Part shown: piece after piece, positions 1 to 64,000 of the stretch
Layout: each line of letters opens with the position of its first letter
Position numbering within the stretch: position 1 is the stretch's first letter
Program-made: the position numbers and the translations under genes
Source: Halorubrum sp. CSM-61
GTDB taxonomy: Archaea > Halobacteriota > Halobacteria > Halobacteriales > Haloferacaceae
DNA length: 64,000 nucleotides
Reading direction: 5' to 3'
Assembly: GCF_003781945.1 (NCBI RefSeq)
Contig: NZ_RJJW01000001.1
Span: 453,921-517,920, forward strand
Notes under the pieces: generated by a model
The model's input: the letters and a program-made list of their open reading frames with translations, nothing else
The model's database searches: none
What the model was told of the DNA's origin: nothing

Positions 1-2446
1 GCGTGTTTTGATCTTTGATGTTTTCAAGGCGGTCCCGAATTTGAGTCCGTTCCTCCTCGGACGTGTCGAGATATTCGTCGAATTGGTCCGCGAATGAGCT
101 GTTACTGAAGAGTTCTTCTAAGAACGCAGATTTGTTTTCGAACCGACTCGGATTCATAAACGGTGAGCTGTCCAACTCTACAGCTTTGACCGTGTTGTCC
201 GAGGAAGGAACCGCAAGATCTCGAGCGCGTGGCGTCACCACGAATGACCCATTATACGTGTCGAGCGCCGCCACTTCGCGAAGGTCCTGTATGGAAGCGT
301 TCGCCGGGTCATCTATCTGGTACTCTTTTGCGCTCGGTGAGTACGCCTGTACCGCGACCACATTCACGTCCGAAGGCACCTCTGAGAATCCGAACTGGCC
401 GGATTCACCATTTTCAGTGTACGTGGTCGTAGTGAGTTCCACCACTTTTTCGTCACTCATCAGGTCCGTGATGTACTGAGCTCGATCCGTGAGCTCGTTC
501 GCGTCAGACTGTAAATCATTAGTGATGGACTGAGTCAGTTCCTCAGGATCTCCAACAGTGACGACGTAACTCACCGAGGAACCTTCAGCACTAACTCGGT
601 AGAATCCTGGCGGGAGACTTACTCGCGCATAATCGTGGTCGTCAGCGGGCCACTGTGTATTGTACGTGCCAGATGTCGATACTGTTCGCGTGTTTACCAC
701 GCTCCCAGAGTAATCGAGCTGTTTGATCTGGATGTCAGTATTATCGTCCACAGTGCCGTAGAGACCGTTTTCCAGTCCGTCCTGGACCAATGGGTTCTCG
801 TTCGGGTCCCAGACAGAGAGGATGACGTCCTCGCCCTCATCAGCCGTTAGTATCGGGTTGGAGAGGTCAGGGCTGTCAGTGTAGCGTTCTAACGCCCAGT
901 CACCCGGTTCGTGCATCGCCACGTACTTCGCGTCGGAGTTCTGGAACTTGCCGTCTCCCCCGGTGAGCGCCAGGTCAGGGTTCCAACCTATCTGTTCGGG
1001 ATCGAAAGACTGCATTTCATCGCGAATTTCCGCAGCGCGCTCCTCCAACGTCTGAGCGTCGGAGGTGTTGATGTTGCTTTCACGGACACCGTACGCCTCG
1101 ACGACAGTGCCATCGGGAACACCAGTACCATCCGTTGTGACGACGCGCCCTGAGACCGCTGCCGTAGCGTCCAAAGTACCAGCTTCAATATTGTCGACTA
1201 AGACCTCCCGGCTGTTACCGGATGAAGCAGTGTCGGACGCAACGACAAACCGACTGAATCCGCTCGCGGAGCTCTTGAATGCCCAATCATTCGCGATCTG
1301 CTCCCCGTTGAGATAGATGTCGTGAGTCTCGCTGGTCCAATCGATTACGAACTCAACATTGTACGTTGTCTGTTCTGACCAAGTGTGCCCAGTATCCGTA
1401 GCCGTTCCATCGAACCCCTTTACGATTCCAGAGTCCTCGAACTCCACTTGAACGACCTCCTCTCCAGCGTTGGTTTGTAACTGAACTTGACCCTCATCAA
1501 GTTCAGCGCCGGTTTGATTGGTCGCTCGGAAGTCGAAGGAGACACTGGTAACGTTTGATTGGTAATCAGTGGAAGCGTACACGTTCGACGAGCCATCATT
1601 CGATGATAGGGAAGCAGAATGAGAACCACTGATGGAGTTGCTATCGCTGAGTGACAGATTTCCGGTGTCGCCGCTCCAGTCGGGATTCCAACCAGATTCG
1701 TTCACCTGAATGGTTCCGTCTTCAAAGTCTTCCGTAGGGCCTTCCTCGTACGTGACCGTTTCAGATCCCCCGTATCCTACGTCATCGAATGTGGCGGTTC
1801 CGGTTTCACCACTCGTCCGGGTGTCCATCTGCATTTGTATTTTGTCAAACGCAGACGCGCTGTTTTGGAATGAGGCGCCATTCGCCAGCCGGTTTCCATC
1901 TACATACAGATCAAAGGTGTCAGTAGACCAATCGATATTGCGGAACTCAATTATGTACTTCTCGTCAGCTTTGAGATCCATGCCAGTGTCAGTAAACCCG
2001 GTCCCGTCCCTGACGTATAGGTCCCTTCCGCGAACGTCGATGTCGAATAGGTTACTCTGCGATGTGCTCCGAGCCATGATACGGAGGCTATCACCGGAGC
2101 TGAGAGTGTCCAGCCGAAAGTCAAACGCAACGCGTGATGGGGAATGAGTCGATGATGACGTGGTTGAAGGTCCAGACAAACCGTTCGTGACCGAGATTTC
2201 ACCGGAGACGTCTCCGTCTATCGGATCTGTCGAATCCGCCGAGAGAGTGCCATCTGGGTCATCCCATCCACTCCATCCATCAGTTTCGATGTTCGTGTCA
2301 CCGTCCTCGAAGTCATCGATAGTCGTCGAGAATGACGCCGCAGACGCCACACCGACAGCAGAAAACGCGATGAAGGGAGCCACAGCGGAGGTAACTATTA
2401 TGAATGTGAAAGCTATCGCTAAGCACTTTCGAGCGTGTTTATTCAT
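1..2446 (-). CDS. Large secreted surface protein, partial (C-terminus outside window)
   Basis: The frame stays open from an ATG at 2446 to the window edge (815 codons). The first 35 residues form a Sec-type signal peptide ending near VGVASAA. Two beta-sandwich-like domains follow, each opening with a DFEDG motif and resembling laminin-G or carbohydrate-binding folds. Next comes a short carboxypeptidase-regulatory-like segment (SGRVVTTDGTGVPDG), then a Cys-free acidic stalk. Order and wording match the protein at 31245-34310 (VEAYGV/VQAVGV, ILSVWDP/IVSTWDA, PPGFYRV/PPGIYRV), so the two are paralogues. It probably acts outside the cell as an adhesin or surface protein. Codon use is more AT-rich than in the 31-kb copy. 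Confidence 0.8.
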   Translation of the reverse strand, partial: MNKHARKCLAIAFTFIIVTSAVAPFIAFSAVGVASAASFSTTIDDFEDGDTNIETDGWSGWDDPDGTLSADSTDPIDGDVSGEISVTNGLSGPSTTSSSTHSPSRVAFDFRLDTLSSGDSLRIMARSTSQSNLFDIDVRGRDLYVRDGTGFTDTGMDLKADEKYIIEFRNIDWSTDTFDLYVDGNRLANGASFQNSASAFDKIQMQMDTRTSGETGTATFDDVGYGGSETVTYEEGPTEDFEDGTIQVNESGWNPDWSGDTGNLSLSDSNSISGSHSASLSSNDGSSNVYASTDYQSNVTSVSFDFRATNQTGAELDEGQVQLQTNAGEEVVQVEFEDSGIVKGFDGTATDTGHTWSEQTTYNVEFVIDWTSETHDIYLNGEQIANDWAFKSSASGFSRFVVASDTASSGNSREVLVDNIEAGTLDATAAVSGRVVTTDGTGVPDGTVVEAYGVRESNINTSDAQTLEERAAEIRDEMQSFDPEQIGWNPDLALTGGDGKFQNSDAKYVAMHEPGDWALERYTDSPDLSNPILTADEGEDVILSVWDPNENPLVQDGLENGLYGTVDDNTDIQIKQLDYSGSVVNTRTVSTSGTYNTQWPADDHDYARVSLPPGFYRVSAEGSSVSYVVTVGDPEELTQSITNDLQSDANELTDRAQYITDLMSDEKVVELTTTTYTENGESGQFGFSEVPSDVNVVAVQAYSPSAKEYQIDDPANASIQDLREVAALDTYNGSFVVTPRARDLAVPSSDNTVKAVELDSSPFMNPSRFENKSAFLEELFSNSSFADQFDEYLDTSEEERTQIRDRLENIKDQNT

Positions 2447-2571
2447 AGTTCACCCCGCGAATCAATCTCTCAGTTGTGTTTACTGTTCTGTGCTCCATCA
2501 TCATCCTCGAGTCTGGGTATATCATGTGTGGACTCCTCACAACACCCATTGTTTCAGGGAACACGCCCAGT

Positions 2572-2588
2572 CACGGAATCGAACCGTG
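2572..2588 (-). other. tRNA T-arm-like hairpin
   Basis: On the minus strand a perfect 5-bp stem (CACGG/CCGTG) encloses a 7-nt loop TTCGATT, the signature of a tRNA T-arm, followed by ACTGGGC. No matching 5' acceptor or D-arm could be found, so it is not called as a tRNA. It lies in the gap between the surface protein and the fibre-like gene. Confidence 0.3.
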
Positions 2589-2643
2589 GTCGCAGAATCG
2601 AGATCTACGAATCCAATCAGGGCCAGCAAAAAAACGAGTTACC

Positions 2644-4257
2644 TCAAACTACGACTTCGTCCATCCGCCATTGCGACACGCCGTTGAACATATCGTCAGA
2701 GGGATCACGTCCCTGGGTGAGCTCAGTGAACCCGACATTCTGGTCGGCGATAAGTATCTCCAGGTCGCCACCCTTCCAGTCTTTAATGTCGCTATTGGTT
2801 ATGAGCTCCCAGTCCAGTAGATCGTCGCTCTTCGCGAGGGCTGTACCGTAGTGGGGATGGTCGGACGTGACGTCGAACGCCATGTACCACGTTCCTTCGT
2901 ACTTGAAGATGTCCGCGTCGCCAATCTTCATCGGGCGATCCTCGAAGTCGATCGCCGTTCCGATCTTTGAGAACCCGGATGTCGGGTTCGAGGACCGATA
3001 GATGTCGATGACTTGCGAACTCGAGCCGGTGTCGTAGGTCGGGTTCTCCGGGAAGAGGTAGAAGTACCCGTCTTGATACGCGGCGCCGACGTCGTCTGGA
3101 CCCGAGAGTACGTTTCCGTGGCTCGTCAGTGGCGAGGTAAGGGTCGAACCACTGAACACCTGACACCCGCCGTTGGGGTCCCGCTCGTAGATGTAATAGG
3201 TCCCGTCGACGTATACGCCGTCGCTGGACTCTTTCGTTCCAGTGAGGTCCGTAGTGTCGAGTGTCCACGACTGCAGGTCGTCGCTCAACCAGAGGTCATT
3301 CCGCGTGTTGGCGTCGCTGTGTATGATGAGCTTGTACGGGTACGTCTCGTCTGGTTGGTAAAACGCGACGGGGGCGTCCGGTCCCGCGTCGTCGATGATG
3401 AAGTCGAACTTGAATTGGAAAAACGTGTACGCAGGACCGTGCCAGTAAGTGTGTGCTCGGCGTTCTTCGGTGCTTAGAATCCGGTTGTAAACACGAGCCG
3501 TCGATGCATCGCCGTTAAAGGGATACTGTTGAGTACCGGAGCCGTTGTAGTGAGCGCCGATGACGAGCTCGTCGTTTCGATCGACGGGTGGGTTCGAGAA
3601 GCTCGCCGACGCAACCTCGATGTTGTTCTTGTAGATCGTGACAGTGTTTGTCGAGCTATCAAACTCGATGATGAACACGTACCACGGCCCTGGCGCGATC
3701 GTGTTGCCAGTCACCGTGTTGACGGAGCTCCCGTCTCCGTACCGGAACACGGGCATTTCACCGAAGTCGCCATCGACTTGACTGAGGAAGAAGCCGAACT
3801 GCATCTGGGCGTCCGCGACCCCGCTGCGGGACTTCTTTGCCAGAATGCACTCGCGATCTGTGGTGAGTTGCTTGTTGAGCCGCATCGGACCGATGACGAT
3901 GCTGAAGTCGCCGGTTTGAACATCCAACGATTCGTCGTGTGGAACGACCAGTTCGGAGCCGGAGCCATCGAATTGAAGAGCTCGACCTTGCGGGCCATCT
4001 CTCATCGGAAGACTGCTACCGAGGCCGTTCACAGTGCCAGCGTTCCCATTTCCAGAGATATCAACGACAGTTGAATTGCTGACGAAGTTCGGTTGAAAGT
4101 CCCATCCAGCTACTAACCCATCGGGTGAGAAATTGTCGACAAACTGACTGCCGTTGTGTTGGTAAGAGGGTATGCCAGTCCACCACGGCATGTTCTTGCT
4201 CGTATCGTATTGCCGTGTGGGTACTGGAACGAACGTTGACCCGTTGTATCGTTTCAT
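2644..4257 (-). CDS. LamG-domain plus GH43-like beta-propeller protein (tail-fibre or adhesin-like)
   Basis: This 537-residue protein begins with a fibre-type repeat (YNGSTFVPV). A concanavalin/LamG-like domain covers about residues 45-265 (LVAGWDF, ALQFDGSGSELVVP, ARVYNRILSTEERRAH). A five-bladed propeller-like region covers about 290-510, with repeats such as NDLWLSDDLQSW, DGVYVDGTYYIY and GTWYMAFD, typical of GH43-like sugar-binding or sugar-cleaving modules. It has no signal peptide of its own. Its ATG overlaps the stop of the upstream gene (ATGA at 4254-4257), so the two are co-translated. A receptor-binding or glycan-binding role is inferred from the domains; catalysis is not shown. Confidence 0.65.
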   Translation of the reverse strand: MKRYNGSTFVPVPTRQYDTSKNMPWWTGIPSYQHNGSQFVDNFSPDGLVAGWDFQPNFVSNSTVVDISGNGNAGTVNGLGSSLPMRDGPQGRALQFDGSGSELVVPHDESLDVQTGDFSIVIGPMRLNKQLTTDRECILAKKSRSGVADAQMQFGFFLSQVDGDFGEMPVFRYGDGSSVNTVTGNTIAPGPWYVFIIEFDSSTNTVTIYKNNIEVASASFSNPPVDRNDELVIGAHYNGSGTQQYPFNGDASTARVYNRILSTEERRAHTYWHGPAYTFFQFKFDFIIDDAGPDAPVAFYQPDETYPYKLIIHSDANTRNDLWLSDDLQSWTLDTTDLTGTKESSDGVYVDGTYYIYERDPNGGCQVFSGSTLTSPLTSHGNVLSGPDDVGAAYQDGYFYLFPENPTYDTGSSSQVIDIYRSSNPTSGFSKIGTAIDFEDRPMKIGDADIFKYEGTWYMAFDVTSDHPHYGTALAKSDDLLDWELITNSDIKDWKGGDLEILIADQNVGFTELTQGRDPSDDMFNGVSQWRMDEVVV

Positions 4258-4787
4258 AATGTTGCGATCCAGATGTCATCCGCTTCCGGATTTTCCGGCG
4301 CGGAGGATTGCTTGTAAACGTCGTTCAGGTCAGACAGATTACTCGCGCCACCTGCCGGCGTGTAGATCACGCCTTCGGCATCTTTGTACTTTATTGAAGA
4401 TTCGGAGGTGTTGAAGAAATAATTATTCTCTGGCGCGTCAGAATCGGATTCAAACCTCGGGATCTCGAGTTGTGATTTCGCCGTGAGTGTAGAGACGGTT
4501 GGATTGTCTCCAGTAGATTCTACCAGATCCCAACTTCCAGACCCATCTGGGACGTACCATCCTCCAGTATTGAAAGCGAAAAATACTGAATTTTCGGATG
4601 ATATTACCTCGGTTCTCTCTGTTGCCCTCCCGATATGAAGTGTTCCTTCACCCTCCGATTCTGATCCCCAATTGAAGATGTCGTCCCACATGCTATTGGG
4701 CTCGTCACCCCCTAATGAAGCATATAATGGGAAAGACGCCAACGTTTGACCGAACTGTCTACGTGTTTGTCGTGGCTTTTGGTTCAT
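4254..4787 (-). CDS. Putative exported structural protein with Tat-like N-terminus
   Basis: This 177-residue protein has a twin-arginine-like start (TRRQFGQTLASFPLY), so Tat export is possible, although the hydrophobic stretch is short. The rest is polar and rich in Ser, Asn and aromatic residues, as in fibre or collar proteins, and ends in SAPENPEADDIWIATL. It is the first gene of a two-gene unit with the LamG/propeller gene, sharing ATGA. No family was recognised. A joint role in surface or virion attachment is inferred from the pairing. Confidence 0.55.
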   Translation of the reverse strand: MNQKPRQTRRQFGQTLASFPLYASLGGDEPNSMWDDIFNWGSESEGEGTLHIGRATERTEVISSENSVFFAFNTGGWYVPDGSGSWDLVESTGDNPTVSTLTAKSQLEIPRFESDSDAPENNYFFNTSESSIKYKDAEGVIYTPAGGASNLSDLNDVYKQSSAPENPEADDIWIATL

Positions 4788-5188
4788 GTTTTGATCTTTC
4801 TATTTTAATGACACAGCTAAGATTCAACAAATGGGCCTTTGATTACTCGAAGCGCTGAATGGATTCCCGCGCTCGGCTAGGATCGGTATACAACCGTTGA
4901 TATCTCTATTTTACTTTATTCATACAGAGAATTAAACAGAATATGACTGGAACATCGCATTCAAACGCTGTCGCTAGTATTGAACACAATCTGACATTCG
5001 CCAATGTCAAAGCGTAAGATGACCCAGCGAGCGGGCGTCCAGCCCGTCTCACACCGGCACAACCCCCTTAAGGTTGATCGCTCAATGTGATGCGGGTTTG
5101 GATGCTCGCTCCCGGGTCACGCATATATCGGAAAGGGATTCCTAAAGGTGTTTGTGTTTGACGCTCGAACCCGCTCGCCACCCTGGGA
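4788..5188. other. Intergenic region, no gene seen
   Basis: About 400 bp between two minus-strand genes. It is AT-rich at 4890-4990 and contains one GCACAACCCCCT element. No convincing ORF is present. On the plus strand, a TTG-initiated frame of about two dozen codons could follow the element, but it is unsupported. Confidence 0.5.
5057..5068 (+). promoter_or_regulatory. GCACAACCCCCT element
   Basis: Exact copy of the 12-bp element found at the head of many genes in this window. This is the only copy with no clear start codon beside it. TTG at 5073 is the nearest possible start on the same strand. Confidence 0.5.
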
Positions 5189-5845
5189 TCAGTAGTTGCC
5201 GGCGTCGACGAACTCACGCAGCGAGTCGTTGCCGAGCAGTTTTCGGACGATCAACTCGCAGATCTCGGAATCGCTACGATCCCCACGCGACTTGAGCTCT
5301 CCGGCCAGCTCGACTGCGGCGTCGCGCTCCGACTCCAGCGGGTCGGCCTCGATCGCGGCGATCAGCTCCTCGACGAACGCCAGAAACTCCTCGGCAGGCT
5401 GATCGCGCGGAATCCCGCCGAACACGAGATATCCGTGGTCGGGGTTGACCCGCCACTGACTCGTCGACGGCTTCCGGGCGGCGGTGTCGGTCTCGGGCGT
5501 CACGAACCCGGACGCCGGCGGTGGGTACTCGCTCGGATCGCTCAAGACGACTTCGCGGTTTGAGTCGTGAAGTGCCCATTCGGTATCGGGCGACTCGTTG
5601 AGCGCGTACGGACAGAGCATCGTCGCCTGCCCTTTCTGGAGCGTGCCGACGATCCACTCGTCCTTGCTCGTGCCGCGGTCGAGATTCTGGAGGTGATGGT
5701 CGTTGCGCTCGTCGTCGAGCGGCTCGCGCTCCGGGTCGTATTCGTTCGAGACGCTCGCGAAGTAGTTTTCACGAGGGTACGGCGACTCTCGCGCGCTCGG
5801 CGATCGCGGTGTCGATGCCTCTCTGCCGCGTTGTGTTTCAGACAT
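5189..5845 (-). CDS. Hypothetical protein
   Basis: This 218-residue acidic protein was not recognised. The first 60 residues are low-complexity and rich in Arg, Ser, Pro and Glu. The middle contains one Cys (TMLCPYALNES), and residues 130-215 look helical (EFLAFVEELIAAIEADP, ELIVRKLLGNDSLREF). The start is well placed: GCACAACCCCCT ends four bases before the ATG. An upstream 19-bp operator-like site (6105-6123) and a CTTTAAG TATA-like box near 6040 imply a long 5' leader. Confidence 0.7.
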   Translation of the reverse strand: MSETQRGREASTPRSPSARESPYPRENYFASVSNEYDPEREPLDDERNDHHLQNLDRGTSKDEWIVGTLQKGQATMLCPYALNESPDTEWALHDSNREVVLSDPSEYPPPASGFVTPETDTAARKPSTSQWRVNPDHGYLVFGGIPRDQPAEEFLAFVEELIAAIEADPLESERDAAVELAGELKSRGDRSDSEICELIVRKLLGNDSLREFVDAGNY

Positions 5846-5849
5846 GATG

Positions 5850-5861
5850 AGGGGGTTGTGC
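5850..5861 (-). promoter_or_regulatory. GCACAACCCCCT element
   Basis: Exact 12-bp copy on the minus strand; four bases (CATC) separate it from the ATG at 5845. Confidence 0.6.
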
Positions 5862-6104
5862 GACGGCGTCGACGCCGTCAGCGTTGGTGGGTGCCGTGGC
5901 TATTCGTCCGAGGACAGAGTCGGCCCGTCACGCGGTGTGACGAGTTCCCGACGACCGAGCCGGCGGCCGCAGTCGGCGGGGGTATGGGGGTTGCCGTCTG
6001 CCTCTCAGTTAGCTGGACATTCACGGGCATCGTACTTAAAGCCGGCCGTGCCAACTATATCGCGGGCTCGCGGGGGCGGCGATCAGGATCGGGGTGGCTC
6101 GTGG

Positions 6105-6123
6105 GTTACTATATTGTTGTGAC
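6105..6123 (-). promoter_or_regulatory. Operator-like inverted repeat (degenerate)
   Basis: On the minus strand it reads GTCACAAC-AAT-ATAGTAAC. This is nearly identical, in the same orientation to transcription, to the site at 37248-37266. Both precede genes that start directly after GCACAACCCCCT. Confidence 0.5.
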
Positions 6124-6174
6124 GAGTGGGCGGCGTCGAGGCGATCGCGGTAGGTGGGGTCGTTCGTTACTATC

Positions 6175-7011
6175 CTATGATGACGTGCGGCGGTCGGGTT
6201 CTGCGCTCGGCGACGCGACGTGGGTGACGTAGCCCTCAAACGTTCGGTGCCGGTTGTCGGGTGCCGCGGCGTCGTCGAAGCGAATCTGGAGCTGGCGCGT
6301 GCCGGTCCCATAGTCCAGTTCGAGCACGCCGTTCGTTGGTTGGATGCCGATCCAGTTCCCACAGAACACCCGCATATCGGAAAGCGGCCCCTCAAACGAA
6401 CCTTCTGGCCGCTGATCGTGTTTATCGACTGTCGCCAGAATCTTGAGACGCTGTTCTGGGAAGTCGCGTGTTGCCCGCTGACGGACTTCGAGAATACATC
6501 GATCCTCTGGAGCCAATTGATCATACGGTTTGCCCCGCCTAAATACTGATTCCCGCTTGTCAGTGTATGGCTCATCTCTTGGAGCCGGGGGTGTATATCG
6601 TTCTCCTCGTACATCTTTCTCCGGGATTTGTTCGCAGAACTTCCGGACGCGAGGTGCACACGAGTAACAGAGCCGGTACGTGACCCACGTGTCCATGCCG
6701 CGAGGTTGAAAGGCGAAGTGGATCTCCGGCTCGATGATCGGCCCCGTGCAAGATACACAAGCGCCGGCGGGTGTGATCACGGTCTCGTCGTCGGCCTCAA
6801 AGTGATCGCGAATGAGTGTTGCTACCTCGACGCCGCAGTCCCCGCAGAAATGATACTGAGTGTCGATCGGGAAGAGGGTTGAACTGACGCTAGATCGAAG
6901 CCGAACGTCGAACGATGTACCCGCGTTGAGATATACTTGATCGATGCCGCGATCACACCCGTCGCACTGCTCAGCCGCCGTCGATTGTTGGTCGCTATTT
7001 CCTCGACTCAT
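6175..7011 (-). CDS. Multi-zinc-ribbon hypothetical protein
   Basis: This 278-residue protein has four CxxC knuckles within the first ~125 residues (CDGC, CGDC, CVSC, CYSC), enough for two zinc sites. A basic region about residues 130-190 follows, then a beta-rich C-terminal half. Such proteins usually bind nucleic acid or act as protein scaffolds; no specific family was recognised. It stands alone and reads toward the 5189-5845 gene. The short AT-rich tract upstream of the ATG (7012-7040) is the likely promoter position. Confidence 0.65.
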   Translation of the reverse strand: MSRGNSDQQSTAAEQCDGCDRGIDQVYLNAGTSFDVRLRSSVSSTLFPIDTQYHFCGDCGVEVATLIRDHFEADDETVITPAGACVSCTGPIIEPEIHFAFQPRGMDTWVTYRLCYSCAPRVRKFCEQIPEKDVRGERYTPPAPRDEPYTDKRESVFRRGKPYDQLAPEDRCILEVRQRATRDFPEQRLKILATVDKHDQRPEGSFEGPLSDMRVFCGNWIGIQPTNGVLELDYGTGTRQLQIRFDDAAAPDNRHRTFEGYVTHVASPSAEPDRRTSS

Positions 7012-7076
7012 ATGGTATTATTTGTGAGGAGTCCCTTTAGAACCGGGTGCCGACAACTACACGAGTTCCAGTTTTC

Positions 7077-7142
7077 AAGGTGTTAGCGAAACCCTACGCG
7101 TTCCCCGTCTGGTGATTTTGGAAGGTGTTAGCGAAACCCTAC
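7077..7142 (+). repeat. RepH-linked iterons, two direct copies
   Basis: GGTGTTAGCGAAACCCT occurs at 7079-7095 and 7124-7140, 45 bp apart in direct orientation, just beyond the repH stop. The flanking AA and AC are also shared. A third, inverted copy sits inside repH (9124-9140). Such repeats are the usual binding sites of plasmid initiators. Confidence 0.65.
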
Positions 7143-7148
7143 ACGGAA

Positions 7149-10127
7149 TCAGTCGCTCGCCGTCGCCGCCTGATCGGGTGTTCTGGAGGTGATAGGTTCT
7201 TGCTCTGGCTCGCGTCCGATCGTCGCGACGGTCGCTCGGGGCTCGGGGTCGCCCCCGATCCCCAGCGGGTCGTCACCGACGAACGCGCAGGCCGCGTTGA
7301 GGAGCGCGCGCCACTCCGGCCGAGCGTCGGCGACGCGTCGGAGTTGGGTGCGATCGAACGTCCCGTAGGTCGCGCCGATGACGGGGTGGTCCGGATCGCC
7401 GAGCGCTCCCGTCGGTTCGAGCGCGACAGCCGCCTCGTACACGGCGCCGCGCAGCGACTCTTCCCGGCCGTCGGCGTCGGCAACGCGGTCGCGGTAGCTC
7501 GCCTCATCGTCCCGCACGGCGTAAAACGGCAGGGCGTCTGGCCGCTCGCCGGGCGTGTCGGCGTTGAAGTCGGCCTCGCGGTACGTCAGACAGACGACCC
7601 ACCCGGATTCAGTCTCGCGGATCAGGTCGAACGCGGCCAGCTCGTCGCGGTGCGAGCGCTTGTCGCCGTGGCCCGCGAACGTCCCGGTCGCGACGCCGGC
7701 GCGATCGCAGAGCTCGCGTTGCGAGAGCGGGCGGTCGGTCGACAGGAGTGTGTGGATGATCGCCGATTTCGTGCCTTTCGACCCGCGCTCCGGGATGATC
7801 CGGGACTTCGGCAGCGTCGAGAGCGCGTACTTCAAGTCGTCGACGCGGACGTGCCGGCCGTCCTCGGAGGACTTGAAGAACAGCGCCTTCGACACGTCGT
7901 GGATCGAGCCCGTGAACGCCTGCATGACGCTCACTGCCTGTCGAGTTGTCCGCATCGAGCGCAGGCTCAGGATACGCGTCGTCGCCGTGGCGACCCGCTC
8001 GCGAGTGAACGCCGCCTCGATCGGCATGTCGACGACGAAGTCCGCGTAGTGTTCCGACTCCGTCTGCATCGGGAGGCCAAACTCGCCGGGGTGTTCGAGC
8101 GCGTACTCGATATCCCCGGTGAGATCGGTCGCGCCGTACCCCTGAATCGACCACTGCCCGATATGCGTCCCGGTCGGGTCCGCAGCGTCGACCGTCGGCG
8201 CCTCGCGGATCGCTTCGCGTTTCTCCTCGCGGGGCTCGAACTGGACGCGTGACTGCGTGTATTCGCCCATCTTCGAGGCGATCGTCGCCATCCGAACGAG
8301 ACACTGCTGGAGGTCCTTTCGGCCGCCCGCCTTCATGTCGCTCGTCACTCGGCCGGGCAGCCGGAGGATTCGCGTCACGTCAACGTCGAGGAGGTCGTAG
8401 ATGCCCGTCGCCGTCCCGATCAGGCCGTGCGCGAGCTTCATCGTCTCGCTCCGGAGGTCGCGCTGTTCCTCGCTGAACTCGCCGTGCTCGATGTTCGCCG
8501 TCAGCGTTTTCAGGTCCTCGATGCCGCCCTCCAGCGCCTCGACGTAGTCTTCCCCGGTGTAGGACTGTTTCAGGTAGCCGAGACACCGCTTGTCGCGAAG
8601 CTCTGCCTTCACGCCATTCAACAGCGCGTCGAGGTCGCCCGCCTTCCCGTCCAGCCGGTCGGGAGTAAGCACCTGCTTGAACGCGAGGGGGCTCAGTAAC
8701 GCCCTTGCGACGGACACCGTGTACTGGAGCGGCCCGTGCCAATCGGCGCCGACGACCAGCTCGTCACGGTCCTCGTTGTAGGAGTAGATCGGCGAGCGGT
8801 TGTCCTCCTGGCGGGCGACCGTCCACTCTTCAAAGGCGGCGTTGTTCACACCTCCGAGGGGCACATCATCCACACCCACACCGCCATTCGGCGCCGACGC
8901 CACGGCGGCGTGATGCTCCCAGCGATCGAGGGTTTCGACCGGTGCGAACCCACTGCTGTGGGATCGACCGCCTGATTCGGCGGACTGATCGGTGGCGGCA
9001 GCCTCCGCGGCCGCCGGGCGGTCGCCGTCGGCGGTGCCGTCGGTGCCGTCGCGGGGCTGGTCCGGGTCGGGGTCTCCCCCCTCCCGGCCTTGCTCGTCGT
9101 TACACGGATCAACTTTGCTTTGAAGGGTTTCGCTAACACCCTCGCTCTCGAAGTCTCCGAGTCCCGATTGCAGGCCGATATCGTCTTCGAGCGCGTCCAA
9201 CGCGGCGGTTCCGGCTGGGGTGGCGATCGCGTACTTGTCGTTCTGCGGGCCTTCGGTGAACACGAGGTCGGCCTCGGTGAGCGTGGAGAGACACTGGCTC
9301 AGACGGGACCGCCCGAAGTCGAGCCGCGAGTCTGACCGAAGCGCCGCGTACCGTGCCGAGTCGCTCCGTCCCTCGCAGATCACGCGCAGGACGTTCCACG
9401 CGGAATCGGTGTAGTCGATCGTCGAGAGGGCGTCGGCGACCACGTCGTCGCCGTCGACAACCCCTGCTGCTTCACGCAGGCGTGCGGCGGCACTCTCAAT
9501 AACACCTGCCGGCAGTAGCTCGCGGTGTTCCTGCATGAGTCGCGTCTGGACGAGCCCGCTCGCGACGAGTCGCACGTCACACCCGCGCGCCAGTTCGGTG
9601 ACGTATTCGAGCAGCGTCTCGCGCGTCTCGCGGCGGACGGTGTCGGTGTCGAACAGGTCGGACGAAAGCGACACGACGACGGTCGGCGTCACGTCGGCCG
9701 CCCGGAGGAGCGCCATCGGCCCGGCGTAGATATCCTCGAAACCCGTCCGAACACCGAGATACGTGTTACTCCCGAGTTGCGCGAGGAGCTTCCGGACGCG
9801 GTACCGGTTCCCCCCAGCGAGTCCGTCGATCAGCTCCTCGGCGAACGCGCCGCCGACCGACGCGTCCATGTTCGGATCGCGGATCGCATCGAGACGCTCA
9901 GCGAAGGCCACGCGATCGCCGTCCACGTCGGCAGCCAGCTCCTCGGCGGCCGCAAAGAGCGCGTCCTGGAGCGGTTCGTCGACGCCGAACAGCGCGTCGT
10001 GGAGCGCACTCGCGCTCATGGGCTCGCGGACAACGGTGCCGATCGTCTCGGTCGACGACGCGAAGCGCAGACTCCCCGAATCGGGGACGATCGCGTCCGA
10101 ACCGTCCTCCTCGGCGGAGAACGTCAC
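7149..10127 (-). CDS. repH: RepH-like plasmid replication initiator
   Basis: This 992-residue protein has the size and layout of haloarchaeal plasmid RepH proteins. A conserved N-terminal block (DSGSLRFASSTETIGTVV, GNRYRVRKLLAQLG, TPTVVVSLSSDLFD) leads to a winged-helix-like segment near residues 243-295. An acidic low-complexity linker covers about 330-410. The long alpha-helical C-terminal part has a second helix-turn-helix near 795-845 (PLSQRELCDRAGVATGTF). The start is GTG at 10127, set by GGAGGTG six bases upstream. A TATA-like box lies at about 10194. Iterons adjoin the 3' end. The role in initiating replication is from family knowledge; the origin position is inferred. Confidence 0.7.
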   Translation of the reverse strand: MTFSAEEDGSDAIVPDSGSLRFASSTETIGTVVREPMSASALHDALFGVDEPLQDALFAAAEELAADVDGDRVAFAERLDAIRDPNMDASVGGAFAEELIDGLAGGNRYRVRKLLAQLGSNTYLGVRTGFEDIYAGPMALLRAADVTPTVVVSLSSDLFDTDTVRRETRETLLEYVTELARGCDVRLVASGLVQTRLMQEHRELLPAGVIESAAARLREAAGVVDGDDVVADALSTIDYTDSAWNVLRVICEGRSDSARYAALRSDSRLDFGRSRLSQCLSTLTEADLVFTEGPQNDKYAIATPAGTAALDALEDDIGLQSGLGDFESEGVSETLQSKVDPCNDEQGREGGDPDPDQPRDGTDGTADGDRPAAAEAAATDQSAESGGRSHSSGFAPVETLDRWEHHAAVASAPNGGVGVDDVPLGGVNNAAFEEWTVARQEDNRSPIYSYNEDRDELVVGADWHGPLQYTVSVARALLSPLAFKQVLTPDRLDGKAGDLDALLNGVKAELRDKRCLGYLKQSYTGEDYVEALEGGIEDLKTLTANIEHGEFSEEQRDLRSETMKLAHGLIGTATGIYDLLDVDVTRILRLPGRVTSDMKAGGRKDLQQCLVRMATIASKMGEYTQSRVQFEPREEKREAIREAPTVDAADPTGTHIGQWSIQGYGATDLTGDIEYALEHPGEFGLPMQTESEHYADFVVDMPIEAAFTRERVATATTRILSLRSMRTTRQAVSVMQAFTGSIHDVSKALFFKSSEDGRHVRVDDLKYALSTLPKSRIIPERGSKGTKSAIIHTLLSTDRPLSQRELCDRAGVATGTFAGHGDKRSHRDELAAFDLIRETESGWVVCLTYREADFNADTPGERPDALPFYAVRDDEASYRDRVADADGREESLRGAVYEAAVALEPTGALGDPDHPVIGATYGTFDRTQLRRVADARPEWRALLNAACAFVGDDPLGIGGDPEPRATVATIGREPEQEPITSRTPDQAATASD
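9124..9140 (-). repeat. Third RepH iteron, inverted, inside repH
   Basis: Exact 17-bp copy of GGTGTTAGCGAAACCCT on the opposite strand. It codes for part of EGVSETLQ in the acidic linker of RepH, where sequence constraint on the protein should be low. Confidence 0.6.
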
Positions 10128-10220
10128 TGCACACCTCCGTATGTGCTGTTAACGACAGGATACCCCGGCGATACCGCCGGTTTCCGGTAACAAGATTTAT
10201 GAACGCGCGGCGAAAAGTCG
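10128..10220 (-). promoter_or_regulatory. repH promoter and leader
   Basis: Read on the minus strand: TTCATAAATC (TATA-like, about 10193-10202), then about 40 bases of leader with a GGTATCGCCGG segment, then GGAGGTG and the GTG start. Two GATACC units (10159-10164 and 10170-10175, plus strand) lie within the leader. Confidence 0.5.
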
Positions 10221-10304
10221 CTACTGGGTGCCACCGCAGACCACCTCCGTTAGTGGGGTTGGCCTGTCAACACGCACGACCTTGAGCCTCTGACTGGGGT
10301 TCAT
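10221..10304 (-). CDS. Small ORF, 27 residues, behind GCACAACCCCCT
   Basis: The ATG at 10304 follows the element at 10308-10319 by only three bases, as for several solid genes here. The peptide starts MNPSQRLKVV and ends EVVCGGTQ; it is basic and has one Cys. It may be a true micro-protein, or a leader ORF upstream of repH (94 bp from the repH start, same strand). No family was recognised. Confidence 0.4.
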   Translation of the reverse strand: MNPSQRLKVVRVDRPTPLTEVVCGGTQ

Positions 10305-10307
10305 GTA

Positions 10308-10319
10308 AGGGGGTTGTGC
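10308..10319 (-). promoter_or_regulatory. GCACAACCCCCT element
   Basis: Exact copy, three bases (TAC) before the ATG at 10304. Confidence 0.6.
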
Positions 10320-10567
10320 TCCGGCATACCACGACTCCAGCCCTAAACTGGAGTCTTTCTGCGAGAGACCGCATGTCTCCACAGACGCGGGACCGGCCCG
10401 CGCGTTAATTCGATCGTAATACTGCTTATTACGAGGATTCGCCGCACCGTACTTAGTTCCAGCGGGCGCAACGAAACTGGAAGTCTCCGAGTCGAACCGC
10501 CCGTCGATCTCAGCCTGAAAGCGTGCTGAGTCACTGAAAAGCCCCACACGGGGCGAAACGTCGTTGC

Positions 10568-10579
10568 AGGGGGTTGTGC
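10568..10579 (-). promoter_or_regulatory. GCACAACCCCCT element
   Basis: Exact copy with the extra 5' G (GGCACAACCCCCT). A GTG about 20 bases downstream could open a frame running in to the 10221-10304 ORF; no ATG is adjacent. Confidence 0.5.
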
Positions 10580-10706
10580 CGAAAACTCGGCAGGTGTCAC
10601 CCGCAGGCACACCCTGTTGTGGCCGTGCCCGCGATCGGTTTCTCGACCGCGGTCCCTGTTCGCGGCGGAAGGTCGCCACCCCCCGGCCTAGAGCCGGATG
10701 CTCGCC

Positions 10707-10723
10707 CGCGGAGTCGAACCGCG
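10707..10723 (-). other. tRNA T-arm-like hairpin
   Basis: The minus strand reads CGCGG-TTCGACT-CCGCG, a perfect 5-bp stem and T-loop consensus, followed by GGCGAGC and A. No matching GCTCGCC 5' acceptor is nearby at normal spacing. Confidence 0.3.
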
Positions 10724-10941
10724 CCGCACCACTGCGAGTTATGACGCCCGTAACCCCGACGCCGGCAGGGGATTCTGCACCCGTGGCTCCTCCGTGGATG
10801 CCGGGCGAAGGGGCGTGAGGGTGCATCTCCATTTACCACTACTATCACCCTACTATTTAGTTGCTACGACGCGATTTATTTCTATGAAGCGATTAATACC
10901 AGACACATGATATTATTTATCGCCGGTTCAATTCGCAGGCA

Positions 10942-11196
10942 GTGGCTGGCAGAAAACGCACGGTCTCGGACGAAGCGATCCTGCGTGAGTTTCTTCTGTC
11001 ATCCGATCCGGTGCAAACGACGACGGAGCTTGTCGAACCGCTCGACATGACGCGACAGGGGGTTCACTCGCGCCTGCAAACGCTACAGGAACAGGGATAC
11101 CTCGACAGCAAGGAGGTCGGATCGAAAGCGCGCGTCTGGTGGATTACTGATGACGGACACGCGTACGTCGATCAAGCTCGCTCAGAACAGGATTAG
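10942..11196 (+). CDS. Winged helix-turn-helix regulator
   Basis: This 84-residue protein has a winged-helix fold: helices at SDEAILREFLL and TTTELVEPLDMTRQGVHSRL (recognition helix about residues 38-50), then a wing ending in KARVWWI. GTG is the start. A TATA-like ATTATTTA about 30 bp upstream suggests a leaderless transcript. It converges on, and overlaps by 4 bp, a second wHTH gene with the same C-terminal motif (VGSKARVWW/VGAKAVVWW). It probably regulates plasmid or viral genes. Confidence 0.75.
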   Translation: MAGRKRTVSDEAILREFLLSSDPVQTTTELVEPLDMTRQGVHSRLQTLQEQGYLDSKEVGSKARVWWITDDGHAYVDQARSEQD

Positions 11197-11405
11197 TCGC
11201 CGCTCCACCAAACGACAGCCTTCGCGCCGACCTTCGTCCGCTCGATCTCGTCATTCTCGACCAGCTCCGTCAGTCGATCGTGGGCGTACTGCCGAGTGAT
11301 ACCGAGTCCTTCGGCGACGTTCGTTGTTGTGACGAACGGCTTTCGGTTGCGTTCAAGAAACTCTCGGACCTCGCTATCGACCGATTTCGGATACGATTCA
11401 GTCAT
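11193..11405 (-). CDS. Winged helix-turn-helix regulator
   Basis: The 70-residue protein starts at the ATG at 11405; the longer frame upstream lacks coding character. The layout is one winged helix: SEVREFLERNRKPFVTTT, then a recognition helix in GITRQYAHDRLTEL, then a wing with VGAKAVVWW. It is a close relative of the convergent gene at 10942. AT-rich DNA with CTACGTAG-like palindromes lies directly upstream (11405-11460) and may be its operator. Confidence 0.7.
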   Translation of the reverse strand: MTESYPKSVDSEVREFLERNRKPFVTTTNVAEGLGITRQYAHDRLTELVENDEIERTKVGAKAVVWWSGD

Positions 11406-11566
11406 ACTATCGTCTATACTGGATAGTCCGTTGCTACGTAGCAAAAAACTTTTGTTGTCACAACGCATACACAGAGATAGACAGACCCGGCTCTCAGAGC
11501 GACTCCTTCGCTCTGGAAAACCCGCGTGCATGAACACGCGAGTCGGGTCTGAAACCAAGCAAACCC

Positions 11567-11860
11567 ATGTCAACAACGCAAACCAGTAGCCAAGAAAGTA
11601 TCGACGCCATCCCACGGCGCGCGTACCGGCTCGGGGTCGACGGCGACGGACACGAACACTACCACCGACCGGGCTCGCCGCACCGCGTGTGGGTCGTCGA
11701 GAACGGCGAGGTCATCCACGACCAGGGGCTCGGCAACGAGCGCATCACGGCGTGGATCGACCACGTCGACGAGCACTACGGGTGGCGCGAGCGCGAACAG
11801 GTCGAACAGCCGGCGGGCGAGGCGCTCGTCGAGACGATTGTCGCGGGGCTGGAGTCGTGA
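11567..11860 (+). CDS. Hypothetical protein
   Basis: This 97-residue protein was not recognised. A compact beta-rich segment at residues 18-60 (YRLGVDGDGHEHYHRP, HRVWVVENGEVIHD) leads into a helical acidic tail. The gene ends in GTGA, which also starts the next gene (11857), so they are translationally coupled. Confidence 0.65.
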   Translation: MSTTQTSSQESIDAIPRRAYRLGVDGDGHEHYHRPGSPHRVWVVENGEVIHDQGLGNERITAWIDHVDEHYGWREREQVEQPAGEALVETIVAGLES

Positions 11861-12102
11861 CCTGTACGATACTCGCTCGCGAACGCACGCGTGAGGCCGC
11901 GACCGAGTCCTCTCGCGTCCCGATCGTCACGAGCGCCGACGTACTCCCGCCGAGCGAAGACCGCGATCACTGGACGCTGGAGGTCGTCGTCGAGGCCGCG
12001 GCCGTCCCGGCGACCGTCCTCGACGCGCTCGCGACTGCCGAGCTGTCCGTGCGAGATATCTCGCCACAAGGTGAGGCGCGAATCGTGGAGGCGGTCGCGT
12101 AA
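11857..12102 (+). CDS. Hypothetical protein
   Basis: The 81-residue product starts at a GTG overlapping the preceding stop (GTGA). It has one Cys near the N-terminus (MTCTILARERTREA) and a beta-alpha C-terminal half (HWTLEVVVEAAAVPATVLDAL). No family was recognised. It is the second gene of a two-gene unit. Confidence 0.6.
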   Translation: MTCTILARERTREAATESSRVPIVTSADVLPPSEDRDHWTLEVVVEAAAVPATVLDALATAELSVRDISPQGEARIVEAVA

Positions 12103-12174
12103 TGCGTCCGACCAGTTCCACTTTCGCTCCGGGTATGGCTCACTCCCTTATCCCGCACCCTCGATCCAGAGTGT

Positions 12175-12429
12175 ATGTCCACGCAAGAACGGACGTTCGA
12201 GGTGCTGAAAGACCCGACCGGCGAGAAGACCGAGGACGTGACGGTCTCGATCGAGTCACACCCCGATTACAACCGCGTCGTCCACGCAGTGTGCGAGGAG
12301 ACGCGCCGCGAGGCGAGAATCGGGATCGAAGGGACGAAGGCCGAACCCGAGGCGGTCGCGCTGTACGGCGAGGTGCCCGAATGGGTCGAACCGATCCTCC
12401 GGAGTATCGGGATCCGAGAGATCCGCTAA
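12175..12429 (+). CDS. Hypothetical protein
   Basis: An 84-residue acidic protein with mixed strand and helix pattern (RTFEVLKDP, DVTVSIESHPDYNRVVHAV) and one Cys. The ATG lies about 27 bp after a CTTATCC TATA-like box, which suggests a leaderless transcript. No family was recognised. Confidence 0.6.
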   Translation: MSTQERTFEVLKDPTGEKTEDVTVSIESHPDYNRVVHAVCEETRREARIGIEGTKAEPEAVALYGEVPEWVEPILRSIGIREIR

Positions 12430-12480
12430 CCCTGCGAGCCCGAAGCTATACATATCACGACGTTGAACGACAAGCCGAAC

Positions 12481-12505
12481 ACGGGAAACCGTCCCCGGTG
12501 ACCAC
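12481..12505 (+). promoter_or_regulatory. GAAA-hairpin leader with GGTGACCAC
   Basis: ACGG-GAAA-CCGT hairpin at 12481-12492, then GGTGACCAC (12497-12505; GGTGA pairs with the 16S 3' end) and ATG at 12507. One of nine such leaders here. The CTATACAT upstream (about 12447) can serve as TATA; the CATAGTAA promoter box is absent. Confidence 0.65.
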
Positions 12506-12506
12506 G

Positions 12507-12644
12507 ATGAGCCACAACCCCCTTACACAGACGCGACAGCGGCACAGTACCAACGGTATCGATAGCGGTACCGATACCGATACCGAACACGATACCGATA
12601 GCGATACCACCGCCAGAATCAGCGCGAGCGAGGTGCTGGCGTAA
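12507..12644 (+). CDS. Small Thr/Asp-repeat protein (45 residues)
   Basis: The start is fixed by the GGTGACCAC leader. The peptide begins MSHNPLTQTRQ, where codons 3-6 are the CACAACCCCCT element read in frame, and continues as a TDTDTEHDTDSDT tract encoded by GATACC units. It ends in TAATG, coupling it to the HTH gene at 12644. It looks like a leader peptide or a DNA-repeat carrier rather than a folded protein. Confidence 0.55.
   Translation: MSHNPLTQTRQRHSTNGIDSGTDTDTEHDTDSDTTARISASEVLA
12512..12523 (+). promoter_or_regulatory. GCACAACCCCCT element (one mismatch)
   Basis: CCACAACCCCCT, placed just inside the 12507 ORF (codons 2-6) rather than before the start. It shows the element's position relative to ATG is not fixed. 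Confidence 0.5.
12555..12608 (+). repeat. GATACC repeat cluster
   Basis: At least five GATACC units, some in the inverse form GGTATC, spaced 6-12 bp. They encode the SGTDTDTEHDTDSDT tract. Confidence 0.65.
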
Positions 12645-13039
12645 TGTCCGCAGGTACGATGGCTTCCGACAGTAAGATCACCCAGAACGGTGATATGGGG
12701 CTGTCAGTGTTCGGCACGGGAGTCACTGATTACGATTACGCGGCGGCGATCGAACGCGGACAGCGGCCGTGGCGTGATCGTGGCGTACTGGCGTATCTCC
12801 GGATCGAGAAGGGCATGTCTTTTCGACAGATCGCTCAGGAAGCCTTCGAGGGCGAAATTAGCTCAGAGGGTGTTCGGCAGGCAGCGATAAGGAACGGTAT
12901 CGAAGACGAGCGCAAGAGTAACCCCGAAAACCTCAGTCCACGCGAGCTGGCGCTCCGGTACTCGGAGGAGGACGACTCGGAGATGCCCGAGGGCGACGAC
13001 TCGCACAAGAAGTACACGCTCCGGGGAAGCGATAGATAA
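12644..13039 (+). CDS. Homeodomain-like HTH hypothetical protein
   Basis: 131 residues. Residues 45-90 form a helix-turn-helix-like unit (GVLAYLRIEKGMSFRQIAQ, SSEGVRQAAIRNGI), as in small DNA-binding proteins that choose sites by sequence. The tail is acidic with a basic end. The start overlaps the preceding stop (TAATG). A second ATG 15 bases on (MASDSK) is possible. It lies directly upstream of the clamp operon and might regulate it; that is inference. Confidence 0.6.
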   Translation: MSAGTMASDSKITQNGDMGLSVFGTGVTDYDYAAAIERGQRPWRDRGVLAYLRIEKGMSFRQIAQEAFEGEISSEGVRQAAIRNGIEDERKSNPENLSPRELALRYSEEDDSEMPEGDDSHKKYTLRGSDR

Positions 13040-13119
13040 ATCGCGAGCCGTCGGCGAGAGAGACACGCACACGATTGCCGCGCAATTGCGACTCAGGTCG
13101 GAGGGTGGCTCCCTCACGT

Positions 13120-13136
13120 CCCGGTTCGATTCCGGG
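13120..13136 (+). other. tRNA T-arm-like hairpin
   Basis: CCCGG-TTCGATT-CCGGG, followed by CCGACCC. A partial 5' match (GTCGG at 13050-13054) and an intervening GAGGG/CCCTC hairpin give a loose tRNA-like outline of about 95 nt, but the D- and anticodon arms do not fit. Confidence 0.3.
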
Positions 13137-13154
13137 CCGACCCCTGCGGCTGCG

Positions 13155-13166
13155 GCACAACCCCCC
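13155..13166 (+). promoter_or_regulatory. GCACAACCCCCC element
   Basis: Copy with a final C, directly abutting the ATG at 13167. Confidence 0.6.
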
Positions 13167-13253
13167 ATGACGACGACACGACTGCGCGCCTTCGGGCGCA
13201 CGACAGCAGCGGTATCGAGTAGCAACCACACGCGGACGGAGCCTGACCGATGA
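13167..13253 (+). CDS. Leader micro-ORF before the sliding clamp
   Basis: 28 codons ([16 protein letters not shown]...), starting directly after GCACAACCCCCC. Its TGA overlaps the clamp ATG (ATGA at 13250-13253). Basic and Thr-rich, no recognisable fold. The same design, with an unrelated peptide, precedes the second clamp gene and the 31245 surface-protein gene, which points to a role in coupled translation rather than a peptide function. Confidence 0.5.
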
Positions 13254-14077
13254 GCGGCGCCGAGACGGTCTCGGCGGACGCCACGGAGACCGAGGCGGGC
13301 TTCAAGGCGATCGGCGAACAGCAGTACTTCGCCGACTTCTTCGAGCAGTTCGACCCGCTCGCGGACGAGATGAAGCTCCACCTCGACGACGGTGGGCTCT
13401 TCGGGATCGTCGTCGACCCGGCGTCCGTCGGCATGTGCCGGGACAGCCTCGATCGCGAGGCGCTCGAACACTACTCGGCGACGGGCGGCGTGATCGGGCT
13501 CAACATCTCACGTATCCTCGATATTCTCGGGATGGGGAACAGCGAGGACCTCGTGGAACTGGAGCTGGATACCGAGACGCGGAAACTCCACATTCAGGTC
13601 GACGGGCTCTCGTACACGCTCGCGCTGATCGACCCGGACTCGATCCGCAAGGAACCCGAGATTCCGGACGACCTCGATCTGCCGGCGACGATGACGGTCG
13701 ACTTCGCGGACCTCAAACGCGGGATCACCGCCGCGGACATGGTAAGCGACCACATTCGGTTCCGGACGGGCTTGAGCGAGGAGGGGAAACTCGCGGTCTA
13801 CATCGAGGCCGAGGGCGACACCGACGACGTGGATCTGGAGCTGACCCACGAGAAACTGGTCGCCATCGACGCCGAGCCCGGCGACGGTGACTCGCTGTTC
13901 TCGCTCGACTACCTCAAGGATATCAAGAAGCCGATTCCGAAGGACGCCGAGGTCCGGATCGAACTGGGCGAAGAGCACCCGATCAAGTTCCACTACGGAC
14001 ACACGGAGATGGGCGAGGACGGCGAATTGGCGGGTGACTGCACAATCCTCCTCGCACCCCGTATTCAGAGTGACTGA
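13250..14077 (+). CDS. pcn: DNA polymerase sliding clamp (PCNA homologue)
   Basis: 275 residues, slightly longer than chromosomal PCNA (about 247) because of a 20-residue N-terminal extension. Family blocks are clear: [51 protein letters not shown], the interdomain [33 protein letters not shown] and the C-terminal LAPRIQSD. The protein would form the trimeric ring that tethers polymerases and PIP-box proteins. As an element-borne copy it may support element replication or replace the host clamp. It heads a compact operon running to about 20.5 kb. Confidence 0.92.
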
Positions 14078-14079
14078 CA

Positions 14080-14445
14080 ATGTCGGAGACCCAAACTGAC
14101 GACGACGGGATCCCGGAGGAGGTCGACGACGCGTTCCTCGCGAAACTGGAGGCCGTCGCGAACGCCGAACAGCGCGTCGCCGAACTGACGGCGGAACTGG
14201 AGCGCGTGGATATCGGTCTCGACGACGAAGACACGCGGCGCCTGTTGTGGGCGCACCTCACCGGCTGGTCGCTGTCGGATATCTCCGAAGCGTTCGAGGC
14301 CGTCGACGACCTCCAGCGTCGCGACTCCCGAGACCTCACCGTCCGCCTGCTCGCGCAACTCTCGAACAACTCGCGCGAGGACGTTCGCGACTTCCTCGAC
14401 GAGTGCGACCGGCTCGAACGGAAGTACGGCACGGAGGACCAATGA
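14080..14445 (+). CDS. Hypothetical coiled-coil protein
   Basis: 121 residues, strongly acidic and almost all helical (ANAEQRVAELTAELERV, RDSRDLTVRLLAQLSNN). It starts two bases after the clamp stop and shares ATGA with the next gene. Not recognised. Confidence 0.65.
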   Translation: MSETQTDDDGIPEEVDDAFLAKLEAVANAEQRVAELTAELERVDIGLDDEDTRRLLWAHLTGWSLSDISEAFEAVDDLQRRDSRDLTVRLLAQLSNNSREDVRDFLDECDRLERKYGTEDQ

Positions 14446-14756
14446 GCGCCGAACAGGCGACGCTCCACGTCGACGCCGACCACGGACTGTGGGTGCCGCC
14501 CGAGGTCCGCGAGTTCGACAAGCAGATCGTGTTCCGAACGCCGCGATCGACGCTCCAGCACTTCGGATCCGGCCCGCTCGATCCCTACTACGGGATGATC
14601 ACTGCGGACTCGTTCGGCGACACCGAGGACCTGCACGATCCGAAGAATCCCGAGCTCGCACCGAATCAGGTCTCGATCATGAAGCAGGGCGAAGAGGCGA
14701 TCGTGTTCGAGGTGGAGTGCGTGATAGACGACCCCGGAAATCGGAGGGCGCTCTGA
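14442..14756 (+). CDS. Hypothetical protein
   Basis: 104 residues starting at the ATG in the ATGA overlap (14442). Mixed beta structure with aromatic patches (HGLWVPPEVREFDKQIVF, DPYYGMITADSF). The stop forms TGATG with the next ORF. Not recognised. Confidence 0.6.
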   Translation: MSAEQATLHVDADHGLWVPPEVREFDKQIVFRTPRSTLQHFGSGPLDPYYGMITADSFGDTEDLHDPKNPELAPNQVSIMKQGEEAIVFEVECVIDDPGNRRAL

Positions 14757-14881
14757 TGGACCACGCGAGTCGGATGGAAGCGCAGTTGCGAATGGTCGAT
14801 AACGACACAGAAGACGACGACAGCGAGAACGACGAAGACGACGACTCGGAAGACGCCGACACGGAGGGCGACGGTGAATGA
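14756..14881 (+). CDS. Small acidic protein (41 residues)
   Basis: Starts in TGATG and ends in ATGA. After a short amphipathic start (MDHASRMEAQLRMV), nearly every residue is Asp, Glu or Ser. It may be a spacer gene keeping coupled translation through the operon. Confidence 0.5.
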   Translation: MDHASRMEAQLRMVDNDTEDDDSENDEDDDSEDADTEGDGE

Positions 14882-16170
14882 CCGACTCGGACAGCGCCGA
14901 GAACGAGACGGTGAAGGCGTGCCCGTACTGCGACAGCGCGTCGATCGTCACGAACAGCGCCGGCGGCGGACGGACGTACAACCCCGACGCCGACCAGTAT
15001 CGGTGTGCGGACTGCCAACAGACGTTCGACGAGCCGAACGAGCGAGAATCAGGCGGTGATCCCGGTTTTAGGACGGACTCGCTCGCGTCAAAACTCGATG
15101 CGGCGCATCCGGACGACCTTGTGACTGACGGCGGGGTGGAGCGACGCCGCCGGATCGCGATCCGGGGGAACCCGATTCGGTTCGACACACCGACGCCGTA
15201 CGAGGGCTGGTTTGAGAACCTCCCCTCGACGTTCGACCTCGACGGCGGCTTCACGAAGACCGCCCGCGGCGGTGCGGGCTTCGTCATGCTGGACCCGGAA
15301 CGTGAGCCACTGGATCAACCGGCGACCGGTCACCGACCGGGCCTCTGTTTCGACGTGGAGAGTACGGAGATGCGCGACGCCTGCCACGAGGCGATCGCCG
15401 CCCACCTCGATACTGAGCCTGCCGTGCATGAGGTGCGCCACCAGAAGAGCGGGTATCACACCGACCTCGTGTACTGCGAGCTCGACAAAGACGGCGTGGC
15501 CGCTCGGCGAGAGATGACGACCGGCACCGATCCGCTGCACGACCCGCTCCAGCGATTCAAGGTGTGGTGGTACGTGAACGAGTACGGGCCGAAGGGCCGG
15601 CAGGAGGTCGTCGAAAACGGGAAGTACTCAGATGACGCGACGAATCGCAAACACGTCGAATGGCTGCTCGAACACGGCTATCTCGCGACGACCGCGACGG
15701 GCATGGTGTCGGCGGTGACGCCACCCTCGATCGGGACCTTCCACGCCGTCGAACTGAAACTTCGCAATTGGGAGACGGCGCTCGAACAGGCGGCGCGAGC
15801 CCGCCGGTGCGACGTTGACACCGATATGTACCGGTCCATGCGTCCGGGGTTCTACGACCGATACGGATACGCCGATTACGCGTGGGTCGCGCTCGACGCC
15901 GGCGCGATCGAGCCCGCGCTGGAGAATCTCGACCGGTTCCGAGAGGCGGGCGTCGGTCTCATCGCAATCGCCGAGGGAGGCGCGGTGATCGAACACCTGG
16001 ACGCCGAGTACCGTCCCCGGCGCCGATACACTCGTGATCGGGCGTGGGTCGAAAGCGAGGTGTGGGCCCGTCTAGACGACGACCGAACCGAGGCGGAGAC
16101 AGGAACGGGCTCCAGCGAGACGGTCCCGAACCAGCAACGCCTCGACGCGCTCGGAGGGACGGATGACTGA
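14878..16170 (+). CDS. Zinc-ribbon protein with PD-(D/E)XK nuclease-like C-terminal domain
   Basis: 430 residues. Residues 15-50 form a zinc ribbon (CPYC...CADC). The C-terminal part, about residues 285-365, has the pattern FHAVELKLRNWETALEQAA followed by DYAWVALDAG and FREAGVGLIAIA, matching the E-x-K strand, helix and late GVGL strand of PD-(D/E)XK nuclease-like proteins. The middle may be a winged helix (HVEWLLEHGYLATTATG). A DNA-processing role in the clamp operon fits, but catalytic activity is inferred. The 21046-21702 product has a decayed version of the same domain. Confidence 0.5.
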   Translation: MTDSDSAENETVKACPYCDSASIVTNSAGGGRTYNPDADQYRCADCQQTFDEPNERESGGDPGFRTDSLASKLDAAHPDDLVTDGGVERRRRIAIRGNPIRFDTPTPYEGWFENLPSTFDLDGGFTKTARGGAGFVMLDPEREPLDQPATGHRPGLCFDVESTEMRDACHEAIAAHLDTEPAVHEVRHQKSGYHTDLVYCELDKDGVAARREMTTGTDPLHDPLQRFKVWWYVNEYGPKGRQEVVENGKYSDDATNRKHVEWLLEHGYLATTATGMVSAVTPPSIGTFHAVELKLRNWETALEQAARARRCDVDTDMYRSMRPGFYDRYGYADYAWVALDAGAIEPALENLDRFREAGVGLIAIAEGGAVIEHLDAEYRPRRRYTRDRAWVESEVWARLDDDRTEAETGTGSSETVPNQQRLDALGGTDD

Positions 16171-16585
16171 GGTTCGCGGCCTTCGCGACGCCTACGACGA
16201 GCTGGCCTACGAACAGGTCGCGTGCTCGCCGTCGCTCTCGGTCCCGACCGCAACGCCGGCACGGTTCGCGTACGCCGACTCGCCGGGCGTGACTGACGCC
16301 GATGCGATCGCCGACCGGCTCGCGGACTCGCCGATCGCGTTCCTCGACGTACTCGCGACGAACGGCGAGTCGTGGTACGAGTTCCACGTCTCCAGCGCGG
16401 CGTACGATGACGAGCATGGAGGCGACTGCAAAGTCACGATCACGACCGCCGGCGTGACCGTCGTCCGGACGCACCGCGACCTGTCGCGCGAGGCGTTCGA
16501 GCGCGTCGTCGAGGCGATCGCCAACGCCGTCGACGCGCCGCTGCGGTTCGACAAGACTGACGAACAGAGACACGGCCATGACTGA
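16163..16585 (+). CDS. Hypothetical protein
   Basis: 140 residues overlapping the previous gene by 8 bp. Beta-strand patches (YEFHVSSAAY, CKVTITTAGVTVVRTH) lie between helical ends; two Cys are not in a zinc pattern. Not recognised. Confidence 0.6.
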   Translation: MTEVRGLRDAYDELAYEQVACSPSLSVPTATPARFAYADSPGVTDADAIADRLADSPIAFLDVLATNGESWYEFHVSSAAYDDEHGGDCKVTITTAGVTVVRTHRDLSREAFERVVEAIANAVDAPLRFDKTDEQRHGHD

Positions 16586-16650
16586 CCGCGCCCCGGCCAA
16601 ATCTGTACGCTGGAACGGGCTTTGACAACGATACCGACGACTGACACACT

Positions 16651-17316
16651 ATGGTCTCCAAAGACAAAATCGAGGCGGACGGCCTCACGACCGAGGACGT
16701 ACTGGACGTTGAAACCGCGCAGCCGCAGACCGAGGTTCGGATCCTTCCGGAGTGGGAAGAGCACCCCGAGGAGCGCCCCGGCGAGAACCTCCGGATCGAA
16801 GAGAACACGCTGCTGTACGACCGCGACGGCTTCGAGGTCGCGATCGAGAGCTACGAGACGACGCACTGGCGCGTCGAGCTTTCGATCCCGAAGGAGGTCG
16901 GGAAGTGGTACCCGCGGCCGCTCGATCTCAAGTGCCTGTCCGTCCCGGAGTACGGGTTCGTCGAGTCGGTCGAAACCTCCGACAGCTACGAGACAATCGG
17001 CGCGACGCTGATCATTCAGGAGAACTTTCAGCCGACCTTCGAGGTTCGAGAGGTCATTGAGCACCTGCTGGAGAACGCTGAGGCGAGCGAGGAGTTTACC
17101 GAGGAGCTCGACGAGAAACTCGAAGCCGCTCGCGAGAACGAACGCGAGCTGAAAGAACAGAAGATTCCGGGGTGGGACGGAGAGGCCTTCACCTGCCCAC
17201 ACTGCAAGGAGGATGCAACGCACGCTGCCGTCGACGACGACCCGGACGACCCGGACGTGAAGTGTATCCACTGCGGCGAGTCGATCGCCGAGTGGGTCGA
17301 CCTCCCCACGGAGTAA
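16651..17316 (+). CDS. Hypothetical protein with C-terminal zinc ribbon
   Basis: 221 residues. A beta-rich N-terminal two-thirds (GFEVAIESYETTHWRVELSIP) is followed by a charged coiled coil (about 130-172) and a zinc ribbon CPHC...CIHC at the end. There is a 65-bp gap from the preceding stop, so a separate start signal is possible. Not recognised; nucleic-acid or protein scaffolding is plausible. Confidence 0.6.
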   Translation: MVSKDKIEADGLTTEDVLDVETAQPQTEVRILPEWEEHPEERPGENLRIEENTLLYDRDGFEVAIESYETTHWRVELSIPKEVGKWYPRPLDLKCLSVPEYGFVESVETSDSYETIGATLIIQENFQPTFEVREVIEHLLENAEASEEFTEELDEKLEAARENERELKEQKIPGWDGEAFTCPHCKEDATHAAVDDDPDDPDVKCIHCGESIAEWVDLPTE

Positions 17317-17320
17317 GTGC

Positions 17321-17617
17321 ATGGCTCAGTCTACCGGCACACCCCCGACCCCCGACACGCCCACCGAGGCGACGAACCCCGACGACGCGACCGTTCGCGA
17401 TCGCGTGTGGGATGCGACGCTCTGTCTCCTCGCGGTTCGCCCGATCCCGTTTCAGGCGTGGCGCGTCCGGCGCCGGGCCGGACTCGGCGCCTCTCACGAT
17501 CGGACGATCCGACGGACGCTCACCGTCATGGCCGAGGCGGGTTGGCTCGAACACGAACCGAACAGTAAGTGGTGGCACCCCGGCCCGAAGGCCGACGAGC
17601 GCCTCACCGGCGAGTGA
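17321..17617 (+). CDS. Winged-helix protein
   Basis: 98 residues. After a Pro/Thr-rich start, residues 28-95 look like a winged helix (DRVWDATLCLLAVRPIPF, RTIRRTLTVMAEAGWLEHE). It starts four bases after the previous stop and is followed by a 19-bp operator-like palindrome. It may be the last gene of the clamp-1 operon and a candidate for binding that palindrome. Confidence 0.6.
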   Translation: MAQSTGTPPTPDTPTEATNPDDATVRDRVWDATLCLLAVRPIPFQAWRVRRRAGLGASHDRTIRRTLTVMAEAGWLEHEPNSKWWHPGPKADERLTGE

Positions 17618-17628
17618 TAGCGCCCCAC

Positions 17629-17647
17629 GTTACTATACGATAGTAAC
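17629..17647. promoter_or_regulatory. Operator-like palindrome GTTACTAT-N3-ATAGTAAC
   Basis: Perfect 8-bp arms with a 3-bp spacer (ACG). It lies between the 17321 gene and the second clamp unit. The 31082 site has the same arms and spacing. Confidence 0.65.
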
Positions 17648-17691
17648 GAATAGAAAGCCCGGATGTACGGTTCTATCTACTTCTACTGGAC

Positions 17692-17722
17692 GGTACCGAT
17701 ATCGATACCGAAAGCGATACCG
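17692..17722 (+). repeat. GATACC repeats, intergenic
   Basis: GGTACCGATATCGATACC followed by GATACC after AAAGC. No gene is coded here, so the repeat is conserved as DNA and not only as the Asp-Thr tract it encodes elsewhere. Confidence 0.65.
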
Positions 17723-17801
17723 TGGTTGTCACCCCGTAGCTTTTAGCCGGTGTGTACTGTTCACACAGATAGACGGAGCAACACGATTCCGTCGCTCGAC
17801 T

Positions 17802-17876
17802 ATGCACGGCACAACCCCCTACGCAGACGCAGTCGTACAGCCACCGATCGACGCCGGCAGCGAGGTTGCGGCATGA
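17802..17876 (+). CDS. Leader micro-ORF before the second clamp
   Basis: 24 codons (MHGTTPYADAVVQPP...). GCACAACCCCCT occupies codons 3-7, in a different frame from the HNPL peptides. The TGA overlaps the clamp-like ATG (ATGA at 17873-17876). It matches the leader arrangement at 13167 and 31171. Confidence 0.5.
   Translation: MHGTTPYADAVVQPPIDAGSEVAA
17809..17820 (+). promoter_or_regulatory. GCACAACCCCCT element
   Basis: Exact copy, starting seven bases inside the 17802 micro-ORF. Confidence 0.6.
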
Positions 17877-18658
17877 GCGCAACCCGCTCACCGCCGCAGT
17901 TGGAGCACCTCACGCGTCTCGACGCCCACATGGACACGGCGGACCTCCTACCCGTGGCTCGCCTGCTGGCGTACCTCACGGACGAAGTGACACTCCGGTT
18001 CACCGACGACGGCCTGCGCGTCAAGACGGTCTCGGACTCGAACGTCATCGGCCTCGACGCGACGGTCCCCGTCGAATACGACACCGACACCGAGCCGGTC
18101 ACGTTCAAGGTCGAGACCGAGCAGTTCCTCGACGCCGTCTCGTTCATCAACGACCCGGACTCGATCAAGTTCCAGATCCGACGGGATGACCCAGAGATAT
18201 CGGTCTCGGCGGGTTCGCGACTCCAGTTCGTCGACGCGCTCGAACCCGACGATCCCGAGACGATCAGCCCGCACCCGGACGTGGAGTACGCGACGACCGC
18301 TCAAGTCGACGCTCACGAGCTGAAACGCGCGGTCGCAACGGTGTTCGGGAGCGGTGATGGCGCCGTGTACGTCACGCTCACCGACGACACGTTGTGGGCG
18401 ACGGTCCCGGACGTGGAGGCGGTCGGGACAGCAACACTCGACATGGTGGAGGGTCCACACTCGTACACCCGCCTTTCGGACGACCTGTTCGGGGGCATAC
18501 TCCAGTGCATCCACCCGGACGAGACGCTCCGAGTGAGCACGCGCGACGAGTACCCGTTTCACGTCGCGGCGGAACACTTCGCCGTCACGATCGTCCCGCG
18601 GCAGTTCCCCGAGGACGACTACGACCCGATCGAAGCGGAGGGGCCGGTCGATGCGTAG
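17873..18658 (+). CDS. Divergent sliding-clamp (PCNA-like) protein
   Basis: 261 residues. The start is the ATG overlapping the leader ORF. Two repeats of clamp topology can be followed: VTLRFTDDGLRVKTVSDSNVI with FKVETEQFLDAVSFI, and later HELKRAVATVFGSGDGAVYVTL. It is much more divergent than the 13250 clamp and lacks the [12 protein letters not shown] linker and the LAPRIQ tail. It may be a clamp paralogue forming a mixed ring or acting as an inhibitor; this is inference. Tightly packed genes to 20476 follow. Confidence 0.6.
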   Translation: MSATRSPPQLEHLTRLDAHMDTADLLPVARLLAYLTDEVTLRFTDDGLRVKTVSDSNVIGLDATVPVEYDTDTEPVTFKVETEQFLDAVSFINDPDSIKFQIRRDDPEISVSAGSRLQFVDALEPDDPETISPHPDVEYATTAQVDAHELKRAVATVFGSGDGAVYVTLTDDTLWATVPDVEAVGTATLDMVEGPHSYTRLSDDLFGGILQCIHPDETLRVSTRDEYPFHVAAEHFAVTIVPRQFPEDDYDPIEAEGPVDA

Positions 18659-18947
18659 CGCCTCGGAACTTCGCCGCCGCGACCGCCTCAAAGTCATCGA
18701 CGAAGACGGCGACGAACGCGAGGTGTTCGGCTGGGCGACGGTCCGGCGTACGTCGACCGTTCGCGGCAGCAACCCGACGGTCGCCCATGACGAAACAAGC
18801 ATCCACGCTGGTGACGCGATCGGGCTCGATCCAGACGCCGTCACCCACTGGCTGGCCGAGGAGATAGAACACGAGTTCGGCGTCGACGTTCGCGACCACG
18901 ATATCGACGTGATCGACCCGACGAGCGAGGAGGTGGACGTGCTGTGA
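18651..18947 (+). CDS. Hypothetical protein
   Basis: 98 residues overlapping the clamp-like gene by 8 bp. A beta-rich core (DRLKVIDEDGDEREVFGWATV) ends in helical acidic sequence. The stop shares GTGA with the next start. Not recognised. Confidence 0.6.
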   Translation: MRSASELRRRDRLKVIDEDGDEREVFGWATVRRTSTVRGSNPTVAHDETSIHAGDAIGLDPDAVTHWLAEEIEHEFGVDVRDHDIDVIDPTSEEVDVL

Positions 18948-19330
18948 GCACCGATTCCGGCGCCGGCAACCGTCCGGCCATGTACGCGCTCCGGGACGGC
19001 CTGATGAAGAACGGCATCTCCCTCGTGGACCTCCGCCGGTCGCAGGGTGATCCGCACGTCGTGTTCGAGAAGTCGACCGACGCCGAGACGGACGCCGACA
19101 GCGAGCACCTCCAGCAGCTCGTCACGATCGCGCTCGTGTTCGCGAGCCACGCCGGGACGGTCGACCGCCTCGCGACGGTGACGGCTGTCGACCCGGACTC
19201 CGGGGAGGTCGCCGGGCGGCTGTACGTCAACCGGCGCGTCATCGATGAGTACCGGCGCGACGAGATTTCGAAGCAGGCGTACGCGCAGGAGGTCGCCTCG
19301 ACGTATCGCGATCGCTCGATCGAGGCATGA
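18944..19330 (+). CDS. Hypothetical protein
   Basis: 128 residues from a GTG in a GTGA overlap. Residues 20-45 (GLMKNGISLVDLRRSQGD) and a helical middle (EHLQQLVTIALVFASHAG) give an alpha/beta pattern with no known family. The stop shares ATGA with the following HhH gene. Confidence 0.6.
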   Translation: MSTDSGAGNRPAMYALRDGLMKNGISLVDLRRSQGDPHVVFEKSTDAETDADSEHLQQLVTIALVFASHAGTVDRLATVTAVDPDSGEVAGRLYVNRRVIDEYRRDEISKQAYAQEVASTYRDRSIEA

Positions 19331-19704
19331 CGGCGTACGCGCCCGACTTCTTCACGGTCATCGTCGTGGGCGCCCTCGGGTTCGTCTACCTCTACGAGCG
19401 CTTCGTCGCCGACGACGAGCCCGAGGAGGGGACGGTCGAACATGCCGAGCATCTCTGGGAGACCGACCAGATACCGCTGGCCGAGTACGAGCGTCGGGTC
19501 GAACGGGCGGTCGACGATCGCCACCAGCAGATCCTCACGGTCGCCCAATCGATCAACGATGTCGGCCCGAAGACCGCCCGAGCGCTCGCCGTCGAGTTCG
19601 AGTCACTCGACGAGCTGCACCGCGCCGACCGCGAGCGTATCGAAGATATCCACGGCATCGGGCCGTCGACGGCCGATGCGATCGAAGAGTACCTCGAACG
19701 ATGA
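19327..19704 (+). CDS. Membrane-anchored helix-hairpin-helix protein
   Basis: 125 residues. One N-terminal transmembrane helix (FFTVIVVGALGFVYLYERF) is followed by a short SHOCT-like segment (LWETDQIPLAEYERRVERA). Two helix-hairpin-helix units complete it (INDVGPKTARALAVEF and IEDIHGIGPSTADAIEEYL), typical of non-specific DNA contact in repair proteins. It could tether DNA to the membrane. Fully embedded in the operon by ATGA at both ends. Confidence 0.7.
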   Translation: MTAYAPDFFTVIVVGALGFVYLYERFVADDEPEEGTVEHAEHLWETDQIPLAEYERRVERAVDDRHQQILTVAQSINDVGPKTARALAVEFESLDELHRADRERIEDIHGIGPSTADAIEEYLER

Positions 19705-20252
19705 GTCACCGATACACCCATTTCCTGATCGACGTACCGATCGCCGGCGACCCGGACCTGATCGCACAGGCCGACGACACGCACCTCCTCGACCACGCGG
19801 CGGACACGCTTGTCGAGACGGCCGGCGAGACGGCCGCCGGGTGGTTCGAGCCCGACGGCGTAACGGACGGGACAGCGACGTTCCGGCTGCGCATCGGAAC
19901 GAGTCACGCCGGCGAGCCCACGGACACGGAGGCGATCCATGCGGCGCTGCGCGTCCTTCGAGAGCATACTGCCGACGCGCCTCTCGACGCCGGCGCGCTC
20001 CAGTACGACCACGCTACCCCGACCGGCCCGCTCGGCGAGTCTGCCGCTCCCGGGCCAGAGCCCGAGAACACGGGCGGTATCGATACCGATACCGAAACCG
20101 ATACCGAACGGGATACCGCCGAACCGGCCGGTAGCAACCCGGCCAAAGAGCCCGAACCCGACACCGATGACCGGAAGTACGGCATCGAGCGCGACGGCGC
20201 CGCCGACGGTCGACAGGGGCTCCTCGCGAGCGCCATGCGGGGGAACGGATGA
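19701..20252 (+). CDS. Hypothetical protein with Asp-Thr-Glu repeat tail
   Basis: 183 residues starting in ATGA. Residues 1-110 look like a folded domain (YTHFLIDVPIAGDPDLIAQ, FRLRIGTSHAG). Residues 128-145 are a TDTETDTERDT tract encoded by GATACC units, then a charged tail. The folded part was not recognised. Confidence 0.6.
   Translation: MSHRYTHFLIDVPIAGDPDLIAQADDTHLLDHAADTLVETAGETAAGWFEPDGVTDGTATFRLRIGTSHAGEPTDTEAIHAALRVLREHTADAPLDAGALQYDHATPTGPLGESAAPGPEPENTGGIDTDTETDTERDTAEPAGSNPAKEPEPDTDDRKYGIERDGAADGRQGLLASAMRGNG
20076..20119 (+). repeat. GATACC repeat cluster
   Basis: Five GATACC units, the first overlapping an inverse GGTATC, inside the 19701 gene; they encode IDTDTETDTERDT. Confidence 0.65.
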
Positions 20253-20476
20253 GTGTCGCTGCCACGCCGAGGCGAGTCCGAGTGTGGCGCGTCGTCCCGG
20301 AGGTCGTCCACCCCAGTGCCGAAGTCGACGTGTCGGGGATCGAGCCGGAGACCGGGCTTACCCAGCGCGCCGCTCGCGAACTGGCAGACGAGCGCAACCG
20401 GGCGGGCGTCCCGCGACCGACCGTCCAGTGGTCCGCCGAGCCGACCGAGAAGATCGTCTCCCGGAACGCGTTATAG
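20249..20476 (+). CDS. Hypothetical protein
   Basis: 75 residues, basic at the start (RRVRVWRVVPEVVHP) then helical (LTQRAARELADERNRAG). Shares ATGA with the preceding gene and closes the operon. Not recognised. Confidence 0.55.
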   Translation: MSVAATPRRVRVWRVVPEVVHPSAEVDVSGIEPETGLTQRAARELADERNRAGVPRPTVQWSAEPTEKIVSRNAL

Positions 20477-20545
20477 GCCGCAGTCCGCGAGTGAATACCC
20501 CCGCACCACCTGAACACTTTTCGGCCACACCGCCCGATAGTCTGT

Positions 20546-21013
20546 ATGGAAAGCAGCGAATTTCAGGAGCAGGTCAGTGAGGAGTGTGACTTACCGGAGG
20601 GGTGGCAGGTGGCCCCGTACGCCGACTTTGGGTTTGAGGTGTCATCGTTCGACGGCGAGACTGATACTCCACGAGCATTGGCCGTTACGTCCAGCGAGTC
20701 AGTCGTAGAAATCGACATTCGCCACCGAGACATGCCGGGGCGGATTGAGGCCATGAAGATGAGTCGAGGTGAGACGCCGGAAAAACCGTATCTGGAAGCC
20801 CCCTCGACAGTTGGCGTGCTTCAGTACCACGATGACGACGTTGCACACGCAGTCGCCGCCATCAACGCACTCGCTGATCGCGACGTGTTAGACGAACTCG
20901 TAGAGAAACGGGACTTTGTCCAACACGATGAACGTATGAGCGTACTTGAAGCAGTCGAGGAAGTAGCGGGAATCGATCCGACAACGGTCACCTCAACCAC
21001 AGACTCGATTTAG
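20546..21013 (+). CDS. Hypothetical protein
   Basis: 155 residues, one Cys, mixed alpha/beta (LPEGWQVAPYADFGFEVSSF, APSTVGVLQYHDDDVAHAV). It has its own short upstream gap and converges on the 21046 gene. Codon use is less GC-biased than in the neighbouring operon. Not recognised. Confidence 0.6.
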   Translation: MESSEFQEQVSEECDLPEGWQVAPYADFGFEVSSFDGETDTPRALAVTSSESVVEIDIRHRDMPGRIEAMKMSRGETPEKPYLEAPSTVGVLQYHDDDVAHAVAAINALADRDVLDELVEKRDFVQHDERMSVLEAVEEVAGIDPTTVTSTTDSI

Positions 21014-21045
21014 TCCGCAACCTCGCCGAGCATCTGGACTCTCCT

Positions 21046-21702
21046 TTACAACCAACCCGCTGCTGCGTCTTCCGCAAGCCCACGGGCGACTGACCCATCT
21101 TCTATCGGACCCGTCTCCGCTTCAACAACCACGTCCAGCGTGCCGTCATCGTCGAGGACGGCCACGCCGACGCCCGCCGACTGGAACAGCGCAGCGCTCG
21201 CCTGCGCGTCCTCTCGACACGCCTCAGTCGTTACGACGTACTGCTGGTCGGTGAACGGGCGCGTCCGGCCGACCGACACGCGCGCCTGTTTCACATCGTC
21301 GAGTGCGAACGCAACGGCGATCGTCTCGACCGGCCGCGGCACCTCGACGGCCGTCAGTAGCCCGCCGTCGGTCACGTCGATCCAGCCGTCGTCGATCAGC
21401 TCGTCGACGAGCGCTTCGTCCTCCAACTGCTCGTCCGCGGGACTCACGTCGAGGAGGTCACCGAGCGGCCGACCGTCCTCGCGAGCGACCCACTCGTAGA
21501 TCGCACGTCGGTCGCCCGTCGGTGGCTCGTCGATACCGAGCTCCTCCCGCTTCGCCTGCGCGTCCGGGTCCGGTCGCGCGACCAGCGCGTCGATCGTGTG
21601 GCCGCCGCGGGCGACCTCCTCGAACACGTTGCCCTCGAAGTGCTCACCGAGGGCCTGCATCCCAGCGATCCGAAGGTCGGTCTCGCGCTCGAACGCCGTC
21701 AT
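21046..21702 (-). CDS. Winged-helix protein with degenerate nuclease-like domain
   Basis: 218 residues. Residues 80-120 look like a winged helix (EALVDELIDDGWIDVTDGGLLTAVEV). Residues 120-200 match the C-terminal domain of the 14878 product in order: VAFALDDVKQARVSVG, then QQYVVTTEACREDAQASAALF, then GVGVAVLDDDG. The E-x-K of that family is missing (AVAFAL in place of AVELKL), so it should be inactive. Overlaps the upstream gene by ATGA. Confidence 0.5.
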   Translation of the reverse strand: MTAFERETDLRIAGMQALGEHFEGNVFEEVARGGHTIDALVARPDPDAQAKREELGIDEPPTGDRRAIYEWVAREDGRPLGDLLDVSPADEQLEDEALVDELIDDGWIDVTDGGLLTAVEVPRPVETIAVAFALDDVKQARVSVGRTRPFTDQQYVVTTEACREDAQASAALFQSAGVGVAVLDDDGTLDVVVEAETGPIEDGSVARGLAEDAAAGWL

Positions 21703-22499
21703 GCGTCACCTCCGTCGTCGTCGACGAACGCACACAACGCGCCATCCTGCTGGACCCACCGTAACCGCACGCTGCCCGCGTCGCGGAGCTGTTGTTCGAC
21801 GCCGAGCACGCCCGCGATCGACGCGGCGTTGAACTGCCGCTGGGAGTCGCCCGGCCCGGCGAGATTCACGGCGACGCTGTTCCGCACCTCCTCGGCCGGG
21901 GCGTCGGTCGGCGACATGACCATGACCGGCCGCCCGTCGGCGCAGTCCATCGTCACTGCGGCGCGATCGTACTCCGTCCCGAGCCCCAACCCTTCGCCGG
22001 GAACGGTCGGGATCGAGCCCGTCACCTGCGCGTACTCGTCATCGCCACGCTCGACGCGGCTGAGCGAGGTGCTGTAGGGCCGCTCGCCGGCCGCCCGGAA
22101 CAGGTCGACCGGGTGGGCGGGCTCCCACTCAGGGACGGTCGCGTGGATCGTCACGTCGTCGTCGGGGCCACACCGGACTTCGTCGGCGTCGGGCCACTCC
22201 ACGCCGAGGCCGACGAGCCCCCACGTCTCCGCGAGGAAGCGCGGCGGGCGGAGTTCTGTCTGGCCGGTCGATTCCACCACGACGGCCGACATGGTCCGCA
22301 CGGAGTCGTCGTCGACGCCGTCGCCGAACACGATATCGAGGCCGAGCCCGTCGGCGTCGGTGTCACACCGGACGCGAAACTCCGTCCGGCGGTCGTCGCG
22401 CTCGAAGATACTGATCGCCGTTGCGAGTTTTTTCGGGAGCGTCACCCGGACGGTCCCGTTCGTCTGTCTAATCGAGGTCATGGAGAGTGCGTGTAGCAT
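21699..22499 (-). CDS. Hypothetical protein with AbrB-like N-terminus
   Basis: 266 residues. The start at 22499 is chosen because GGTGACCAC of the hairpin leader ends four bases upstream. The N-terminus (IRQTNGTVRVTLPKKLATAI) resembles the swapped-hairpin AbrB/SpoVT motif. Weak internal repetition suggests an all-beta protein, and late blocks (SVAVNLAGPGDSQRQFNAASI) even recall clamp-like topology. Function unknown. First gene of a two-gene unit with 21046. Confidence 0.6.
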   Translation of the reverse strand: MLHALSMTSIRQTNGTVRVTLPKKLATAISIFERDDRRTEFRVRCDTDADGLGLDIVFGDGVDDDSVRTMSAVVVESTGQTELRPPRFLAETWGLVGLGVEWPDADEVRCGPDDDVTIHATVPEWEPAHPVDLFRAAGERPYSTSLSRVERGDDEYAQVTGSIPTVPGEGLGLGTEYDRAAVTMDCADGRPVMVMSPTDAPAEEVRNSVAVNLAGPGDSQRQFNAASIAGVLGVEQQLRDAGSVRLRWVQQDGALCAFVDDDGGDA

Positions 22500-22503
22500 C
22501 GTT

Positions 22504-22560
22504 GTGGTCACCTGCGCTTTCGCGTGTCTCGGCGTACTCCAGCCGCAGGTATAATAGTTA
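22504..22560 (-). promoter_or_regulatory. GAAA-hairpin leader with GGTGACCAC and promoter
   Basis: On the minus strand: GCATAGTAACTATTATA (promoter, about 22544-22560), then a short CGC-GAAA-GCG hairpin (22514-22525), then GGTGACCAC (22504-22512) and the ATG at 22499. Confidence 0.65.
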
Positions 22561-22602
22561 CTATGCAAAACAAGCGTACAGACGAAACGAGGGGTGTCGA
22601 AC

Positions 22603-22621
22603 GTTACTATATTGTAGTAAC
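22603..22621. promoter_or_regulatory. Operator-like inverted repeat
   Basis: GTTACTAT-ATT-GTAGTAAC, one mismatch from perfect. It overlaps the stop codon of the C5 methyltransferase and lies upstream of the 22499 promoter. Confidence 0.55.
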
Positions 22622-23812
22622 ATCAGCTGAGCGCGGATCGCGTTCGAGCACGGTCTCCCGCAGGTGACCTACGAGGTGCGCGACCAGATTCGGAGGCACG
22701 GCGTTCGCCGCCTGTCGGTACTGTTCGACGCGAGTGCCGGCGAAGGTCACCATGTCGGGGAACGTCTGGAGACGGGCGACCTCGCGAACGGTCAGCCGTC
22801 GCACGTCGTCGACGGGCTCGGACGGCGTCGAGGGCGAGCGCCCGACGTGCGACACCGGTGCAGTACCGTCTGAGACAGTCATGGTCGGCGCGGGCTCCTC
22901 CGGGTGCAACCGCCGGCTCGTCGTGCGCTCACCGCTGTACCCGAGCGGCCATTCGGCGTACTTCTCGCGCGTCTCGGCAGCGTGATCGGGTGCGACGTGG
23001 TTCGGCGGGATCGCGACGATCGTCCCGCCGACCTCTCGATGCCCGGCGACGGTATGCGGGTCGACGCGGTGGCGCCCCCACTCGCCGGCGCCGGGCTGGA
23101 CCGTCTCGATCGTCTCGTGAATCGGATCGTCAGCCGGCGGCATCGACGCGATCGGCGCGGGCAGCTCGTTGAGGGCGTCGCCCGCAGTGTCGTACCCCGG
23201 CAACGCGGTCCCGGTGAGCGTCCGGGTCGGCGCCGGCGCCGTCACCACGGGCGGTTCCCACTGGTCGGGCGTCGGGAGGTCCTCGCGAACAGCGACGAGA
23301 AACACCCGCTCACGAGCCTGCGGGACGTTGTAGTCGGCAGCGTCCAACCGGACGGTCGCCACGGTGTAGCCGTCGCCGGCGTCCGCGAGCGCGTCCACGA
23401 GCGCACTGTGGGTCGGCCCGTGGAGGTCCTGTAGGCCGACGACGTTCTCGACGACCACAAGCTTCGGAGTGACCGCGTCCGCCCATTCGGGCACGCAAAA
23501 GGCGAGCTGGTTGCGTGGGTCGTCTTCGATACTTCCGCCGGACGACGAGTACCCCTGACACGGCGGCCCAGCGAACAGTAGTTCGAGGTCGTCCGGAACG
23601 CGCTCAGGACGCACGTCGGTCGCGTCGCCGAACTGCGCGATATCCGTTCCCTCGGTGTGGTTCACCTGATACGCATACGACGCGACCGGATCGGTCTCCC
23701 ACGCCGCCCGCACGTCGAACCCGGCGGCGACGAGCCCGATCGTCGCGCCGCCGATCCCCGAGAACATATCGACCACCGTCGGGCCATCCTCCGGGAGTGA
23801 GAGCGCCGGCAT
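22607..23812 (-). CDS. dcm: DNA (cytosine-5) methyltransferase
   Basis: 401 residues with C5-methyltransferase motifs in order: I (DMFSGIGG, residues 15-22), IV (PPCQG with catalytic Cys, near 83), VI (ENV, near 121), VIII (QARERVF) and X (NAVPP near the C-terminus). The variable target-recognition region lies about 190-310. The ATG at 23812 forms TGATG with the preceding stop; an ATG nine bases upstream is possible. No cognate endonuclease is visible, so self-protection or orphan methylation is likely. Confidence 0.92.
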   Translation of the reverse strand: MPALSLPEDGPTVVDMFSGIGGATIGLVAAGFDVRAAWETDPVASYAYQVNHTEGTDIAQFGDATDVRPERVPDDLELLFAGPPCQGYSSSGGSIEDDPRNQLAFCVPEWADAVTPKLVVVENVVGLQDLHGPTHSALVDALADAGDGYTVATVRLDAADYNVPQARERVFLVAVREDLPTPDQWEPPVVTAPAPTRTLTGTALPGYDTAGDALNELPAPIASMPPADDPIHETIETVQPGAGEWGRHRVDPHTVAGHREVGGTIVAIPPNHVAPDHAAETREKYAEWPLGYSGERTTSRRLHPEEPAPTMTVSDGTAPVSHVGRSPSTPSEPVDDVRRLTVREVARLQTFPDMVTFAGTRVEQYRQAANAVPPNLVAHLVGHLRETVLERDPRSADVTTI

Positions 23813-24396
23813 CAGCACCACCCACCGATTTCGGCCTGTTCGGTCGTCTCCTCGACGGCCGAACCCCCGGTGTCATCGTCGATGATCCCGGCCTCGATGG
23901 CTGCCTCGACCCGGTCGGCGTGCGATTTCCGGACGGAATGGCCGGACGGGCGCTCACACTTCGTCCCGGCGCCGGCGCCGCAGTGCGGACACGCCACGCC
24001 TCGGGCGTCGCGATCGCGCTGACTCGCCCCGCCGCGCTCGTTGCGGTCGTTCGTGTCGGCAATCTCCTCGATCTGCTCCCGAAAGCGAGTTCGACGCTGG
24101 CCATTCACGCCCTCGAACCCGTCCGGCGAGTCCCACGCCGTCGTCTCGTACCACCCGTCGGCCGCCGCTTCCAGTGTGAGCCACTGCGCCGGCGACGGGT
24201 CCCGCGCGTAGATGTTCACGAGGTGATCCGTAATCGGGTGCGGCGACTCGTCGGCGTCATCGACCGACTCCGGGCCGCACCCGCAGGCGACGATAAACCC
24301 GCCGTCGCCGGTCTTCATGATCCGAACGTCGGCACCGGGCACGTCGTGGTCGGCGTCGCCGACGTGGCAGTCGTAGGTGAGGACGCGATCGGTCAT
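23812..24396 (-). CDS. Protein with phage-type zinc finger
   Basis: 194 residues. Near the C-terminus (about residues 133-165) is CPHCGAGAGTKCERPSG followed by H-x3-R, matching the CPxCGA-x-GxxC-x-G-x-HxxR zinc finger common in phage and actinobacterial small proteins. The N-terminal domain has a CGCG cluster after GGFIVA. It sits between the C5 methyltransferase and the N4/N6 methyltransferase cluster. DNA binding is inferred. Confidence 0.6.
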   Translation of the reverse strand: MTDRVLTYDCHVGDADHDVPGADVRIMKTGDGGFIVACGCGPESVDDADESPHPITDHLVNIYARDPSPAQWLTLEAAADGWYETTAWDSPDGFEGVNGQRRTRFREQIEEIADTNDRNERGGASQRDRDARGVACPHCGAGAGTKCERPSGHSVRKSHADRVEAAIEAGIIDDDTGGSAVEETTEQAEIGGWC

Positions 24397-24398
24397 TC

Positions 24399-25121
24399 TT
24401 AGCCCTCGAAAGCGTCGAGTCCCGATTGTCCGGGAACCATGCCCTCAGCCTCGATCCCGTGTTGATCGCGAGCCCACTCCCGAGTCTGTTTGAGCGCAAC
24501 CTCCAGCCCGCACTCGTCGGGAAGAGTAAGCAAGGGTTCGCGCTCGCTGGAATCCGCCCGCGTCCACGGTGCCCGCTCGACAGTCGCCGCCCCACTTCCG
24601 TCCCAGACGTGGAGATACAGATAGTCGTACTCGCCGACCGGCCCGGCGCCACCACCGAACAGCGACGAGCGCTCCGGGGCGCCCCGGCGCCGGTAGTAGA
24701 TCGTCTGGTCGCGCTCCGCGATCTCGTACAATTCGAGCACGTACCCCGCGGGCGGGGTGAACACCGCCTCGGTCACGCGCGGATGGGACCACTCGCCCGG
24801 CGCGTGATGACGCATCCAACCGAGCGCGCGGTCGCACATGGCCGCCGTGGCAGCTCGGTCTTCCGGGGTCGCATCCTCGTGGTTCAACCCCTCGACCGTT
24901 GCAGAGCGCTCCTCGACGGTGACCGTCCGCTGGATGCCAGACACGCGGGCGTCTCCGATCGCGAGCCGGGTGCGGCTGGTCGAGCACCAGACACCGACGA
25001 ACGCGGACCCGTCGTCGGCCATCCAGACGTGACCGTTGATCCCGGACTCCGGGTCGTGCGACCAGCCGTTCACGCCCGCGGGAAGCTCGTAGTCGTCGGG
25101 GAGGGGCGGCTTCGAGCCCAT
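24399..25121 (-). CDS. Hypothetical protein
   Basis: 240 residues, beta-rich (INGHVWMADDGSAFVGVWC, GYVLELYEIAERDQTIYYRRRG, YDYLYLHVWDGSG), with three scattered Cys. It is packed between modification genes with no gap upstream. Not recognised. Confidence 0.6.
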   Translation of the reverse strand: MGSKPPLPDDYELPAGVNGWSHDPESGINGHVWMADDGSAFVGVWCSTSRTRLAIGDARVSGIQRTVTVEERSATVEGLNHEDATPEDRAATAAMCDRALGWMRHHAPGEWSHPRVTEAVFTPPAGYVLELYEIAERDQTIYYRRRGAPERSSLFGGGAGPVGEYDYLYLHVWDGSGAATVERAPWTRADSSEREPLLTLPDECGLEVALKQTREWARDQHGIEAEGMVPGQSGLDAFEG

Positions 25122-25844
25122 TCACGCCCACCCCGAGAGCGACGCTTGGCGATTCAGTTCGTCCGTACGCCGCCGTTCATACGCGTCTCGGGCGTCAGAC
25201 TCCACGTCGATCGCGAGAACATCCGGGTCCTCGTACAGCATCTCGGCGGCGATCGCCGTCGGCGCGGTCCCCGCACACGGAACGAGAATCCGATCGTCGC
25301 TCGCCGTCGCTTCGCGGACCCACGTCTTGTACGGCGAGAGTGGTTTCACTGTCCCCCAACCGTACTGTTCGTGCTGGCGGTCGGCGACGGAGTACGACGA
25401 CAACCCCGGACACGACGCCGGCGACGCCATGACGACCGAGTAGCCGCCAGAGGAGCCATACTGGCCGGGTGTCGAACAATCGGGCGTCCCATCCGCCGAC
25501 AGCAGCGTGACGCCACCAGAGCGAGCGCACCCGGAATCGAGACGGTCGCATAACCACTCGAACAGTTGGGGGAACAGCCACGAGTCGGTATCGGCGACAA
25601 GGATCCCGTCCGGGCGAAGCACCCGGATGCACTCGGCCACGATATCTGTGACGACGAACTCGTGCTTATCGGGCTCGAAATGGTCGTCCTCCCGCGAGAA
25701 CGGATGCGTCGGATACTCGACGCCGAAGGCGTTGCCACGCTTCGGTCGCGCCCACGCGTCGTCGAGGTGGATAAACGCGACTGAGTCATCAGGCTCCGAT
25801 CGGATCTCCTCGTACGCGTCGGCGACGCGATACTCGACGACCAT
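25122..25844 (-). CDS. Putative DNA N4/N6-type methyltransferase
   Basis: 240 residues. The order is beta-class: a catalytic-loop-like segment first (SVAFIHLDDAWARP, where DPPY is expected), a long target region, then the SAM-binding motif near residues 192-208 (ILVPCAGTAPTAIAAEML). ECIRVLRPDGILVAD is also typical of DNA methyltransferases. DDAW in place of DPPY/SPPY means activity needs proof. The start chosen forms TGATG with the upstream gene; ATG nine bases earlier is the alternative. Confidence 0.6.
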   Translation of the reverse strand: MVVEYRVADAYEEIRSEPDDSVAFIHLDDAWARPKRGNAFGVEYPTHPFSREDDHFEPDKHEFVVTDIVAECIRVLRPDGILVADTDSWLFPQLFEWLCDRLDSGCARSGGVTLLSADGTPDCSTPGQYGSSGGYSVVMASPASCPGLSSYSVADRQHEQYGWGTVKPLSPYKTWVREATASDDRILVPCAGTAPTAIAAEMLYEDPDVLAIDVESDARDAYERRRTDELNRQASLSGWA

Positions 25845-26578
25845 CAGGACCACCCCTCGATCGACGCCTGTTCGGCACCACGCTCCGGCTCGATCGGCTC
25901 CGTCTCCTCGGTCGCCTCTTCAAGCCGGTCGAGGTAGTGCCAGTACTGGTTCTGGAACACGTTTGTCGTATCTGCCGAGTCGAACCCCTGCCGGTAGGCC
26001 CACACGAGCCCGTCTTCGCCGCCGGGACACCCGACGTGCGTCCGGAGGTCGTGCTCGTCGGCGAGTCGAACAATCTCGGACGCGTGCGCTCGCTTCCAGC
26101 GGGTCGTCCCGCCGACGAACACGCCTTGACAGCCCTCGATAGCCTCAAACTGTTCGGCGACCGGCAGCCCCGGCTGGAGCACCCAGTAGCGCATACACTG
26201 GCCGGAGCCGACGCCCATCGAGCGGTCGTAGAGCCACTCCTGATGCCGCTGGATCGTTGCCTCGGCGGCGCCGTACACGTCCGGGAGGACGAGAAAGTCG
26301 GGGCTCCGCGGCATCTCGATCAGCGCGCGCTCCACGGTCTCGACCCACGCCTCCGGATCGAAGTGATCCGTGAACGCACCATTGTCCAGAAAGTACGGAT
26401 CCTGATGCGGCGTCATCTTCGCGGGCGTCCACCCGTAGCCGTGCGAGTGTGAGGGCGCGTGTCGCCGCGCTCGCTTGAGATTCTCCGGGCTCGCGCCGGT
26501 GTAGTAGAGCCGCACTACACCCACCCGCTGGTCGACGGCTGTTCGATAACGTCCGAGCTGCGATACTGGAGCGGGCAT
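25844..26578 (-). CDS. Queuine/archaeosine transglycosylase-like (TGT/DpdA-like) protein
   Basis: 244 residues in a TIM-barrel pattern. Motifs are YFLDNGAFTDHFDPEAW (DNGAF being the family's Asp-containing box), PDFLVLPDVYG, YWVLQPGLPVAEQF, GVFVGGTTRW and LRTHVGCPGG. Phage TGT relatives called DpdA insert 7-deazaguanines into DNA. Placement beside two DNA methyltransferases favours a DNA substrate; this is inference. No preQ0-synthesis gene is in the window, so the base would come from host archaeosine precursors. The start lies behind an unusual double leader (26515-26623). Confidence 0.6.
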   Translation of the reverse strand: MPAPVSQLGRYRTAVDQRVGVVRLYYTGASPENLKRARRHAPSHSHGYGWTPAKMTPHQDPYFLDNGAFTDHFDPEAWVETVERALIEMPRSPDFLVLPDVYGAAEATIQRHQEWLYDRSMGVGSGQCMRYWVLQPGLPVAEQFEAIEGCQGVFVGGTTRWKRAHASEIVRLADEHDLRTHVGCPGGEDGLVWAYRQGFDSADTTNVFQNQYWHYLDRLEEATEETEPIEPERGAEQASIEGWS

Positions 26579-26592
26579 AGGGGGTTGTGCAT
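26515..26592 (-). CDS. Leader micro-ORF overlapping the TGT-like start
   Basis: 25 codons (MHNPLCPLQYRSSDV...). Its ATG at 26592, not the ATG of the TGT-like gene, has the correct spacing from GGTGACCAC. Codons 2-5 are the CACAACCCCCT element. It runs out of frame through the first 64 bases of the TGT-like gene, so it could limit or couple that gene's translation. Confidence 0.45.
   Translation of the reverse strand: MHNPLCPLQYRSSDVIEQPSTSGWV
26579..26590 (-). promoter_or_regulatory. GCACAACCCCCT element
   Basis: Exact copy directly before the ATG at 26578 and overlapping the ATG at 26592. Confidence 0.6.
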
Positions 26593-26594
26593 CG

Positions 26595-26670
26595 GTGGTC
26601 ACCTGCGCGCCGGGTTTCCCCGGCCTTGCCACTACGTCTCTTGCGCTCTTACTTATAATTTACTACGTAG
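26595..26670 (-). promoter_or_regulatory. GAAA-hairpin leader with GGTGACCAC and promoter
   Basis: Promoter with CTACGTAGTAAATTATAAG (about 26651-26669); CCGGG-GAAA-CCCGG hairpin at 26610-26623; GGTGACCAC at 26595-26603. Confidence 0.7.
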
Positions 26671-26686
26671 AAAAGACGTAACTACA

Positions 26687-26815
26687 CTACCGATGCACAA
26701 CGAGCAACCGCGTGCCGAGCCGGACGCCCATGATCAGCATGAACGCGCCGACGAACGACAGGATCGCCGTCGCGACGAACACGGCCCACCCGAGTGAGAC
26801 GATCCCGGCGGTCAT
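26687..26815 (-). CDS. Small single-pass membrane protein (42 residues)
   Basis: Starts at the ATG in an ATGA overlap with the preceding gene. One long hydrophobic helix (VSLGWAVFVATAILSFVGAF) is followed by a short basic tail. Not recognised; coupled to the 26812 gene. Confidence 0.55.
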   Translation of the reverse strand: MTAGIVSLGWAVFVATAILSFVGAFMLIMGVRLGTRLLVVHR

Positions 26816-27564
26816 GGGCTCGCGCGTTCGACGCGTTCGAGACGCGTGCAGGCGCCGGAGCGCTGCCACGTCCCATCGAGCCCGCCGTCGGGCGTCGCGA
26901 GGTGGAGCGCATCCTCTCCGGTCGCCGTCCGGTAGGTCAACACGCGGATGCGCTCGCCGTCGGCGTCAGTGTCGAGAAAGACGTGCCGGGCGCCGGCGAA
27001 CAGCTCACTCGCGACGGGCGGGCTGTCGTCGACGCGGTCGACGGTCGCGAGCATCGACTCGTGCTCCTCTCCGGCGACGCGGACGCGGTCGCCCGCCGAG
27101 AGGTCTCGCGCCGTCTGGACCGCCGTGAGCCCACCGTCTGGCTGGAGTCGAATCCTGCCGGCCGTGCGTCGGTCGCGATCGACACGCACCCCAGCGGGAA
27201 CGCGAAACACGCACTCCGTCTCACCGCCGCGCTCATGCTCATCAACTCGCACCTGACTCGTGCGAAACACCGGCCGGAACGTCGATCCATCGTACCGATC
27301 GATCCGAACGTCGGGAAGCTCGGGATCGGACTCGGCAACCAGCAGGTACGTCGTGTCGTCCCCCGTGGCGCGGATGCCCTCGACACCGAAGTCGCCGATC
27401 TGGTGGAGCACACGGAGCGACAGATCGAGCGGTGCGACCCGGACGTGGTCGTAGCGCTCGGCCCGCCGGAGCGTCGCGATCGCCGCCGACCGCTCGCTGT
27501 CGCTTTCGGTCTCCGTGTCTGTCTCTGTACGCCCTCGCCCCGTCGTCTGGATCTGATCTACCAT
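26812..27564 (-). CDS. Hypothetical protein with acidic repeat N-terminus
   Basis: 250 residues. After a short basic start comes TETDTETESDSE, the same peptide style as the GATACC tracts but written with GAGAC/GACAC codons, so the DNA repeat is absent here. The remainder is beta-rich (HVRVAPLDLSLRVLHQ, CVFRVPAGVRVDRDRR). The start is set by the hairpin leader (GGTGACCACAC-ATG). Not recognised. Confidence 0.6.
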   Translation of the reverse strand: MVDQIQTTGRGRTETDTETESDSERSAAIATLRRAERYDHVRVAPLDLSLRVLHQIGDFGVEGIRATGDDTTYLLVAESDPELPDVRIDRYDGSTFRPVFRTSQVRVDEHERGGETECVFRVPAGVRVDRDRRTAGRIRLQPDGGLTAVQTARDLSAGDRVRVAGEEHESMLATVDRVDDSPPVASELFAGARHVFLDTDADGERIRVLTYRTATGEDALHLATPDGGLDGTWQRSGACTRLERVERASP

Positions 27565-27566
27565 GT

Positions 27567-27650
27567 GTGGTCACCCGCAACCCGAGTTTCCTCGGGGGCT
27601 ACCTGCACTAACACACGCACCCCACATAAGTATTACTATGCAAAATAGAC
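27567..27650 (-). promoter_or_regulatory. GAAA-hairpin leader with GGTGACCAC and promoter
   Basis: Promoter TTTTGCATAGTAATACTTATG (about 27624-27644); CCCGAG-GAAA-CTCGGG hairpin (27581-27596); GGTGACCAC (27567-27575). The GAG/CTC pairs differ from other copies in a compensatory way. Confidence 0.7.
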
Positions 27651-27699
27651 TTATACAGGTCGAAACGCGACGTTGCCGGCGGTCGTCGTTGCGCTCGCG

Positions 27700-28467
27700 T
27701 TAGGAAAGGCCGAGTTCGCGGGCGGCGTCAGCGGAAATCGTCAGCGCGCGCTCGCCACGCGAGACGTTGCCCTCGACGCACTCGGTAATTAGGTCGTGGA
27801 GATCCTTGAGGTACGACGCCGGTCGCTCCTCCTGTATGCGCGTCGTCGCCTTCCTCTCAAAGTGCGCGCCGCGGTGGGCGACGTACACCTCGACGAATCG
27901 CCGCCGGATCGACTCGGGGCTCTCCCAGACGACCGCCGGGACGGCGTCGAGGCTCGTCTTCGCGCCGTGCGGGGCGCCCATGGCGACGAGACACCGGCCG
28001 AGCACCGAGGCGTCCGTCGCCGGGTACAGTTCGGTCGCGCGGCCGTCACTATCGACGTGCCGGCGCTGCGTGTCGACGCCGACCGCCGCGAACGCCGCTT
28101 CGATCGCGTCGTGGTCGACCCGCCGCCCGGTCGAGATCGCGGGGACGAACGTCTCGTTGATGCTCCCGCCCGCGAGGACGTGCGCGAGGAGCTCGACGAG
28201 CGCGCCAGCCATGTCACAATCCGGATCGAGCCACCCGTTCGCGCTCGCGGTCTCGATCCCGCGGACGGGATCGGGCTTCCCGCCGTTGAGCCATCCTCGA
28301 ACGCGCTCGGGCGGCAATTCGAGCGCGTTTCCGACGGCCGTCCGACCTGCGTTCGGGTTCTCGGCGGCATACGCCTGCACGCGCTGGTAGTCCTCGACCT
28401 TGTCCCACGGGTCGGGGTAGACGCGATCGGAGTAGGTCCGCGCGATCAAGCGCGCCGCCGGTTCCAT
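27700..28467 (-). CDS. HTH plus LAGLIDADG-like homing-endonuclease-fold protein
   Basis: 255 residues from the ATG at 28467; the longer upstream frame is not haloarchaeal-like. Residues 28-65 form a helix-turn-helix (AGRTAVGNALELPPERVRGWLNG). Two LAGLIDADG-like helices follow: ALVELLAHVLAGGSINETFVP and VLGRCLVAMGAPHGAKTSLDAVPAV with FVEVYVAHRG. The acidic residue normally ending each LAGLIDADG helix is not clear, so a regulatory use of the fold is possible. It stands alone. Confidence 0.5.
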   Translation of the reverse strand: MEPAARLIARTYSDRVYPDPWDKVEDYQRVQAYAAENPNAGRTAVGNALELPPERVRGWLNGGKPDPVRGIETASANGWLDPDCDMAGALVELLAHVLAGGSINETFVPAISTGRRVDHDAIEAAFAAVGVDTQRRHVDSDGRATELYPATDASVLGRCLVAMGAPHGAKTSLDAVPAVVWESPESIRRRFVEVYVAHRGAHFERKATTRIQEERPASYLKDLHDLITECVEGNVSRGERALTISADAARELGLS

Positions 28468-28721
28468 ATGCCGTATGTTGACAGCCTGAGAGATACGTCT
28501 TGCGGGGTGATTTTCAAACCAGAGATTTGGGTCGGTGTGTTTATGCCCCTCCTCGGAGTTAATTCGACCATACCAACGGACGAAACGGAGACAACAGTGG
28601 GATGGGGGCCATCCCACCATCTCGGGTCCGCGCAAACGGGGCGCCTTGAAAGGGCACCTGTCAGTATGCGCCCGAGTGTCGTTAACCTTCGTATCTGTCT
28701 CGTTGGTGACACAACGAAACA

Positions 28722-29186
28722 ATGAACCTCAAAACAGCATTTCAGGGAGACGATCGGGCGGTCAGTCCCGTAATCGGAGTCATACTCATGGTGGCAATAA
28801 CCGTGATTCTGGCGGCCGTGATCGGGACGTTCGTGCTCGGACTCGGTGACAGTCTCGGCGACAGTCAGCCCAGCGCCACGATTAGTACGTCGACAAACTC
28901 CACTGCGATTTCGCTTGAACACGCGGGCGGTGACCGGATCGAATCCGGCGACCTCCGAGTCATTGTTGATGACGAAACCAACAGTAACTCGTCAGCAGTC
29001 GATCAGTCCAATGAGTTTAATTCCACATACACTGTGGGAGACACCGAACATATCAGATTCGACTCTGGCGGCACCGACACTGAAGTCCGGGTTAGGATCA
29101 TCCACACGTCATCCGATTCAATCATCTTTGATCGGAGATTGACGGTTCAGGCCGCTTCCAGCCCTAACTTCGACTTCAGCTCGTAA
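28722..29186 (+). CDS. Type IV pilin-like protein
   Basis: 154 residues. The N-terminus (DDRAVSPVIGVILMVAITVI) is the haloarchaeal pilin signal: charged leader, prepilin-peptidase cut before AVSPVIG, then the hydrophobic assembly helix. The exported domain is Thr/Ser/Asn-rich with several N-x-S/T sites. It faces the second pilin (29245-29655) in convergent orientation. It could form an adhesive pilus or a minor pilin. Confidence 0.85.
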   Translation: MNLKTAFQGDDRAVSPVIGVILMVAITVILAAVIGTFVLGLGDSLGDSQPSATISTSTNSTAISLEHAGGDRIESGDLRVIVDDETNSNSSAVDQSNEFNSTYTVGDTEHIRFDSGGTDTEVRVRIIHTSSDSIIFDRRLTVQAASSPNFDFSS

Positions 29187-29244
29187 TCTGAGCCAACGTC
29201 GTCATTTTTTGAAGGTATAAATAGGAGAAAATCCCAGCGATAGC

Positions 29245-29655
29245 TTACTCCTCAGCCCGGAGTAACACCTCCTCGTCGCCGTACGGGCCGGAGTGAACAA
29301 CGACGATCGTCCGATTCGCCCCGACGGCATCGACCGTCACCGAGTCGCCGGGACTCACATCTCCGTACTCGCCCCAGCGCTGCGACCGACGAACGTCGCC
29401 GTCGATCAGGAGCTCCTCTGCGGGCACGGCGTCGCCACCGGTGTGCGTCACCTCGACGCTATCACCGTTGAACGCGACGGAAAACTCGGCGTCAACGCCT
29501 TCGTCGCCCATCTCGGCCGTCTGATCGCCGACGATCTGCAAGACGAGCGTGCCGGCGGCCGCCGAGATAACGACGGTGATTGCGATCATCAATACGACAC
29601 CGATAACGGGGCTGACGCCCCGATCGGCTTCGCCAAACTGCCGGATACTACCCAT
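29245..29655 (-). CDS. Type IV pilin-like protein
   Basis: 136 residues with the pilin signal ADRGVSPVIGVVLMIAITVV and assembly helix. The short beta-rich exported domain (AEFSVAFNGDSVEVTHTGGDAVPAEEL) is the archaeal type IV pilin C-terminal style. Its start is set by a hairpin leader, so it belongs to the shared regulon, unlike the 28722 pilin. Confidence 0.85.
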   Translation of the reverse strand: MGSIRQFGEADRGVSPVIGVVLMIAITVVISAAAGTLVLQIVGDQTAEMGDEGVDAEFSVAFNGDSVEVTHTGGDAVPAEELLIDGDVRRSQRWGEYGDVSPGDSVTVDAVGANRTIVVVHSGPYGDEEVLLRAEE

Positions 29656-29657
29656 TT

Positions 29658-29735
29658 GTGGTCACCTGCGAGCCGGGTTTCCCCGACTCACTTCGATAGT
29701 ATACCCGACCACACATATATCTTACTATGTAGAAT
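29658..29735 (-). promoter_or_regulatory. GAAA-hairpin leader with GGTGACCAC and promoter
   Basis: Promoter CTACATAGTAAGATATATG (about 29715-29733); CGGG-GAAA-CCCG (29674-29685) extended by GTGAG/CTCGC; GGTGACCAC (29658-29666). Confidence 0.7.
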
Positions 29736-29744
29736 AGACTTATT

Positions 29745-29837
29745 CTCTAAGTCTGTTATACATAGTAATACTTATGTAGCGGGCGCTTCTTTGGATAGAC
29801 GCGCACGGGGGAGAACCCCGACGCGCAAGGTGACCAC
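29745..29837 (+). promoter_or_regulatory. GAAA-type hairpin leader with GGTGACCAC and promoter
   Basis: Promoter TACATAGTAATACTTATG (29758-29775); hairpin GCGC-A-CGGGG / CCCCG-A-CGCGC with loop GAGAA (29801-29826); GGTGACCAC (29829-29837). The hairpin starts about 28 bp after the TATA centre, that is at the expected transcription start. Back-to-back with the 29658-29735 promoter. Confidence 0.75.
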
Positions 29838-29839
29838 GA

Positions 29840-30475
29840 ATGGACAACCAATCGACGACGACGAACGACGCACAGAACCCCCCGGCCGCGCCGGAGTACG
29901 AGCTGCCCTACGATCGCGACAGTGTCGCGGTCGAGAACGCAAAACGCTCAGGCTACTACGGCGTCATGTTCACCGGCGAGTACGAATGGGATAACCAGAC
30001 GTGTACGGCCGAGGCGTACGGCGAGTACGACCCGGACGCCCGCCCCGGTGACCGCCACCGGACGATCAACGGCCAACCGCGCCGGTCGCTCAAGTTCCAT
30101 ACGACGTGGATGGACGCCGACGAAGCGAAGGCGTGCCTGCGAGAAATCGGCTCGTACAACCGCTTTGACGGCGACGTGACCGCGGACGCGCTCGACGACC
30201 TCCCGGACGCGGCGAAGGTCGTTTTTGGCCGCGAGTCGTCGCCCGTGATGTACGTGTGGACGGTCGACGCGCCGGCCGTGTACGACGTGTTCGCCGACCT
30301 GATTATCGACGACACGATCGACGACCCGGACGCGATCGTGCCGGCGACGGACCACCGCCCGAACGAACTCGGCGGCGTGACGGACGCCGACACCTACCCG
30401 GTCGCGACGGTCGGCAAAGCCCGGAGCGACCTCGACGCCGGAGAGCCGACGCTGATTCGCTGTTGGTGGGATTGA
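29840..30475 (+). CDS. Hypothetical protein
   Basis: 211 residues, acidic, alpha/beta (YGVMFTGEYEWDNQTCTAEAYG, SSPVMYVWTVDAPAVYDVFADLIID), three Cys not in a zinc pattern. The start follows GGTGACCAC by two bases. Single-gene unit in the hairpin-leader group. Not recognised. Confidence 0.65.
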   Translation: MDNQSTTTNDAQNPPAAPEYELPYDRDSVAVENAKRSGYYGVMFTGEYEWDNQTCTAEAYGEYDPDARPGDRHRTINGQPRRSLKFHTTWMDADEAKACLREIGSYNRFDGDVTADALDDLPDAAKVVFGRESSPVMYVWTVDAPAVYDVFADLIIDDTIDDPDAIVPATDHRPNELGGVTDADTYPVATVGKARSDLDAGEPTLIRCWWD

Positions 30476-30545
30476 AGGGGTAACGCACTCCGCCCGCCGA
30501 TCGCGGTCTCATTCTTTGCAGTCTGGTTAAGTCTACTCTACATAG

Positions 30546-30615
30546 TAACACTTATGTGAGGTTCGTCCGTTGTGTAGGATGCGCGAGGGCGAAAGTCCGA
30601 CGTGCAGGTGACCAC
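30546..30615 (+). promoter_or_regulatory. GAAA-hairpin leader with GGTGACCAC and promoter
   Basis: Promoter CTACATAGTAACACTTATG (30538-30556); GCGCG-A-GGGC-GAAA-GTCC-G-A-CGTGC hairpin (30581-30605); GGTGACCAC (30607-30615) abuts the ATG. Confidence 0.75.
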
Positions 30616-31062
30616 ATGGAATCCACTCAGACACCGACCGACGACACGGACCGCACCGACCGACTCGCCGAGCTACTGGAGGCGTTCGACGCCGACGCCG
30701 AGACCGTCACGGACGCGTGGGAGGGCGCCGTGCTCGCCACGAGCTGGGGCTACGGACAGACGCAAGTGAACTTCGCGGAGATCGTCGAGGTCTCCGACTC
30801 CGGGAAAACCGTGCTCGCCCGCATGGTCTCGGCGACGGTCGAGACGCGATCGAACGGCAGCGAGGGCGTGGTTCCGGACGGCGATCCCTACGGCGAGTCG
30901 TTCCGGCTCCACGTCCGCGGGGGCGACCGCGGGCCGTCCTTCCGCGGGAGTTACCCGTTCATTGACGGCGATCCCGAGAACGGGACGCGCCTCGACTCGT
31001 TCCTACCGGCCGCCGAGAAAAGCGGGACGTACCACCAGACGCCGACGAACCGCGGGCACTGA
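30616..31062 (+). CDS. Hypothetical protein
   Basis: 148 residues from the ATG directly after GGTGACCAC. Beta-rich middle (QVNFAEIVEVSDSGKTVLARM, SFRLHVRGGDRGPSFRGSYPF) and a polar tail; no Cys. The wording GDPYGESFRLHVRG resembles small halovirus/plasmid proteins seen by eye, but no family is claimed. Confidence 0.6.
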   Translation: MESTQTPTDDTDRTDRLAELLEAFDADAETVTDAWEGAVLATSWGYGQTQVNFAEIVEVSDSGKTVLARMVSATVETRSNGSEGVVPDGDPYGESFRLHVRGGDRGPSFRGSYPFIDGDPENGTRLDSFLPAAEKSGTYHQTPTNRGH

Positions 31063-31081
31063 CGCGCCGGCCCGCTCTCAC

Positions 31082-31100
31082 GTTACTATCATATAGTAAC
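31082..31100. promoter_or_regulatory. Operator-like palindrome GTTACTAT-N3-ATAGTAAC
   Basis: Perfect 8-bp arms, spacer CAT. It lies 70 bp upstream of the 31171 micro-ORF; a GATATTTTC TATA-like box is between them. Confidence 0.65.
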
Positions 31101-31170
31101 GAATACCCGGCCTCGATATTTTCACGCGCCGGCGGAACGACTATTACACGCCGCCGAGTCGTGTCAATCG

Positions 31171-31248
31171 ATGCGACAGACACGGCACAACCCCCTTCCA
31201 GAGTCTCGACCGTCCCTCCCAACCACTGATCGCCGGAGGCCGACATGA
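31171..31248 (+). CDS. Leader micro-ORF before the surface protein
   Basis: 25 codons (MRQTRHNPLPESRPS...), Arg-rich. GCACAACCCCCT (31185-31196) is read as HNPL in frame. The TGA overlaps the surface-protein ATG (ATGA at 31245-31248). Confidence 0.5.
   Translation: MRQTRHNPLPESRPSLPTTDRRRPT
31185..31196 (+). promoter_or_regulatory. GCACAACCCCCT element
   Basis: Exact copy inside the 31171 micro-ORF. Confidence 0.6.
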
Positions 31249-34200
31249 ACGCCCGATTCGAGCGCGTGGTCGCGGTTGCGTGCGCGCTCCTGATCGTCGT
31301 CTCGATGACGACCGCCGGGCTGGGGCTCGCGACGGCGCCCGCGGCCGCACAGAGCGACACGAACGGCACCGCAACCGTTTCCGACGACTTCGAGGCGTAC
31401 GAGGTCGGCGCGAGTAGCCCCGGCACGTGGACGGCGCCGAGCGGCTCGTCGGGCAACGCGATCGTCGGCGGCTCGTTCCTCGGCGATCGGGCGCTGGAGG
31501 TGACGGACTCGGACGGCGCCGCGATCTACGAGGGCGCGACGGTCGACAGTAGCGACGCCGTCATTCAGACGGTCGTGCGCGGCACCAATGCGGGCGGATA
31601 CATCCAGTTCGGCGGCGTCACGCTCGAAGTGAATACGGGCGAGTTTACGAACCGACTCCGGCTCGCGGACGGTGACGGCGAGACGATCGTCGACGGCGCC
31701 GCGCCGACGGCGGGCGAGTGGGCGAACGTCGAACTGGTTGCGGAGGACGACAACCTGAAAGCGACGACGTGGGCGGTCGGCACGGACAAGCCGAACACGT
31801 CCGATATCGAGCTGTCGGGCGTCGACACGACGGGCGATCTGGAGGTCTCCACCGTGAACACGGACGACGTGCTCACCGTCGATCAGGTGTCCGTGCAGCC
31901 GTACTCGACGCTCGGCAGCCAGACGGTCTCCGGGACGGTCACCGACCAGTACGGCGAGCCCGTGCCGAACGCGACCGTGCAGGCGGTCGGCGTCACGCAA
32001 AGCGCGCTCGATGGCGACGATCTGAAAGCGGAGGCCGACGCACTCCTGGACGACCTCTCCGACCCACTGCCGGACGCGTTCAACGCCGACGCCGACCTCG
32101 GCGAGCGGTACGCGGACGCCGACGGCACCTATGCCGCGGTCCACCCGGCGAGCGCGTGGAACCTCGGCGGCGTCAGTCTCGGGTCGAACACGGTGTCCCC
32201 CTCAGTCACCCCGAGTCTCGACACGCCCGACGTGGTCCTCCCGGCGGACGAACGCCTGATCGTCTCGACGTGGGACGCCGGCGCCACGGGCGGGACGCTC
32301 TCGCAGGACGGCGTCGATAGCTCGCTGCCCGGTGCGACGACTGCCGAGTCCGTGGTCATCGAGCAGCTCGGGCCGACCGGGGAGACGACCCACACGCGGA
32401 CGGTCGACCCGCAGCCACTCGTCGAGGTGACGGCGTTCGCGAATCTCGGCGCGAAGACCCACGAGGGCGCGGTCGTCGACCTCCCGCCGGGTATCTACCG
32501 CGTGCATCCCGACGGGTCGGCAACGCCGGTCGTCGTTGCCGTCGGCGAGCCCGCAGCGCTCGCGAGCACGATCGAGACGGACCTCCGAGATGACGCCGAC
32601 CGACTGACGGCGCGGGCCGACCGGGTGCGCGGGCTCGCGACGGACGGCGCCGTGACCGATCTATCGACAGAGACGAACGCGACCGGCGCGTACAGCATGG
32701 AGGTCCCGAGTAATGTCGAGGCCGTCCATCTACAGGCGTTCGGCGTCGACGGCGACACGCAGGCCGTCCTCGACACGGACGCCGAGAACGCGTCGCTTGG
32801 AGACGTGCGCGACGCCTACGCGGACGGGTACGCCGGCACGGTGACGCTGTCGACGACGCCCGTTCGGGCCACGCCGCCGGACGAACAGGCGGATCTGTCG
32901 GTCCAGCGTCTCGACGCCCCGCCCGTTGCGTCCCCCGACGCGTTCGAGGCCCGGCTCAATGCGTGGGCGAACGACACGCTCGACACCCGACTGTCGGACC
33001 TCGAACCCACGCTCGCCGACGATATCGCTGGCGACGAGCTGGCGCGCGAGGATCTCACGGCGCTCCACGAACGCCTCGACGCGCTCCGCGAACAGAACGA
33101 CGCGCTCGATGCACGACTTCGCGACCGTCTCGACGAGCCGATCGAGAATCCCGGTGACGCCGATCGCGACGCACTCCGCAAGGAGGTCGCCGCCATGCAG
33201 GCCGCGATTGCCGACCTCCAGCACACGATCGACGCCGAGACGCGCGAGACCGACCTGTCGGATGGAACGCTCGCGTACGAAACCGTGTTCGACGCGCCGA
33301 TCCCCGCCGAGACCGTCGCCGTCACCGCCACGTACGGCGACGGGACGACCGAGCGACTCCCCGATGAGTACGTGACGGTCGAGGAGGGCGGCATCGGCCC
33401 GCTCTCGTCGACAACCGTCGCGATCGAGGAGTACCCCGTGCCCGATGGGACTGAGGTCGCGGACGTACGCGTGCAGGTCGCTGTCAACGACCGGCTCGGG
33501 GAGAGTCGCGAGCGCGTTGCAAGTGATACGCTCGATAGCGACCTCGCGTCACTGGACGCGATCACGGTCTCCACGCTCGATCCCGGCCCGGACGACCGAG
33601 TCACCCTCGGCGTCAACGCCGGCGAGCAAACGCAGGTCGTCGACGTGGCCGCGCGCAACCCCGCGGGCGAGCCCGTGGACGCGTCGGTCGAGAACGGGCA
33701 GGCGACCGTCCGAACTGACGGCCAGGGGATGCACGCGATCGCGCTGACGTACGAACAGGCCGGCGTTACGGTGACGGAGACGCTCCGCGTCGAGGCCGGC
33801 GCAACGAGTAGCCCGACGCCCGCGACCGTCCGGCTGGCCGAGGGGCCGAGTGGGACGTACGCGATCACGTCCGGGCTCGCCGGCGCGACCGTCGACCGCA
33901 CTGGTGACGAACTGGCGATCGAAGCGCGCGCCGAATCCGGGGAGTCGCCGAGTGCCGTCCATCTCTACCCGCAGACGGCCATGACGGGCGAGACGGACAC
34001 GGTCGCCGTCGAGGTCGTACAGGCGGACGGCGAGACCAGCCTCGACCGGCACGCCTCCGTGTACGTGCATACGACGGGGCTCGCGGACGACGCGTTGCTC
34101 TGGCGAGACGACGCCCCGATCACGCGAGCGGGAGACACGCAGTACGGCGAAGTCCTCGATCGCGACGATGGGAAGCGCGTCGTCTCCACCTACACCGACG

Positions 34201-34310
34201 CGGACGGCCGGGTGACGGTCGACGTTCGTCACGATCCGAACGCGCTCGAACGCGCGCAACACTGGACGGCCGCCCGCTCGCCGGTCGCGATTCCGGGGCT
34301 CTCCGGGTAG
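31245..34310 (+). CDS. Large secreted surface protein
   Basis: 1021 residues. Sec signal at residues 8-35 (VACALLIVVSMTTAGLGLA, cut near AAAQS). A LamG/CBM-like beta-sandwich covers about 45-220. A carboxypeptidase-regulatory-like segment starts at GTVTDQYGEPVPNA, a coiled-coil stalk lies about 560-670, and two or three Ig-like domains extend to the C-terminus. There is no transmembrane or PGF-type anchor, so it is released or held non-covalently. Paralogue of the protein cut at the left window edge. Probable adhesin. Confidence 0.75.
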   Translation: MNARFERVVAVACALLIVVSMTTAGLGLATAPAAAQSDTNGTATVSDDFEAYEVGASSPGTWTAPSGSSGNAIVGGSFLGDRALEVTDSDGAAIYEGATVDSSDAVIQTVVRGTNAGGYIQFGGVTLEVNTGEFTNRLRLADGDGETIVDGAAPTAGEWANVELVAEDDNLKATTWAVGTDKPNTSDIELSGVDTTGDLEVSTVNTDDVLTVDQVSVQPYSTLGSQTVSGTVTDQYGEPVPNATVQAVGVTQSALDGDDLKAEADALLDDLSDPLPDAFNADADLGERYADADGTYAAVHPASAWNLGGVSLGSNTVSPSVTPSLDTPDVVLPADERLIVSTWDAGATGGTLSQDGVDSSLPGATTAESVVIEQLGPTGETTHTRTVDPQPLVEVTAFANLGAKTHEGAVVDLPPGIYRVHPDGSATPVVVAVGEPAALASTIETDLRDDADRLTARADRVRGLATDGAVTDLSTETNATGAYSMEVPSNVEAVHLQAFGVDGDTQAVLDTDAENASLGDVRDAYADGYAGTVTLSTTPVRATPPDEQADLSVQRLDAPPVASPDAFEARLNAWANDTLDTRLSDLEPTLADDIAGDELAREDLTALHERLDALREQNDALDARLRDRLDEPIENPGDADRDALRKEVAAMQAAIADLQHTIDAETRETDLSDGTLAYETVFDAPIPAETVAVTATYGDGTTERLPDEYVTVEEGGIGPLSSTTVAIEEYPVPDGTEVADVRVQVAVNDRLGESRERVASDTLDSDLASLDAITVSTLDPGPDDRVTLGVNAGEQTQVVDVAARNPAGEPVDASVENGQATVRTDGQGMHAIALTYEQAGVTVTETLRVEAGATSSPTPATVRLAEGPSGTYAITSGLAGATVDRTGDELAIEARAESGESPSAVHLYPQTAMTGETDTVAVEVVQADGETSLDRHASVYVHTTGLADDALLWRDDAPITRAGDTQYGEVLDRDDGKRVVSTYTDADGRVTVDVRHDPNALERAQHWTAARSPVAIPGLSG

Positions 34311-34405
34311 CGCAAAGTGTTACGTGGAAACCACCGTTTCAATTGAACAATCCAGTTCAATGATTTCACACGGATTTATGTGTTTACAACAGGACATTCA
34401 GATAT

Positions 34406-35257
34406 ATGACAGTCGGAATTGCTGCTATTGCAGAACAACACACGGGCAATCCAAAAATTGTTCTCTCTTCAGACCGTTTGGTAACAACGCAACAACAATC
34501 CGCAATAGAGCATGAACATCCAGATACTAAACTCAAAACCTTCGGTGATGAACTACAGCACTCCAATTTAGCAGGGATTGTTGCTGGGAGTGTCGGTCTG
34601 GGAGAGACGCTAAAGAATCGTATTGATGCTAACCTCCTCGCGTATCGTGATCAGAACGGCGAGGAACCGTGGGTGAATACTTCAGCGGATATCGCCTCTA
34701 ACGTTTATCGAGGGATTGTACAGGAAAAAATTGAGAACCTCGTCTTATCAGACTATGGTCTAGAGCTGGATGATCTGAGCAAACAGCACCAATTCAAAGA
34801 TGAATTTCTCAACAACATTCTCTCTGAGGTATCACAAGTAAAACAATCAATTCAGCAAAGCATGACGCTCCTGTTTGCTGGCGTTGGCCGACACAGACAT
34901 GGTATTTTCCAGATAAGCAACGGGGATTCCATGCCGAGAAACGATATGGGATACTGTTCGATTGGAAGTGGTAGCCAGCCCGCAGAGTCCGAATTCATTA
35001 AATCCGATTATAAGCAATCTAGTGACGTTTCAGATGTTCTCGCCACTATGGCAGCAGGCCACCATTCCGCAAAAAATGCAAGCGGTGTTGGAGGAGATCC
35101 GGACTTTGTCGTAGTTGATATGGATGAGGTATTCGAGATTGATGAACGGCCAGTTGGCGAACTCATGAAGAGACAGGCGAAGATTGCAGAGGAACAAAAC
35201 GCTGTTAGGCAGCAAATACTAAGTGAGGACGTAATCCAATGGGAGACTGACCAATGA
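34406..35257 (+). CDS. Proteasome-beta/HslV-like Ntn-hydrolase protein
   Basis: 283 residues. Blocks fit the 20S beta fold: MTVGIAAIAE, KIVLSSDRLVT (Asp of the SxD box), DTKLKTF (Lys equivalent), LAGIVAGSVG, SMTLLFAGVG with an ISNGDS turn, YCSIGSGS and DFVVVDMDEV. Removing Met would expose Thr2 as nucleophile. A helical insertion at 80-145 and a coiled tail are unusual. GC content is clearly lower than in the flanks, so it was probably acquired separately. The ATGA overlap with a small partner makes a two-gene cassette. Substrate unknown. Confidence 0.6.
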   Translation: MTVGIAAIAEQHTGNPKIVLSSDRLVTTQQQSAIEHEHPDTKLKTFGDELQHSNLAGIVAGSVGLGETLKNRIDANLLAYRDQNGEEPWVNTSADIASNVYRGIVQEKIENLVLSDYGLELDDLSKQHQFKDEFLNNILSEVSQVKQSIQQSMTLLFAGVGRHRHGIFQISNGDSMPRNDMGYCSIGSGSQPAESEFIKSDYKQSSDVSDVLATMAAGHHSAKNASGVGGDPDFVVVDMDEVFEIDERPVGELMKRQAKIAEEQNAVRQQILSEDVIQWETDQ

Positions 35258-35448
35258 CATCAATCAAACAAACCCTTCCGAGCCCCAAGCAGCCGGGGTT
35301 AGAAGAATTAGAGGGGAAAACAACTCTCTCCCAGCAAGAGCGAGAGAAGTTGCTTGATGAGCTATTGGGGTCTGAAGAAAAACCCGAGCCCGCATCAAAC
35401 TCTCAAGCAGAACCTGAAGCAGTGATCAGAACGGCGCAGGATAGATAG
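35254..35448 (+). CDS. Small partner of the Ntn-hydrolase-like protein
   Basis: 64 residues, Pro/Glu-rich ends around a helix (TTLSQQEREKLLDELLG). No family recognised. Shares ATGA and the lower GC with the upstream gene. It could be a substrate, adaptor or inhibitor of the proteasome-like protein; only the coupling supports this. Confidence 0.55.
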   Translation: MTSIKQTLPSPKQPGLEELEGKTTLSQQEREKLLDELLGSEEKPEPASNSQAEPEAVIRTAQDR

Positions 35449-35546
35449 CGGAGAGATGACAAACCGCCGAACGTAGACAGACACGCGCACCCCTTCGTTT
35501 CCACTGCGAATGTGACGGCGCCACACGGTTGTCACCACAATCCTCT

Positions 35547-35640
35547 TTATCCGGTGGCGTGTCCGTTCGTGTAGAGCCCGCTGCTGCCGGTGTCCATGTT
35601 GTGGTCACCTTGCGCGTCAAACCGCAAACGCAACTCTTTC
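35547..35640 (-). promoter_or_regulatory. Orphan GGTGACCAC leader with 16-codon ORF
   Basis: GGTGACCAC (35601-35609) precedes an ATG at 35597, but the frame (MDTGSSGLYTNGHATG) stops at 35547. The hairpin is imperfect (GCG...CGC without GAAA). It looks like a leader whose gene was lost, possibly when the 34406-35448 cassette arrived. Confidence 0.45.
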
Positions 35641-35754
35641 ACACCGTAGCAGGGCGGGTTCACTTCCATACTTGTGAGCGACAGCGCTCGCTCGGACCCA
35701 ACAGTCGGCCATTCCTGAATCCGTGTCGACGGCGGTTGTCGCCACTATCTTTAA

Positions 35755-35791
35755 GCGGTATCGCTATCGATACCGTAATCGATACCGATGA
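35755..35791 (+). repeat. GATACC repeats at the parA start
   Basis: GGTATCGCTATCGATACC, then two further GATACC units ending at the parA ATG (35788). The position is as expected for a parS-like site or an autoregulatory operator; TATA-like CTTTAAG lies just upstream. Confidence 0.65.
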
Positions 35792-36819
35792 ATACGTTCA
35801 CAGACAGCGGGCTGCCGTGGGACGACTACGGCGCGCTCCGCGACGAAAATCTCGGGGCGTACGTCCCCGACAACGAGACGCTCCGGGCGGTCGCGTTCGT
35901 CGACAAGGGCGGGACCAGCAAGACCACGAGTCTCGCGCACATGGGCGTTGTCGCCGATCAGGAGCTCGGGCTCGACACGCTGCTGATCGCGCTCGATGGA
36001 AAGCAAAACGACCTCGCGACCCACTTCGGGATCGAGGGCGACGACCTCGAACAGGCGACGCGGTGGCCGACGATCGCGCAGGCGTTCGCGCCGAACATCG
36101 ACCAGATCGACGAGCGCCTGCGCTCCGAGGGCGACACAGACGACGGCGTGCTCGCCGACCTCGCTGTTCCCACGGGCGAAGGCCCGGACCTGATCCCCGC
36201 GAGCGAGGAGCTGGACGGCGTCGACAAGTCACTGAGCGATATCGACGACCCGGCGCAGCGCTACTCGTTCCTCGACGACTTCCTGAGCCAGTACGTCGAC
36301 GACCAGTACGACCTCGTGCTGATCGACGTGCCGGGGAGTACGTCGAACGTCGCGGCGAACGCGCTCTGGGCGACGAAACATGTCTTCACCCCTGTTCGAC
36401 CGAGCCCCTTGGACACCAAACAGGCGGCGAAGATCCGCGCGGAAATCAACGAGAAACGCGAGCGCCACGACTTCCTCTCGGACCTCGAACTGACGATGGT
36501 CGTGCTCTCGCAGGTGAGCTCGCAGACGAAGGCCGGGCGGTACTTCCTCGACCAGTTCCGCGAGGCCTTCCCCGTCGAGTTGTCGCCCGTCCCGGTACGT
36601 GACTCGCAGGCCGTCATCAACGCGCAACTGGAGCGCGAGACGCTGTTCGCACACGACTCCGATCTATCCAGTGCCGAGGAGGCGCGCGATCAATACCGGC
36701 AGAACACGGCGGAGTTGGTCCGCCGACTCGGCACGCCCGGCTGGAAGGACGGTATCGAGGGCGTCGACGCCGAGGCGACGAGTGGGCCGGTCGCAGAGAG
36801 TGAGGAGGTGGCTCGCTAA
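35788..36819 (+). CDS. parA: ParA/Soj-type partition ATPase
   Basis: 343 residues with a deviant Walker A (KGGTSKTT, residues 40-47, carrying the signature first Lys), A'-like LLIALDGKQNDLA, and Walker B YDLVLIDVPG near 168-177. The N-terminus lacks the large HTH of type Ia ParA. Such ATPases move plasmid copies along the nucleoid together with a centromere-binding partner. The next gene starts in the TAATG overlap and is the likely partner. GATACC repeats lie at its start. Confidence 0.9.
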   Translation: MNTFTDSGLPWDDYGALRDENLGAYVPDNETLRAVAFVDKGGTSKTTSLAHMGVVADQELGLDTLLIALDGKQNDLATHFGIEGDDLEQATRWPTIAQAFAPNIDQIDERLRSEGDTDDGVLADLAVPTGEGPDLIPASEELDGVDKSLSDIDDPAQRYSFLDDFLSQYVDDQYDLVLIDVPGSTSNVAANALWATKHVFTPVRPSPLDTKQAAKIRAEINEKRERHDFLSDLELTMVVLSQVSSQTKAGRYFLDQFREAFPVELSPVPVRDSQAVINAQLERETLFAHDSDLSSAEEARDQYRQNTAELVRRLGTPGWKDGIEGVDAEATSGPVAESEEVAR

Positions 36820-37238
36820 TGTCCGACGACGGGCCGAGTCTCGATGAGTTGCAGGAGGGTTCGACGTTCGGCGATCGCGACGATCCCGAGGCGTCGAATC
36901 CGTACGACAGCGTCGAGGAGGACGACCCGGACGACGACTCGATCCGTGAGGACCTGATCGATCGGATCGGCGACAAGGTGTCCGGACCGGAGAACCGGTC
37001 GATCGGGTGTCGGGACCCCATGTTCGCGGCGTATCTCGACCACCTCTCCGAGGACGATGAGCGCATGGCGGAGGTCGCGTCGACGCTCGCCGGCGAGCTC
37101 GGAAAGGAAGCCCCCGACGACCCGCAGAAAGCCGACGTGATCCGGATGCTCCTGCGGCTCGGGCTCCGCGCCGGCGACAGCGAGGAGTACGAGCGGCTCG
37201 TCGACGCCCGCGGCGAACAGGCGAAACGGTCGATGTAG
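36819..37238 (+). CDS. Putative ParA partner protein
   Basis: 139 residues, acidic N-terminal half (SVEEDDPDDDSIRED) and a C-terminal helical part (VIRMLLRLGLRAGDSEEYERL) compatible with a small DNA-binding dimer. No ParB box or clear ribbon-helix-helix. Its role as centromere-binding partner rests on co-translation with parA. Confidence 0.5.
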   Translation: MSDDGPSLDELQEGSTFGDRDDPEASNPYDSVEEDDPDDDSIREDLIDRIGDKVSGPENRSIGCRDPMFAAYLDHLSEDDERMAEVASTLAGELGKEAPDDPQKADVIRMLLRLGLRAGDSEEYERLVDARGEQAKRSM

Positions 37239-37247
37239 GCGACGCAC

Positions 37248-37266
37248 GTCACAACATTATAGTAAC
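37248..37266 (+). promoter_or_regulatory. Operator-like inverted repeat (degenerate)
   Basis: GTCACAAC-ATT-ATAGTAAC, almost identical to the site upstream of the 5845 gene in transcription orientation. Confidence 0.5.
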
Positions 37267-37358
37267 GAGCGCCCACCTTCTGCCGCCGATCGCCGGTTGT
37301 CGCCCCGGACCTATTTACGCGAGAGTGACGCGTATACACCCACACACCGGCACGACCG

Positions 37359-37370
37359 GCACAACCCCCT
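37359..37370 (+). promoter_or_regulatory. GCACAACCCCCT element
   Basis: Exact copy directly abutting the ATG at 37371. Confidence 0.65.
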
Positions 37371-37703
37371 ATGAGCGAACGAGATACACTGCCGAGAGGC
37401 GAACAGCCACCCGACGACACCGGACACCGGGCTTCCGGTGAGACTGACGAGCTCGAAGCGGGCGACACGCACGTCGGTCGCGGCGTCGGATCGAACACCC
37501 GCGTCGAGTGCCCTGAGCACGACACCGTGTACGGGCCACACCCCGGCGCGCGATCGACGTTCAACTACTGCCCGTACTGTGGTGACGACACCAGCGACGC
37601 GGACCACGACACCAAAAAAGTCGACGGAGAGGTATTCTGCCCGGACACGGGCATGAGCACGTATCGATTCTGTCCCGGCTGCGGGGCGCAGGTGGACGAA
37701 TGA
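37371..37703 (+). CDS. Zinc-ribbon hypothetical protein
   Basis: 110 residues. Polar start, then two zinc knuckles, CPYC (residue ~68) and CPGC (residue ~103), with extra Cys/His (VECPEHD, EVFCPDTG). Probably two small ribbons. Heads a compact operon to 44456 and shares ATGA with the next gene. Confidence 0.65.
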   Translation: MSERDTLPRGEQPPDDTGHRASGETDELEAGDTHVGRGVGSNTRVECPEHDTVYGPHPGARSTFNYCPYCGDDTSDADHDTKKVDGEVFCPDTGMSTYRFCPGCGAQVDE

Positions 37704-38197
37704 GCGTCGATGCTGACGCGGAAGACGACGGAGGACTTATTCACTACGCCGATGCGGAGTCGATGCTCCCGTTCGGCGAGCAGTTGCGAGACATCCAAGG
37801 TACGGACAGAGTGGTCGTGGCAGCGTACCGAACTGACGATCCGGTCCCGCCGGGCCCGGAAGTCAAGCGCGAACACTACTGGGTCGGCCATGTCGACGGC
37901 CAGTACTACGGGGTGAGACGCTCGAATGGAGTCGGTAAGGCTGGGAAACTGACGTTCGAGGATGCTTGCGCCTTCCTCGAAATGCCAGACCCGCCGTTCT
38001 GGGACTACGAGCATGTACTGTCCCGTGTTGTCGCGGTAGAGAACACGCCGATCCCGTACAAGATCGCGGGGAAGCGGAGCGTTGAGTGCCCGGAGTGTGA
38101 CGCCTTCGGGCGCACTCACGTCTGGAAGCTGGAGGGATACCTCCCGGACGAGTGCCCGGTTTGCGGATTCGGGGGTGAGTTTCATGTCACGGAATGA
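37700..38197 (+). CDS. Zinc-ribbon hypothetical protein
   Basis: 165 residues. Alpha/beta domain (VVVAAYRTDDPVPPGPEV, REHYWVGHVDGQYYG) plus a C-terminal ribbon CPEC...CPVCGFGG. Overlaps its neighbours on both sides. Not recognised beyond the ribbon. Confidence 0.6.
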   Translation: MSVDADAEDDGGLIHYADAESMLPFGEQLRDIQGTDRVVVAAYRTDDPVPPGPEVKREHYWVGHVDGQYYGVRRSNGVGKAGKLTFEDACAFLEMPDPPFWDYEHVLSRVVAVENTPIPYKIAGKRSVECPECDAFGRTHVWKLEGYLPDECPVCGFGGEFHVTE

Positions 38198-38480
38198 TGC
38201 GGAAGACGCCGATGAGATTGAACACCGACCGTTCGAGACGCTGAAACCGTACCACGACCTCGCGCAGGAGATCGAGGAGTACACCGCGGAACTCGGACGA
38301 GAAGCCGCCGACGGCTGCCGTGGTCTCGGCTGGATCGCGCTCGGTGGGAGATCGACGACAAACCCCGCGGAGGTCGCCGAGACGCTGGAAGCCATTTCCC
38401 GGAACGCGGAATCACTCGCGGAGCAGGTTCGCGAACTCGACGATCCCCGTGAACTTCGCGAGGTGAAGTATGGCGAGTGA
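38184..38480 (+). CDS. Hypothetical helical protein
   Basis: 98 residues from the ATG at 38184, overlapping the previous gene by 14 bp. Two long helices (LKPYHDLAQEIEEYTAELG and VAETLEAISRNAESLAEQV) are separated by a Gly-rich turn. Not recognised. Confidence 0.55.
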   Translation: MSRNDAEDADEIEHRPFETLKPYHDLAQEIEEYTAELGREAADGCRGLGWIALGGRSTTNPAEVAETLEAISRNAESLAEQVRELDDPRELREVKYGE

Positions 38481-38673
38481 TCGATCCGGAGACGCCCTTT
38501 CGCGAAGAGGCGCGCTCGCGGTCGGCGCGTCGAGTTCTTGGAGGAGATCCTACAGATTCCCGAAAACGACCGCTTCGACTACGAGGAGGTTGATCAGCGT
38601 GAAATCTGATCAGGACGACGGAGAGATAGCTCACTGTGCCGACAATACTGAGCGTTCGAGGTGGTCACGGTGA
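38470..38673 (+). pseudogene. Chimeric remnant: 5' end of a Tat-lipoprotein gene fused to other 3' sequence
   Basis: The first 20 codons repeat the start of the lipoprotein at 39643 (GDALSRRGALAVGAS), with about 45 bp of near-identical DNA. Similarity then stops where a lipobox should follow. The next stretch reads best in another frame (EEILQIPENDRFDYEEV, stop at about 38607). A short in-frame tail (from GTG at 38599) reaches GTGA of the next gene. It looks like a recombination scar. Confidence 0.5.
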
Positions 38674-39653
38674 GCCGACTCCCGACCTATTCACTCCTTG
38701 AAACGCACGAAGATGTTGTTTCATACCGGGTCCCCGATCCGACAGGTGAGACGCCCGCATGGGTCCGAATCGGGCTGTTCCCATGGGAACTCGAAGGCGC
38801 TCACGCAGGGGAGGAAATAGCAGATGAACTCGTTGACAATGATCTTGAGACCACCGTCAAACGAGCAGATGGGGTTGGACTTCGAGCGGGATTCCACGGC
38901 CCAACGTCGCGTCACCCTTCTCCGAGAGGATACACCGACCGCGTAAAGAAGATGCTTGATGTATTCTCCCACGGGAGTGAAAAGTTCCGTATTCAGAACG
39001 CCGACGCCGCAGAACTACGACAGACCGGGCGATGGATCGCCCTATTCGGTTTCGCGTTCTGGCACTGGCTTAAGTGCCACACGGATTACCCGATCGGGAT
39101 GCGCGGGACTCGGAAGGAAATGCGAATACCGAAACCCGAAACGGTACTTGAAGACGGAACGCTCATCGGTCCTGATGGAGCGTCCTACGAGACACCGTAT
39201 ACTCTCGGAGATATCGAACTCCTATCACCCGACGAGTGGGAGACGCCCTACGAGCAGGCGGTGGAGCAGATCCAGTCTACGGTCGACACTCTCCACGGCG
39301 AGATTCCGAAGATGGTGATTACTGCGGCGCTTAGGGATATCGAAGATGGCGTTCTCGACCCGGTTGAGGAAACCGAATTGAAGAAAGAACACGACCGCAT
39401 CGAGTCCGCGCTCCGGAACGCTGATGGAATTGGAGTGAGCATCCGAAGTTCGATCACAAGTCAGTTCGACACTGTTTCCGACCTATGCGACGACCTCCGC
39501 GACGGTGGCGAACGGTTACGATCGATCCGAGGTATCGGAGACTCGACAGAGGAGGCCGTGATCGACGCTCTCGTAGAATCGGGTGCATGGACCACGCGCA
39601 AGGATAGCACGGACACTAACCGATCCTCGGGAGGTGAAGGCTGTGCCGAGTAG
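38670..39653 (+). CDS. Hypothetical protein with C-terminal helix-hairpin-helix
   Basis: 327 residues from GTG at 38670 (GTGA overlap; an in-frame GTG nine bases upstream is also open). The C-terminal part (about 265-315) holds a DNA-binding HhH unit LRSIRGIGDSTEEAVIDALVE. The central region has a hydrophobic aromatic stretch (WIALFGFAFWHWLKC). Codon bias is milder than in the flanks, which suggests a separate origin. Function unknown. Confidence 0.6.
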   Translation: MSRLPTYSLLETHEDVVSYRVPDPTGETPAWVRIGLFPWELEGAHAGEEIADELVDNDLETTVKRADGVGLRAGFHGPTSRHPSPRGYTDRVKKMLDVFSHGSEKFRIQNADAAELRQTGRWIALFGFAFWHWLKCHTDYPIGMRGTRKEMRIPKPETVLEDGTLIGPDGASYETPYTLGDIELLSPDEWETPYEQAVEQIQSTVDTLHGEIPKMVITAALRDIEDGVLDPVEETELKKEHDRIESALRNADGIGVSIRSSITSQFDTVSDLCDDLRDGGERLRSIRGIGDSTEEAVIDALVESGAWTTRKDSTDTNRSSGGEGCAE

Positions 39654-40134
39654 CGACGATCAATTAGGAGACGCCCTTTCACGAAGGGGCGCACTCGCGG
39701 TAGGTGCGTCGATCGTCACTGCTGGCTGCACCTCGATCGGATCGGCGGCCACTCCAGATTCAGAACAACGGCGACCGCAAGCCCGAGTCAGTGGCGGCTA
39801 CTACACCGGACAGAGGGTTTCGACGGAGACGTACGAGGCGATCCCCGGCGAGTTTGTCCAGCAGGTCTCGGTCGAACTTGAAACAGCGGAGAGTGCAGTG
39901 GAGAGAGTCGAATTTCTCGTCTTCGCCGACCCCACGCCAGTAACGACGGCGTGGTCCGTCCCCGAACAGATCGGTGAAGAGCGGAATCTCGGCGAGAACG
40001 CGTACGGAGAGACAGTCCACGACGGCGAAGCGACGTTTGAGGCCGGCACGCCGTGGGAAGTTCGAGCGTGCGGGGACGGAGAAAGTTGGACTGTAGATGA
40101 AGGTGAGATACCGGAGGTCGACGATGCCGAGTGA
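39643..40134 (+). CDS. Putative Tat-exported lipoprotein
   Basis: 163 residues. GTG start is fixed by GGAGGTGA eight bases upstream. The N-terminus has a twin-arginine motif (SRRGALAVGAS) and a lipobox ending in TAGC, so it should be Tat-exported and lipid-anchored, the normal haloarchaeal route. The mature part is beta-rich (FVQQVSVELETAESAVERVEF). Overlaps both neighbours by 11 bp. Confidence 0.7.
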   Translation: MPSSDDQLGDALSRRGALAVGASIVTAGCTSIGSAATPDSEQRRPQARVSGGYYTGQRVSTETYEAIPGEFVQQVSVELETAESAVERVEFLVFADPTPVTTAWSVPEQIGEERNLGENAYGETVHDGEATFEAGTPWEVRACGDGESWTVDEGEIPEVDDAE

Positions 40135-40711
40135 CGACCGGGACGACCCCGTCGGCATCCCCGACGTTCCGGACCTCAACGACTGCCAGCACTGCGGAGA
40201 GCCTCGGGACGGCCATTCGTACCTCCTCGTGTTCGGCGACTGGAACCCCGACCGATCGGGGTTCGAGCGCGCGCCGGCCATGCGCTCGCTCTGTAGCGAC
40301 TGCTGGACCGAGGAGTACGCCCGGACGACCGGCGCGCACTGGTCGATCGACGACCCGCAGCGCGTGTGGGACGTACTCCGTGCGTCCGATGGCGAGCTGG
40401 TCGCCGACCTCTCGCCGCTGTTCATGGGCGGGCGGCCGTTCGTCCGCGTCGACGGCGACGGCGAGATGACCGCGGTCGGCCCGACGCTGATCGACGGCGG
40501 CGAGAACGGGGAGGGAACACCCGTCATCGAGGAGAAGATCGTCCGGCTGGAGGAGTTCGACCGCGACGCGCTGTTCGAGGCGATCGAGAGCTATCGCGAC
40601 CTCCCGGACAACAGCGGGTCGGTCATCATCCGACCGATCGAGGAGACGCCGTTCGAGCGGTACACGGGTCGGGGAGAGAAATCGGCGAGTCTCGGGCGGT
40701 GGTCCGAATGA
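40124..40711 (+). CDS. Zinc-knuckle hypothetical protein
   Basis: 195 residues from the ATG at 40124, with GGAGGT at the right distance. CQHC and CSDC about 43 residues apart make one zinc site; the C-terminal half is alpha/beta (EKIVRLEEFDRDALFEAIE, SGSVIIRPIEETPFE). Not recognised. Confidence 0.6.
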   Translation: MPSDDRDDPVGIPDVPDLNDCQHCGEPRDGHSYLLVFGDWNPDRSGFERAPAMRSLCSDCWTEEYARTTGAHWSIDDPQRVWDVLRASDGELVADLSPLFMGGRPFVRVDGDGEMTAVGPTLIDGGENGEGTPVIEEKIVRLEEFDRDALFEAIESYRDLPDNSGSVIIRPIEETPFERYTGRGEKSASLGRWSE

Positions 40712-41175
40712 GCGTCGACGACGACCACAACGCGCTCTTGAGCCCGCCGTCGACCAACCTCGACACGGGGAACTGGGACGCCGAGGGGCCGCTCGCCGGC
40801 CACCGCGCCGAGGCGCCGAACGGGCGCGTTCAAGACCACGTAATCGAATCTGACTGGGAACACTCGGGTTGCCGGTGTATCCTCACGCGAGTGACGGAGT
40901 ACATCGTACTCGGTCGCCACCACGGGCCGGAACGGATCGGGGAGTCGGAGACGTTCTACCGAGGGTACGTACACGCCCCCGAAGTCGAGTCACTTCCGAA
41001 GGGGTGCTACGGGACGACGATCGTGGATTGCTATCCCGATCATGGCTGGTTCACGTGGGACGAACGGGCGTGGCGAAACGGCTACTCGCACACGAAGACC
41101 GTCAGCGAGGTCGCCCACCGGAAGACCGAACGGCTCGCCGACGCCGCGGCGCAGCGCCGGGAGGGTGAACTATGA
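40708..41175 (+). CDS. Hypothetical protein
   Basis: 155 residues from ATGA at 40708. Two Cys flank a basic strand (HSGCRCILTRVTEYIVLG) and a third follows (CYGTTIVDCYPDHGWFTWD). Basic helical C-terminus. Not recognised. Confidence 0.55.
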   Translation: MSVDDDHNALLSPPSTNLDTGNWDAEGPLAGHRAEAPNGRVQDHVIESDWEHSGCRCILTRVTEYIVLGRHHGPERIGESETFYRGYVHAPEVESLPKGCYGTTIVDCYPDHGWFTWDERAWRNGYSHTKTVSEVAHRKTERLADAAAQRREGEL

Positions 41176-41522
41176 GCATCGAGAACGCCTCGACGCCGTC
41201 GCGGCCGCTCCCGCGCGTCCGGGTCGAACAGCCCGGCGCCGAACGCGGCGCCGACGACGTGCGCTCCCACCTCGACGAAGACCAGTGCGTACTCTGTGGC
41301 GCCCCCGACGCACCCCGTGTGCGAGTTGAAATCCCGTGGGTCGGGAAGCACGGACTCCGGCACGTCTGTCGCGGGCATCCCGAACACCCCGATCATCCGG
41401 GGTACCCTAGCCCGGAGAACCCGACCGAGCACCGGTTCTGTCCGGGGTGTGGGGCTGTGGATCGACTCCTCTCGGCCGGCGTGTGCCGCGCCTGTTTCGA
41501 CCCGACGGAGGACGCCCGATGA
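41172..41522 (+). CDS. Small double zinc-ribbon protein
   Basis: 116 residues. One ribbon is CVLC followed by H-x-C-x-GH (about residues 39-70), the second CPGC...CRAC near the end. ATGA overlaps on both sides. It precedes the Dam-like methyltransferase pair and may help bind DNA; this is inference. Confidence 0.6.
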   Translation: MSIENASTPSRPLPRVRVEQPGAERGADDVRSHLDEDQCVLCGAPDAPRVRVEIPWVGKHGLRHVCRGHPEHPDHPGYPSPENPTEHRFCPGCGAVDRLLSAGVCRACFDPTEDAR

Positions 41523-42094
41523 GCGGCACCGTTCTCTCGGCGCAGGTTCCCGACGAAGACGACACCGAGTACGCGACTCCCTACCGTATCTGGCGGCCGC
41601 TCTCGTGGGCCGTCGACGGCTTCGACCTCGACCCGGCGAGTGGAGCCGAGCCCGTTCCGATCGCCGACCAGCGGTACACTGAGGCGGACGACGGGCTGGC
41701 GCAACCGTGGCACGGAGACGTATTCCTGAATCCGCCGTGGACCAGCGAAGACAGCGACGGCACGCCGAAACGCCGCTGGCTCCGGAAGGCGCGGAACGAG
41801 GCGCAGCGCGACGCGGTCGATACCGTGGTCGTGCTCCTCCCCGCCGCGACGGAAGCCGGCTGGTTCCGCGAGCACATGTGGGGCGCGCCGGCGTTGTGCT
41901 TCGTCGGTCCCGGCCGGATTCCGTTTCTCGGTGAAGACCGCAACCCGTCGTTCGCACTCGCGATCGCGGCGTTCGGCGACGTGTCGACCGCCCTCCTCGA
42001 CGTGCTGGATGGCTTCGGCGTCGTCGTGACGCCCGGCAATGTGTACGACCCCCACCCGCAGACAACGCTCCCTGGGGCTACCGATGAGCACTGA
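41519..42094 (+). CDS. Phage-type DNA N6-adenine methyltransferase (Dam-like)
   Basis: 191 residues in the compact Dam-like layout of phage methyltransferases: TPYRIWRPLSWAVDGFDLDPASG (SAM site), GDVFLNPPWTS with the catalytic NPPW, then VVVLLPAATEAGWFRE. The start is in ATGA. A second copy follows immediately, so the two are tandem paralogues that may differ in target. Confidence 0.75.
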   Translation: MSGTVLSAQVPDEDDTEYATPYRIWRPLSWAVDGFDLDPASGAEPVPIADQRYTEADDGLAQPWHGDVFLNPPWTSEDSDGTPKRRWLRKARNEAQRDAVDTVVVLLPAATEAGWFREHMWGAPALCFVGPGRIPFLGEDRNPSFALAIAAFGDVSTALLDVLDGFGVVVTPGNVYDPHPQTTLPGATDEH

Positions 42095-42722
42095 CGACAC
42101 CGCCGCGCCGACGACCGCCGACGGAACGAGCATGGCGTTCGTCGCCAACAAGAAGAAGGACTCGTGGCGGACACCGCCCGCGCTCTACGAGCCGATCGCC
42201 GAGGCCGTCGACGGGATCGACCTCGATCCGTGTGCCGGCCCGTCCGGCGACCGCCTCGAACTACCCGATGACGCCGAGCCCGCTGAGGACCTCCCGCCCA
42301 CGGCGATCGCCGAGCGGAACGTCATGCCGTGGGAGGACGGCCTATCAGTCCCGTGGCAAGGTGACGTGTTCGTGAACCCGCCCTTCTCGGACGTGGGAGA
42401 GTGGCTCCCGACCGCGATCGGCGCGTGGATGGCCGGCGACGCCGACCGCGTGTTCTTCGTCACGGCTGCGAACACCGGGACGGTCTCGTGGTACCACCGC
42501 TGGATCGCGTCGTTCGCGTCGGTGACGTACTTCACCGGGCCGCGGCAGAACTACGTCGATCCCGAAACGAACGAGCTGGCGAGCGGCGTCTCGTTCAACA
42601 CGGCCGTGAGCGTATTCGGGACGATCCCCGAGTCGCTGGCGGAGTACTGGCGACAGGAGGGAGACCTCGTGGTTCGCCCGTGGAACGCCGGCGGGATCGT
42701 CGAGGACGGAGGCGACCGATGA
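42084..42722 (+). CDS. Phage-type DNA N6-adenine methyltransferase (Dam-like)
   Basis: 212 residues. DSWRTPPALYEPIAEAVDG, IDLDPCAGP and GDVFVNPPFSDVG (catalytic NPPF) align with the preceding gene; FFVTAANTGTVSWYHR follows. Overlaps its neighbour by 11 bp. No cognate nuclease is certain, though an HNH gene lies two genes downstream. Confidence 0.78.
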   Translation: MSTDDTAAPTTADGTSMAFVANKKKDSWRTPPALYEPIAEAVDGIDLDPCAGPSGDRLELPDDAEPAEDLPPTAIAERNVMPWEDGLSVPWQGDVFVNPPFSDVGEWLPTAIGAWMAGDADRVFFVTAANTGTVSWYHRWIASFASVTYFTGPRQNYVDPETNELASGVSFNTAVSVFGTIPESLAEYWRQEGDLVVRPWNAGGIVEDGGDR

Positions 42723-43135
42723 TGGGGCTGGTCCGCCGGCTCGGCGCCCGGCTCCTCCACCGTATCGACGAGCACTGGTTCACCGTCGAATGGTGGCCTG
42801 CGGTCAACATGGCCGTCGTTTCGTGTGTCGCGTGCGACGAGTACGCGCTCGATATCACGCGGAAGGACCCCTCGACCGATGACGTGATCTGTGAGCGACA
42901 CCCGGCTGCACGGGATGCGGACGGAACAATCATCGTCACCCACCCGCGGACGGTGGCGGCGCTCGAAGACGACGTTGCACTCGTCGATCCCGACTTCAAA
43001 CTCCGGGCGAACGTCATCGACGACGCTCCCGACGATGCAATCCGCGAGGTCGGGCTGTACGAGGTCGATGTCGAACGAATGGAGGCGCTCGTCGAGAGCG
43101 ATCTGTGGGACGTACCGACTGGAGGCGAGCCATGA
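42719..43135 (+). CDS. Hypothetical protein
   Basis: 138 residues. CVACDEYALDI and a later C-x-RHPA motif suggest a zinc site. Remaining sequence is acidic and alpha/beta (AALEDDVALVDPDFKLRA). Start in ATGATG; a second ATG three bases on is equally possible. Confidence 0.55.
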   Translation: MMGLVRRLGARLLHRIDEHWFTVEWWPAVNMAVVSCVACDEYALDITRKDPSTDDVICERHPAARDADGTIIVTHPRTVAALEDDVALVDPDFKLRANVIDDAPDDAIREVGLYEVDVERMEALVESDLWDVPTGGEP

Positions 43136-43683
43136 GCAATCGCCCCAGAGACCGGCAGAAAGGCATGGATACGCTGTTCCCGATGGCCGACGCCCACTCG
43201 TGTCGCGTGTGCAACGAGCACGTCGAGGACGGCCGTCGGAACTACTGCTGTCCGCGCTGTAAGCGAATCGCGACGGCCGTCCAGCGCATGTTCGTCTGGG
43301 ACTGTGTCCGCGAGGCCGTCCTCGAACGCGACGACTACACCTGCCGGGAGTGCGGGCTCTCGAAAGCGCAGGCGGAGCGGGCATACTGGCAGACGCACGA
43401 CCTCGCGAAAGCAAAATCCGACTCCAGCGATGAGTTCTGGAGCCTCTGGCGGGAATACGGTGTGACGGAGTTTCAGATTTTCGAGGTCGACCATATCGAG
43501 CGCGTCGCCGACGGCGGGCATCCGTTCGACGAGACAAACCTCCAGACGCTCTGTAAGTACTGTCACCGCGACAAGACGGCCGCGGAGAACCGGACGAACG
43601 AGCCGGCGGTCGAGGAGCGGCCAGAGCTCGGCCTCGACGCCTACCTGGACACCGCGACCGACGGCGGGGAGGACGACCGATGA
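43132..43683 (+). CDS. HNH endonuclease
   Basis: 183 residues. An N-terminal zinc ribbon (CRVC...CCPRC) and a linker with CRECGLSK precede the HNH core at about residues 120-150: EVDHIERVADGG, then NLQTLCKYCHRDKT, with the metal-binding His and the closing CxxC. HNH proteins cut DNA in restriction, packaging or mobility. Between Dam-like methyltransferases and an ASCH protein, restriction or site-specific nicking is plausible. Confidence 0.85.
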   Translation: MSNRPRDRQKGMDTLFPMADAHSCRVCNEHVEDGRRNYCCPRCKRIATAVQRMFVWDCVREAVLERDDYTCRECGLSKAQAERAYWQTHDLAKAKSDSSDEFWSLWREYGVTEFQIFEVDHIERVADGGHPFDETNLQTLCKYCHRDKTAAENRTNEPAVEERPELGLDAYLDTATDGGEDDR

Positions 43684-43772
43684 ACACCGGTGTGCAAGTG
43701 TTCGCCCGGCCGGTTTCACGAATCGAGCGACAGCCAACGCCGGTCTCCATGGCGGTGTCACATGTCGAGTGA
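43680..43772 (+). CDS. Small ORF linking HNH and ASCH genes (30 residues)
   Basis: ATGA overlap with the HNH gene; it ends 11 bp into the next gene. Basic peptide (MNTGVQVFARPVSRIER...). Probably a coupling ORF; peptide function unsupported. Confidence 0.35.
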   Translation: MNTGVQVFARPVSRIERQPTPVSMAVSHVE

Positions 43773-44109
43773 AACCCCCAGCCTCGCGTTCGCAGACGAA
43801 CACGTCCCGCGAATCCTGTCCGGCCAAAAGACCGCGACCATCCGCCTCGATCTGGACTCGCGAATCCAACTCGGGCGGAGCGTCACGTTCGTCGATTCCG
43901 AGCGCGAGCGGTTCGCCACTGCCGTCGTCGACGATCGTGGCTACGAGCGCCTCGCAGTGCTCGCTCGGCAGGGCGTCCCCGGCCACAAACAGTACGACCG
44001 GCCGGCCGAGCTCGTGGCAGAAATGCGCGAGTACTACCCCGGACGACGCGTGACGGGCGACACGCTCGCGGACGTACTCTACTGGGAGCGTGAGTCACTA
44101 TGGGAGTGA
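43762..44109 (+). CDS. ASCH/PUA-like domain protein
   Basis: 115 residues from ATG at 43762. The pattern is ASCH-like: LAFADEHVPRILSGQKTATIRLD, GRSVTFVD and a strand-rich middle, ending GDTLADVLYWERESL. ASCH domains bind RNA or modified nucleosides and are frequent in viruses and plasmids. It might act with the transglycosylase or methyltransferases; this is inference. Confidence 0.65.
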   Translation: MSSETPSLAFADEHVPRILSGQKTATIRLDLDSRIQLGRSVTFVDSERERFATAVVDDRGYERLAVLARQGVPGHKQYDRPAELVAEMREYYPGRRVTGDTLADVLYWERESLWE

Positions 44110-44456
44110 CGGAGACGCGACAGACACGGTTCGACGCCCCGCCGCGGGCTCCGCGCTTCGATGAGACGGAGTCGGTCGTGACGCGTCGCGTGTTCCGGTG
44201 TGACGGCCACGGGTACGAGCACATGATCGAGTACGATCTGGCCGAGGCAGTCGATCGATTCGCCTACGAGGGCAAGCTCGACACGTTCATCGAGTGGTTC
44301 GAAGACGCTCGCGACGGCGACGGCAGGGTGTACGTCGACGACGGCGGCCACCGTGTGTTCCGACGGGGTGACCTGCTGTTTGCGTGCAACGTCGAGGAGG
44401 TATCACGGCAGTTCCGGCGGATCTACTTTACGGTCGACGTAGTGGACCGATCGTAG
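44100..44456 (+). CDS. Hypothetical protein
   Basis: 118 residues, overlapping the ASCH gene by 10 bp. Beta strands (VTRRVFRCDGHGYEHMIEYD, RRIYFTVDVVD) and one acidic helix. Two Cys without a zinc pattern. Last gene of the operon; converges on the 44457 gene with no gap. Confidence 0.55.
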   Translation: MGVTETRQTRFDAPPRAPRFDETESVVTRRVFRCDGHGYEHMIEYDLAEAVDRFAYEGKLDTFIEWFEDARDGDGRVYVDDGGHRVFRRGDLLFACNVEEVSRQFRRIYFTVDVVDRS

Positions 44457-45746
44457 CTAGTCGCTTTTCGCAATTCGCTTTGCGAGGTCCATTACCGTCT
44501 CGATATTCGTTGCATCGTCGTCTTTCGTTGTTGTGCTGCCGTTCTCGACAATATCAGAGGGGTTCGTGAACATCTGTCCCATCGAGACGAGCATGAACTC
44601 GGCGAGCTGTGCATCGGTTTCATCAAGCGATTTCTGTGACTCCAGTACCTTTCGAGAGGGTTCAAGTGTCTGTGCCATCGTCGATTTGAAGGCGTATTCC
44701 TCCATGAGGCGACGCTTCCGGGAGTAATTCTTAGACGTAAACCAAACGGCCACAAGTAGGGGAACCAAGAGCGTCACACGCGATACTGTACCGATACCAA
44801 AGCTGGTAGATTGTAGGAGACTCCAAAAAATCACGATAGCTCCCACAATGAGAACGGCTATCGCACCAAAGGTACTTTTGGCCCACCAGTTCGCTGACTC
44901 TTCCAGTTCTTTCTTCCGCTCAGTGAAGTTCCGATCAAGAGATGCTGCAACCGCACCGCTAAGTAGTGTATCAATCCGATCTTCAATGTCATCGAGACTG
45001 TTTTTCTGCTGATTTAATTGCTCAGATCGCTCTTCTACCTCAGAGAGGTTTGTATCGAGACGATCTTCGTAGTCGCTCATCTGCTCAGTCTTTTTGAGAA
45101 CTTCCTCGTAGTGTTCGTTGATAGTCTCTGCTTCCTTCTTGATATTCTGAGACGTGTTTGAAGCCTTGTTTTCAATTCCTACTAAGTTCTCTTGAGACTC
45201 TTCTGCCGAAGAGACAATCCCGTCGATCTTCTCTTGCAGGTGAGATACGCCCTCATAGATAGAGTTTATATCTTGTTGCGTCTCTTCGGCTTGTTCGAGG
45301 TTCTGGATAACCTTCTGGTGCTCCTCCCGAGTTTGTTCTAGTTTATGTAATTGCTCGGAGAAATCAAGGTGTTCTCCAACCCGCAAATCCAGATTCAAGT
45401 TGATGATGTAGGATTTCAGGTTATCAACCTGCTTGATAAAATCACGCCCCGGGTTATTGTTCCGAGAATTTTTGTTTCTAATGTGGTTGGCCTGCTTACG
45501 TACATTCACCAATCGCTTCTTAATATTGTTCTGCTGATTGTCCCCGTAAATTTGAATAATATCTTCTTCAATTGCAGTGTCAAGCAACTCAGAGACATAT
45601 TTAAAGTCTGCAATCGCTTCGTTTAGGGTTCCACCGCTGTGCTCTGTCGTATAGTTTTCTTCTTCTGCTATCTGAGCGAACTCGCTGACATTGTCAAAGC
45701 TCTCGTGTTCGAGTGTATTCCGGATCTGCTCTATGCGCTTGCTCAT
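44457..45746 (-). CDS. Coiled-coil membrane protein, AT-rich cargo
   Basis: 429 residues. A long coiled coil (about 105-265, with many LEQAEETQQDI-type heptads) is followed by two transmembrane helices (FGAIAVLIVGAIVIFWSLL and VTLLVPLLVAVWFTS) and a cytoplasmic helical tail. Codon use is much more AT-rich than in neighbours, so recent acquisition is likely. This architecture occurs in membrane-acting defence or signalling proteins, but no family was identified. Confidence 0.6.
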   Translation of the reverse strand: MSKRIEQIRNTLEHESFDNVSEFAQIAEEENYTTEHSGGTLNEAIADFKYVSELLDTAIEEDIIQIYGDNQQNNIKKRLVNVRKQANHIRNKNSRNNNPGRDFIKQVDNLKSYIINLNLDLRVGEHLDFSEQLHKLEQTREEHQKVIQNLEQAEETQQDINSIYEGVSHLQEKIDGIVSSAEESQENLVGIENKASNTSQNIKKEAETINEHYEEVLKKTEQMSDYEDRLDTNLSEVEERSEQLNQQKNSLDDIEDRIDTLLSGAVAASLDRNFTERKKELEESANWWAKSTFGAIAVLIVGAIVIFWSLLQSTSFGIGTVSRVTLLVPLLVAVWFTSKNYSRKRRLMEEYAFKSTMAQTLEPSRKVLESQKSLDETDAQLAEFMLVSMGQMFTNPSDIVENGSTTTKDDDATNIETVMDLAKRIAKSD

Positions 45747-45799
45747 TTTATACTACTGATTAGTCCATGAATAAGAATGATCCCCACTCTGTTTAAGTC

Positions 45800-45879
45800 C
45801 TTTCTGCATAGTAAATATTAAGTAGGTCCCGCTCCTTGAGAGAGACGTGCTCGGGGAAACCCGGCGCGCAAGTGACCAC
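45800..45879 (+). promoter_or_regulatory. GAAA-hairpin leader with AGTGACCAC and promoter
   Basis: Promoter AAGTCC-N5-TGCATAGTAAATATTAAG (45795-45822); GTGC-T-CGGG-GAAA-CCCG-GCGC hairpin (45847-45867); AGTGACCAC (45871-45879). GTGC/GCGC has a U-G pair, again compensatory. Confidence 0.7.
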
Positions 45880-45881
45880 AC

Positions 45882-46292
45882 ATGGACGGAACATTCGACG
45901 ACGTAACCGCAGAACAGCCTACAAACAACCGCCTCGACAACGACGCGCCGTGGAGCGCGGTCGAACAGCGCATGACCGAGAAGCTCGATGAGTCGGCCGA
46001 GATATTCGACAGCGTCGAGACGATCCACGAGTGGGACGGCCTCGACGAGTGGGACGCAGAGTACACCGAGGGCAGCTCGTCGATCGCGTTCGAGCACCCC
46101 GACGGCGCGTTGGTCCGGATCAGCGAGGGCTCGGTGGACGGCGGGTTCGACGTGCATACGTCGACGGGCACAGAGCGGGCGGTCCCGCAGCGCGCGATCG
46201 TCTCGACGAAGTCCTACGTCCATAGCCTTGACCGGTGTGTGACGACGGCCGTCGCTCAGATCTGTGCGTACAGTCGCAACAGCTCGTTCTGA
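45882..46292 (+). CDS. Hypothetical protein
   Basis: 136 residues from the ATG set by the hairpin leader. Acidic, with aromatic-rich middle (TIHEWDGLDEWDAEYTEG) and beta strands (ALVRISEGSVDGGFDVHTS). GC-rich like the element core, unlike its neighbours. Not recognised. Confidence 0.65.
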   Translation: MDGTFDDVTAEQPTNNRLDNDAPWSAVEQRMTEKLDESAEIFDSVETIHEWDGLDEWDAEYTEGSSSIAFEHPDGALVRISEGSVDGGFDVHTSTGTERAVPQRAIVSTKSYVHSLDRCVTTAVAQICAYSRNSSF

Positions 46293-46334
46293 GAGCAGCC
46301 TCCAGTCTAAATCAAAATAGATTTATGCTTCGTA

Positions 46335-46364
46335 CGCGGACGGGATCTATAGATCCCGTCCGCG
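46335..46364. repeat. 30-bp perfect palindrome
   Basis: Arms CGCGGACGGGATCTA and its exact complement with no spacer, set in AT-rich DNA between a GC-rich gene and an AT-rich cassette. It could be a bidirectional terminator, a recombination site or a cruciform. No second copy was seen. Confidence 0.7.
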
Positions 46365-46500
46365 GTCACTTAACAATCTATACTCCAGATCCACAAGATC
46401 TTGAGTGAATTCCTATAGAGCATTGGACCTCATGCAAATGATTACTAAGCAATTATTATAAGATAACTAGCTGTACGAGATTGTAACGAGCCAAGATATA
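46365..46500. other. AT-rich intergenic region
   Basis: No ORF. AT-rich with ATTATTATAAGATAA near 46450, a likely promoter for the 46501 gene. Confidence 0.4.
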
Positions 46501-47160
46501 ATGTCTAGAGATCCTCGTCGGTGGAAAATCCGATCTGAATTGAAGGATCAGGATCAGCATAACCCAGATGGAGAAGAATCTAAAGATCGGTCGAAGACTG
46601 TTTTGGAGGATGCTCGCCGCGAGTTTGATCTGGAAGCTAAATCGTTAGAAACGATTGACAATAAGGCAGCCAGCACACTCAGAACAACAATGATCTTACT
46701 CGGGCTGATTGCATCGACAATCAGTTTCATCGGAATTGAGGTATTCTTCGAACTGTCTTTCATCACGATTGCATTTTTTAGTAGCTCTGTGTTTCTGATA
46801 ACGGCAGCAGCATTCTTTTCAATTGTGACACTTTCGTGGACTCAGTATCCGTCTGGTGTTGGGTCCGAAATCCGGGACACAATGCTACAGAAAGAGAAAT
46901 CGATTTTCGTTGTAAACTCACGGTTGGTAGACCAGTATACAGCTATGATCCAAGAGATTGCAGGCGACGTTCGATGGAACTCTACTCAGTTGAGTAATGC
47001 ACAAGTGTTCTTGAGTCTCGGTGTCATCGCCGCATATATTGGGATCGGATGGGCAATGTATTCACAGGAAGTGCCAAAAACGATATATGGCGGCGCTCTA
47101 TCCGGTGGTTTGATTTTTGTGGTACTGTATCTCCTCGTCACAAGGTTGAATAGGACGTGA
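46501..47160 (+). CDS. Four-helix membrane protein, Pycsar-TM/SLATT-like
   Basis: 219 residues. A charged N-terminus leads into LETIDNKAASTL, similar to the (D)-x-KA motif before the first helix in PycTM and related membrane effectors. Four transmembrane helices follow (MILLGLIASTISFIG, AFFSSSVFLITAAAFFSIV, VFLSLGVIAAYIGIGWAMY, GLIFVVLYLLV). AT-rich codon use marks it as cargo. No cyclase gene is adjacent, so a Pycsar system is not claimed. Confidence 0.5.
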   Translation: MSRDPRRWKIRSELKDQDQHNPDGEESKDRSKTVLEDARREFDLEAKSLETIDNKAASTLRTTMILLGLIASTISFIGIEVFFELSFITIAFFSSSVFLITAAAFFSIVTLSWTQYPSGVGSEIRDTMLQKEKSIFVVNSRLVDQYTAMIQEIAGDVRWNSTQLSNAQVFLSLGVIAAYIGIGWAMYSQEVPKTIYGGALSGGLIFVVLYLLVTRLNRT

Positions 47161-47183
47161 TGATATGATACACCTGAAGGACA

Positions 47184-47369
47184 ATGAGCAGCTCAACAGA
47201 AGAAGTTAATAACCGTCATAGCTCGGAGCATGAGCAGCAGCGGTCATACGACTTTGAGCCTCACCGGACGGTTCGAGGCTCACCAGCAATCCGCAAGCTG
47301 CTCAGTAAGCTCGGAATCATGCCGCCGAGTGCCAAGAGGGATCAGGACGAAATAAAACACCAATTCTGA
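47184..47369 (+). CDS. Small hypothetical protein
   Basis: 61 residues, polar start (SSSTEEVNNRHSSEHEQQRS) and basic helix (AIRKLLSKLGIMPPSAKRD). Separated by 23 bp from the membrane protein; likely co-transcribed. Not recognised. Confidence 0.5.
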   Translation: MSSSTEEVNNRHSSEHEQQRSYDFEPHRTVRGSPAIRKLLSKLGIMPPSAKRDQDEIKHQF

Positions 47370-47458
47370 CTCCTCCACCCCGGTTCTACTGTAGATATTC
47401 GAACAAACTCTTCTAAATCAGTTTACACAGATAGAAATTGTATAGACCAGTCTAAGCT

Positions 47459-48049
47459 CTACGCGTCTTCTACGCTGTCCAGCCCGACGCCGTCCAGTAC
47501 GTGCTCGTCGTGATACCCCTCCTCCGTGAGCCACGCGTACAGCGTCCGCACGTCGCCCACGAGGTGCCGCTTCGCGTCGCGGGAGACGTACCGGCCCACA
47601 ACCCGCGCGAGCGTCTCGACGGCCACCTCGCGACCGTGCGGCTCGATGAGTGACACGTCGTTGCGGCGCTCGAACCGCCGGGCGTACGCGGCGAGTCGCG
47701 AGCGGCTACCCTCCACGGTGGAGTCGGCGAGCCCGCGTTCCCGGAGCGCCTCGACGTGACGATCGAGCGCGATCGCGACCGCGTCGTCATCGAGGTCCCA
47801 CTCGTACCCGTCGTGGGGAACCACGCCCACGTCCTCGCGGAGAAACTCCGCCGGCGTGCGGTCGTGGTGCTCGCGAAGCGTGTAGATGAGGCCCGCGAAC
47901 CCGTCTTTCAGCCATCGATGAGGCGGGTGCTCACTCTCTGGGTCCATGCCGTCGGCGCGCATGGCCGGCGCGACCGTCGCCCAGTACTCGTCGACGAGCT
48001 GGTCGATCGAAAGCGCGCTCCAGCGCACGTCGCCGTCGGAGTTGCTCAC
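47459..48049 (-). CDS. Lone core-binding domain of a tyrosine integrase
   Basis: 196 residues from GTG at 48049 (GTGA overlap). Residues 95-190 match the SAM-like core-binding fold of XerC/phage integrases: RHVEALRERGLADSTVEG, RLAAYARRFERR, GRYVSRDAKRHLVGDVRTLYAWLTEEG. The catalytic R-HxR-Y domain is absent, and no continuation was found downstream. It may be a truncated integrase or a DNA-binding derivative acting as regulator. Confidence 0.6.
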   Translation of the reverse strand: MSNSDGDVRWSALSIDQLVDEYWATVAPAMRADGMDPESEHPPHRWLKDGFAGLIYTLREHHDRTPAEFLREDVGVVPHDGYEWDLDDDAVAIALDRHVEALRERGLADSTVEGSRSRLAAYARRFERRNDVSLIEPHGREVAVETLARVVGRYVSRDAKRHLVGDVRTLYAWLTEEGYHDEHVLDGVGLDSVEDA

Positions 48050-48612
48050 ACCGACTCCCCCACGTCCATATCGTCGCCGTGCTCGGCCGGGACGGTATCG
48101 CTTTCGGTATCGCGAGCGGTATCGGTATCGGTACCGATTTCGATACCGAAACCGGTATCGCGCACTCGTGGCGATTTCACGCGCTCTCGGACGAACTCGG
48201 GTGCGTCGCGCGTTGGGACAACACGCAACCGGTAGATCGTCGCGCTGTCGTTGTCGCGACCGATATCGAAGTCGTCGAGTGACTGTTCGAGGACAGCCCG
48301 CGGGGCGGTCTCGTGCGTCCACCCGGCGGACGGATACGTGCTCCAGCGGTGGTACGGCCACTGGTCGTCGGCTGCGTCGTCGTACGCGAGCCACCACTCG
48401 TGATCGGCCGGCAGCAAGAAGTAGATCGCGACGGTCCCCCGTGCCGCAGCGAGGGCATCGAGCCACGCGCTGGGGTCGATCGCGTCGTTCGTCTGGCGAC
48501 CAGCGAGCACGTCGACGACGGGCTTCGTCGCCGGTGACGGCGCGAAGGGTAAGCCCTCACACGCGACCAGCAGGCGGTAGGCAGACGGCCCGGCGGTTCG
48601 ACGCGTTCCCAT
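48046..48612 (-). CDS. Hypothetical protein with Asp-Thr repeat tail
   Basis: 188 residues from TGATG at 48612. Folded part about 1-150 (YRLLVACEGLPFAPSPATKP, VAIYFLLPADHEWWLAYDDA), then TDTDTARDTESDT encoded by GATACC units, then an acidic end. Shares GTGA with the integrase-like gene. Not recognised. Confidence 0.6.
   Translation of the reverse strand: MGTRRTAGPSAYRLLVACEGLPFAPSPATKPVVDVLAGRQTNDAIDPSAWLDALAAARGTVAIYFLLPADHEWWLAYDDAADDQWPYHRWSTYPSAGWTHETAPRAVLEQSLDDFDIGRDNDSATIYRLRVVPTRDAPEFVRERVKSPRVRDTGFGIEIGTDTDTARDTESDTVPAEHGDDMDVGESV
48085..48160 (-). repeat. GATACC repeat cluster
   Basis: Six or more GATACC/GGTATC units in about 75 bp, including GATACCGAAAGCGATACC. In the opposite-strand frame they give Arg-Tyr runs, a false coding signal. 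Confidence 0.7.
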
Positions 48613-48998
48613 CAGCCGAGTACCCCGTGGAGCGCGAGCGCGTTCGTCAGCGCCGCCAGCGACGTAAGCAACGCCCCGAAGGCAACGACACCCGCCGCGG
48701 CCGTCCGCGACCACTCGCGGACGATCAGGACGGCCGTCGCAACCAGCGCGAGCGCACCGAGCTTGAACACGGCGAAGCCCGCGAAGCCGAAGTGGTGAAT
48801 GACCACCTTGATGACGGGATTGTCCTCAGTGAACCCGGCGGTGAGCCCGAACTGCGTGGTGACGAAGTCCAGCAGCGACGCGATAACGAGGAGCGTCCAC
48901 GCGGCTGCCGCGAGCATGGCGTCGCGCTGATCGGCGTCGATATCGCCGGCCAGAGGGACGATCCGACCGCTCGAACCCCGGCCGAAGCTACTCGGCAT
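48612..48998 (-). CDS. Small three-helix membrane protein
   Basis: 128 residues from ATG at 48998. Three transmembrane helices: AWTLLVIASLLDFVTT, FAVFKLGALALVATAVLIV and GVVAFGALLTSLAALTNALAL. Resembles small DUF5658-type membrane proteins of haloarchaea by eye only. Role unknown. Confidence 0.6.
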   Translation of the reverse strand: MPSSFGRGSSGRIVPLAGDIDADQRDAMLAAAAWTLLVIASLLDFVTTQFGLTAGFTEDNPVIKVVIHHFGFAGFAVFKLGALALVATAVLIVREWSRTAAAGVVAFGALLTSLAALTNALALHGVLG

Positions 48999-49389
48999 GG
49001 CGCTCCTCCGTCCCCGAGTCGGGCGAATCGCTCTGTTCGGTCGGCCCGAGCACGTCGAAGTGCGGGAGCGCACCAACGAGCGGTCGCACGTCGTCGCGCG
49101 TGAACAGATCGGTCGCGACCGCACGGTGCCCCTCCAACCCCGAGTCTTCGAGCCGGGCGATCACGTCGTCCTTCCCATCGAGCGGGACGAAATGGATCAC
49201 GTCCGTCGTCTCGGCGTCGAACGCCTCCCAGCCTTCCGGGATCGAACGGCCGCCGAGCGTGTCGGCGTACTCGCTGATCGACTGCGGCTCGCGAACGACG
49301 ATGACCCACGCGTCCACGTCGTTGCGGGTGTACTCGCAGATCGTCCCGACTGTCACGTTCTCTCGGGGAAGCGACGTGGTGTCAGTCAT
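48988..49389 (-). CDS. Hypothetical protein
   Basis: 133 residues, overlapping the next gene by 11 bp. Alpha/beta pattern (VDAWVIVVREPQSISEYADTLG, TTDVIHFVPLDGKDDVIARL). Acidic tail. Not recognised. Confidence 0.6.
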   Translation of the reverse strand: MTDTTSLPRENVTVGTICEYTRNDVDAWVIVVREPQSISEYADTLGGRSIPEGWEAFDAETTDVIHFVPLDGKDDVIARLEDSGLEGHRAVATDLFTRDDVRPLVGALPHFDVLGPTEQSDSPDSGTEERHAE

Positions 49390-49897
49390 CGGTCTCACCC
49401 GTGAACCCGAACGCGTTGAGCGAGGCGTTCGCGGCCGCTTTCTCCTCGATCTCTCGTTCGGTGACGCACGAGTCACACCACCAGTCGTCGGACGTGTTCG
49501 TGTCGATACGCTCCGTCTCGTCGAGGGCGACCCGCGCCGCATCGTCGCGGATGACGCGGCAGCACTCCGGGCACGTCCGGTCGTCGTCGGCCGGGACGAG
49601 CAACCCGTCGATCGCACCGATCCGCTCCATCACGTCAAACGTGGTGACGTACTGCGGAATCCGCGTGACGGTCCACTCGTTGCCGTGAACCTTGTGGCCG
49701 CCGCGCTCGATCGTGTCGAACTGCTCGTACGTGCGGAACGAGTCGCCGTGCTCACGATTCAGGTGCCGGGCGCCCCGTTTCGCGATCGCAGCCAGCTCGT
49801 CGCCGGCGACAATCGTCGAACAGTCACGCCGGGAACACTCGAACCGGAAGGTGTCGAGGTCGGGGCCGGTCGTCGAGGCGTCGTCACTTCGGGACAT
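49382..49897 (-). CDS. Zinc-binding hypothetical protein
   Basis: 171 residues from ATG at 49897. N-terminal CSRRDC with two later His (RHLNREHG) resembles a C2H2-like finger; a second site is CPECC...CDSC near the C-terminus. DNA or RNA binding is plausible. Confidence 0.6.
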   Translation of the reverse strand: MSRSDDASTTGPDLDTFRFECSRRDCSTIVAGDELAAIAKRGARHLNREHGDSFRTYEQFDTIERGGHKVHGNEWTVTRIPQYVTTFDVMERIGAIDGLLVPADDDRTCPECCRVIRDDAARVALDETERIDTNTSDDWWCDSCVTEREIEEKAAANASLNAFGFTGETDD

Positions 49898-50253
49898 TAG
49901 TACCAGCACCCCTCTTCGGCCCACGACGCCAGCACGTCGTTCTTCTGTTCGCGAGAGTAGCCGCCGTAGTCGCTGTCTCGTTGCATCGGCCCGATCGACT
50001 CTGCGAGGTCGCGCGGAACATGCCACGAGGTTTGTCCCATCGGCGTCTCGATCCAGACGATCGCCCACTCGTCGCCGGCGTCCGGTGCCGGCTTCCAACC
50101 CGACGGCGCACCCGTCGCAACGGCGAGCGCACACGCCAGTAGGTTGCGGTCGTAATACACGTCTTCGAGTGCCTTTTCCCCCTGTTCGTCGGCGGTATCG
50201 CTTTCGGTATCGCTTTCGGTATCGCTTTCGGTATCGCTTTCGGTATCGCTCAT
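49897..50253 (-). CDS. Hypothetical protein with SDTE repeat N-terminus
   Basis: 118 residues. Residues 2-20 are five tandem SDT(E) units encoded by near-identical 12-bp GATACCGAAAGC repeats. The remaining ~95 residues are compact (LACALAVATGAPSGWKPAPD, WAIVWIETPMGQTSWHVPRD). The perfect DNA repeat suggests selection or recent expansion at DNA level. Confidence 0.6.
   Translation of the reverse strand: MSDTESDTESDTESDTESDTADEQGEKALEDVYYDRNLLACALAVATGAPSGWKPAPDAGDEWAIVWIETPMGQTSWHVPRDLAESIGPMQRDSDYGGYSREQKNDVLASWAEEGCWY
50196..50252 (-). repeat. Tandem 12-bp GATACCGAAAGC repeats
   Basis: Four to five near-perfect tandem copies at the very start of the 49897-50253 gene. Confidence 0.8.
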
Positions 50254-50762
50254 CGGAGGTCCTCCAGTATGTCCGCAGCAGTCGTGTCGCTGGTCATGAT
50301 CGGCTCGTCACCGTCCGGAGAGTCGACCACGACGCCGCCCGTGTCGTCGTCTTCTGAATCCGAGTCGTCGAAGCGCTCCAGCCCCGGCACGTCGGTGTCG
50401 GGATAGTCACGGAACCACCCGTCGGGCAGCCACTCGTCGGCTTCCTTCTCAGTCATGGGCGTCGGGAAGGTGATCGTCGCTTCGAGCGCGTACGGCACCG
50501 CAACGCCGCCGCTGTTGCCCTCATCGAGTCCGAACCCGATCCCGCCGTCCGGCGCGACGAAGTGAGCGGTCCACTCACCGTCGAGTTTCGCCTCGCGGAG
50601 CTGGTCCTTCGTGACGAGTTCGCAGGTCAACACACCCTCCTCGATCGTGTGTGTTCCGTCCGGGGCATCGACCTCGGCCGTCCGCGTCGGGCGACCGATC
50701 CGCCAGCCGGCGTACTCGAACTCGTCGTCGAGGGTGTACTCGTCGTCCGTGTCGTCACTCAT
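50250..50762 (-). CDS. Hypothetical protein
   Basis: 170 residues from ATG at 50762 (8-bp overlap with the preceding gene). Beta-rich core (WTAHFVAPDGGIGFGLDEG, VPYALEATITFPTPMTEKEAD) between acidic ends. Not recognised. Confidence 0.6.
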   Translation of the reverse strand: MSDDTDDEYTLDDEFEYAGWRIGRPTRTAEVDAPDGTHTIEEGVLTCELVTKDQLREAKLDGEWTAHFVAPDGGIGFGLDEGNSGGVAVPYALEATITFPTPMTEKEADEWLPDGWFRDYPDTDVPGLERFDDSDSEDDDTGGVVVDSPDGDEPIMTSDTTAADILEDLR

Positions 50763-51267
50763 CGGTCTCACCCCTGCTCTCGCGTTCCGCCTCCCGTTCA
50801 CGCGCTGCCCGACGGCTCACTTCATCTTCGATCCGCAGGCGTAGCTCGTGGAGGCTGTCATCCGACAGGGCCGCCTTGTGCGTCTCGAACGTCTCGACGA
50901 GTCCCACGTCGGCGCCGCGGTACCGGAGCGCCGTCGTCAGTGCGTCGCGAAGTGTCCGGAGGTCCGCGGTGTCCTCGAACGCGGTCTCCGAGTAGATATC
51001 GTCATCGCCGGTGTCGAGGTTGATCGACGCGTACAGCGTCGCGACCGGATCAGGGTCGTCGATCGACCGCTTCGAGACGCCGAGCGAGAGCGTGCAGTCG
51101 CCCCCATCGTACATCTTGATCCGGCCATCCTCGATGCAGACGCCGACCGAGGCGTCAAACTCGGTGACGCAGGGGAGCACGGCGTCGCCCATCTCCACGG
51201 GCACCGTCTCGCCGCTCGGCATCGTGATCGTGTCGTCGTCACCGCGACGGGTGTCAGTCGCGTGCAT
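50755..51267 (-). CDS. Hypothetical protein
   Basis: 170 residues starting in TAATG. Beta-sandwich-like first half (PVEMGDAVLPCVTEFDASVGV, DCTLSLGVSKR), then helices with a basic-acidic tail (RRAAREREAERESRG). Three Cys without pattern. Not recognised. Confidence 0.6.
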   Translation of the reverse strand: MHATDTRRGDDDTITMPSGETVPVEMGDAVLPCVTEFDASVGVCIEDGRIKMYDGGDCTLSLGVSKRSIDDPDPVATLYASINLDTGDDDIYSETAFEDTADLRTLRDALTTALRYRGADVGLVETFETHKAALSDDSLHELRLRIEDEVSRRAAREREAERESRGETDE

Positions 51268-51686
51268 TAGACCACCTTGATGTAGCCGACCTGTTCGGTC
51301 TTCTCCGAGACGACCTCCCGGCCGGACGTTTCTTCGACCTCGGCTTCGGCCTTCCTCGGGTCCTGATGCGCTCGGGTCTTCCGCTCGTACCGGTAGCCGC
51401 TCGGCGTGTCGTCGGGCACCTTCACCGCAATCTCCCACTCCGGGATCAGCTCTGTCTGTTCGGCCATCGACGCGTCGCCGAGCACCGATTCGATCCGGGC
51501 GTACTGCTGATAGATTTCGTCGACGGTCGCACCCTGCTCGCGGAGGTCGACCGCGACCGCGGCGAAGGGGTTGTCCGACTCGCGGAGCTTCCGGAACTCT
51601 CGCTCGGCGCGAGCGCGCTGGCGCAGGCTCACGCCGTCGTTTTCAAGCGATTCGTCCGTCGTCGTGTCGTCAGTATCAGTCGTCAT
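51267..51686 (-). CDS. Hypothetical protein
   Basis: 139 residues. The start is chosen at 51686 because GCACAACCCCCA abuts the ATG. Thr/Asp-rich start, helical centre (LRQRARAEREFRKLRESDN), beta C-terminal part with YRYERKTRAHQD. Overlaps the end of the RHH gene. Not recognised. Confidence 0.6.
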   Translation of the reverse strand: MTTDTDDTTTDESLENDGVSLRQRARAEREFRKLRESDNPFAAVAVDLREQGATVDEIYQQYARIESVLGDASMAEQTELIPEWEIAVKVPDDTPSGYRYERKTRAHQDPRKAEAEVEETSGREVVSEKTEQVGYIKVV

Positions 51687-51921
51687 TGGGGGTTGTGCCG
51701 CTGTTGTCGTCGTCAGTGCAGTCAGTCGCGCTGTTCGCCTCGCTGGCGTCGAGGAGGTCCGCAACGGCCAGCCGGATCGCGTGCGAGCGATTCCGAAACT
51801 CGCCGGCCTCCACGCGATCGTCTATCTCGTCGAGGTGATCGGCCGAGATGCGGGTCGTGATCCGGTGGCGACGCGTGTCTTCGCCGTCCGGGAACACGGG
51901 TTTGCGCTCACTCGTCGCCAT
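51676..51921 (-). CDS. Ribbon-helix-helix DNA-binding protein
   Basis: 81 residues. TRRHRITTRISADHLDEIDD followed by NRSHAIRLAVADLLD is a CopG/Arc-type ribbon-helix-helix. The C-terminal SGTTPN is the GCACAACCCCC element in frame. RHH dimers bind short palindromes, so this is a candidate for the element's repeated operators. Confidence 0.8.
   Translation of the reverse strand: MATSERKPVFPDGEDTRRHRITTRISADHLDEIDDRVEAGEFRNRSHAIRLAVADLLDASEANSATDCTDDDNSGTTPNDD
51687..51698 (-). promoter_or_regulatory. GCACAACCCCCA element
   Basis: Copy inside the RHH gene end, directly before the ATG at 51686; the only copy inside an operon. Confidence 0.6.
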
Positions 51922-52813
51922 CGGTCGACCCTCCGTCGGTCGCGATCGCGGTCGCGGCCGCGACTTCGTCGGTCATCCAGCCCATCTGGTTGCCGTTGCC
52001 GCCGGCCGCCTGCTCGACCTCCTGAAACGGGAAGCGGATCGAGAGGTCGCCACGGGCGCGGAGTCGGTCGAACACGCCGCGCTCCTCCAGCGGGTCGCGG
52101 TACGACCGGCCGAGAAGTATCTCCAGTTCGATATCCCGTGGATCGGGGCCAGAAACAGACGAAATCCACTCTGTGAGGCCGACGTACACGCGGTACGCCC
52201 ACTGATCGAGCAGCGTCTCGACGGGCTCACCCGCCGGAAGGCGCTCGTTGGAGTCGACCGGGACGCCCGCGAGGTCGTCCGGCGTGCGCTCGTAGTGCTC
52301 GATCGGTTCGTCGGGGTCAAGGACGGCGTGTTGTGCCGAGATGATCGCCCATTCGTCGCCGATCGTTTCGCCGTAGTCGCTCTTGCACGTCCAGTAGGAT
52401 CGCCGGTAGAGGTCCTTCGCCGGGACCGCGCCGGCAACGTCGTGTTTCGAGCCCGAGCACCCGACCGCGACGAACGTGAGCGGGTCGCGATCGCGGTGAG
52501 CCTCGATCGCGTCGCGGACCTTGTGACAGTAGCTCATCCCGTAGCCGACGTTCTCCACGTCCACCACGCCGCGCTCGATGTTCGTGACGGTCTCGCGGGC
52601 ATCCACGAGGTCGTCACACGCCGCCGCGAGACGAGCCGGCATACAGTCCGGCACGTTCGCGTCGGCGAGCACGTCCATCAGCAGGCGGTACAGCGGCCGG
52701 TCGGCGTCGGCGACCGTCGTCGCGTCGCGAACGCCCCACACCCAGTGCGAGGAGACCGCGAGGTCGCCGTTCGGAAGGTCGTGTTCGCGCGGGTCCGGAG
52801 TGTGATCGGTCAT
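51908..52813 (-). CDS. DUF6884-like protein
   Basis: 301 residues. The central domain (about 110-235) matches the DUF6884 pattern: FVAVGCSGSKHDVAGAVPAK, DLYRRSYW, WAIISAQHAVLDPDEPIEHY. This family recurs in phages and plasmids, sometimes near 7-deazaguanine genes, so a link with the TGT-like protein at 25.8 kb is possible. N-terminal helical domain unassigned. Confidence 0.6.
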   Translation of the reverse strand: MTDHTPDPREHDLPNGDLAVSSHWVWGVRDATTVADADRPLYRLLMDVLADANVPDCMPARLAAACDDLVDARETVTNIERGVVDVENVGYGMSYCHKVRDAIEAHRDRDPLTFVAVGCSGSKHDVAGAVPAKDLYRRSYWTCKSDYGETIGDEWAIISAQHAVLDPDEPIEHYERTPDDLAGVPVDSNERLPAGEPVETLLDQWAYRVYVGLTEWISSVSGPDPRDIELEILLGRSYRDPLEERGVFDRLRARGDLSIRFPFQEVEQAAGGNGNQMGWMTDEVAAATAIATDGGSTDGDE

Positions 52814-53164
52814 CTACGCCACCTCCTCGGCGGCGCTCATCATGGCAAAGACGAGACTCCGGAACTGGTCCTCGTTGTCCGGGACGCGAAGCCCGAACCC
52901 GAGCTGGTGGTTCCACACGAACACCGTGTTCGAGTAGGGGTACATCTCGGCTCGGAAGATCCGCCACTCGTGGGTCTCCGCGAGTACGTCCTTGTACTGG
53001 TCGTGGAACTCGTCCGGGTGCGGCGCGTCGTCGACGCCCTCGAACTGCGGGTTGATCCGAACGACCTCCTCGGCCTCCTCCTCGGTGGTCGGAAGCGGGT
53101 GCTGGTCGATGACGCTGATCGGGTGGCTGGGTGAGTCATCGGTGTCGGTCTGTTCACTCTGCAC
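52814..53164 (-). CDS. Hypothetical protein
   Basis: 116 residues from GTG at 53164 (11-bp overlap). ISVIDQHPLPTTEEEAEEVVR and a beta patch (NTVFVWNHQLGFGLRVPDNED). The longer upstream start gives a shadow-like Arg-rich extension. Not recognised. Confidence 0.55.
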   Translation of the reverse strand: MQSEQTDTDDSPSHPISVIDQHPLPTTEEEAEEVVRINPQFEGVDDAPHPDEFHDQYKDVLAETHEWRIFRAEMYPYSNTVFVWNHQLGFGLRVPDNEDQFRSLVFAMMSAAEEVA

Positions 53165-53616
53165 CGTCGAACACCTCCTCGGGAACAGACTCGTCAAAGT
53201 GGTTCTCGCGAAGGAGCACAGTTTTCTCCCGGAACGCACAGATAGCGTGATCGAGGTGGTGCCCGACCGAGTCGCGGGTTTTCACCTCCCACACAACGTC
53301 GCCGTCTTCGCGGCAGTCGGGCCACGCGTCGGTCCAGACCTTCTTGACGACGAATGTATCATCCTCCTCCCAGCGAACGTACAGCACCGTTGCGTCGCCG
53401 GTCAGCCGGAGGCAGAACCGCCCGTTGTCGAGTTTCAACAACTCGCGCGCTCTCTCGGGGCCGATTCCCTTCCGGTGGTTCGGTCGCGAGATGATGTAGT
53501 CGATCACGTTATCGACAAGTTCCGGCTCGTACCCGATGGCGCGAAGGTCACGAAGCCGGTGAAGCGCCGGGGCTGACGCGCGGTCGAGCCGTTCGATCGC
53601 GGCGCCGTCGGTAGTC
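53154..53616 (-). pseudogene. Hypothetical gene cut at its 5' end by the ISH3 element
   Basis: From GTG at 53507 a 117-residue protein is open (IIDYIISRPNH-type start, FCLRLTGDATVLYVRWEEDD). Good coding sequence continues upstream in frame (RLRDLRAIGYEPELVDN) to the IS edge at 53616 without any start codon. The original N-terminus has therefore been lost. Internal initiation at 53507 might still make a shortened protein. Confidence 0.6.
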
Positions 53617-54995
53617 TCAGTCGATCACATCGGGTTTGAGTGAAAGTGTCTGCTTGGGAAGGGTGTGGAAGCTACCGAAGCAGACAGCGAGATAGAAGAA
53701 GAGCACCTCCTTAATTTTGTCGTCAACAGCCTCAACGAAGAGCTTGCGATAGATCTCGACGAGAACGTCAAGGTCACGACAGAGACGTTGTACGAGGTCC
53801 TCGCCGGCGCCAGCGCCGGCGGGACCTCGATCAATCACGTCTGCGAAACGACCGAGGACTCGCCACACGCCAACACCGTCCGAGGACATCTCACCGAGCA
53901 GTTCGAACTTGACTCCGTTGAGGCGGTTGGCGACACGCTACTTCAACGAGATACGCTTGAGACGCTTCCAGATCGACCGGTGGAGGTCTGTGCAGACCTC
54001 CACCTCGACCCCTACTACGGCGATGAAGACGAAACGGAAGCGCTGTACTCCTCACAGGCGAAACGGGGAACGACGACGTTTCACGCGTACGCGACGCTGT
54101 ACGCGCGGGTACGCAACAAGCGGTACACGCTGGCGGTGCGCCAGCTTGTCGCTGGCGACACCACCAGCGACGTCCTTGGTGAGTTTCTCGAGCTCCTCGA
54201 CGGCCTTGACCTCGGCGTCAAGGCCGTCTATCTCGATCGCGGATTCTACAACAGCACCTGTCTTGGGCTGTTGTCCACGCACAACTACGCCTACGTGATG
54301 CCGATCGTCAAGTGGGGTGAAACGATCCAAGACGAACTCAGTAGCGGCTGGAGCCGCGAGATCGAACACGATCTCGCCGGCAAGGTAACGTTCCCTGTGT
54401 TCATCGACTGCGTCTACCAACAGGGACGATACGACGAACACGGGGTGGCGCGTCACGGCTACGCCGCTGACGCGCCGTTTATCGACACCCCACGGGATGC
54501 CCGAGAACACTACAGCAAGCGCTTCGGCATCGAGTCGAGCTACCGATTAGCCAAGCAGAGCCTCGCATTCACCAGTTCTCAGGACGCTGGGCTACGGCTG
54601 GTGATGTTTGTGGTGAGCCTGCTGCTCCAGAACAGCTGGCGGTATCTTCACTGGAAGTACGTGGCGGCGCCCCGCCACGGGGGGCGCCGCCTCTGGCAGT
54701 GGTCGTTCACGGAGTTCTGTGAGATGGTGCTGCGGGCCGCTTGGACAGCGCTTGGTGTACGTAGGTCCATTCCAGCGAACCAGCCACTCGACAACCGGTT
54801 CTTCCGGTAGCTGTCCACCGATTTAGATAGCGGTCGTGAGTGGCGACACTGTCGCGTCGGCGGCAGTGCGCCGCCGACAGCGACGGTCCATCCTGAAGAT
54901 CACACTCACCAGCGCTTCGAAGACGCTCCATGACCAGTTCCATCTGATTCATCGCCATCAGACGAGATTACGCAGCTGTCGATGTGATCGACTGA
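53617..54995 (+). mobile_element. ISH3-family insertion sequence
   Basis: 1379 bp bounded by 16-bp inverted repeats TCAGTCGATCACATCG (53617-53632, complement at 54980-54995). The length, the repeats and a DDE transposase of about 381 residues fit ISH3-family elements. Flanking 5-mers differ (TAGTC/TCCTC), so no target duplication is seen. Genes are truncated on both sides. Confidence 0.8.
53665..54810 (+). CDS. ISH3-family transposase
   Basis: 381 residues, GTG start. DDE/RNase-H-like landmarks: first Asp in VCADLHLDPYYG, second in KAVYLDRGFY, and the Tyr/Glu box YSKRFGIESSYRLAKQ of the IS4/ISH3 group. Full length and uninterrupted, so probably active. It cuts and rejoins the element ends. 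Confidence 0.9.
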   Translation: MEATEADSEIEEEHLLNFVVNSLNEELAIDLDENVKVTTETLYEVLAGASAGGTSINHVCETTEDSPHANTVRGHLTEQFELDSVEAVGDTLLQRDTLETLPDRPVEVCADLHLDPYYGDEDETEALYSSQAKRGTTTFHAYATLYARVRNKRYTLAVRQLVAGDTTSDVLGEFLELLDGLDLGVKAVYLDRGFYNSTCLGLLSTHNYAYVMPIVKWGETIQDELSSGWSREIEHDLAGKVTFPVFIDCVYQQGRYDEHGVARHGYAADAPFIDTPRDAREHYSKRFGIESSYRLAKQSLAFTSSQDAGLRLVMFVVSLLLQNSWRYLHWKYVAAPRHGGRRLWQWSFTEFCEMVLRAAWTALGVRRSIPANQPLDNRFFR

Positions 54996-54996
54996 T

Positions 54997-55231
54997 CCTC
55001 ATCGACGGCTACCCGGTCTGGTCGCGGGGATACGAGACGAAGGATGCGACATCGTTCCGTGACGAGCTCCGGGAGCGGCCCGCACCGGACCTCAACTGCC
55101 CGGAGTGTCCGAACGACGACGTTCGCGTCGGCGAGAAGGCGGCAGACGGGGCGAAAGTCCAGCGGTGGTATGACTGCCCCGATTGTGGGTACGAAGCCCC
55201 CTCACGCATCGTCTACGGCGCCGAACGGTGA
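54997..55231 (+). pseudogene. 3' fragment of a zinc-ribbon gene
   Basis: In frame from the IS end: LIDGYPVWSRGYETKDATSF, then a C4 ribbon (CPEC...CPDC) and ending RIVYGAER. The start is missing. Together with the truncated gene at the other IS end this shows an IS-associated deletion. Confidence 0.55.
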
Positions 55232-55247
55232 GTGAGTGAGTGAGTGA
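55228..55247 (+). repeat. GTGA microsatellite
   Basis: Five tandem GTGA units, overlapping the stop of the 3' fragment. Confidence 0.7.
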
Positions 55248-55312
55248 GCGCTGGGCGCTGTTTTTCGGCCGGGCACGAGGTGGTGGCCCGGTACAACCGG
55301 GTGAGTCAACCA

Positions 55313-55708
55313 ATGACCCTCGAAGTACTAGATCGACACAGTGAGGCACTGTTCGAGTTCCTCTGGTGTCCCGTCTGCGGGCAGGAGGTCTTCACTCACA
55401 TCCCCTTCGAGGGGGTGTTCTGCAAGAACTGCAACACCCAGGTCGAACTCCAAGAATCCCGAGAAACACGCGGTTACGAGGAGGCCGTGCTCGCCTGCTT
55501 CGATACAACCACGACCTGGAACCTCCACGTCGACGAGAAACTGCGTCGCGACCTGCCTGATGGGTCGGCCCGCGTGAAGATCCTCTGCTCACCGGGCGCC
55601 TACAAGGTCGACTGGTGGAGTCCAGAGCCGGGTGAGGACTGGGAACCTGTCGAGCGCGGCGAGTTCGACGACGTCGAGGAACCATCAGAGGTGTCACATT
55701 TGGCGTAG
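55313..55708 (+). CDS. Conserved haloarchaeal zinc-ribbon protein (DUF7567-like)
   Basis: 131 residues from MTLEVLDRHSEALFE. The ribbon CPVC...CKNC (residues 21-45) and the distinctive FEGVFCKNC, ARVKIL, GEDWEPVERGEFDD blocks are very conserved in haloarchaea as I recall them. Function unknown. It is the first chromosome-like gene after the IS. Confidence 0.75.
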   Translation: MTLEVLDRHSEALFEFLWCPVCGQEVFTHIPFEGVFCKNCNTQVELQESRETRGYEEAVLACFDTTTTWNLHVDEKLRRDLPDGSARVKILCSPGAYKVDWWSPEPGEDWEPVERGEFDDVEEPSEVSHLA

Positions 55709-55853
55709 TGGTTTAGTTGTAACCCTCAGTCGGTGATAGGTGTCAGCGACTCTGCTGCATGGAGGATGCGTACCTGCTATTTCACCCACTATCTATATTC
55801 GCGCTGAGTATCCCAGAAAATAGTTCGACTCGTACACACCGTGGGCGTCCGAG

Positions 55854-55997
55854 TCAGGTTCGATGGGTGTCCAGAATCAACGCTCTGACGATGAAGATGA
55901 ACACGAGTACGACGACGAGTATAGCGCCCCACACGAGTACCGAAAAGCCGGTCGGACCGATCGCAAGACCGAACACAGCCATGACCGACGGGGTCAT
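55854..55997 (-). CDS. Small single-pass membrane protein of the transporter unit
   Basis: 47 residues beginning MTPSVMAVFGLAIG, then one long hydrophobic helix (VLVWGAILVVVLVFIFIV) and a basic end. The ATG overlaps the transporter stop (ATGA at 55994-55997). Small partners of this kind often accompany SSS transporters. Confidence 0.7.
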   Translation of the reverse strand: MTPSVMAVFGLAIGPTGFSVLVWGAILVVVLVFIFIVRALILDTHRT

Positions 55998-57514
55998 TGG
56001 TTTTCCCCCCCGTTCGGACCCCCATCGGCGACCGGTTCATCCAAGCTCCGGATATCACGATCCACGCTGGAGAGGTCGACGTCGGCGTCCCAGAGGGCAA
56101 TAGCGAGAATCGTCCCGCCGGTTGACACGACAGTCGCCCCGACAAAAGCGGGTAGAAACTCGGGTGCGGGAAGCAGCGGGCCAAGCCTCGGAATCGACGC
56201 GACCGGTCCACGCAGGAGCGGGAAGTAGGCGACACCGACCACAAGCCCACCCAGACTCGAGACAATAGCCCCGGCTCCTGAAAGCCGCTCGGAATACAGG
56301 CCGGCGAGAAACGGGACAAAAATCCCAGCCGCGAGCAGGTCTGCCGTCAGGAACAGTTCAAGCACGCTATACCCTTGCGAACCGATGACGATCGCCCCGA
56401 TCCCGACGATCCCGGTCAAGACGCGACCGCCCACCCACAACGCCCGCTGGGTTGGCTGATCGAGCAACCGCGCGAGATCGGCAGTAACGACGCTCGCGAT
56501 GGCATTGAACATCGTGTCCGCGGAACTCATCACGAGCAGGACCGCAAGGACGACGACCGTGAGCGTTACCCAACTCGGGAAGGCTGACTCGAGGACGAGG
56601 AAGAACGCGATGCTGGCACCGCCGGATTCGGTCAGCCCGAGAGCGGCCGCAGCGATACCGAACAACCCAGCTAGTAGAATCATCGGGGTGACTGCGACGG
56701 CCGCGACGCCGAATCCCCACCGAAGCGACGATTCGCCGTTGGCAGCGTAGACGCGCTGCCACATTCCCTGGTTCAACATATTCGCACCGAGGATGGCGAA
56801 GGCAACGTACACGCCGAACGTGAGCCCGGGCCCGAACGTCGGATCCAGCAATGGCGCGTCCGCAGCGATCGCTGCAGCGTGTATTTCGGCGGTTCCACCC
56901 AACGCAAGCACGGCGCCACCGAAACCGAGGGCGAGCAGCGGGAGCAGGACGAGCGTCTGGACGGTATCGGTGACGATGCTCGCCACGAGTCCCCCATACG
57001 CCGTGTAGATCAAGACGAATCCGCCTACGAGCAGGGCCGTCTGCCACTGGGGGATCCCGATGACGAGTGAGAGGGCGCCGGCAATCCCCGTCATCTCGGC
57101 CGCGAGGAAGATGAACATGTAGAACACGGACACGACGAGCACGAACAGGTACATTCCGGTCCCGAAGCGAGCGTACGCGAATTCGGTGAGTGAGTGGCCG
57201 GCCGGAACAATGGCACGGATGCGTGTGCCAACCGGAATGAACAGGAGGAGCGGAACCGCACTCCCGATTGCGTATCCGAGGATGGCCGGGAGCCCGCCGA
57301 AGGCGGCCCCGGCCTCGGCAGGGCTGAACAGTATCCAGACGCCCATCATCGACGCGATGATCGTAGCGGTGAGGGTTCCGGGACCGGCTGAGTCGCGGGC
57401 GGAAATATAATCCTCGACGGATCGGACCCGGCCGCGAGCCGCTAATAGGCCGAAAGCGGTAACGGTCAGTACTGTGAGCACGACAGCGGTGAGTGCGACA
57501 GCTGTTGAAACCAT
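55994..57514 (-). CDS. SSS-family sodium:solute symporter (likely thiamine-precursor uptake)
   Basis: 506 residues with about 13 transmembrane helices and SSS landmarks (EDYISARDSAGPGTLTAT, MTGIAGALSL, IYTAYGGLVASIVTDTVQ, MLNQGMWQRVYAA, SSADTMFNAIASVVTADL). Co-transcribed behind two tenA genes (TAATG junction), so the likely cargo is a thiamine pyrimidine precursor or breakdown product rather than proline or acetate. Confidence 0.85.
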   Translation of the reverse strand: MVSTAVALTAVVLTVLTVTAFGLLAARGRVRSVEDYISARDSAGPGTLTATIIASMMGVWILFSPAEAGAAFGGLPAILGYAIGSAVPLLLFIPVGTRIRAIVPAGHSLTEFAYARFGTGMYLFVLVVSVFYMFIFLAAEMTGIAGALSLVIGIPQWQTALLVGGFVLIYTAYGGLVASIVTDTVQTLVLLPLLALGFGGAVLALGGTAEIHAAAIAADAPLLDPTFGPGLTFGVYVAFAILGANMLNQGMWQRVYAANGESSLRWGFGVAAVAVTPMILLAGLFGIAAAALGLTESGGASIAFFLVLESAFPSWVTLTVVVLAVLLVMSSADTMFNAIASVVTADLARLLDQPTQRALWVGGRVLTGIVGIGAIVIGSQGYSVLELFLTADLLAAGIFVPFLAGLYSERLSGAGAIVSSLGGLVVGVAYFPLLRGPVASIPRLGPLLPAPEFLPAFVGATVVSTGGTILAIALWDADVDLSSVDRDIRSLDEPVADGGPNGGENQ

Positions 57515-58251
57515 TACTGCCTACCCTCCCCGTCGGTCTCAACGGCCGCGTAGGCGTCGTCAAAGAAGGCAACTTCGAGGTCGACGGTCCGGCAGAAGAT
57601 TCGCTCGATCTCCCGTTCCCGTGCGGAAGAGACCGTCGGGCCATGGGCGTCCAACTGGCCGCGGAGCCAGGTCACGAATTCCTTGAAGGAGGGGTTGGCA
57701 TGCAACGCTATCCAGTCGGCGAAGTAGAACGGAAGCCCGGCAGTCGATTCGTGTGCTGAAGCTTCGCGTGTCGCCCACTCGGCGTAGATCCACTCCGCTG
57801 GAACGATGGCTGCGAGTGTTTCGGCGTAGCCGCCCTCGCGGGCAGTACGACCGAGCAAGTCGACGAACGCGGCTGTGGTCGTGGACAGTTCTGTCTGTTT
57901 CCACCGAGCATCATCGACGCCAAGCGCGCTGAAGGAACGCTCGAAGTAGTCGTTTTCCTCGTCAGTCAGGGTGTCGAGAAATTCGACGTGCGCGCGCTTC
58001 GCTGAGACATCGGGTGCTTGGGCCACTGCGAAGCCGAACGTACTCACGAGAACGTCCACGAACGCGTAGTCCTGGATGAGGTAGTCGGCGAAGACCGTCT
58101 CGGAGAGCGCGCCACTACCGATCTCACGGGTGAACCGATGATCGACGGCGTTCGTCCAGTCGGGTTCGGCACGCTCCCGCAGCCAGTCAGTGAACCGGGG
58201 GTCGCTGACGGTGGCCCGGTAGTCGTTATACCTATCGGGGACGTCCGTCAT
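57514..58251 (-). CDS. tenA: TenA-family protein without active-site Cys (TenA_E-like)
   Basis: 245 residues from the ATG in ATGA. Helical TenA fold: YLIQDYAFVDVLVSTFG, EENDYFERSF, IVPAEWIYAEWATRE, FVTWLRGQLD. At the position of the catalytic Cys of TenA_C enzymes it has VPAEW, so it belongs with Glu-type TenA proteins that act on formamido- or aminomethyl-pyrimidine breakdown products. Pairs with the Cys-type paralogue upstream. Confidence 0.85.
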   Translation of the reverse strand: MTDVPDRYNDYRATVSDPRFTDWLRERAEPDWTNAVDHRFTREIGSGALSETVFADYLIQDYAFVDVLVSTFGFAVAQAPDVSAKRAHVEFLDTLTDEENDYFERSFSALGVDDARWKQTELSTTTAAFVDLLGRTAREGGYAETLAAIVPAEWIYAEWATREASAHESTAGLPFYFADWIALHANPSFKEFVTWLRGQLDAHGPTVSSAREREIERIFCRTVDLEVAFFDDAYAAVETDGEGRQ

Positions 58252-58907
58252 AGACCCCACCCTTCTTGCGTGTAGGCCATCTCCCAGAACCGATACTCGA
58301 GCTTCGCGCTAGTTAGAAACGCCGCCCTCATAGCGTCGTGTTCACCGGGAGACTGTTCGCCACATCGGTCAACGAAGTCGCGACACCAGCTTGTCGCGTC
58401 ACGGAACTCGTCACTGGTGTACATCTCGATGAAGGGTGTGTACCGGTGTTCGTCGGTGGCGAGCGACGCCATATGCTCTCCGACGTCGAGGTAGCCCTGC
58501 ATGCACGGGTACAGTGCGGCCGCGATCTCCGCAATCGAGCCCTCGTAAGCCGTCCGGATCAAAAAATTTGTGTAGGCCACGCATGTGGGCGCCTTCTCGA
58601 CTGCTTCGAGCTCGCCGTCGGAGATTCCGTAATCGGCCGCGAAGCCACGGTGAAGGTCCATTTCGTGGTCGAGCACTTGGTGGGCCACGCCGAGTAAGTG
58701 CGTCATCGTCTTCTCGTTGGTAGCCTTCGTGCCCGCAATCGCGAACAACCGAGCGTAGTCCAGGAGGTAGCGGTAATCCTGTTTGATCCAGTGCTCGAAC
58801 GCCGCCTCGTCGAGAGTTCCGGTCGCGAGTTCGCGGACGAAGGGGTGCTCCTTCTGGGCCGCCCATACATCCTGTCCCGCCTCAAGAAGGGTATCGCTGA
58901 ATGGCAC
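58248..58907 (-). CDS. tenA: TenA aminopyrimidine aminohydrolase (TenA_C type)
   Basis: 219 residues. TenA blocks: FVRELATGTLDEAAFEHWIKQ, QDYRYLLDYARLFAIAG, HMDL-like HEMDLHRGFA and ALYPCMQGYLDVGE with the catalytic Cys. It would hydrolyse aminomethyl-pyrimidine to HMP for reuse in thiamine synthesis. First gene of the tenA-tenA-transporter-small-protein operon, behind a symmetrical promoter site. Confidence 0.9.
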   Translation of the reverse strand: MPFSDTLLEAGQDVWAAQKEHPFVRELATGTLDEAAFEHWIKQDYRYLLDYARLFAIAGTKATNEKTMTHLLGVAHQVLDHEMDLHRGFAADYGISDGELEAVEKAPTCVAYTNFLIRTAYEGSIAEIAAALYPCMQGYLDVGEHMASLATDEHRYTPFIEMYTSDEFRDATSWCRDFVDRCGEQSPGEHDAMRAAFLTSAKLEYRFWEMAYTQEGWGL

Positions 58908-58932
58908 TAGCGAGCCGTACCGTCTGAGAGAG

Positions 58933-58964
58933 GATATAACTTGCCTATATTAGTTAGTTATATC
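58933..58964. promoter_or_regulatory. Inverted repeat in the tenA operon promoter (possible ThiR site)
   Basis: GATATAACT (58933-58941) and its complement AGTTATATC (58956-58964) with a 14-bp spacer, 26 bp upstream of the tenA ATG. GTTATATC recurs at 62042-62049 before the thiDN gene. Confidence 0.5.
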
Positions 58965-59050
58965 TCGAACGTTGTCAATGGCTTCGAACCTGTAGTTGAC
59001 GGCGATTTCACTATCGAACCGATGCAATAGATCCGCTTCGGTTCCGACGG

Positions 59051-59602
59051 TCAGTCCAGTTCGATCGTCCGATTCGCCCAAGAACGGAGTTCCGACAGTG
59101 CTGCCCGTTCCTGACGTGACACCGGGTCGTCCGTTCCAAGCTCGTCGGAATCGAACGCGTTGAGAACAGCGCAGCGCACACGGTCGCAGTAGCCTGTGAG
59201 CGTATCTACCTCGACGAACGTGTGCTGGAGCGGGATGGTCGCGTCGTTGACGAAGACAGCGGTTGGATCCGGGGCAGCCTCCAGAACCTCGAGACCACGG
59301 GTGGCGTTGTCCTTCGCAAGTGTCGCCGATTCTGCCTCGTTGGCCCCTTCCGCCCGGGGGGCATGCGCGTCGAGGACGCCGTGCCAGACACCGTCAGGAA
59401 TAGTAGTGAACCGGTCCAAGCGACCGCCAAGGATCTGGCCGTCGCGTTCTAGTTCGGGCGCGAACTCCAGAACCACGACTCCATCAGTACCATGCCGTCC
59501 AACCCAGGCCTCGAGGGCGCGGGCCGTGAGACGAGTCTTTCCGACCTGGGATGGCCCGACGATCAGCGTCGAGCCGGTCAACGGGAACGGAAGCCCAGTC
59601 AC
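59051..59602 (-). CDS. P-loop NTPase-like protein
   Basis: 183 residues from GTG at 59602 (GTGA overlap). Walker A is GPSQVGKT (residues 16-23); VVVLEFAPEL and TAVFVNDATIPLQHTF may give Walker B and sensor. Short for a complete NTPase. Translationally coupled to the Nramp-like transporter, whose activity it may serve. Confidence 0.65.
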   Translation of the reverse strand: MTGLPFPLTGSTLIVGPSQVGKTRLTARALEAWVGRHGTDGVVVLEFAPELERDGQILGGRLDRFTTIPDGVWHGVLDAHAPRAEGANEAESATLAKDNATRGLEVLEAAPDPTAVFVNDATIPLQHTFVEVDTLTGYCDRVRCAVLNAFDSDELGTDDPVSRQERAALSELRSWANRTIELD

Positions 59603-60912
59603 GCTAGAGGCACCTCCTCGCGGACGTACTGTCCAAAGAGGACGAGCGTCGCGGCAGCGAGAACGAGCGCGAATATAAGTACGAGTCCGGAAAGCAGATC
59701 GAGGCCGGTCGCGATCTGTACCCTGACGAAGTTGGCCGCGAGACCACCCGAAACGGCGAGTAAGGCAAGCCCGCCGAGGTTCGCGAGCGTTGAGTTCGAG
59801 GCGCCAACACTCTCAGCGTTCAACAGATAGAGGACGACGGCGATGGCGAAGGGCGTGCCAACCGTGCCAAGAGCCAGAACGAGGACGAGCTGGCCGATGA
59901 CCTCACCGCCGATGAACGCACCCGGCACCGATAACACAGCAAAGAGTGCGAGGAGCACCCGGTACCGCGTATCCTCGACGGTCGTGCCCCAGCCAAGTTT
60001 GTCGGCAACGAGGAACGGCGGAACGATGGTGTTGCCACCGAGCGTCGAGACGGCAGCGGCGCCGAGACCGAGCAGGAACAGCCACTTAGCGGCCGGGCCG
60101 ACCAGGGGTCCGAGGGCTTGGGCTGCACCGACGGTCGTCAGATCCGGATCGGTCAGAGTACTCGCTGTGACAAGGAAGATGGCGATGCTGTAGATGCCAA
60201 ACGCGACGAGCATCGACGCCAGAACGTCCACCGTCGCGAGGTCATAGTCACGTTCCGTCCAGCCCCGGGCTCGCATCGTGTAGGAGTGCATGGTGATAAG
60301 CGTGATGTGGACCGCGCCCCCGAGGATGCCTGCAGCGACCAGTGCGCTGCCGCCGGGCAGCGTCGGTATCAACCCCTGGGTAGCCTGGCCGATGTCGATC
60401 GAGACGACGAATAGTGAGGCAACGAAGGCCAGGACGACCGCGGTGACTAGCAGCTTCGCGAAGAGCTCGACGAATCGGTATCCCTGACCGGCCAGACCCA
60501 AAACGAGGATGCCGCCCCAGGCAATGCCCCAGAGGCGTGGGTCGATCCCAGTGATCGTCGCCGAAACGGAAGCGACCGTCTTCATGATGACGAGCTGGGC
60601 GACACCGGCCGCGATGACGACGTCCGCGACCAGGATCCACGCCCAGGTCTCTCCAAGATGGTCCTCGACGACGCCGACAATTCCCCGCTCAGTAAGCAGC
60701 CCCAGCCGCATCGCGAGGTACTGTGCTAGGGTGCCAGCGACGGCAGAGAGCACGACAACCCAGAGGAGTTGATAGTCGAAGATCGCCCCCGCGGTGATTA
60801 GACTCGCCATCGTCGCTGGACCGGCGGCGATTGCCCCCGCGACCCAGGAGGGCCCCATCGCGCCGAAATACTCGCGGACTGTCCCGACCTCAAGTGAGTA
60901 TTCGCTAGTCAT
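59599..60912 (-). CDS. Nramp-related transporter
   Basis: 437 residues, 11 transmembrane helices. The first-helix motif is GPATMASLITAGA in place of DPGN, and the sixth-helix motif around HITLITMHSYTM replaces MPH, so metal selectivity may differ from MntH (Mg, or an organic solute). It faces the thiR gene across a 166-bp intergenic region, so joint control by ThiR is possible. Confidence 0.75.
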   Translation of the reverse strand: MTSEYSLEVGTVREYFGAMGPSWVAGAIAAGPATMASLITAGAIFDYQLLWVVVLSAVAGTLAQYLAMRLGLLTERGIVGVVEDHLGETWAWILVADVVIAAGVAQLVIMKTVASVSATITGIDPRLWGIAWGGILVLGLAGQGYRFVELFAKLLVTAVVLAFVASLFVVSIDIGQATQGLIPTLPGGSALVAAGILGGAVHITLITMHSYTMRARGWTERDYDLATVDVLASMLVAFGIYSIAIFLVTASTLTDPDLTTVGAAQALGPLVGPAAKWLFLLGLGAAAVSTLGGNTIVPPFLVADKLGWGTTVEDTRYRVLLALFAVLSVPGAFIGGEVIGQLVLVLALGTVGTPFAIAVVLYLLNAESVGASNSTLANLGGLALLAVSGGLAANFVRVQIATGLDLLSGLVLIFALVLAAATLVLFGQYVREEVPLA

Positions 60913-61078
60913 ATTACCAGAGAATATTGGGTTGGGTAAAAAAGTACCCCGATGCGGACGCCGAGGAGTCGGCCTGGCCCGGTTAGGCCTGTGTCACTCG
61001 ATGCGTACGGTTTCGATGAGATACGGACTTCGTTCACCGGTGGGCACGATTTATTGTGGGGCAACTGATCCTATCCGT
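60913..61078. other. Divergent promoter region
   Basis: Between the Nramp-like gene and thiR. A-rich tract GGGTAAAAAAGTACC near 60935 serves the minus gene. GATTTATTG near 61049 is a TATA box about 28 bp before the thiR ATG, giving a leaderless transcript. Confidence 0.5.
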
Positions 61079-62008
61079 ATGTCACTCCACCTCCCGAGCG
61101 AGATCGTCGTTGAGCGGGTCCTCCCCACCATCCGTGTCTGTCTCGCCGGGGAACTAGCTAATCGGGAGATGACCCAGCAAGAGGTGGCAGAACATATCGG
61201 CGTCTCCCAGGCCGCCGTCTCGAAGTACATCAGCGGCGACGTAGCAGTCGAAGAACGCATCGAAGACCATCCGCTGACCGCCGAGACGGTTACGCGTATC
61301 GCCGAGGGGTTCGCCTCCGGACACATGGATGGGTACGAGGCGCTCGATGAACTGCTCGCGCTCGTTCGGGCTTTTGAAGACCGTGGCCCGGTGTGTGAAC
61401 TGCACGAGGAGGCGATGCCCTCGCTCGCCGGTCTCGGCTGTGACCTCTGTGTCCGTGGCACCGACGAGCGCCTCGCCGCAGAACGGGAGACGTTGACGGA
61501 CGTCCGGACGGCGGCACGCATCCTTGCGACAGCACCCGGGATGGCGACATACGTCCCCAACGTCGGGACGAACGTCGGATCTGCGCTCCCCGGTGCGAAC
61601 GACGTTTCCGAGGTTGCAGCGATTCCCGGGCGGATCTATGCGGTCGACGGTCGCGTCGAAATCCCAGCAAACCCGGAATTCGGGGCATCGCGACACGTCG
61701 CGACGGTCGTGCTAGCTGCGATGGCCCAGGACGACGGGCTACGTGGTGCGGTCAACATCGCAACCGACGATGCGCTCCTCTCGACCGCTCGGGCCCGGGG
61801 GCTCGACCCGATGGAGTTCGACGCCGAGTACGATGACCGGAACCAGCGACTCCTGGATCGGTTCGCGTCTCGGGATGCCGTTCCGCGAGTCATCTACCAC
61901 AGCGGCGCATTCGGGATCGAACCCATTACCTACGTCCTCGGGGAGACCGCGGAAGACGCCGCTCGCCTCGCGGTCTCGCTCCTCGAGACGGTCCAGGAAG
62001 CCGAGTGA
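61079..62008 (+). CDS. thiR: ThiR-type transcription regulator (HTH plus ThiN)
   Basis: 309 residues. N-terminal HTH (MTQQEVAEHIGVSQAAVSKYI, residues 31-51), then a Cys-rich linker with C-x18-like spacing ending GCDLC, then a ThiN domain (about 140-309: MATYVPNVGTNVGSAL, FGASRHVATVVLAAM, GAFGIEPITYVLG). Archaeal ThiR senses thiamine phosphate through ThiN and represses thiamine genes. Next to thiDN, as expected. Confidence 0.9.
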   Translation: MSLHLPSEIVVERVLPTIRVCLAGELANREMTQQEVAEHIGVSQAAVSKYISGDVAVEERIEDHPLTAETVTRIAEGFASGHMDGYEALDELLALVRAFEDRGPVCELHEEAMPSLAGLGCDLCVRGTDERLAAERETLTDVRTAARILATAPGMATYVPNVGTNVGSALPGANDVSEVAAIPGRIYAVDGRVEIPANPEFGASRHVATVVLAAMAQDDGLRGAVNIATDDALLSTARARGLDPMEFDAEYDDRNQRLLDRFASRDAVPRVIYHSGAFGIEPITYVLGETAEDAARLAVSLLETVQEAE

Positions 62009-62041
62009 CGCGGCTCGACCATTACCGATTTGTACTCGTCG

Positions 62042-62049
62042 GTTATATC
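62042..62049 (+). promoter_or_regulatory. GTTATATC box before thiDN
   Basis: Same 8-mer as in the tenA inverted repeat; its position just upstream of a leaderless-type ATG makes it both TATA-like and a candidate ThiR half-site. Confidence 0.4.
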
Positions 62050-62055
62050 ACTGAT

Positions 62056-63417
62056 ATGCCCACAGTACGAGGGCCAGCCCCGGTTGAGCTCCCCCAGGTC
62101 ATGACGATCGCCGGGAGTGACTCGGGCGGTGGCGCCGGCATCCAAGCGGACCTCAAGACGATGGAGGCACTCGACACCTTTGCGACGAGTGCGATCACGA
62201 GCCTCACGGCACAGAACACCGTTGGCGTGGAGTCGATCCATCCCGTCCCGGTCGAGGAAATCGAGGCCCAGGTTGAGGCTATCCGTACCGATTTCGATTT
62301 ACAGGCCGTCAAGACAGGCATGTTGGGTGTTGAACCCGTCGTAGAGAGGGTTGCGTCGTACGCTGCTGACATGGACGTGCCCTTCGTCGTCGATCCGGTT
62401 ATGGTCGCCGCCTCGGGCGACCAATTGCTCGATCATGACGCTGCAGCCGCCTACGAGGGGTTGATCGCCGAGTCAGCGGTCGTGACGCCAAACACTGACG
62501 AAGCCGAAATACTCACAGACATCCCGGTCAAGGATCCGGACTCGATGCAGGCTGCGGGGCAGAGACTCGTGGAGATGGGAGCCGACACAGCACTTGTGAA
62601 AGGTGGCCATGTCGGCGATGAGCATGTCGTTCGAGATGTCATCGTGACTCGGGACGACGTAACCACACTTGAGCACTCGAGAGTAGACTCGGACGCGACA
62701 CACGGTTCGGGATGTACACTTTCGAGTGCGATCGCGGCACGACTGGCTCACGGCGATGACATCCCGGAGGCGATCGAATCCGGCGTGGCATTCATGACCC
62801 GCGCCATCAGATACCCGCTCGACGTCGGCGAGGGACCAGGACCGGTCCACCACCTCGCGAATATCCGGGATCGGTCAGCCAGACAGCCCACTCAGGAAGC
62901 TGTCGAGTCCGTCGTGGAGCAGCTGGTCTCTACTGGCGTGTCGTCGATCGTTCCGGAGGTTGGGATGAACGTGGTCGGGGCCACGCCCTACGCAGAACGG
63001 CCGGATGAGACCGTCGCCGTCGAGGGACGGATCGCCCGGACGATGACCGGAATCCGCGTGACGCGGGGAACACGCTTCGGCGCCTCGAGCCACGTCGCCC
63101 GCTTCCTGCTGTCGGCGCGGGAGCACGACCCCGACATCCGGTTCGCCGCGAACCTCCGGTTCGACGATTCCATCGAGGCAGCCCTGGAGAAGATTGATGC
63201 CCCAGTTGTCGAGATCGACCGCTCAAACGAACCGGAACCTGACGAGGAAGGCTCGACCATGGGCTGGGCGGCCGAGCGAGCCTTCGAGCAGGTCGAAACC
63301 ACGCCGGCGGTCGTCTTCGACCGAGGTGACGTTGGCAAGGAACCGATCACGCGCATGCTTGCAAGCGACGCCGCCGATCTTGCGGCCCGTGCACTCTCGA
63401 TAGCTGAGGAGTTATGA
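62056..63417 (+). CDS. thiDN: Bifunctional HMP/HMP-P kinase ThiD - thiamine phosphate synthase ThiN
   Basis: 453 residues. ThiD (about 1-270): MTIAGSDSGGGAGIQADLK, VDPVMVAASG, VVTPNTDEAEIL, LVKGGHVG and the ATHGSGCTLSSAIAA active-site loop. ThiN (about 285-453): SSIVPEVGMNVVGATPYA, FGASSHVARFLLSA, GKEPITRMLA. The fusion phosphorylates HMP twice and couples it to the thiazole phosphate, the archaeal replacement for ThiE. Leaderless-type start. Confidence 0.93.
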   Translation: MPTVRGPAPVELPQVMTIAGSDSGGGAGIQADLKTMEALDTFATSAITSLTAQNTVGVESIHPVPVEEIEAQVEAIRTDFDLQAVKTGMLGVEPVVERVASYAADMDVPFVVDPVMVAASGDQLLDHDAAAAYEGLIAESAVVTPNTDEAEILTDIPVKDPDSMQAAGQRLVEMGADTALVKGGHVGDEHVVRDVIVTRDDVTTLEHSRVDSDATHGSGCTLSSAIAARLAHGDDIPEAIESGVAFMTRAIRYPLDVGEGPGPVHHLANIRDRSARQPTQEAVESVVEQLVSTGVSSIVPEVGMNVVGATPYAERPDETVAVEGRIARTMTGIRVTRGTRFGASSHVARFLLSAREHDPDIRFAANLRFDDSIEAALEKIDAPVVEIDRSNEPEPDEEGSTMGWAAERAFEQVETTPAVVFDRGDVGKEPITRMLASDAADLAARALSIAEEL

Positions 63418-63508
63418 ACCGTCCGAGGGCAACTGGATTGCACAAAACTACCGACACTCGGACGACGATACCGCCAGCGTCCTCCGTGAGCTTGAGCAGC
63501 TGAAGCAG

Positions 63509-63937
63509 TTGCTCGATGAGACGCGAACAGAGCGCGGGTCTGCGTACGCTGCTGTCCCGTTCCTGTTCCTCGACACGCTCTCGACGATGACCCTCTACGT
63601 GGACGAAGGGCGTAACCGGAGCATCCACGCCGACCAACCCTCGGATCTCCTCGAGCCGGACAATATGGAGCATCTTGATCAGCCGATGTTCCTGCTCGGT
63701 CACGGCGTCGAGAACCCAGCCGACGGCATTCACGGCGACGAAGAGTACCTCTACGTCGTTGAACTTCCGACCCGGAACCCGTTCGAGGAGCCATCCGAGT
63801 GGACGGTCAAGGTGAGTGGTCACTCCGCATTCCCGCGCTGGGATGGTCCGACCGAGGAAGCCTTCGAGCGGGCCAGCTGGCAGTTCCACGGCCCGCTTGA
63901 GCAGGCGCTCGAAGAGCTGGTCGCTGAGCCTGCGTGA
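63509..63937 (+). CDS. Hypothetical protein, start uncertain (possible frameshift)
   Basis: 142 residues from TTG at 63509. Good coding sequence continues upstream in frame (PSEGNWIAQNYRHSDDDTASV) to about 63413 but has no usable start; the ATG at 63414 (ATGA overlap with thiDN) is in another frame. A one-base indel near 63420 would explain this. Conserved-looking middle: FLLGHGVENPADGIHG, YLYVVELPTRNP. Not recognised. Confidence 0.55.
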   Translation: MLDETRTERGSAYAAVPFLFLDTLSTMTLYVDEGRNRSIHADQPSDLLEPDNMEHLDQPMFLLGHGVENPADGIHGDEEYLYVVELPTRNPFEEPSEWTVKVSGHSAFPRWDGPTEEAFERASWQFHGPLEQALEELVAEPA

Positions 63938-63950
63938 ACGCGTAGCCCGC

Positions 63951-64000
63951 TCAGATGATGCCGCCGATGACGAGGAGTCCGACGACGAGCAGCACCGTCG
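63951..64000 (-). CDS. C-terminus of a membrane protein, partial
   Basis: The minus frame ends in TVLLVVGLLVIGGII and a stop at 63951. This is one hydrophobic helix; the rest lies beyond the window. Confidence 0.45.
   Translation of the reverse strand, partial: TVLLVVGLLVIGGII

Follow-up and report, generated by a model that had tools for sequence, protein, structure and literature searches.

We identified a family of structured mRNA leaders in a 64,000-nucleotide stretch of the genome of Halorubrum sp. CSM-61 (hereafter the window). Nine sites lie where the initial annotation had placed them (Table 1), and eight of these consist of a hairpin followed by the motif GGTGACCAC (once AGTGACCAC) and a start codon. 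The remaining site, at 35601, had been described as degenerate and we regard it as a relic, because it has no GAAA hairpin, opens a frame of only 16 codons, and its counterpart in the plasmid pR1SE2 has lost the ATG. The motif letters are exactly GGTGACCAC at eight of the nine sites and AGTGACCAC at one (45847). Seven of the eight hairpin loops are GAAA, the number claimed previously, and one is GAGAA (29801); some copies have stems of only 3-4 pairs. The start codon follows the motif after 0-4 bases in the window, inside the 0-6 bases first proposed, and after 0-8 bases in relatives.

Table 1. Leaders and associated promoter elements in the window.
Feature	Position	Strand	Elements or basis	Start codon and frame
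TATA of 12481 promoter	12446-12456		no ATAGTAA box
Leader 12481	12481-12505	+	hairpin ACGG-GAAA-CCGT 12481-12492; GGTGACCAC 12497-12505	ATG at 12507; 45-codon ORF
Leader 22504	22504-22524	-	hairpin CGC-GAAA-GCG 22515-22524; GGTGACCAC 22504-22512	ATG at 22499; 266-aa protein
ATAGTAA box, 22504 promoter	22558-22564	-	motif match
Leader 26595	26595-26624	-	GCCGGG-GAAA-CCCGGC 26609-26624, then GCGCA; GGTGACCAC 26595-26603	25-codon ORF, overlapping a 244-codon ORF that begins 14 nt further on
Promoter ACGTAGTAAATTATAAGT (box variant and TATA), 26595	26651-26668	-	sequence
Leader 27567	27567-27596	-	CCCGAG-GAAA-CTCGGG 27581-27596; GGTGACCAC 27567-27575	ATG at 27564; 250-aa protein
ATAGTAA box, 27567	27633-27639	-	motif match
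Leader 29658	29658-29691	-	10-bp stem GTGAGTCGGG-GAAA-CCCGGCTCGC 29668-29691; GGTGACCAC 29658-29666	ATG at 29655; type IV pilin-like protein (Pilin_N)
ATAGTAA box, 29658	29722-29728	-	motif match
ATAGTAA box, 29801	29762-29768	+	motif match
Leader 29801	29801-29837	+	GCGCA-CGGGG-GAGAA-CCCCG-AC-GCGC 29801-29826; GGTGACCAC 29829-29837	ATG at 29840; 211-aa protein
ATAGTAA box, 30581	30542-30548	+	motif match
Leader 30581	30581-30615	+	GCGC-GA-GGGC-GAAA-GTCC-GAC-GTGC 30581-30605; GGTGACCAC 30607-30615	ATG at 30616; 148-aa protein
Degenerate leader relic 35601	35601-35633	-	no GAAA hairpin	16-codon ORF
ATAGTAA box, 45847	45808-45814	+	motif match
Leader 45847	45847-45879	+	GTGC-TCGGG-GAAA-CCCGG-C-GCGC 45847-45869; AGTGACCAC 45871-45879	ATG at 45882; 136-aa protein

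By comparison with the reference element pR1SE2 (NZ_KX906370, PMC10818511), the window lies within a pR1SE-like (apHPV) element, the apHPVs being haloarchaeal plasmids that spread in vesicles which they encode themselves. Its 5-52 kb region follows 61-11 kb of pR1SE2 collinearly over most of the length, and many of the encoded proteins are 70-90% identical; gene order is common to the two, and 40% of a 25-kb query was matched at 84.6% identity. Of the apHPV core proteins of clusters 1 and 2 (ORF6-9 and ORF17-25), ORF6-like proteins are present at 28-30% identity. A packaging-ATPase homologue with an internal TAG lies at C11:47.9 kb, while another fragment stands separately at C11:51.3 kb. The same leaders precede the orthologous genes in pR1SE2, and the 45-codon length of the ORF behind the 12481 leader is kept both there and in genome G105. 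In contrast, such leaders are absent from the relatives that some of these genes have on pNPA70 and pHALXA03. A fold search with the 266-aa protein encoded behind the 22504 leader gave no reliable match. Neither the identity of the element nor the ATAGTAA box common to most of the leader promoters was part of the initial annotation.

The hairpin leader is undescribed in the literature and the RNA library searched here. No Rfam 15 family matches the window at the gathering score, and our literature search found no paper describing it; the words promoter, hairpin and leader are all absent from the main text of the report on the pR1SE/apHPV family (PMC10818511).

Position of the hairpin relative to the promoter

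Among 33 promoter matches (an ATAGTAA box closely followed by TATA) chosen without regard to the hairpin, 31 carry the ribosome-binding motif, and 30 carry a correctly placed hairpin of at least three pairs with a GNRA-type loop, compared with 1.6% of random positions in the elements. The placement of the hairpin is thus not due to chance. The hairpin starts 39.5±2.0 nt downstream of the ATAGTAA box, while the distance from the box to GGTGACCAC varies from 51 to 67 nt. Because the first spacing is constant and the second variable, the hairpin is predicted to sit at the mRNA 5' end, with the transcription start (+1) placed by TATA spacing. The geometry, taken over 35 leaders, agrees with the TATA-to-hairpin distance of 26-33 bp noted initially. 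It also supports the accompanying proposal that the hairpin marks the expected 5' end, in that the hairpin keeps its position relative to the predicted +1 rather than to the ribosome-binding site. The 3' end of the hairpin lies 0-3 nt upstream of GGTGACCAC. Two other types of promoter also precede leaders, those at 12481 and at C11:54777, so the leader is not merely carried along with one promoter.

Covariation and distribution of the leader

We found 46 leaders in seven related elements from Halorubrum-type genomes and from Natrialbaceae, the latter being Natronorubrum daqingense and one more carrier. MAFFT shifted C-GAAA-G stems by one column, and pairing was therefore counted on loop-anchored cores, of which 34 are distinct. 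Covariation, whose absence had been set beforehand as one result that would count against a functional hairpin, is strong in this set. All five inner pairs covary; 89.4% of paired positions are complementary compared with 58.9% in shuffles, and 45 double changes are observed compared with 17. The covariation score is 0.703 against 0.207 in shuffles (0 of 500 shuffles as high), and reaches at most 0.108 when the partner strand is slid. Choosing the best hairpin for each leader could contribute part of the covariation, but both the slide control and the test based on promoters disfavor it as the cause.

The leader is kept in front of orthologous genes in Natrialbaceae whose proteins are about 28-46% identical, with changed stem letters. 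Orthologues of the 22504 leader there have the stem TGC/GCA and an unchanged loop. The orthologues of the 29801 leader in G105 and G128 have a GAAA loop, and the orthologue core CGGGC-GAAA-GCCCG is a compensatory change. The loop of the 46 loop-anchored leaders is always GAAA, or GAGA in one orthologue group, an apparent invariance that is raised by our requirement for a GAAA, GGAA or GAGA loop; almost all have GGTGACCAC. Other stable loops such as UUCG are not used in the leaders picked.

In the 3.7-Mb genome, GGTGACCAC-N(0-8)-ATG occurs 13 times, eight of them within the window, compared with two occurrences of the reversed pattern. One further true leader lies outside the window (C11:54777). 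Every match listed for a covariance model in this genome is a copy from the element, which upholds the earlier view of the signal as element-specific. In other genomes, matches held up in G105, G128, G245 and G199, together with one relic in G149. The other matches, near 25 bits and scattered over many genomes, mostly have neither start codon nor promoter and look like chance. A loose pattern, GAAAC-N6..14-GGTGACCAC-ATG, was uninformative, with unrelated bacteria among the matches listed, and a tighter one returned two viral contigs lacking the promoter.

The ribosome-binding motif

The 3' end of the organism's own 16S rRNA, CTGGATCACCTCC (...GGATCACCTCC), is complementary to (A)GGTGA, and the complementary part of the motif falls in the range of about 4-12 nt from the start codon. 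In this complementarity and in its ordinary distance from the start codon, GGTGA resembles archaeal Shine-Dalgarno (SD) motifs. However, the leaders differ from these in having a fixed 9-mer, GGTGACCAC, with a conserved CCAC and an abutting hairpin. The CCAC is not accounted for by the anti-SD at the 16S 3' end, and GGUGACCAC pairs no better elsewhere in 16S than it does with shuffled 16S.

Haloarchaea are the standard example of organisms with leaderless mRNAs. In Haloferax volcanii 72% of mRNAs lack a leader, and leaders with structure are described as untypical (PMC4983044). The leaders of that organism seldom contain SD motifs, and in the gene tested the motif was dispensable and its complementarity had no effect on translation (PMC3986360). 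The leaders of gvpH and other gas-vesicle genes of Halobacterium are likewise haloarchaeal 5' UTRs with an SD, which modulate translation; unlike the leaders described here, no common sequence or repeated hairpin family has been described for them (PMC4390858). Translation rose 15-fold when the gvpH leader was removed (PMC4390858), so a leader may also lower expression.

Proposed function of the leader

We consider it likely that these sites are copies of one cis-acting, 5'-terminal mRNA leader that controls a plasmid regulon at the level of translation and/or stability. Given that related elements in distant hosts keep the hairpin and change its letters, the hairpin very probably works as an RNA control signal. 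Transcription, mostly from the ATAGTAA and TATA promoter, is predicted to start at the 5' base of the hairpin, which, closed by GAAA, would fill nearly the whole 5' UTR. GGUGACCAC would follow 0-3 nt past the hairpin, its GGUGA pairing with the 16S rRNA 3' end, and the start codon 0-8 nt on. The hairpin may thereby cap the 5' end, so that the first single-stranded stretch of the RNA is the ribosome-binding site, and translation and/or stability of the operons could be set as a group. A covarying hairpin that abuts the SD in most operons of the element and persists in different host families suggests a layer of translation or decay control that haloarchaeal mobile elements use and host genes rarely do. 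The leaders, with their natural stem variants, offer a compact and testable system for studying 5' structure and SD in archaea, and a handle on the timing of vesicle-plasmid genes.

The leader is probably read by a trans-acting factor, whether a protein of the element or a factor of the host, as the GAAA loop and the CCAC are nearly invariant and the latter is unexplained by the anti-SD. In a sharper form of this reading, a dedicated RNA-binding protein of the element or host would recognize the GAAA loop and GGUGACCAC and switch the operons on or off. We regard this as a serious possibility, if somewhat short of an even chance. Phage translational operators, in which a coat or repressor protein binds a hairpin at the ribosome-binding site, provide the precedent. 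They resemble the leaders in being small hairpins beside the ribosome-binding site whose loop hardly varies. However, the hairpin described here is common to many operons, leaves the start site outside, and has a hypothetical binding protein; no RNA-binding protein or domain was recognized among the proteins scanned or common to the leader-bearing elements. The constancy of the loop is also weaker evidence than it appears, given the loop requirement and the GAGAA at 29801. Still more tentatively, the factor could be encoded by the element itself and switch translation of many operons together, forming a post-transcriptional regulon of a vesicle-borne plasmid. If true, this would be a multi-operon family of translational operators in archaea.

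The hairpin may instead act with no dedicated factor, simply blocking 5'-end-dependent decay and keeping the ribosome-binding site open, which we consider a fair possibility, though less likely than not. Stabilizing 5'-terminal stem-loops are known from bacterial and phage mRNAs (ompA, T4 gene 32). Like these, the hairpin is predicted to precede the ribosome-binding site at the mRNA 5' end or close to it, and it finishes immediately before that site. In keeping with such a role, archaea possess an exoribonuclease of the aCPSF2/RNase J type that acts in the 5'-3' direction (PMC3792030). Unlike ompA and T4 gene 32, the leaders make up a single family that extends over the regulon of an archaeal element, and their GAAA loop is conserved. 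Stabilization leaves unexplained the near-invariant loop, the CCAC letters, and the persistence of 3-bp stems with the same loop.

An RNA signal is also preferred to an operator or partition site, at which a protein would bind the inverted repeat together with the near-palindrome GGTNACC on DNA and any RNA hairpin would be incidental. GAAA hairpins are stable as DNA too, GGTGACC is nearly palindromic, and the same elements carry real 21-bp DNA palindromes (CGTTACTA-N5-TAGTAACG). Nevertheless, a DNA site is improbable, as the leaders are always in the sense orientation between the predicted +1 and the start codon, their spacing is bound to the start codon, and their stems use G-U pairs and vary in letters while pairing stays. 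Recent copying of a single promoter-leader cassette, with likeness due to descent without selection, would fit the similar promoters and leaders among paralogues of one element, but is very improbable in view of the covariation, the leaders behind other promoters, and the compensatory changes in leaders kept between host families.

Distribution of the hairpin leaders

The leaders, each consisting of a 5' hairpin, GGTGACCAC and a start codon, are confirmed as a new family, so far of a subset of pR1SE-like elements; as far as we searched they are confined to these, in agreement with the element-specific signal first proposed. No Rfam family matches the window, and literature searches found no description of the hairpin leader. 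All nine leaders of the initial annotation are present at their positions, five of them on the minus strand. The claim of a hairpin in every one holds for eight and fails for leader 35601, which is a relic, as its description as degenerate implied. The loop is GAAA in seven of the eight hairpins, the number originally counted; leader 29801 has GAGAA, and its orthologues have GAAA. A tenth true leader lies at C11:54777 (C11 being the 594-kb contig with the window at C11:453921-517920), on the replicon shared with the window. The 3.7-Mb genome contains 13 instances of the exact pattern GGTGACCAC-N(0-8)-ATG, eight of these within the window, compared with two of the reversed pattern. Among the matches listed, covariance-model matches in this genome are element copies.

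From ~5 to 52 kb the window is largely collinear with pR1SE2 of Halorubrum lacusprofundi (84.6% identity over 40% of a 25-kb query), where orthologous genes are preceded by the same leaders. Plasmid-coded membrane vesicles carry pR1SE from cell to cell, and about 40 of its relatives are termed apHPVs (PMC10818511). The same leaders occur in two genomes of the genus (G105 and G128), and leaders are also found in a Natronorubrum daqingense plasmid (L036, of genome G245) and the Natrialbaceae genome G199; G149 has a relic. Promoter and leader with hairpin are restricted to G199 and G245 among 125 Natrialbaceae genomes, and leaders are absent within the 40 kb examined of pNPA70 and pHALXA03, plasmids with related genes. 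Two different ORF6-like genes, encoding a putative major vesicle protein, are found in one element region. A transposase-like ORF, of which there is a second, 100% identical copy, lies close to where the collinear region ends on the right.

Stem pairing and position

Base pairs were tallied in 34 distinct loop-anchored cores, selected by best hairpin: changes on both sides are seen somewhere at all five inner pairs, 89.4% of cells are paired (58.9% in shuffles), and the covariation score, 0.703 compared with 0.207 in shuffles and at most 0.108 with the partner slid by one column, bears out the covarying stems originally noted. An earlier count found all four inner pairs in 32 of 38 leaders, compared with an expected 11.5; none of 2000 shuffles gave more than 18. 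Because of the selection of cores, a hairpin-blind test was run on 33 promoter matches (ATAGTAA plus TATA) picked without regard to hairpin. The ribosome-binding motif follows 31 of them, and a GAAA/GAGA-type stem of at least three pairs is at the expected place in 30, compared with 1.6% of random positions; one further match, 29762, has a hairpin with a GAGAA loop.

The leader is kept, with different stems, before Natrialbaceae orthologues of only ~28-46% protein identity; in the 22504 group CGC/GCG becomes TGC/GCA. Leaders 12481 and C11:54777 have promoters without the ATAGTAA-TATA arrangement, which shows the leader to be an independent module.

In 35 leaders the hairpin starts 39.5±2.0 nt from the ATAGTAA box start, and GGTGACCAC lies 51-67 nt from it and 0-3 nt past the hairpin end. 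With the former distance nearly constant and the latter variable, hairpin length varies with leader length. Since the TATA centre is ~11-12 nt past the box start, we infer that the hairpin begins at the expected +1, and promoter geometry thus agrees with its proposed location at the mRNA 5' end. The 16S 3' end is CTGGATCACCTCC, therefore (A)GGTGA is a Shine-Dalgarno motif; the CCAC part of GGTGACCAC is not accounted for by it.

Possible function of the leader

The leader is probably a 5'-terminal cis-regulatory RNA controlling translation and/or stability. In Haloferax 72% of mRNAs are leaderless and structured leaders are "not typical" (PMC4983044), SD complementarity is without effect for sod (PMC3986360), and leader deletion raises gvpH translation 15-fold (PMC4390858). 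Given these results the mechanism would be unusual, and the predicted effect may be either enhancing or throttling. A trans-acting reader is favored because the loop and CCAC are near-invariant; none was found among the element proteins scanned. The leader could be a dedicated translational operator or a simple 5' stabilizer; both are forms of the cis-regulatory reading, so confidence in them overlaps with confidence in it. At one minus-strand leader the ATG opens a 7-28 codon ORF (range including orthologues) overlapping the main ORF, which starts 14 nt downstream, likewise in orthologues; this is possibly an upstream ORF or translational coupling.

Palindrome and second start-codon motif

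A 21-bp palindrome, CGTTACTA-N5-TAGTAACG, occurs in intergenic DNA six times in the window (0.3 expected) and at ten places in pR1SE2. It shares a TAGTAA core with leader promoters, and the ATAGTAA box looks like its half site. The palindrome is a candidate operator or partition site for an element-encoded DNA-binding protein. At C11:54.7 kb it separates a leader gene from a divergent gene for a 75-aa protein, lying between the leader gene's TATA-like box and hairpin. This protein, with a predicted winged helix fold, is a candidate autoregulated master regulator.

A CGGCACAACCCCC-like motif is found at or shortly upstream of many start codons (CACAACCCCC occurs 11 times in the window, 0.14 expected) and also in related elements. 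Several instances are 100-180 bp downstream of the palindrome, and the motif may represent a second class of leader or promoter.

Coordinates of features (window positions unless prefixed)
Feature	Strand	Position
Palindrome		6104, 6165, 17628-17648, 22602, 31081-31101, 37247
CGGCACAACCCCC-like motif	plus	5058, 12513, 13156, 17810, 31186, 37360
CGGCACAACCCCC-like motif	minus	51697, 26589, 10578, 10318, 5860
Divergent pair, leader gene and 75-aa protein		L030 (C11 stretch) 4429-4800 (C11:54.4-54.8 kb); pR1SE2 88.3-88.7 kb
Short ORF at leader ATG	minus	26580-26603
ORF6-like genes		31245-34310; left edge to 2449
Transposase-like ORF		~53644-54826; second copy C11:60.4-61.6 kb
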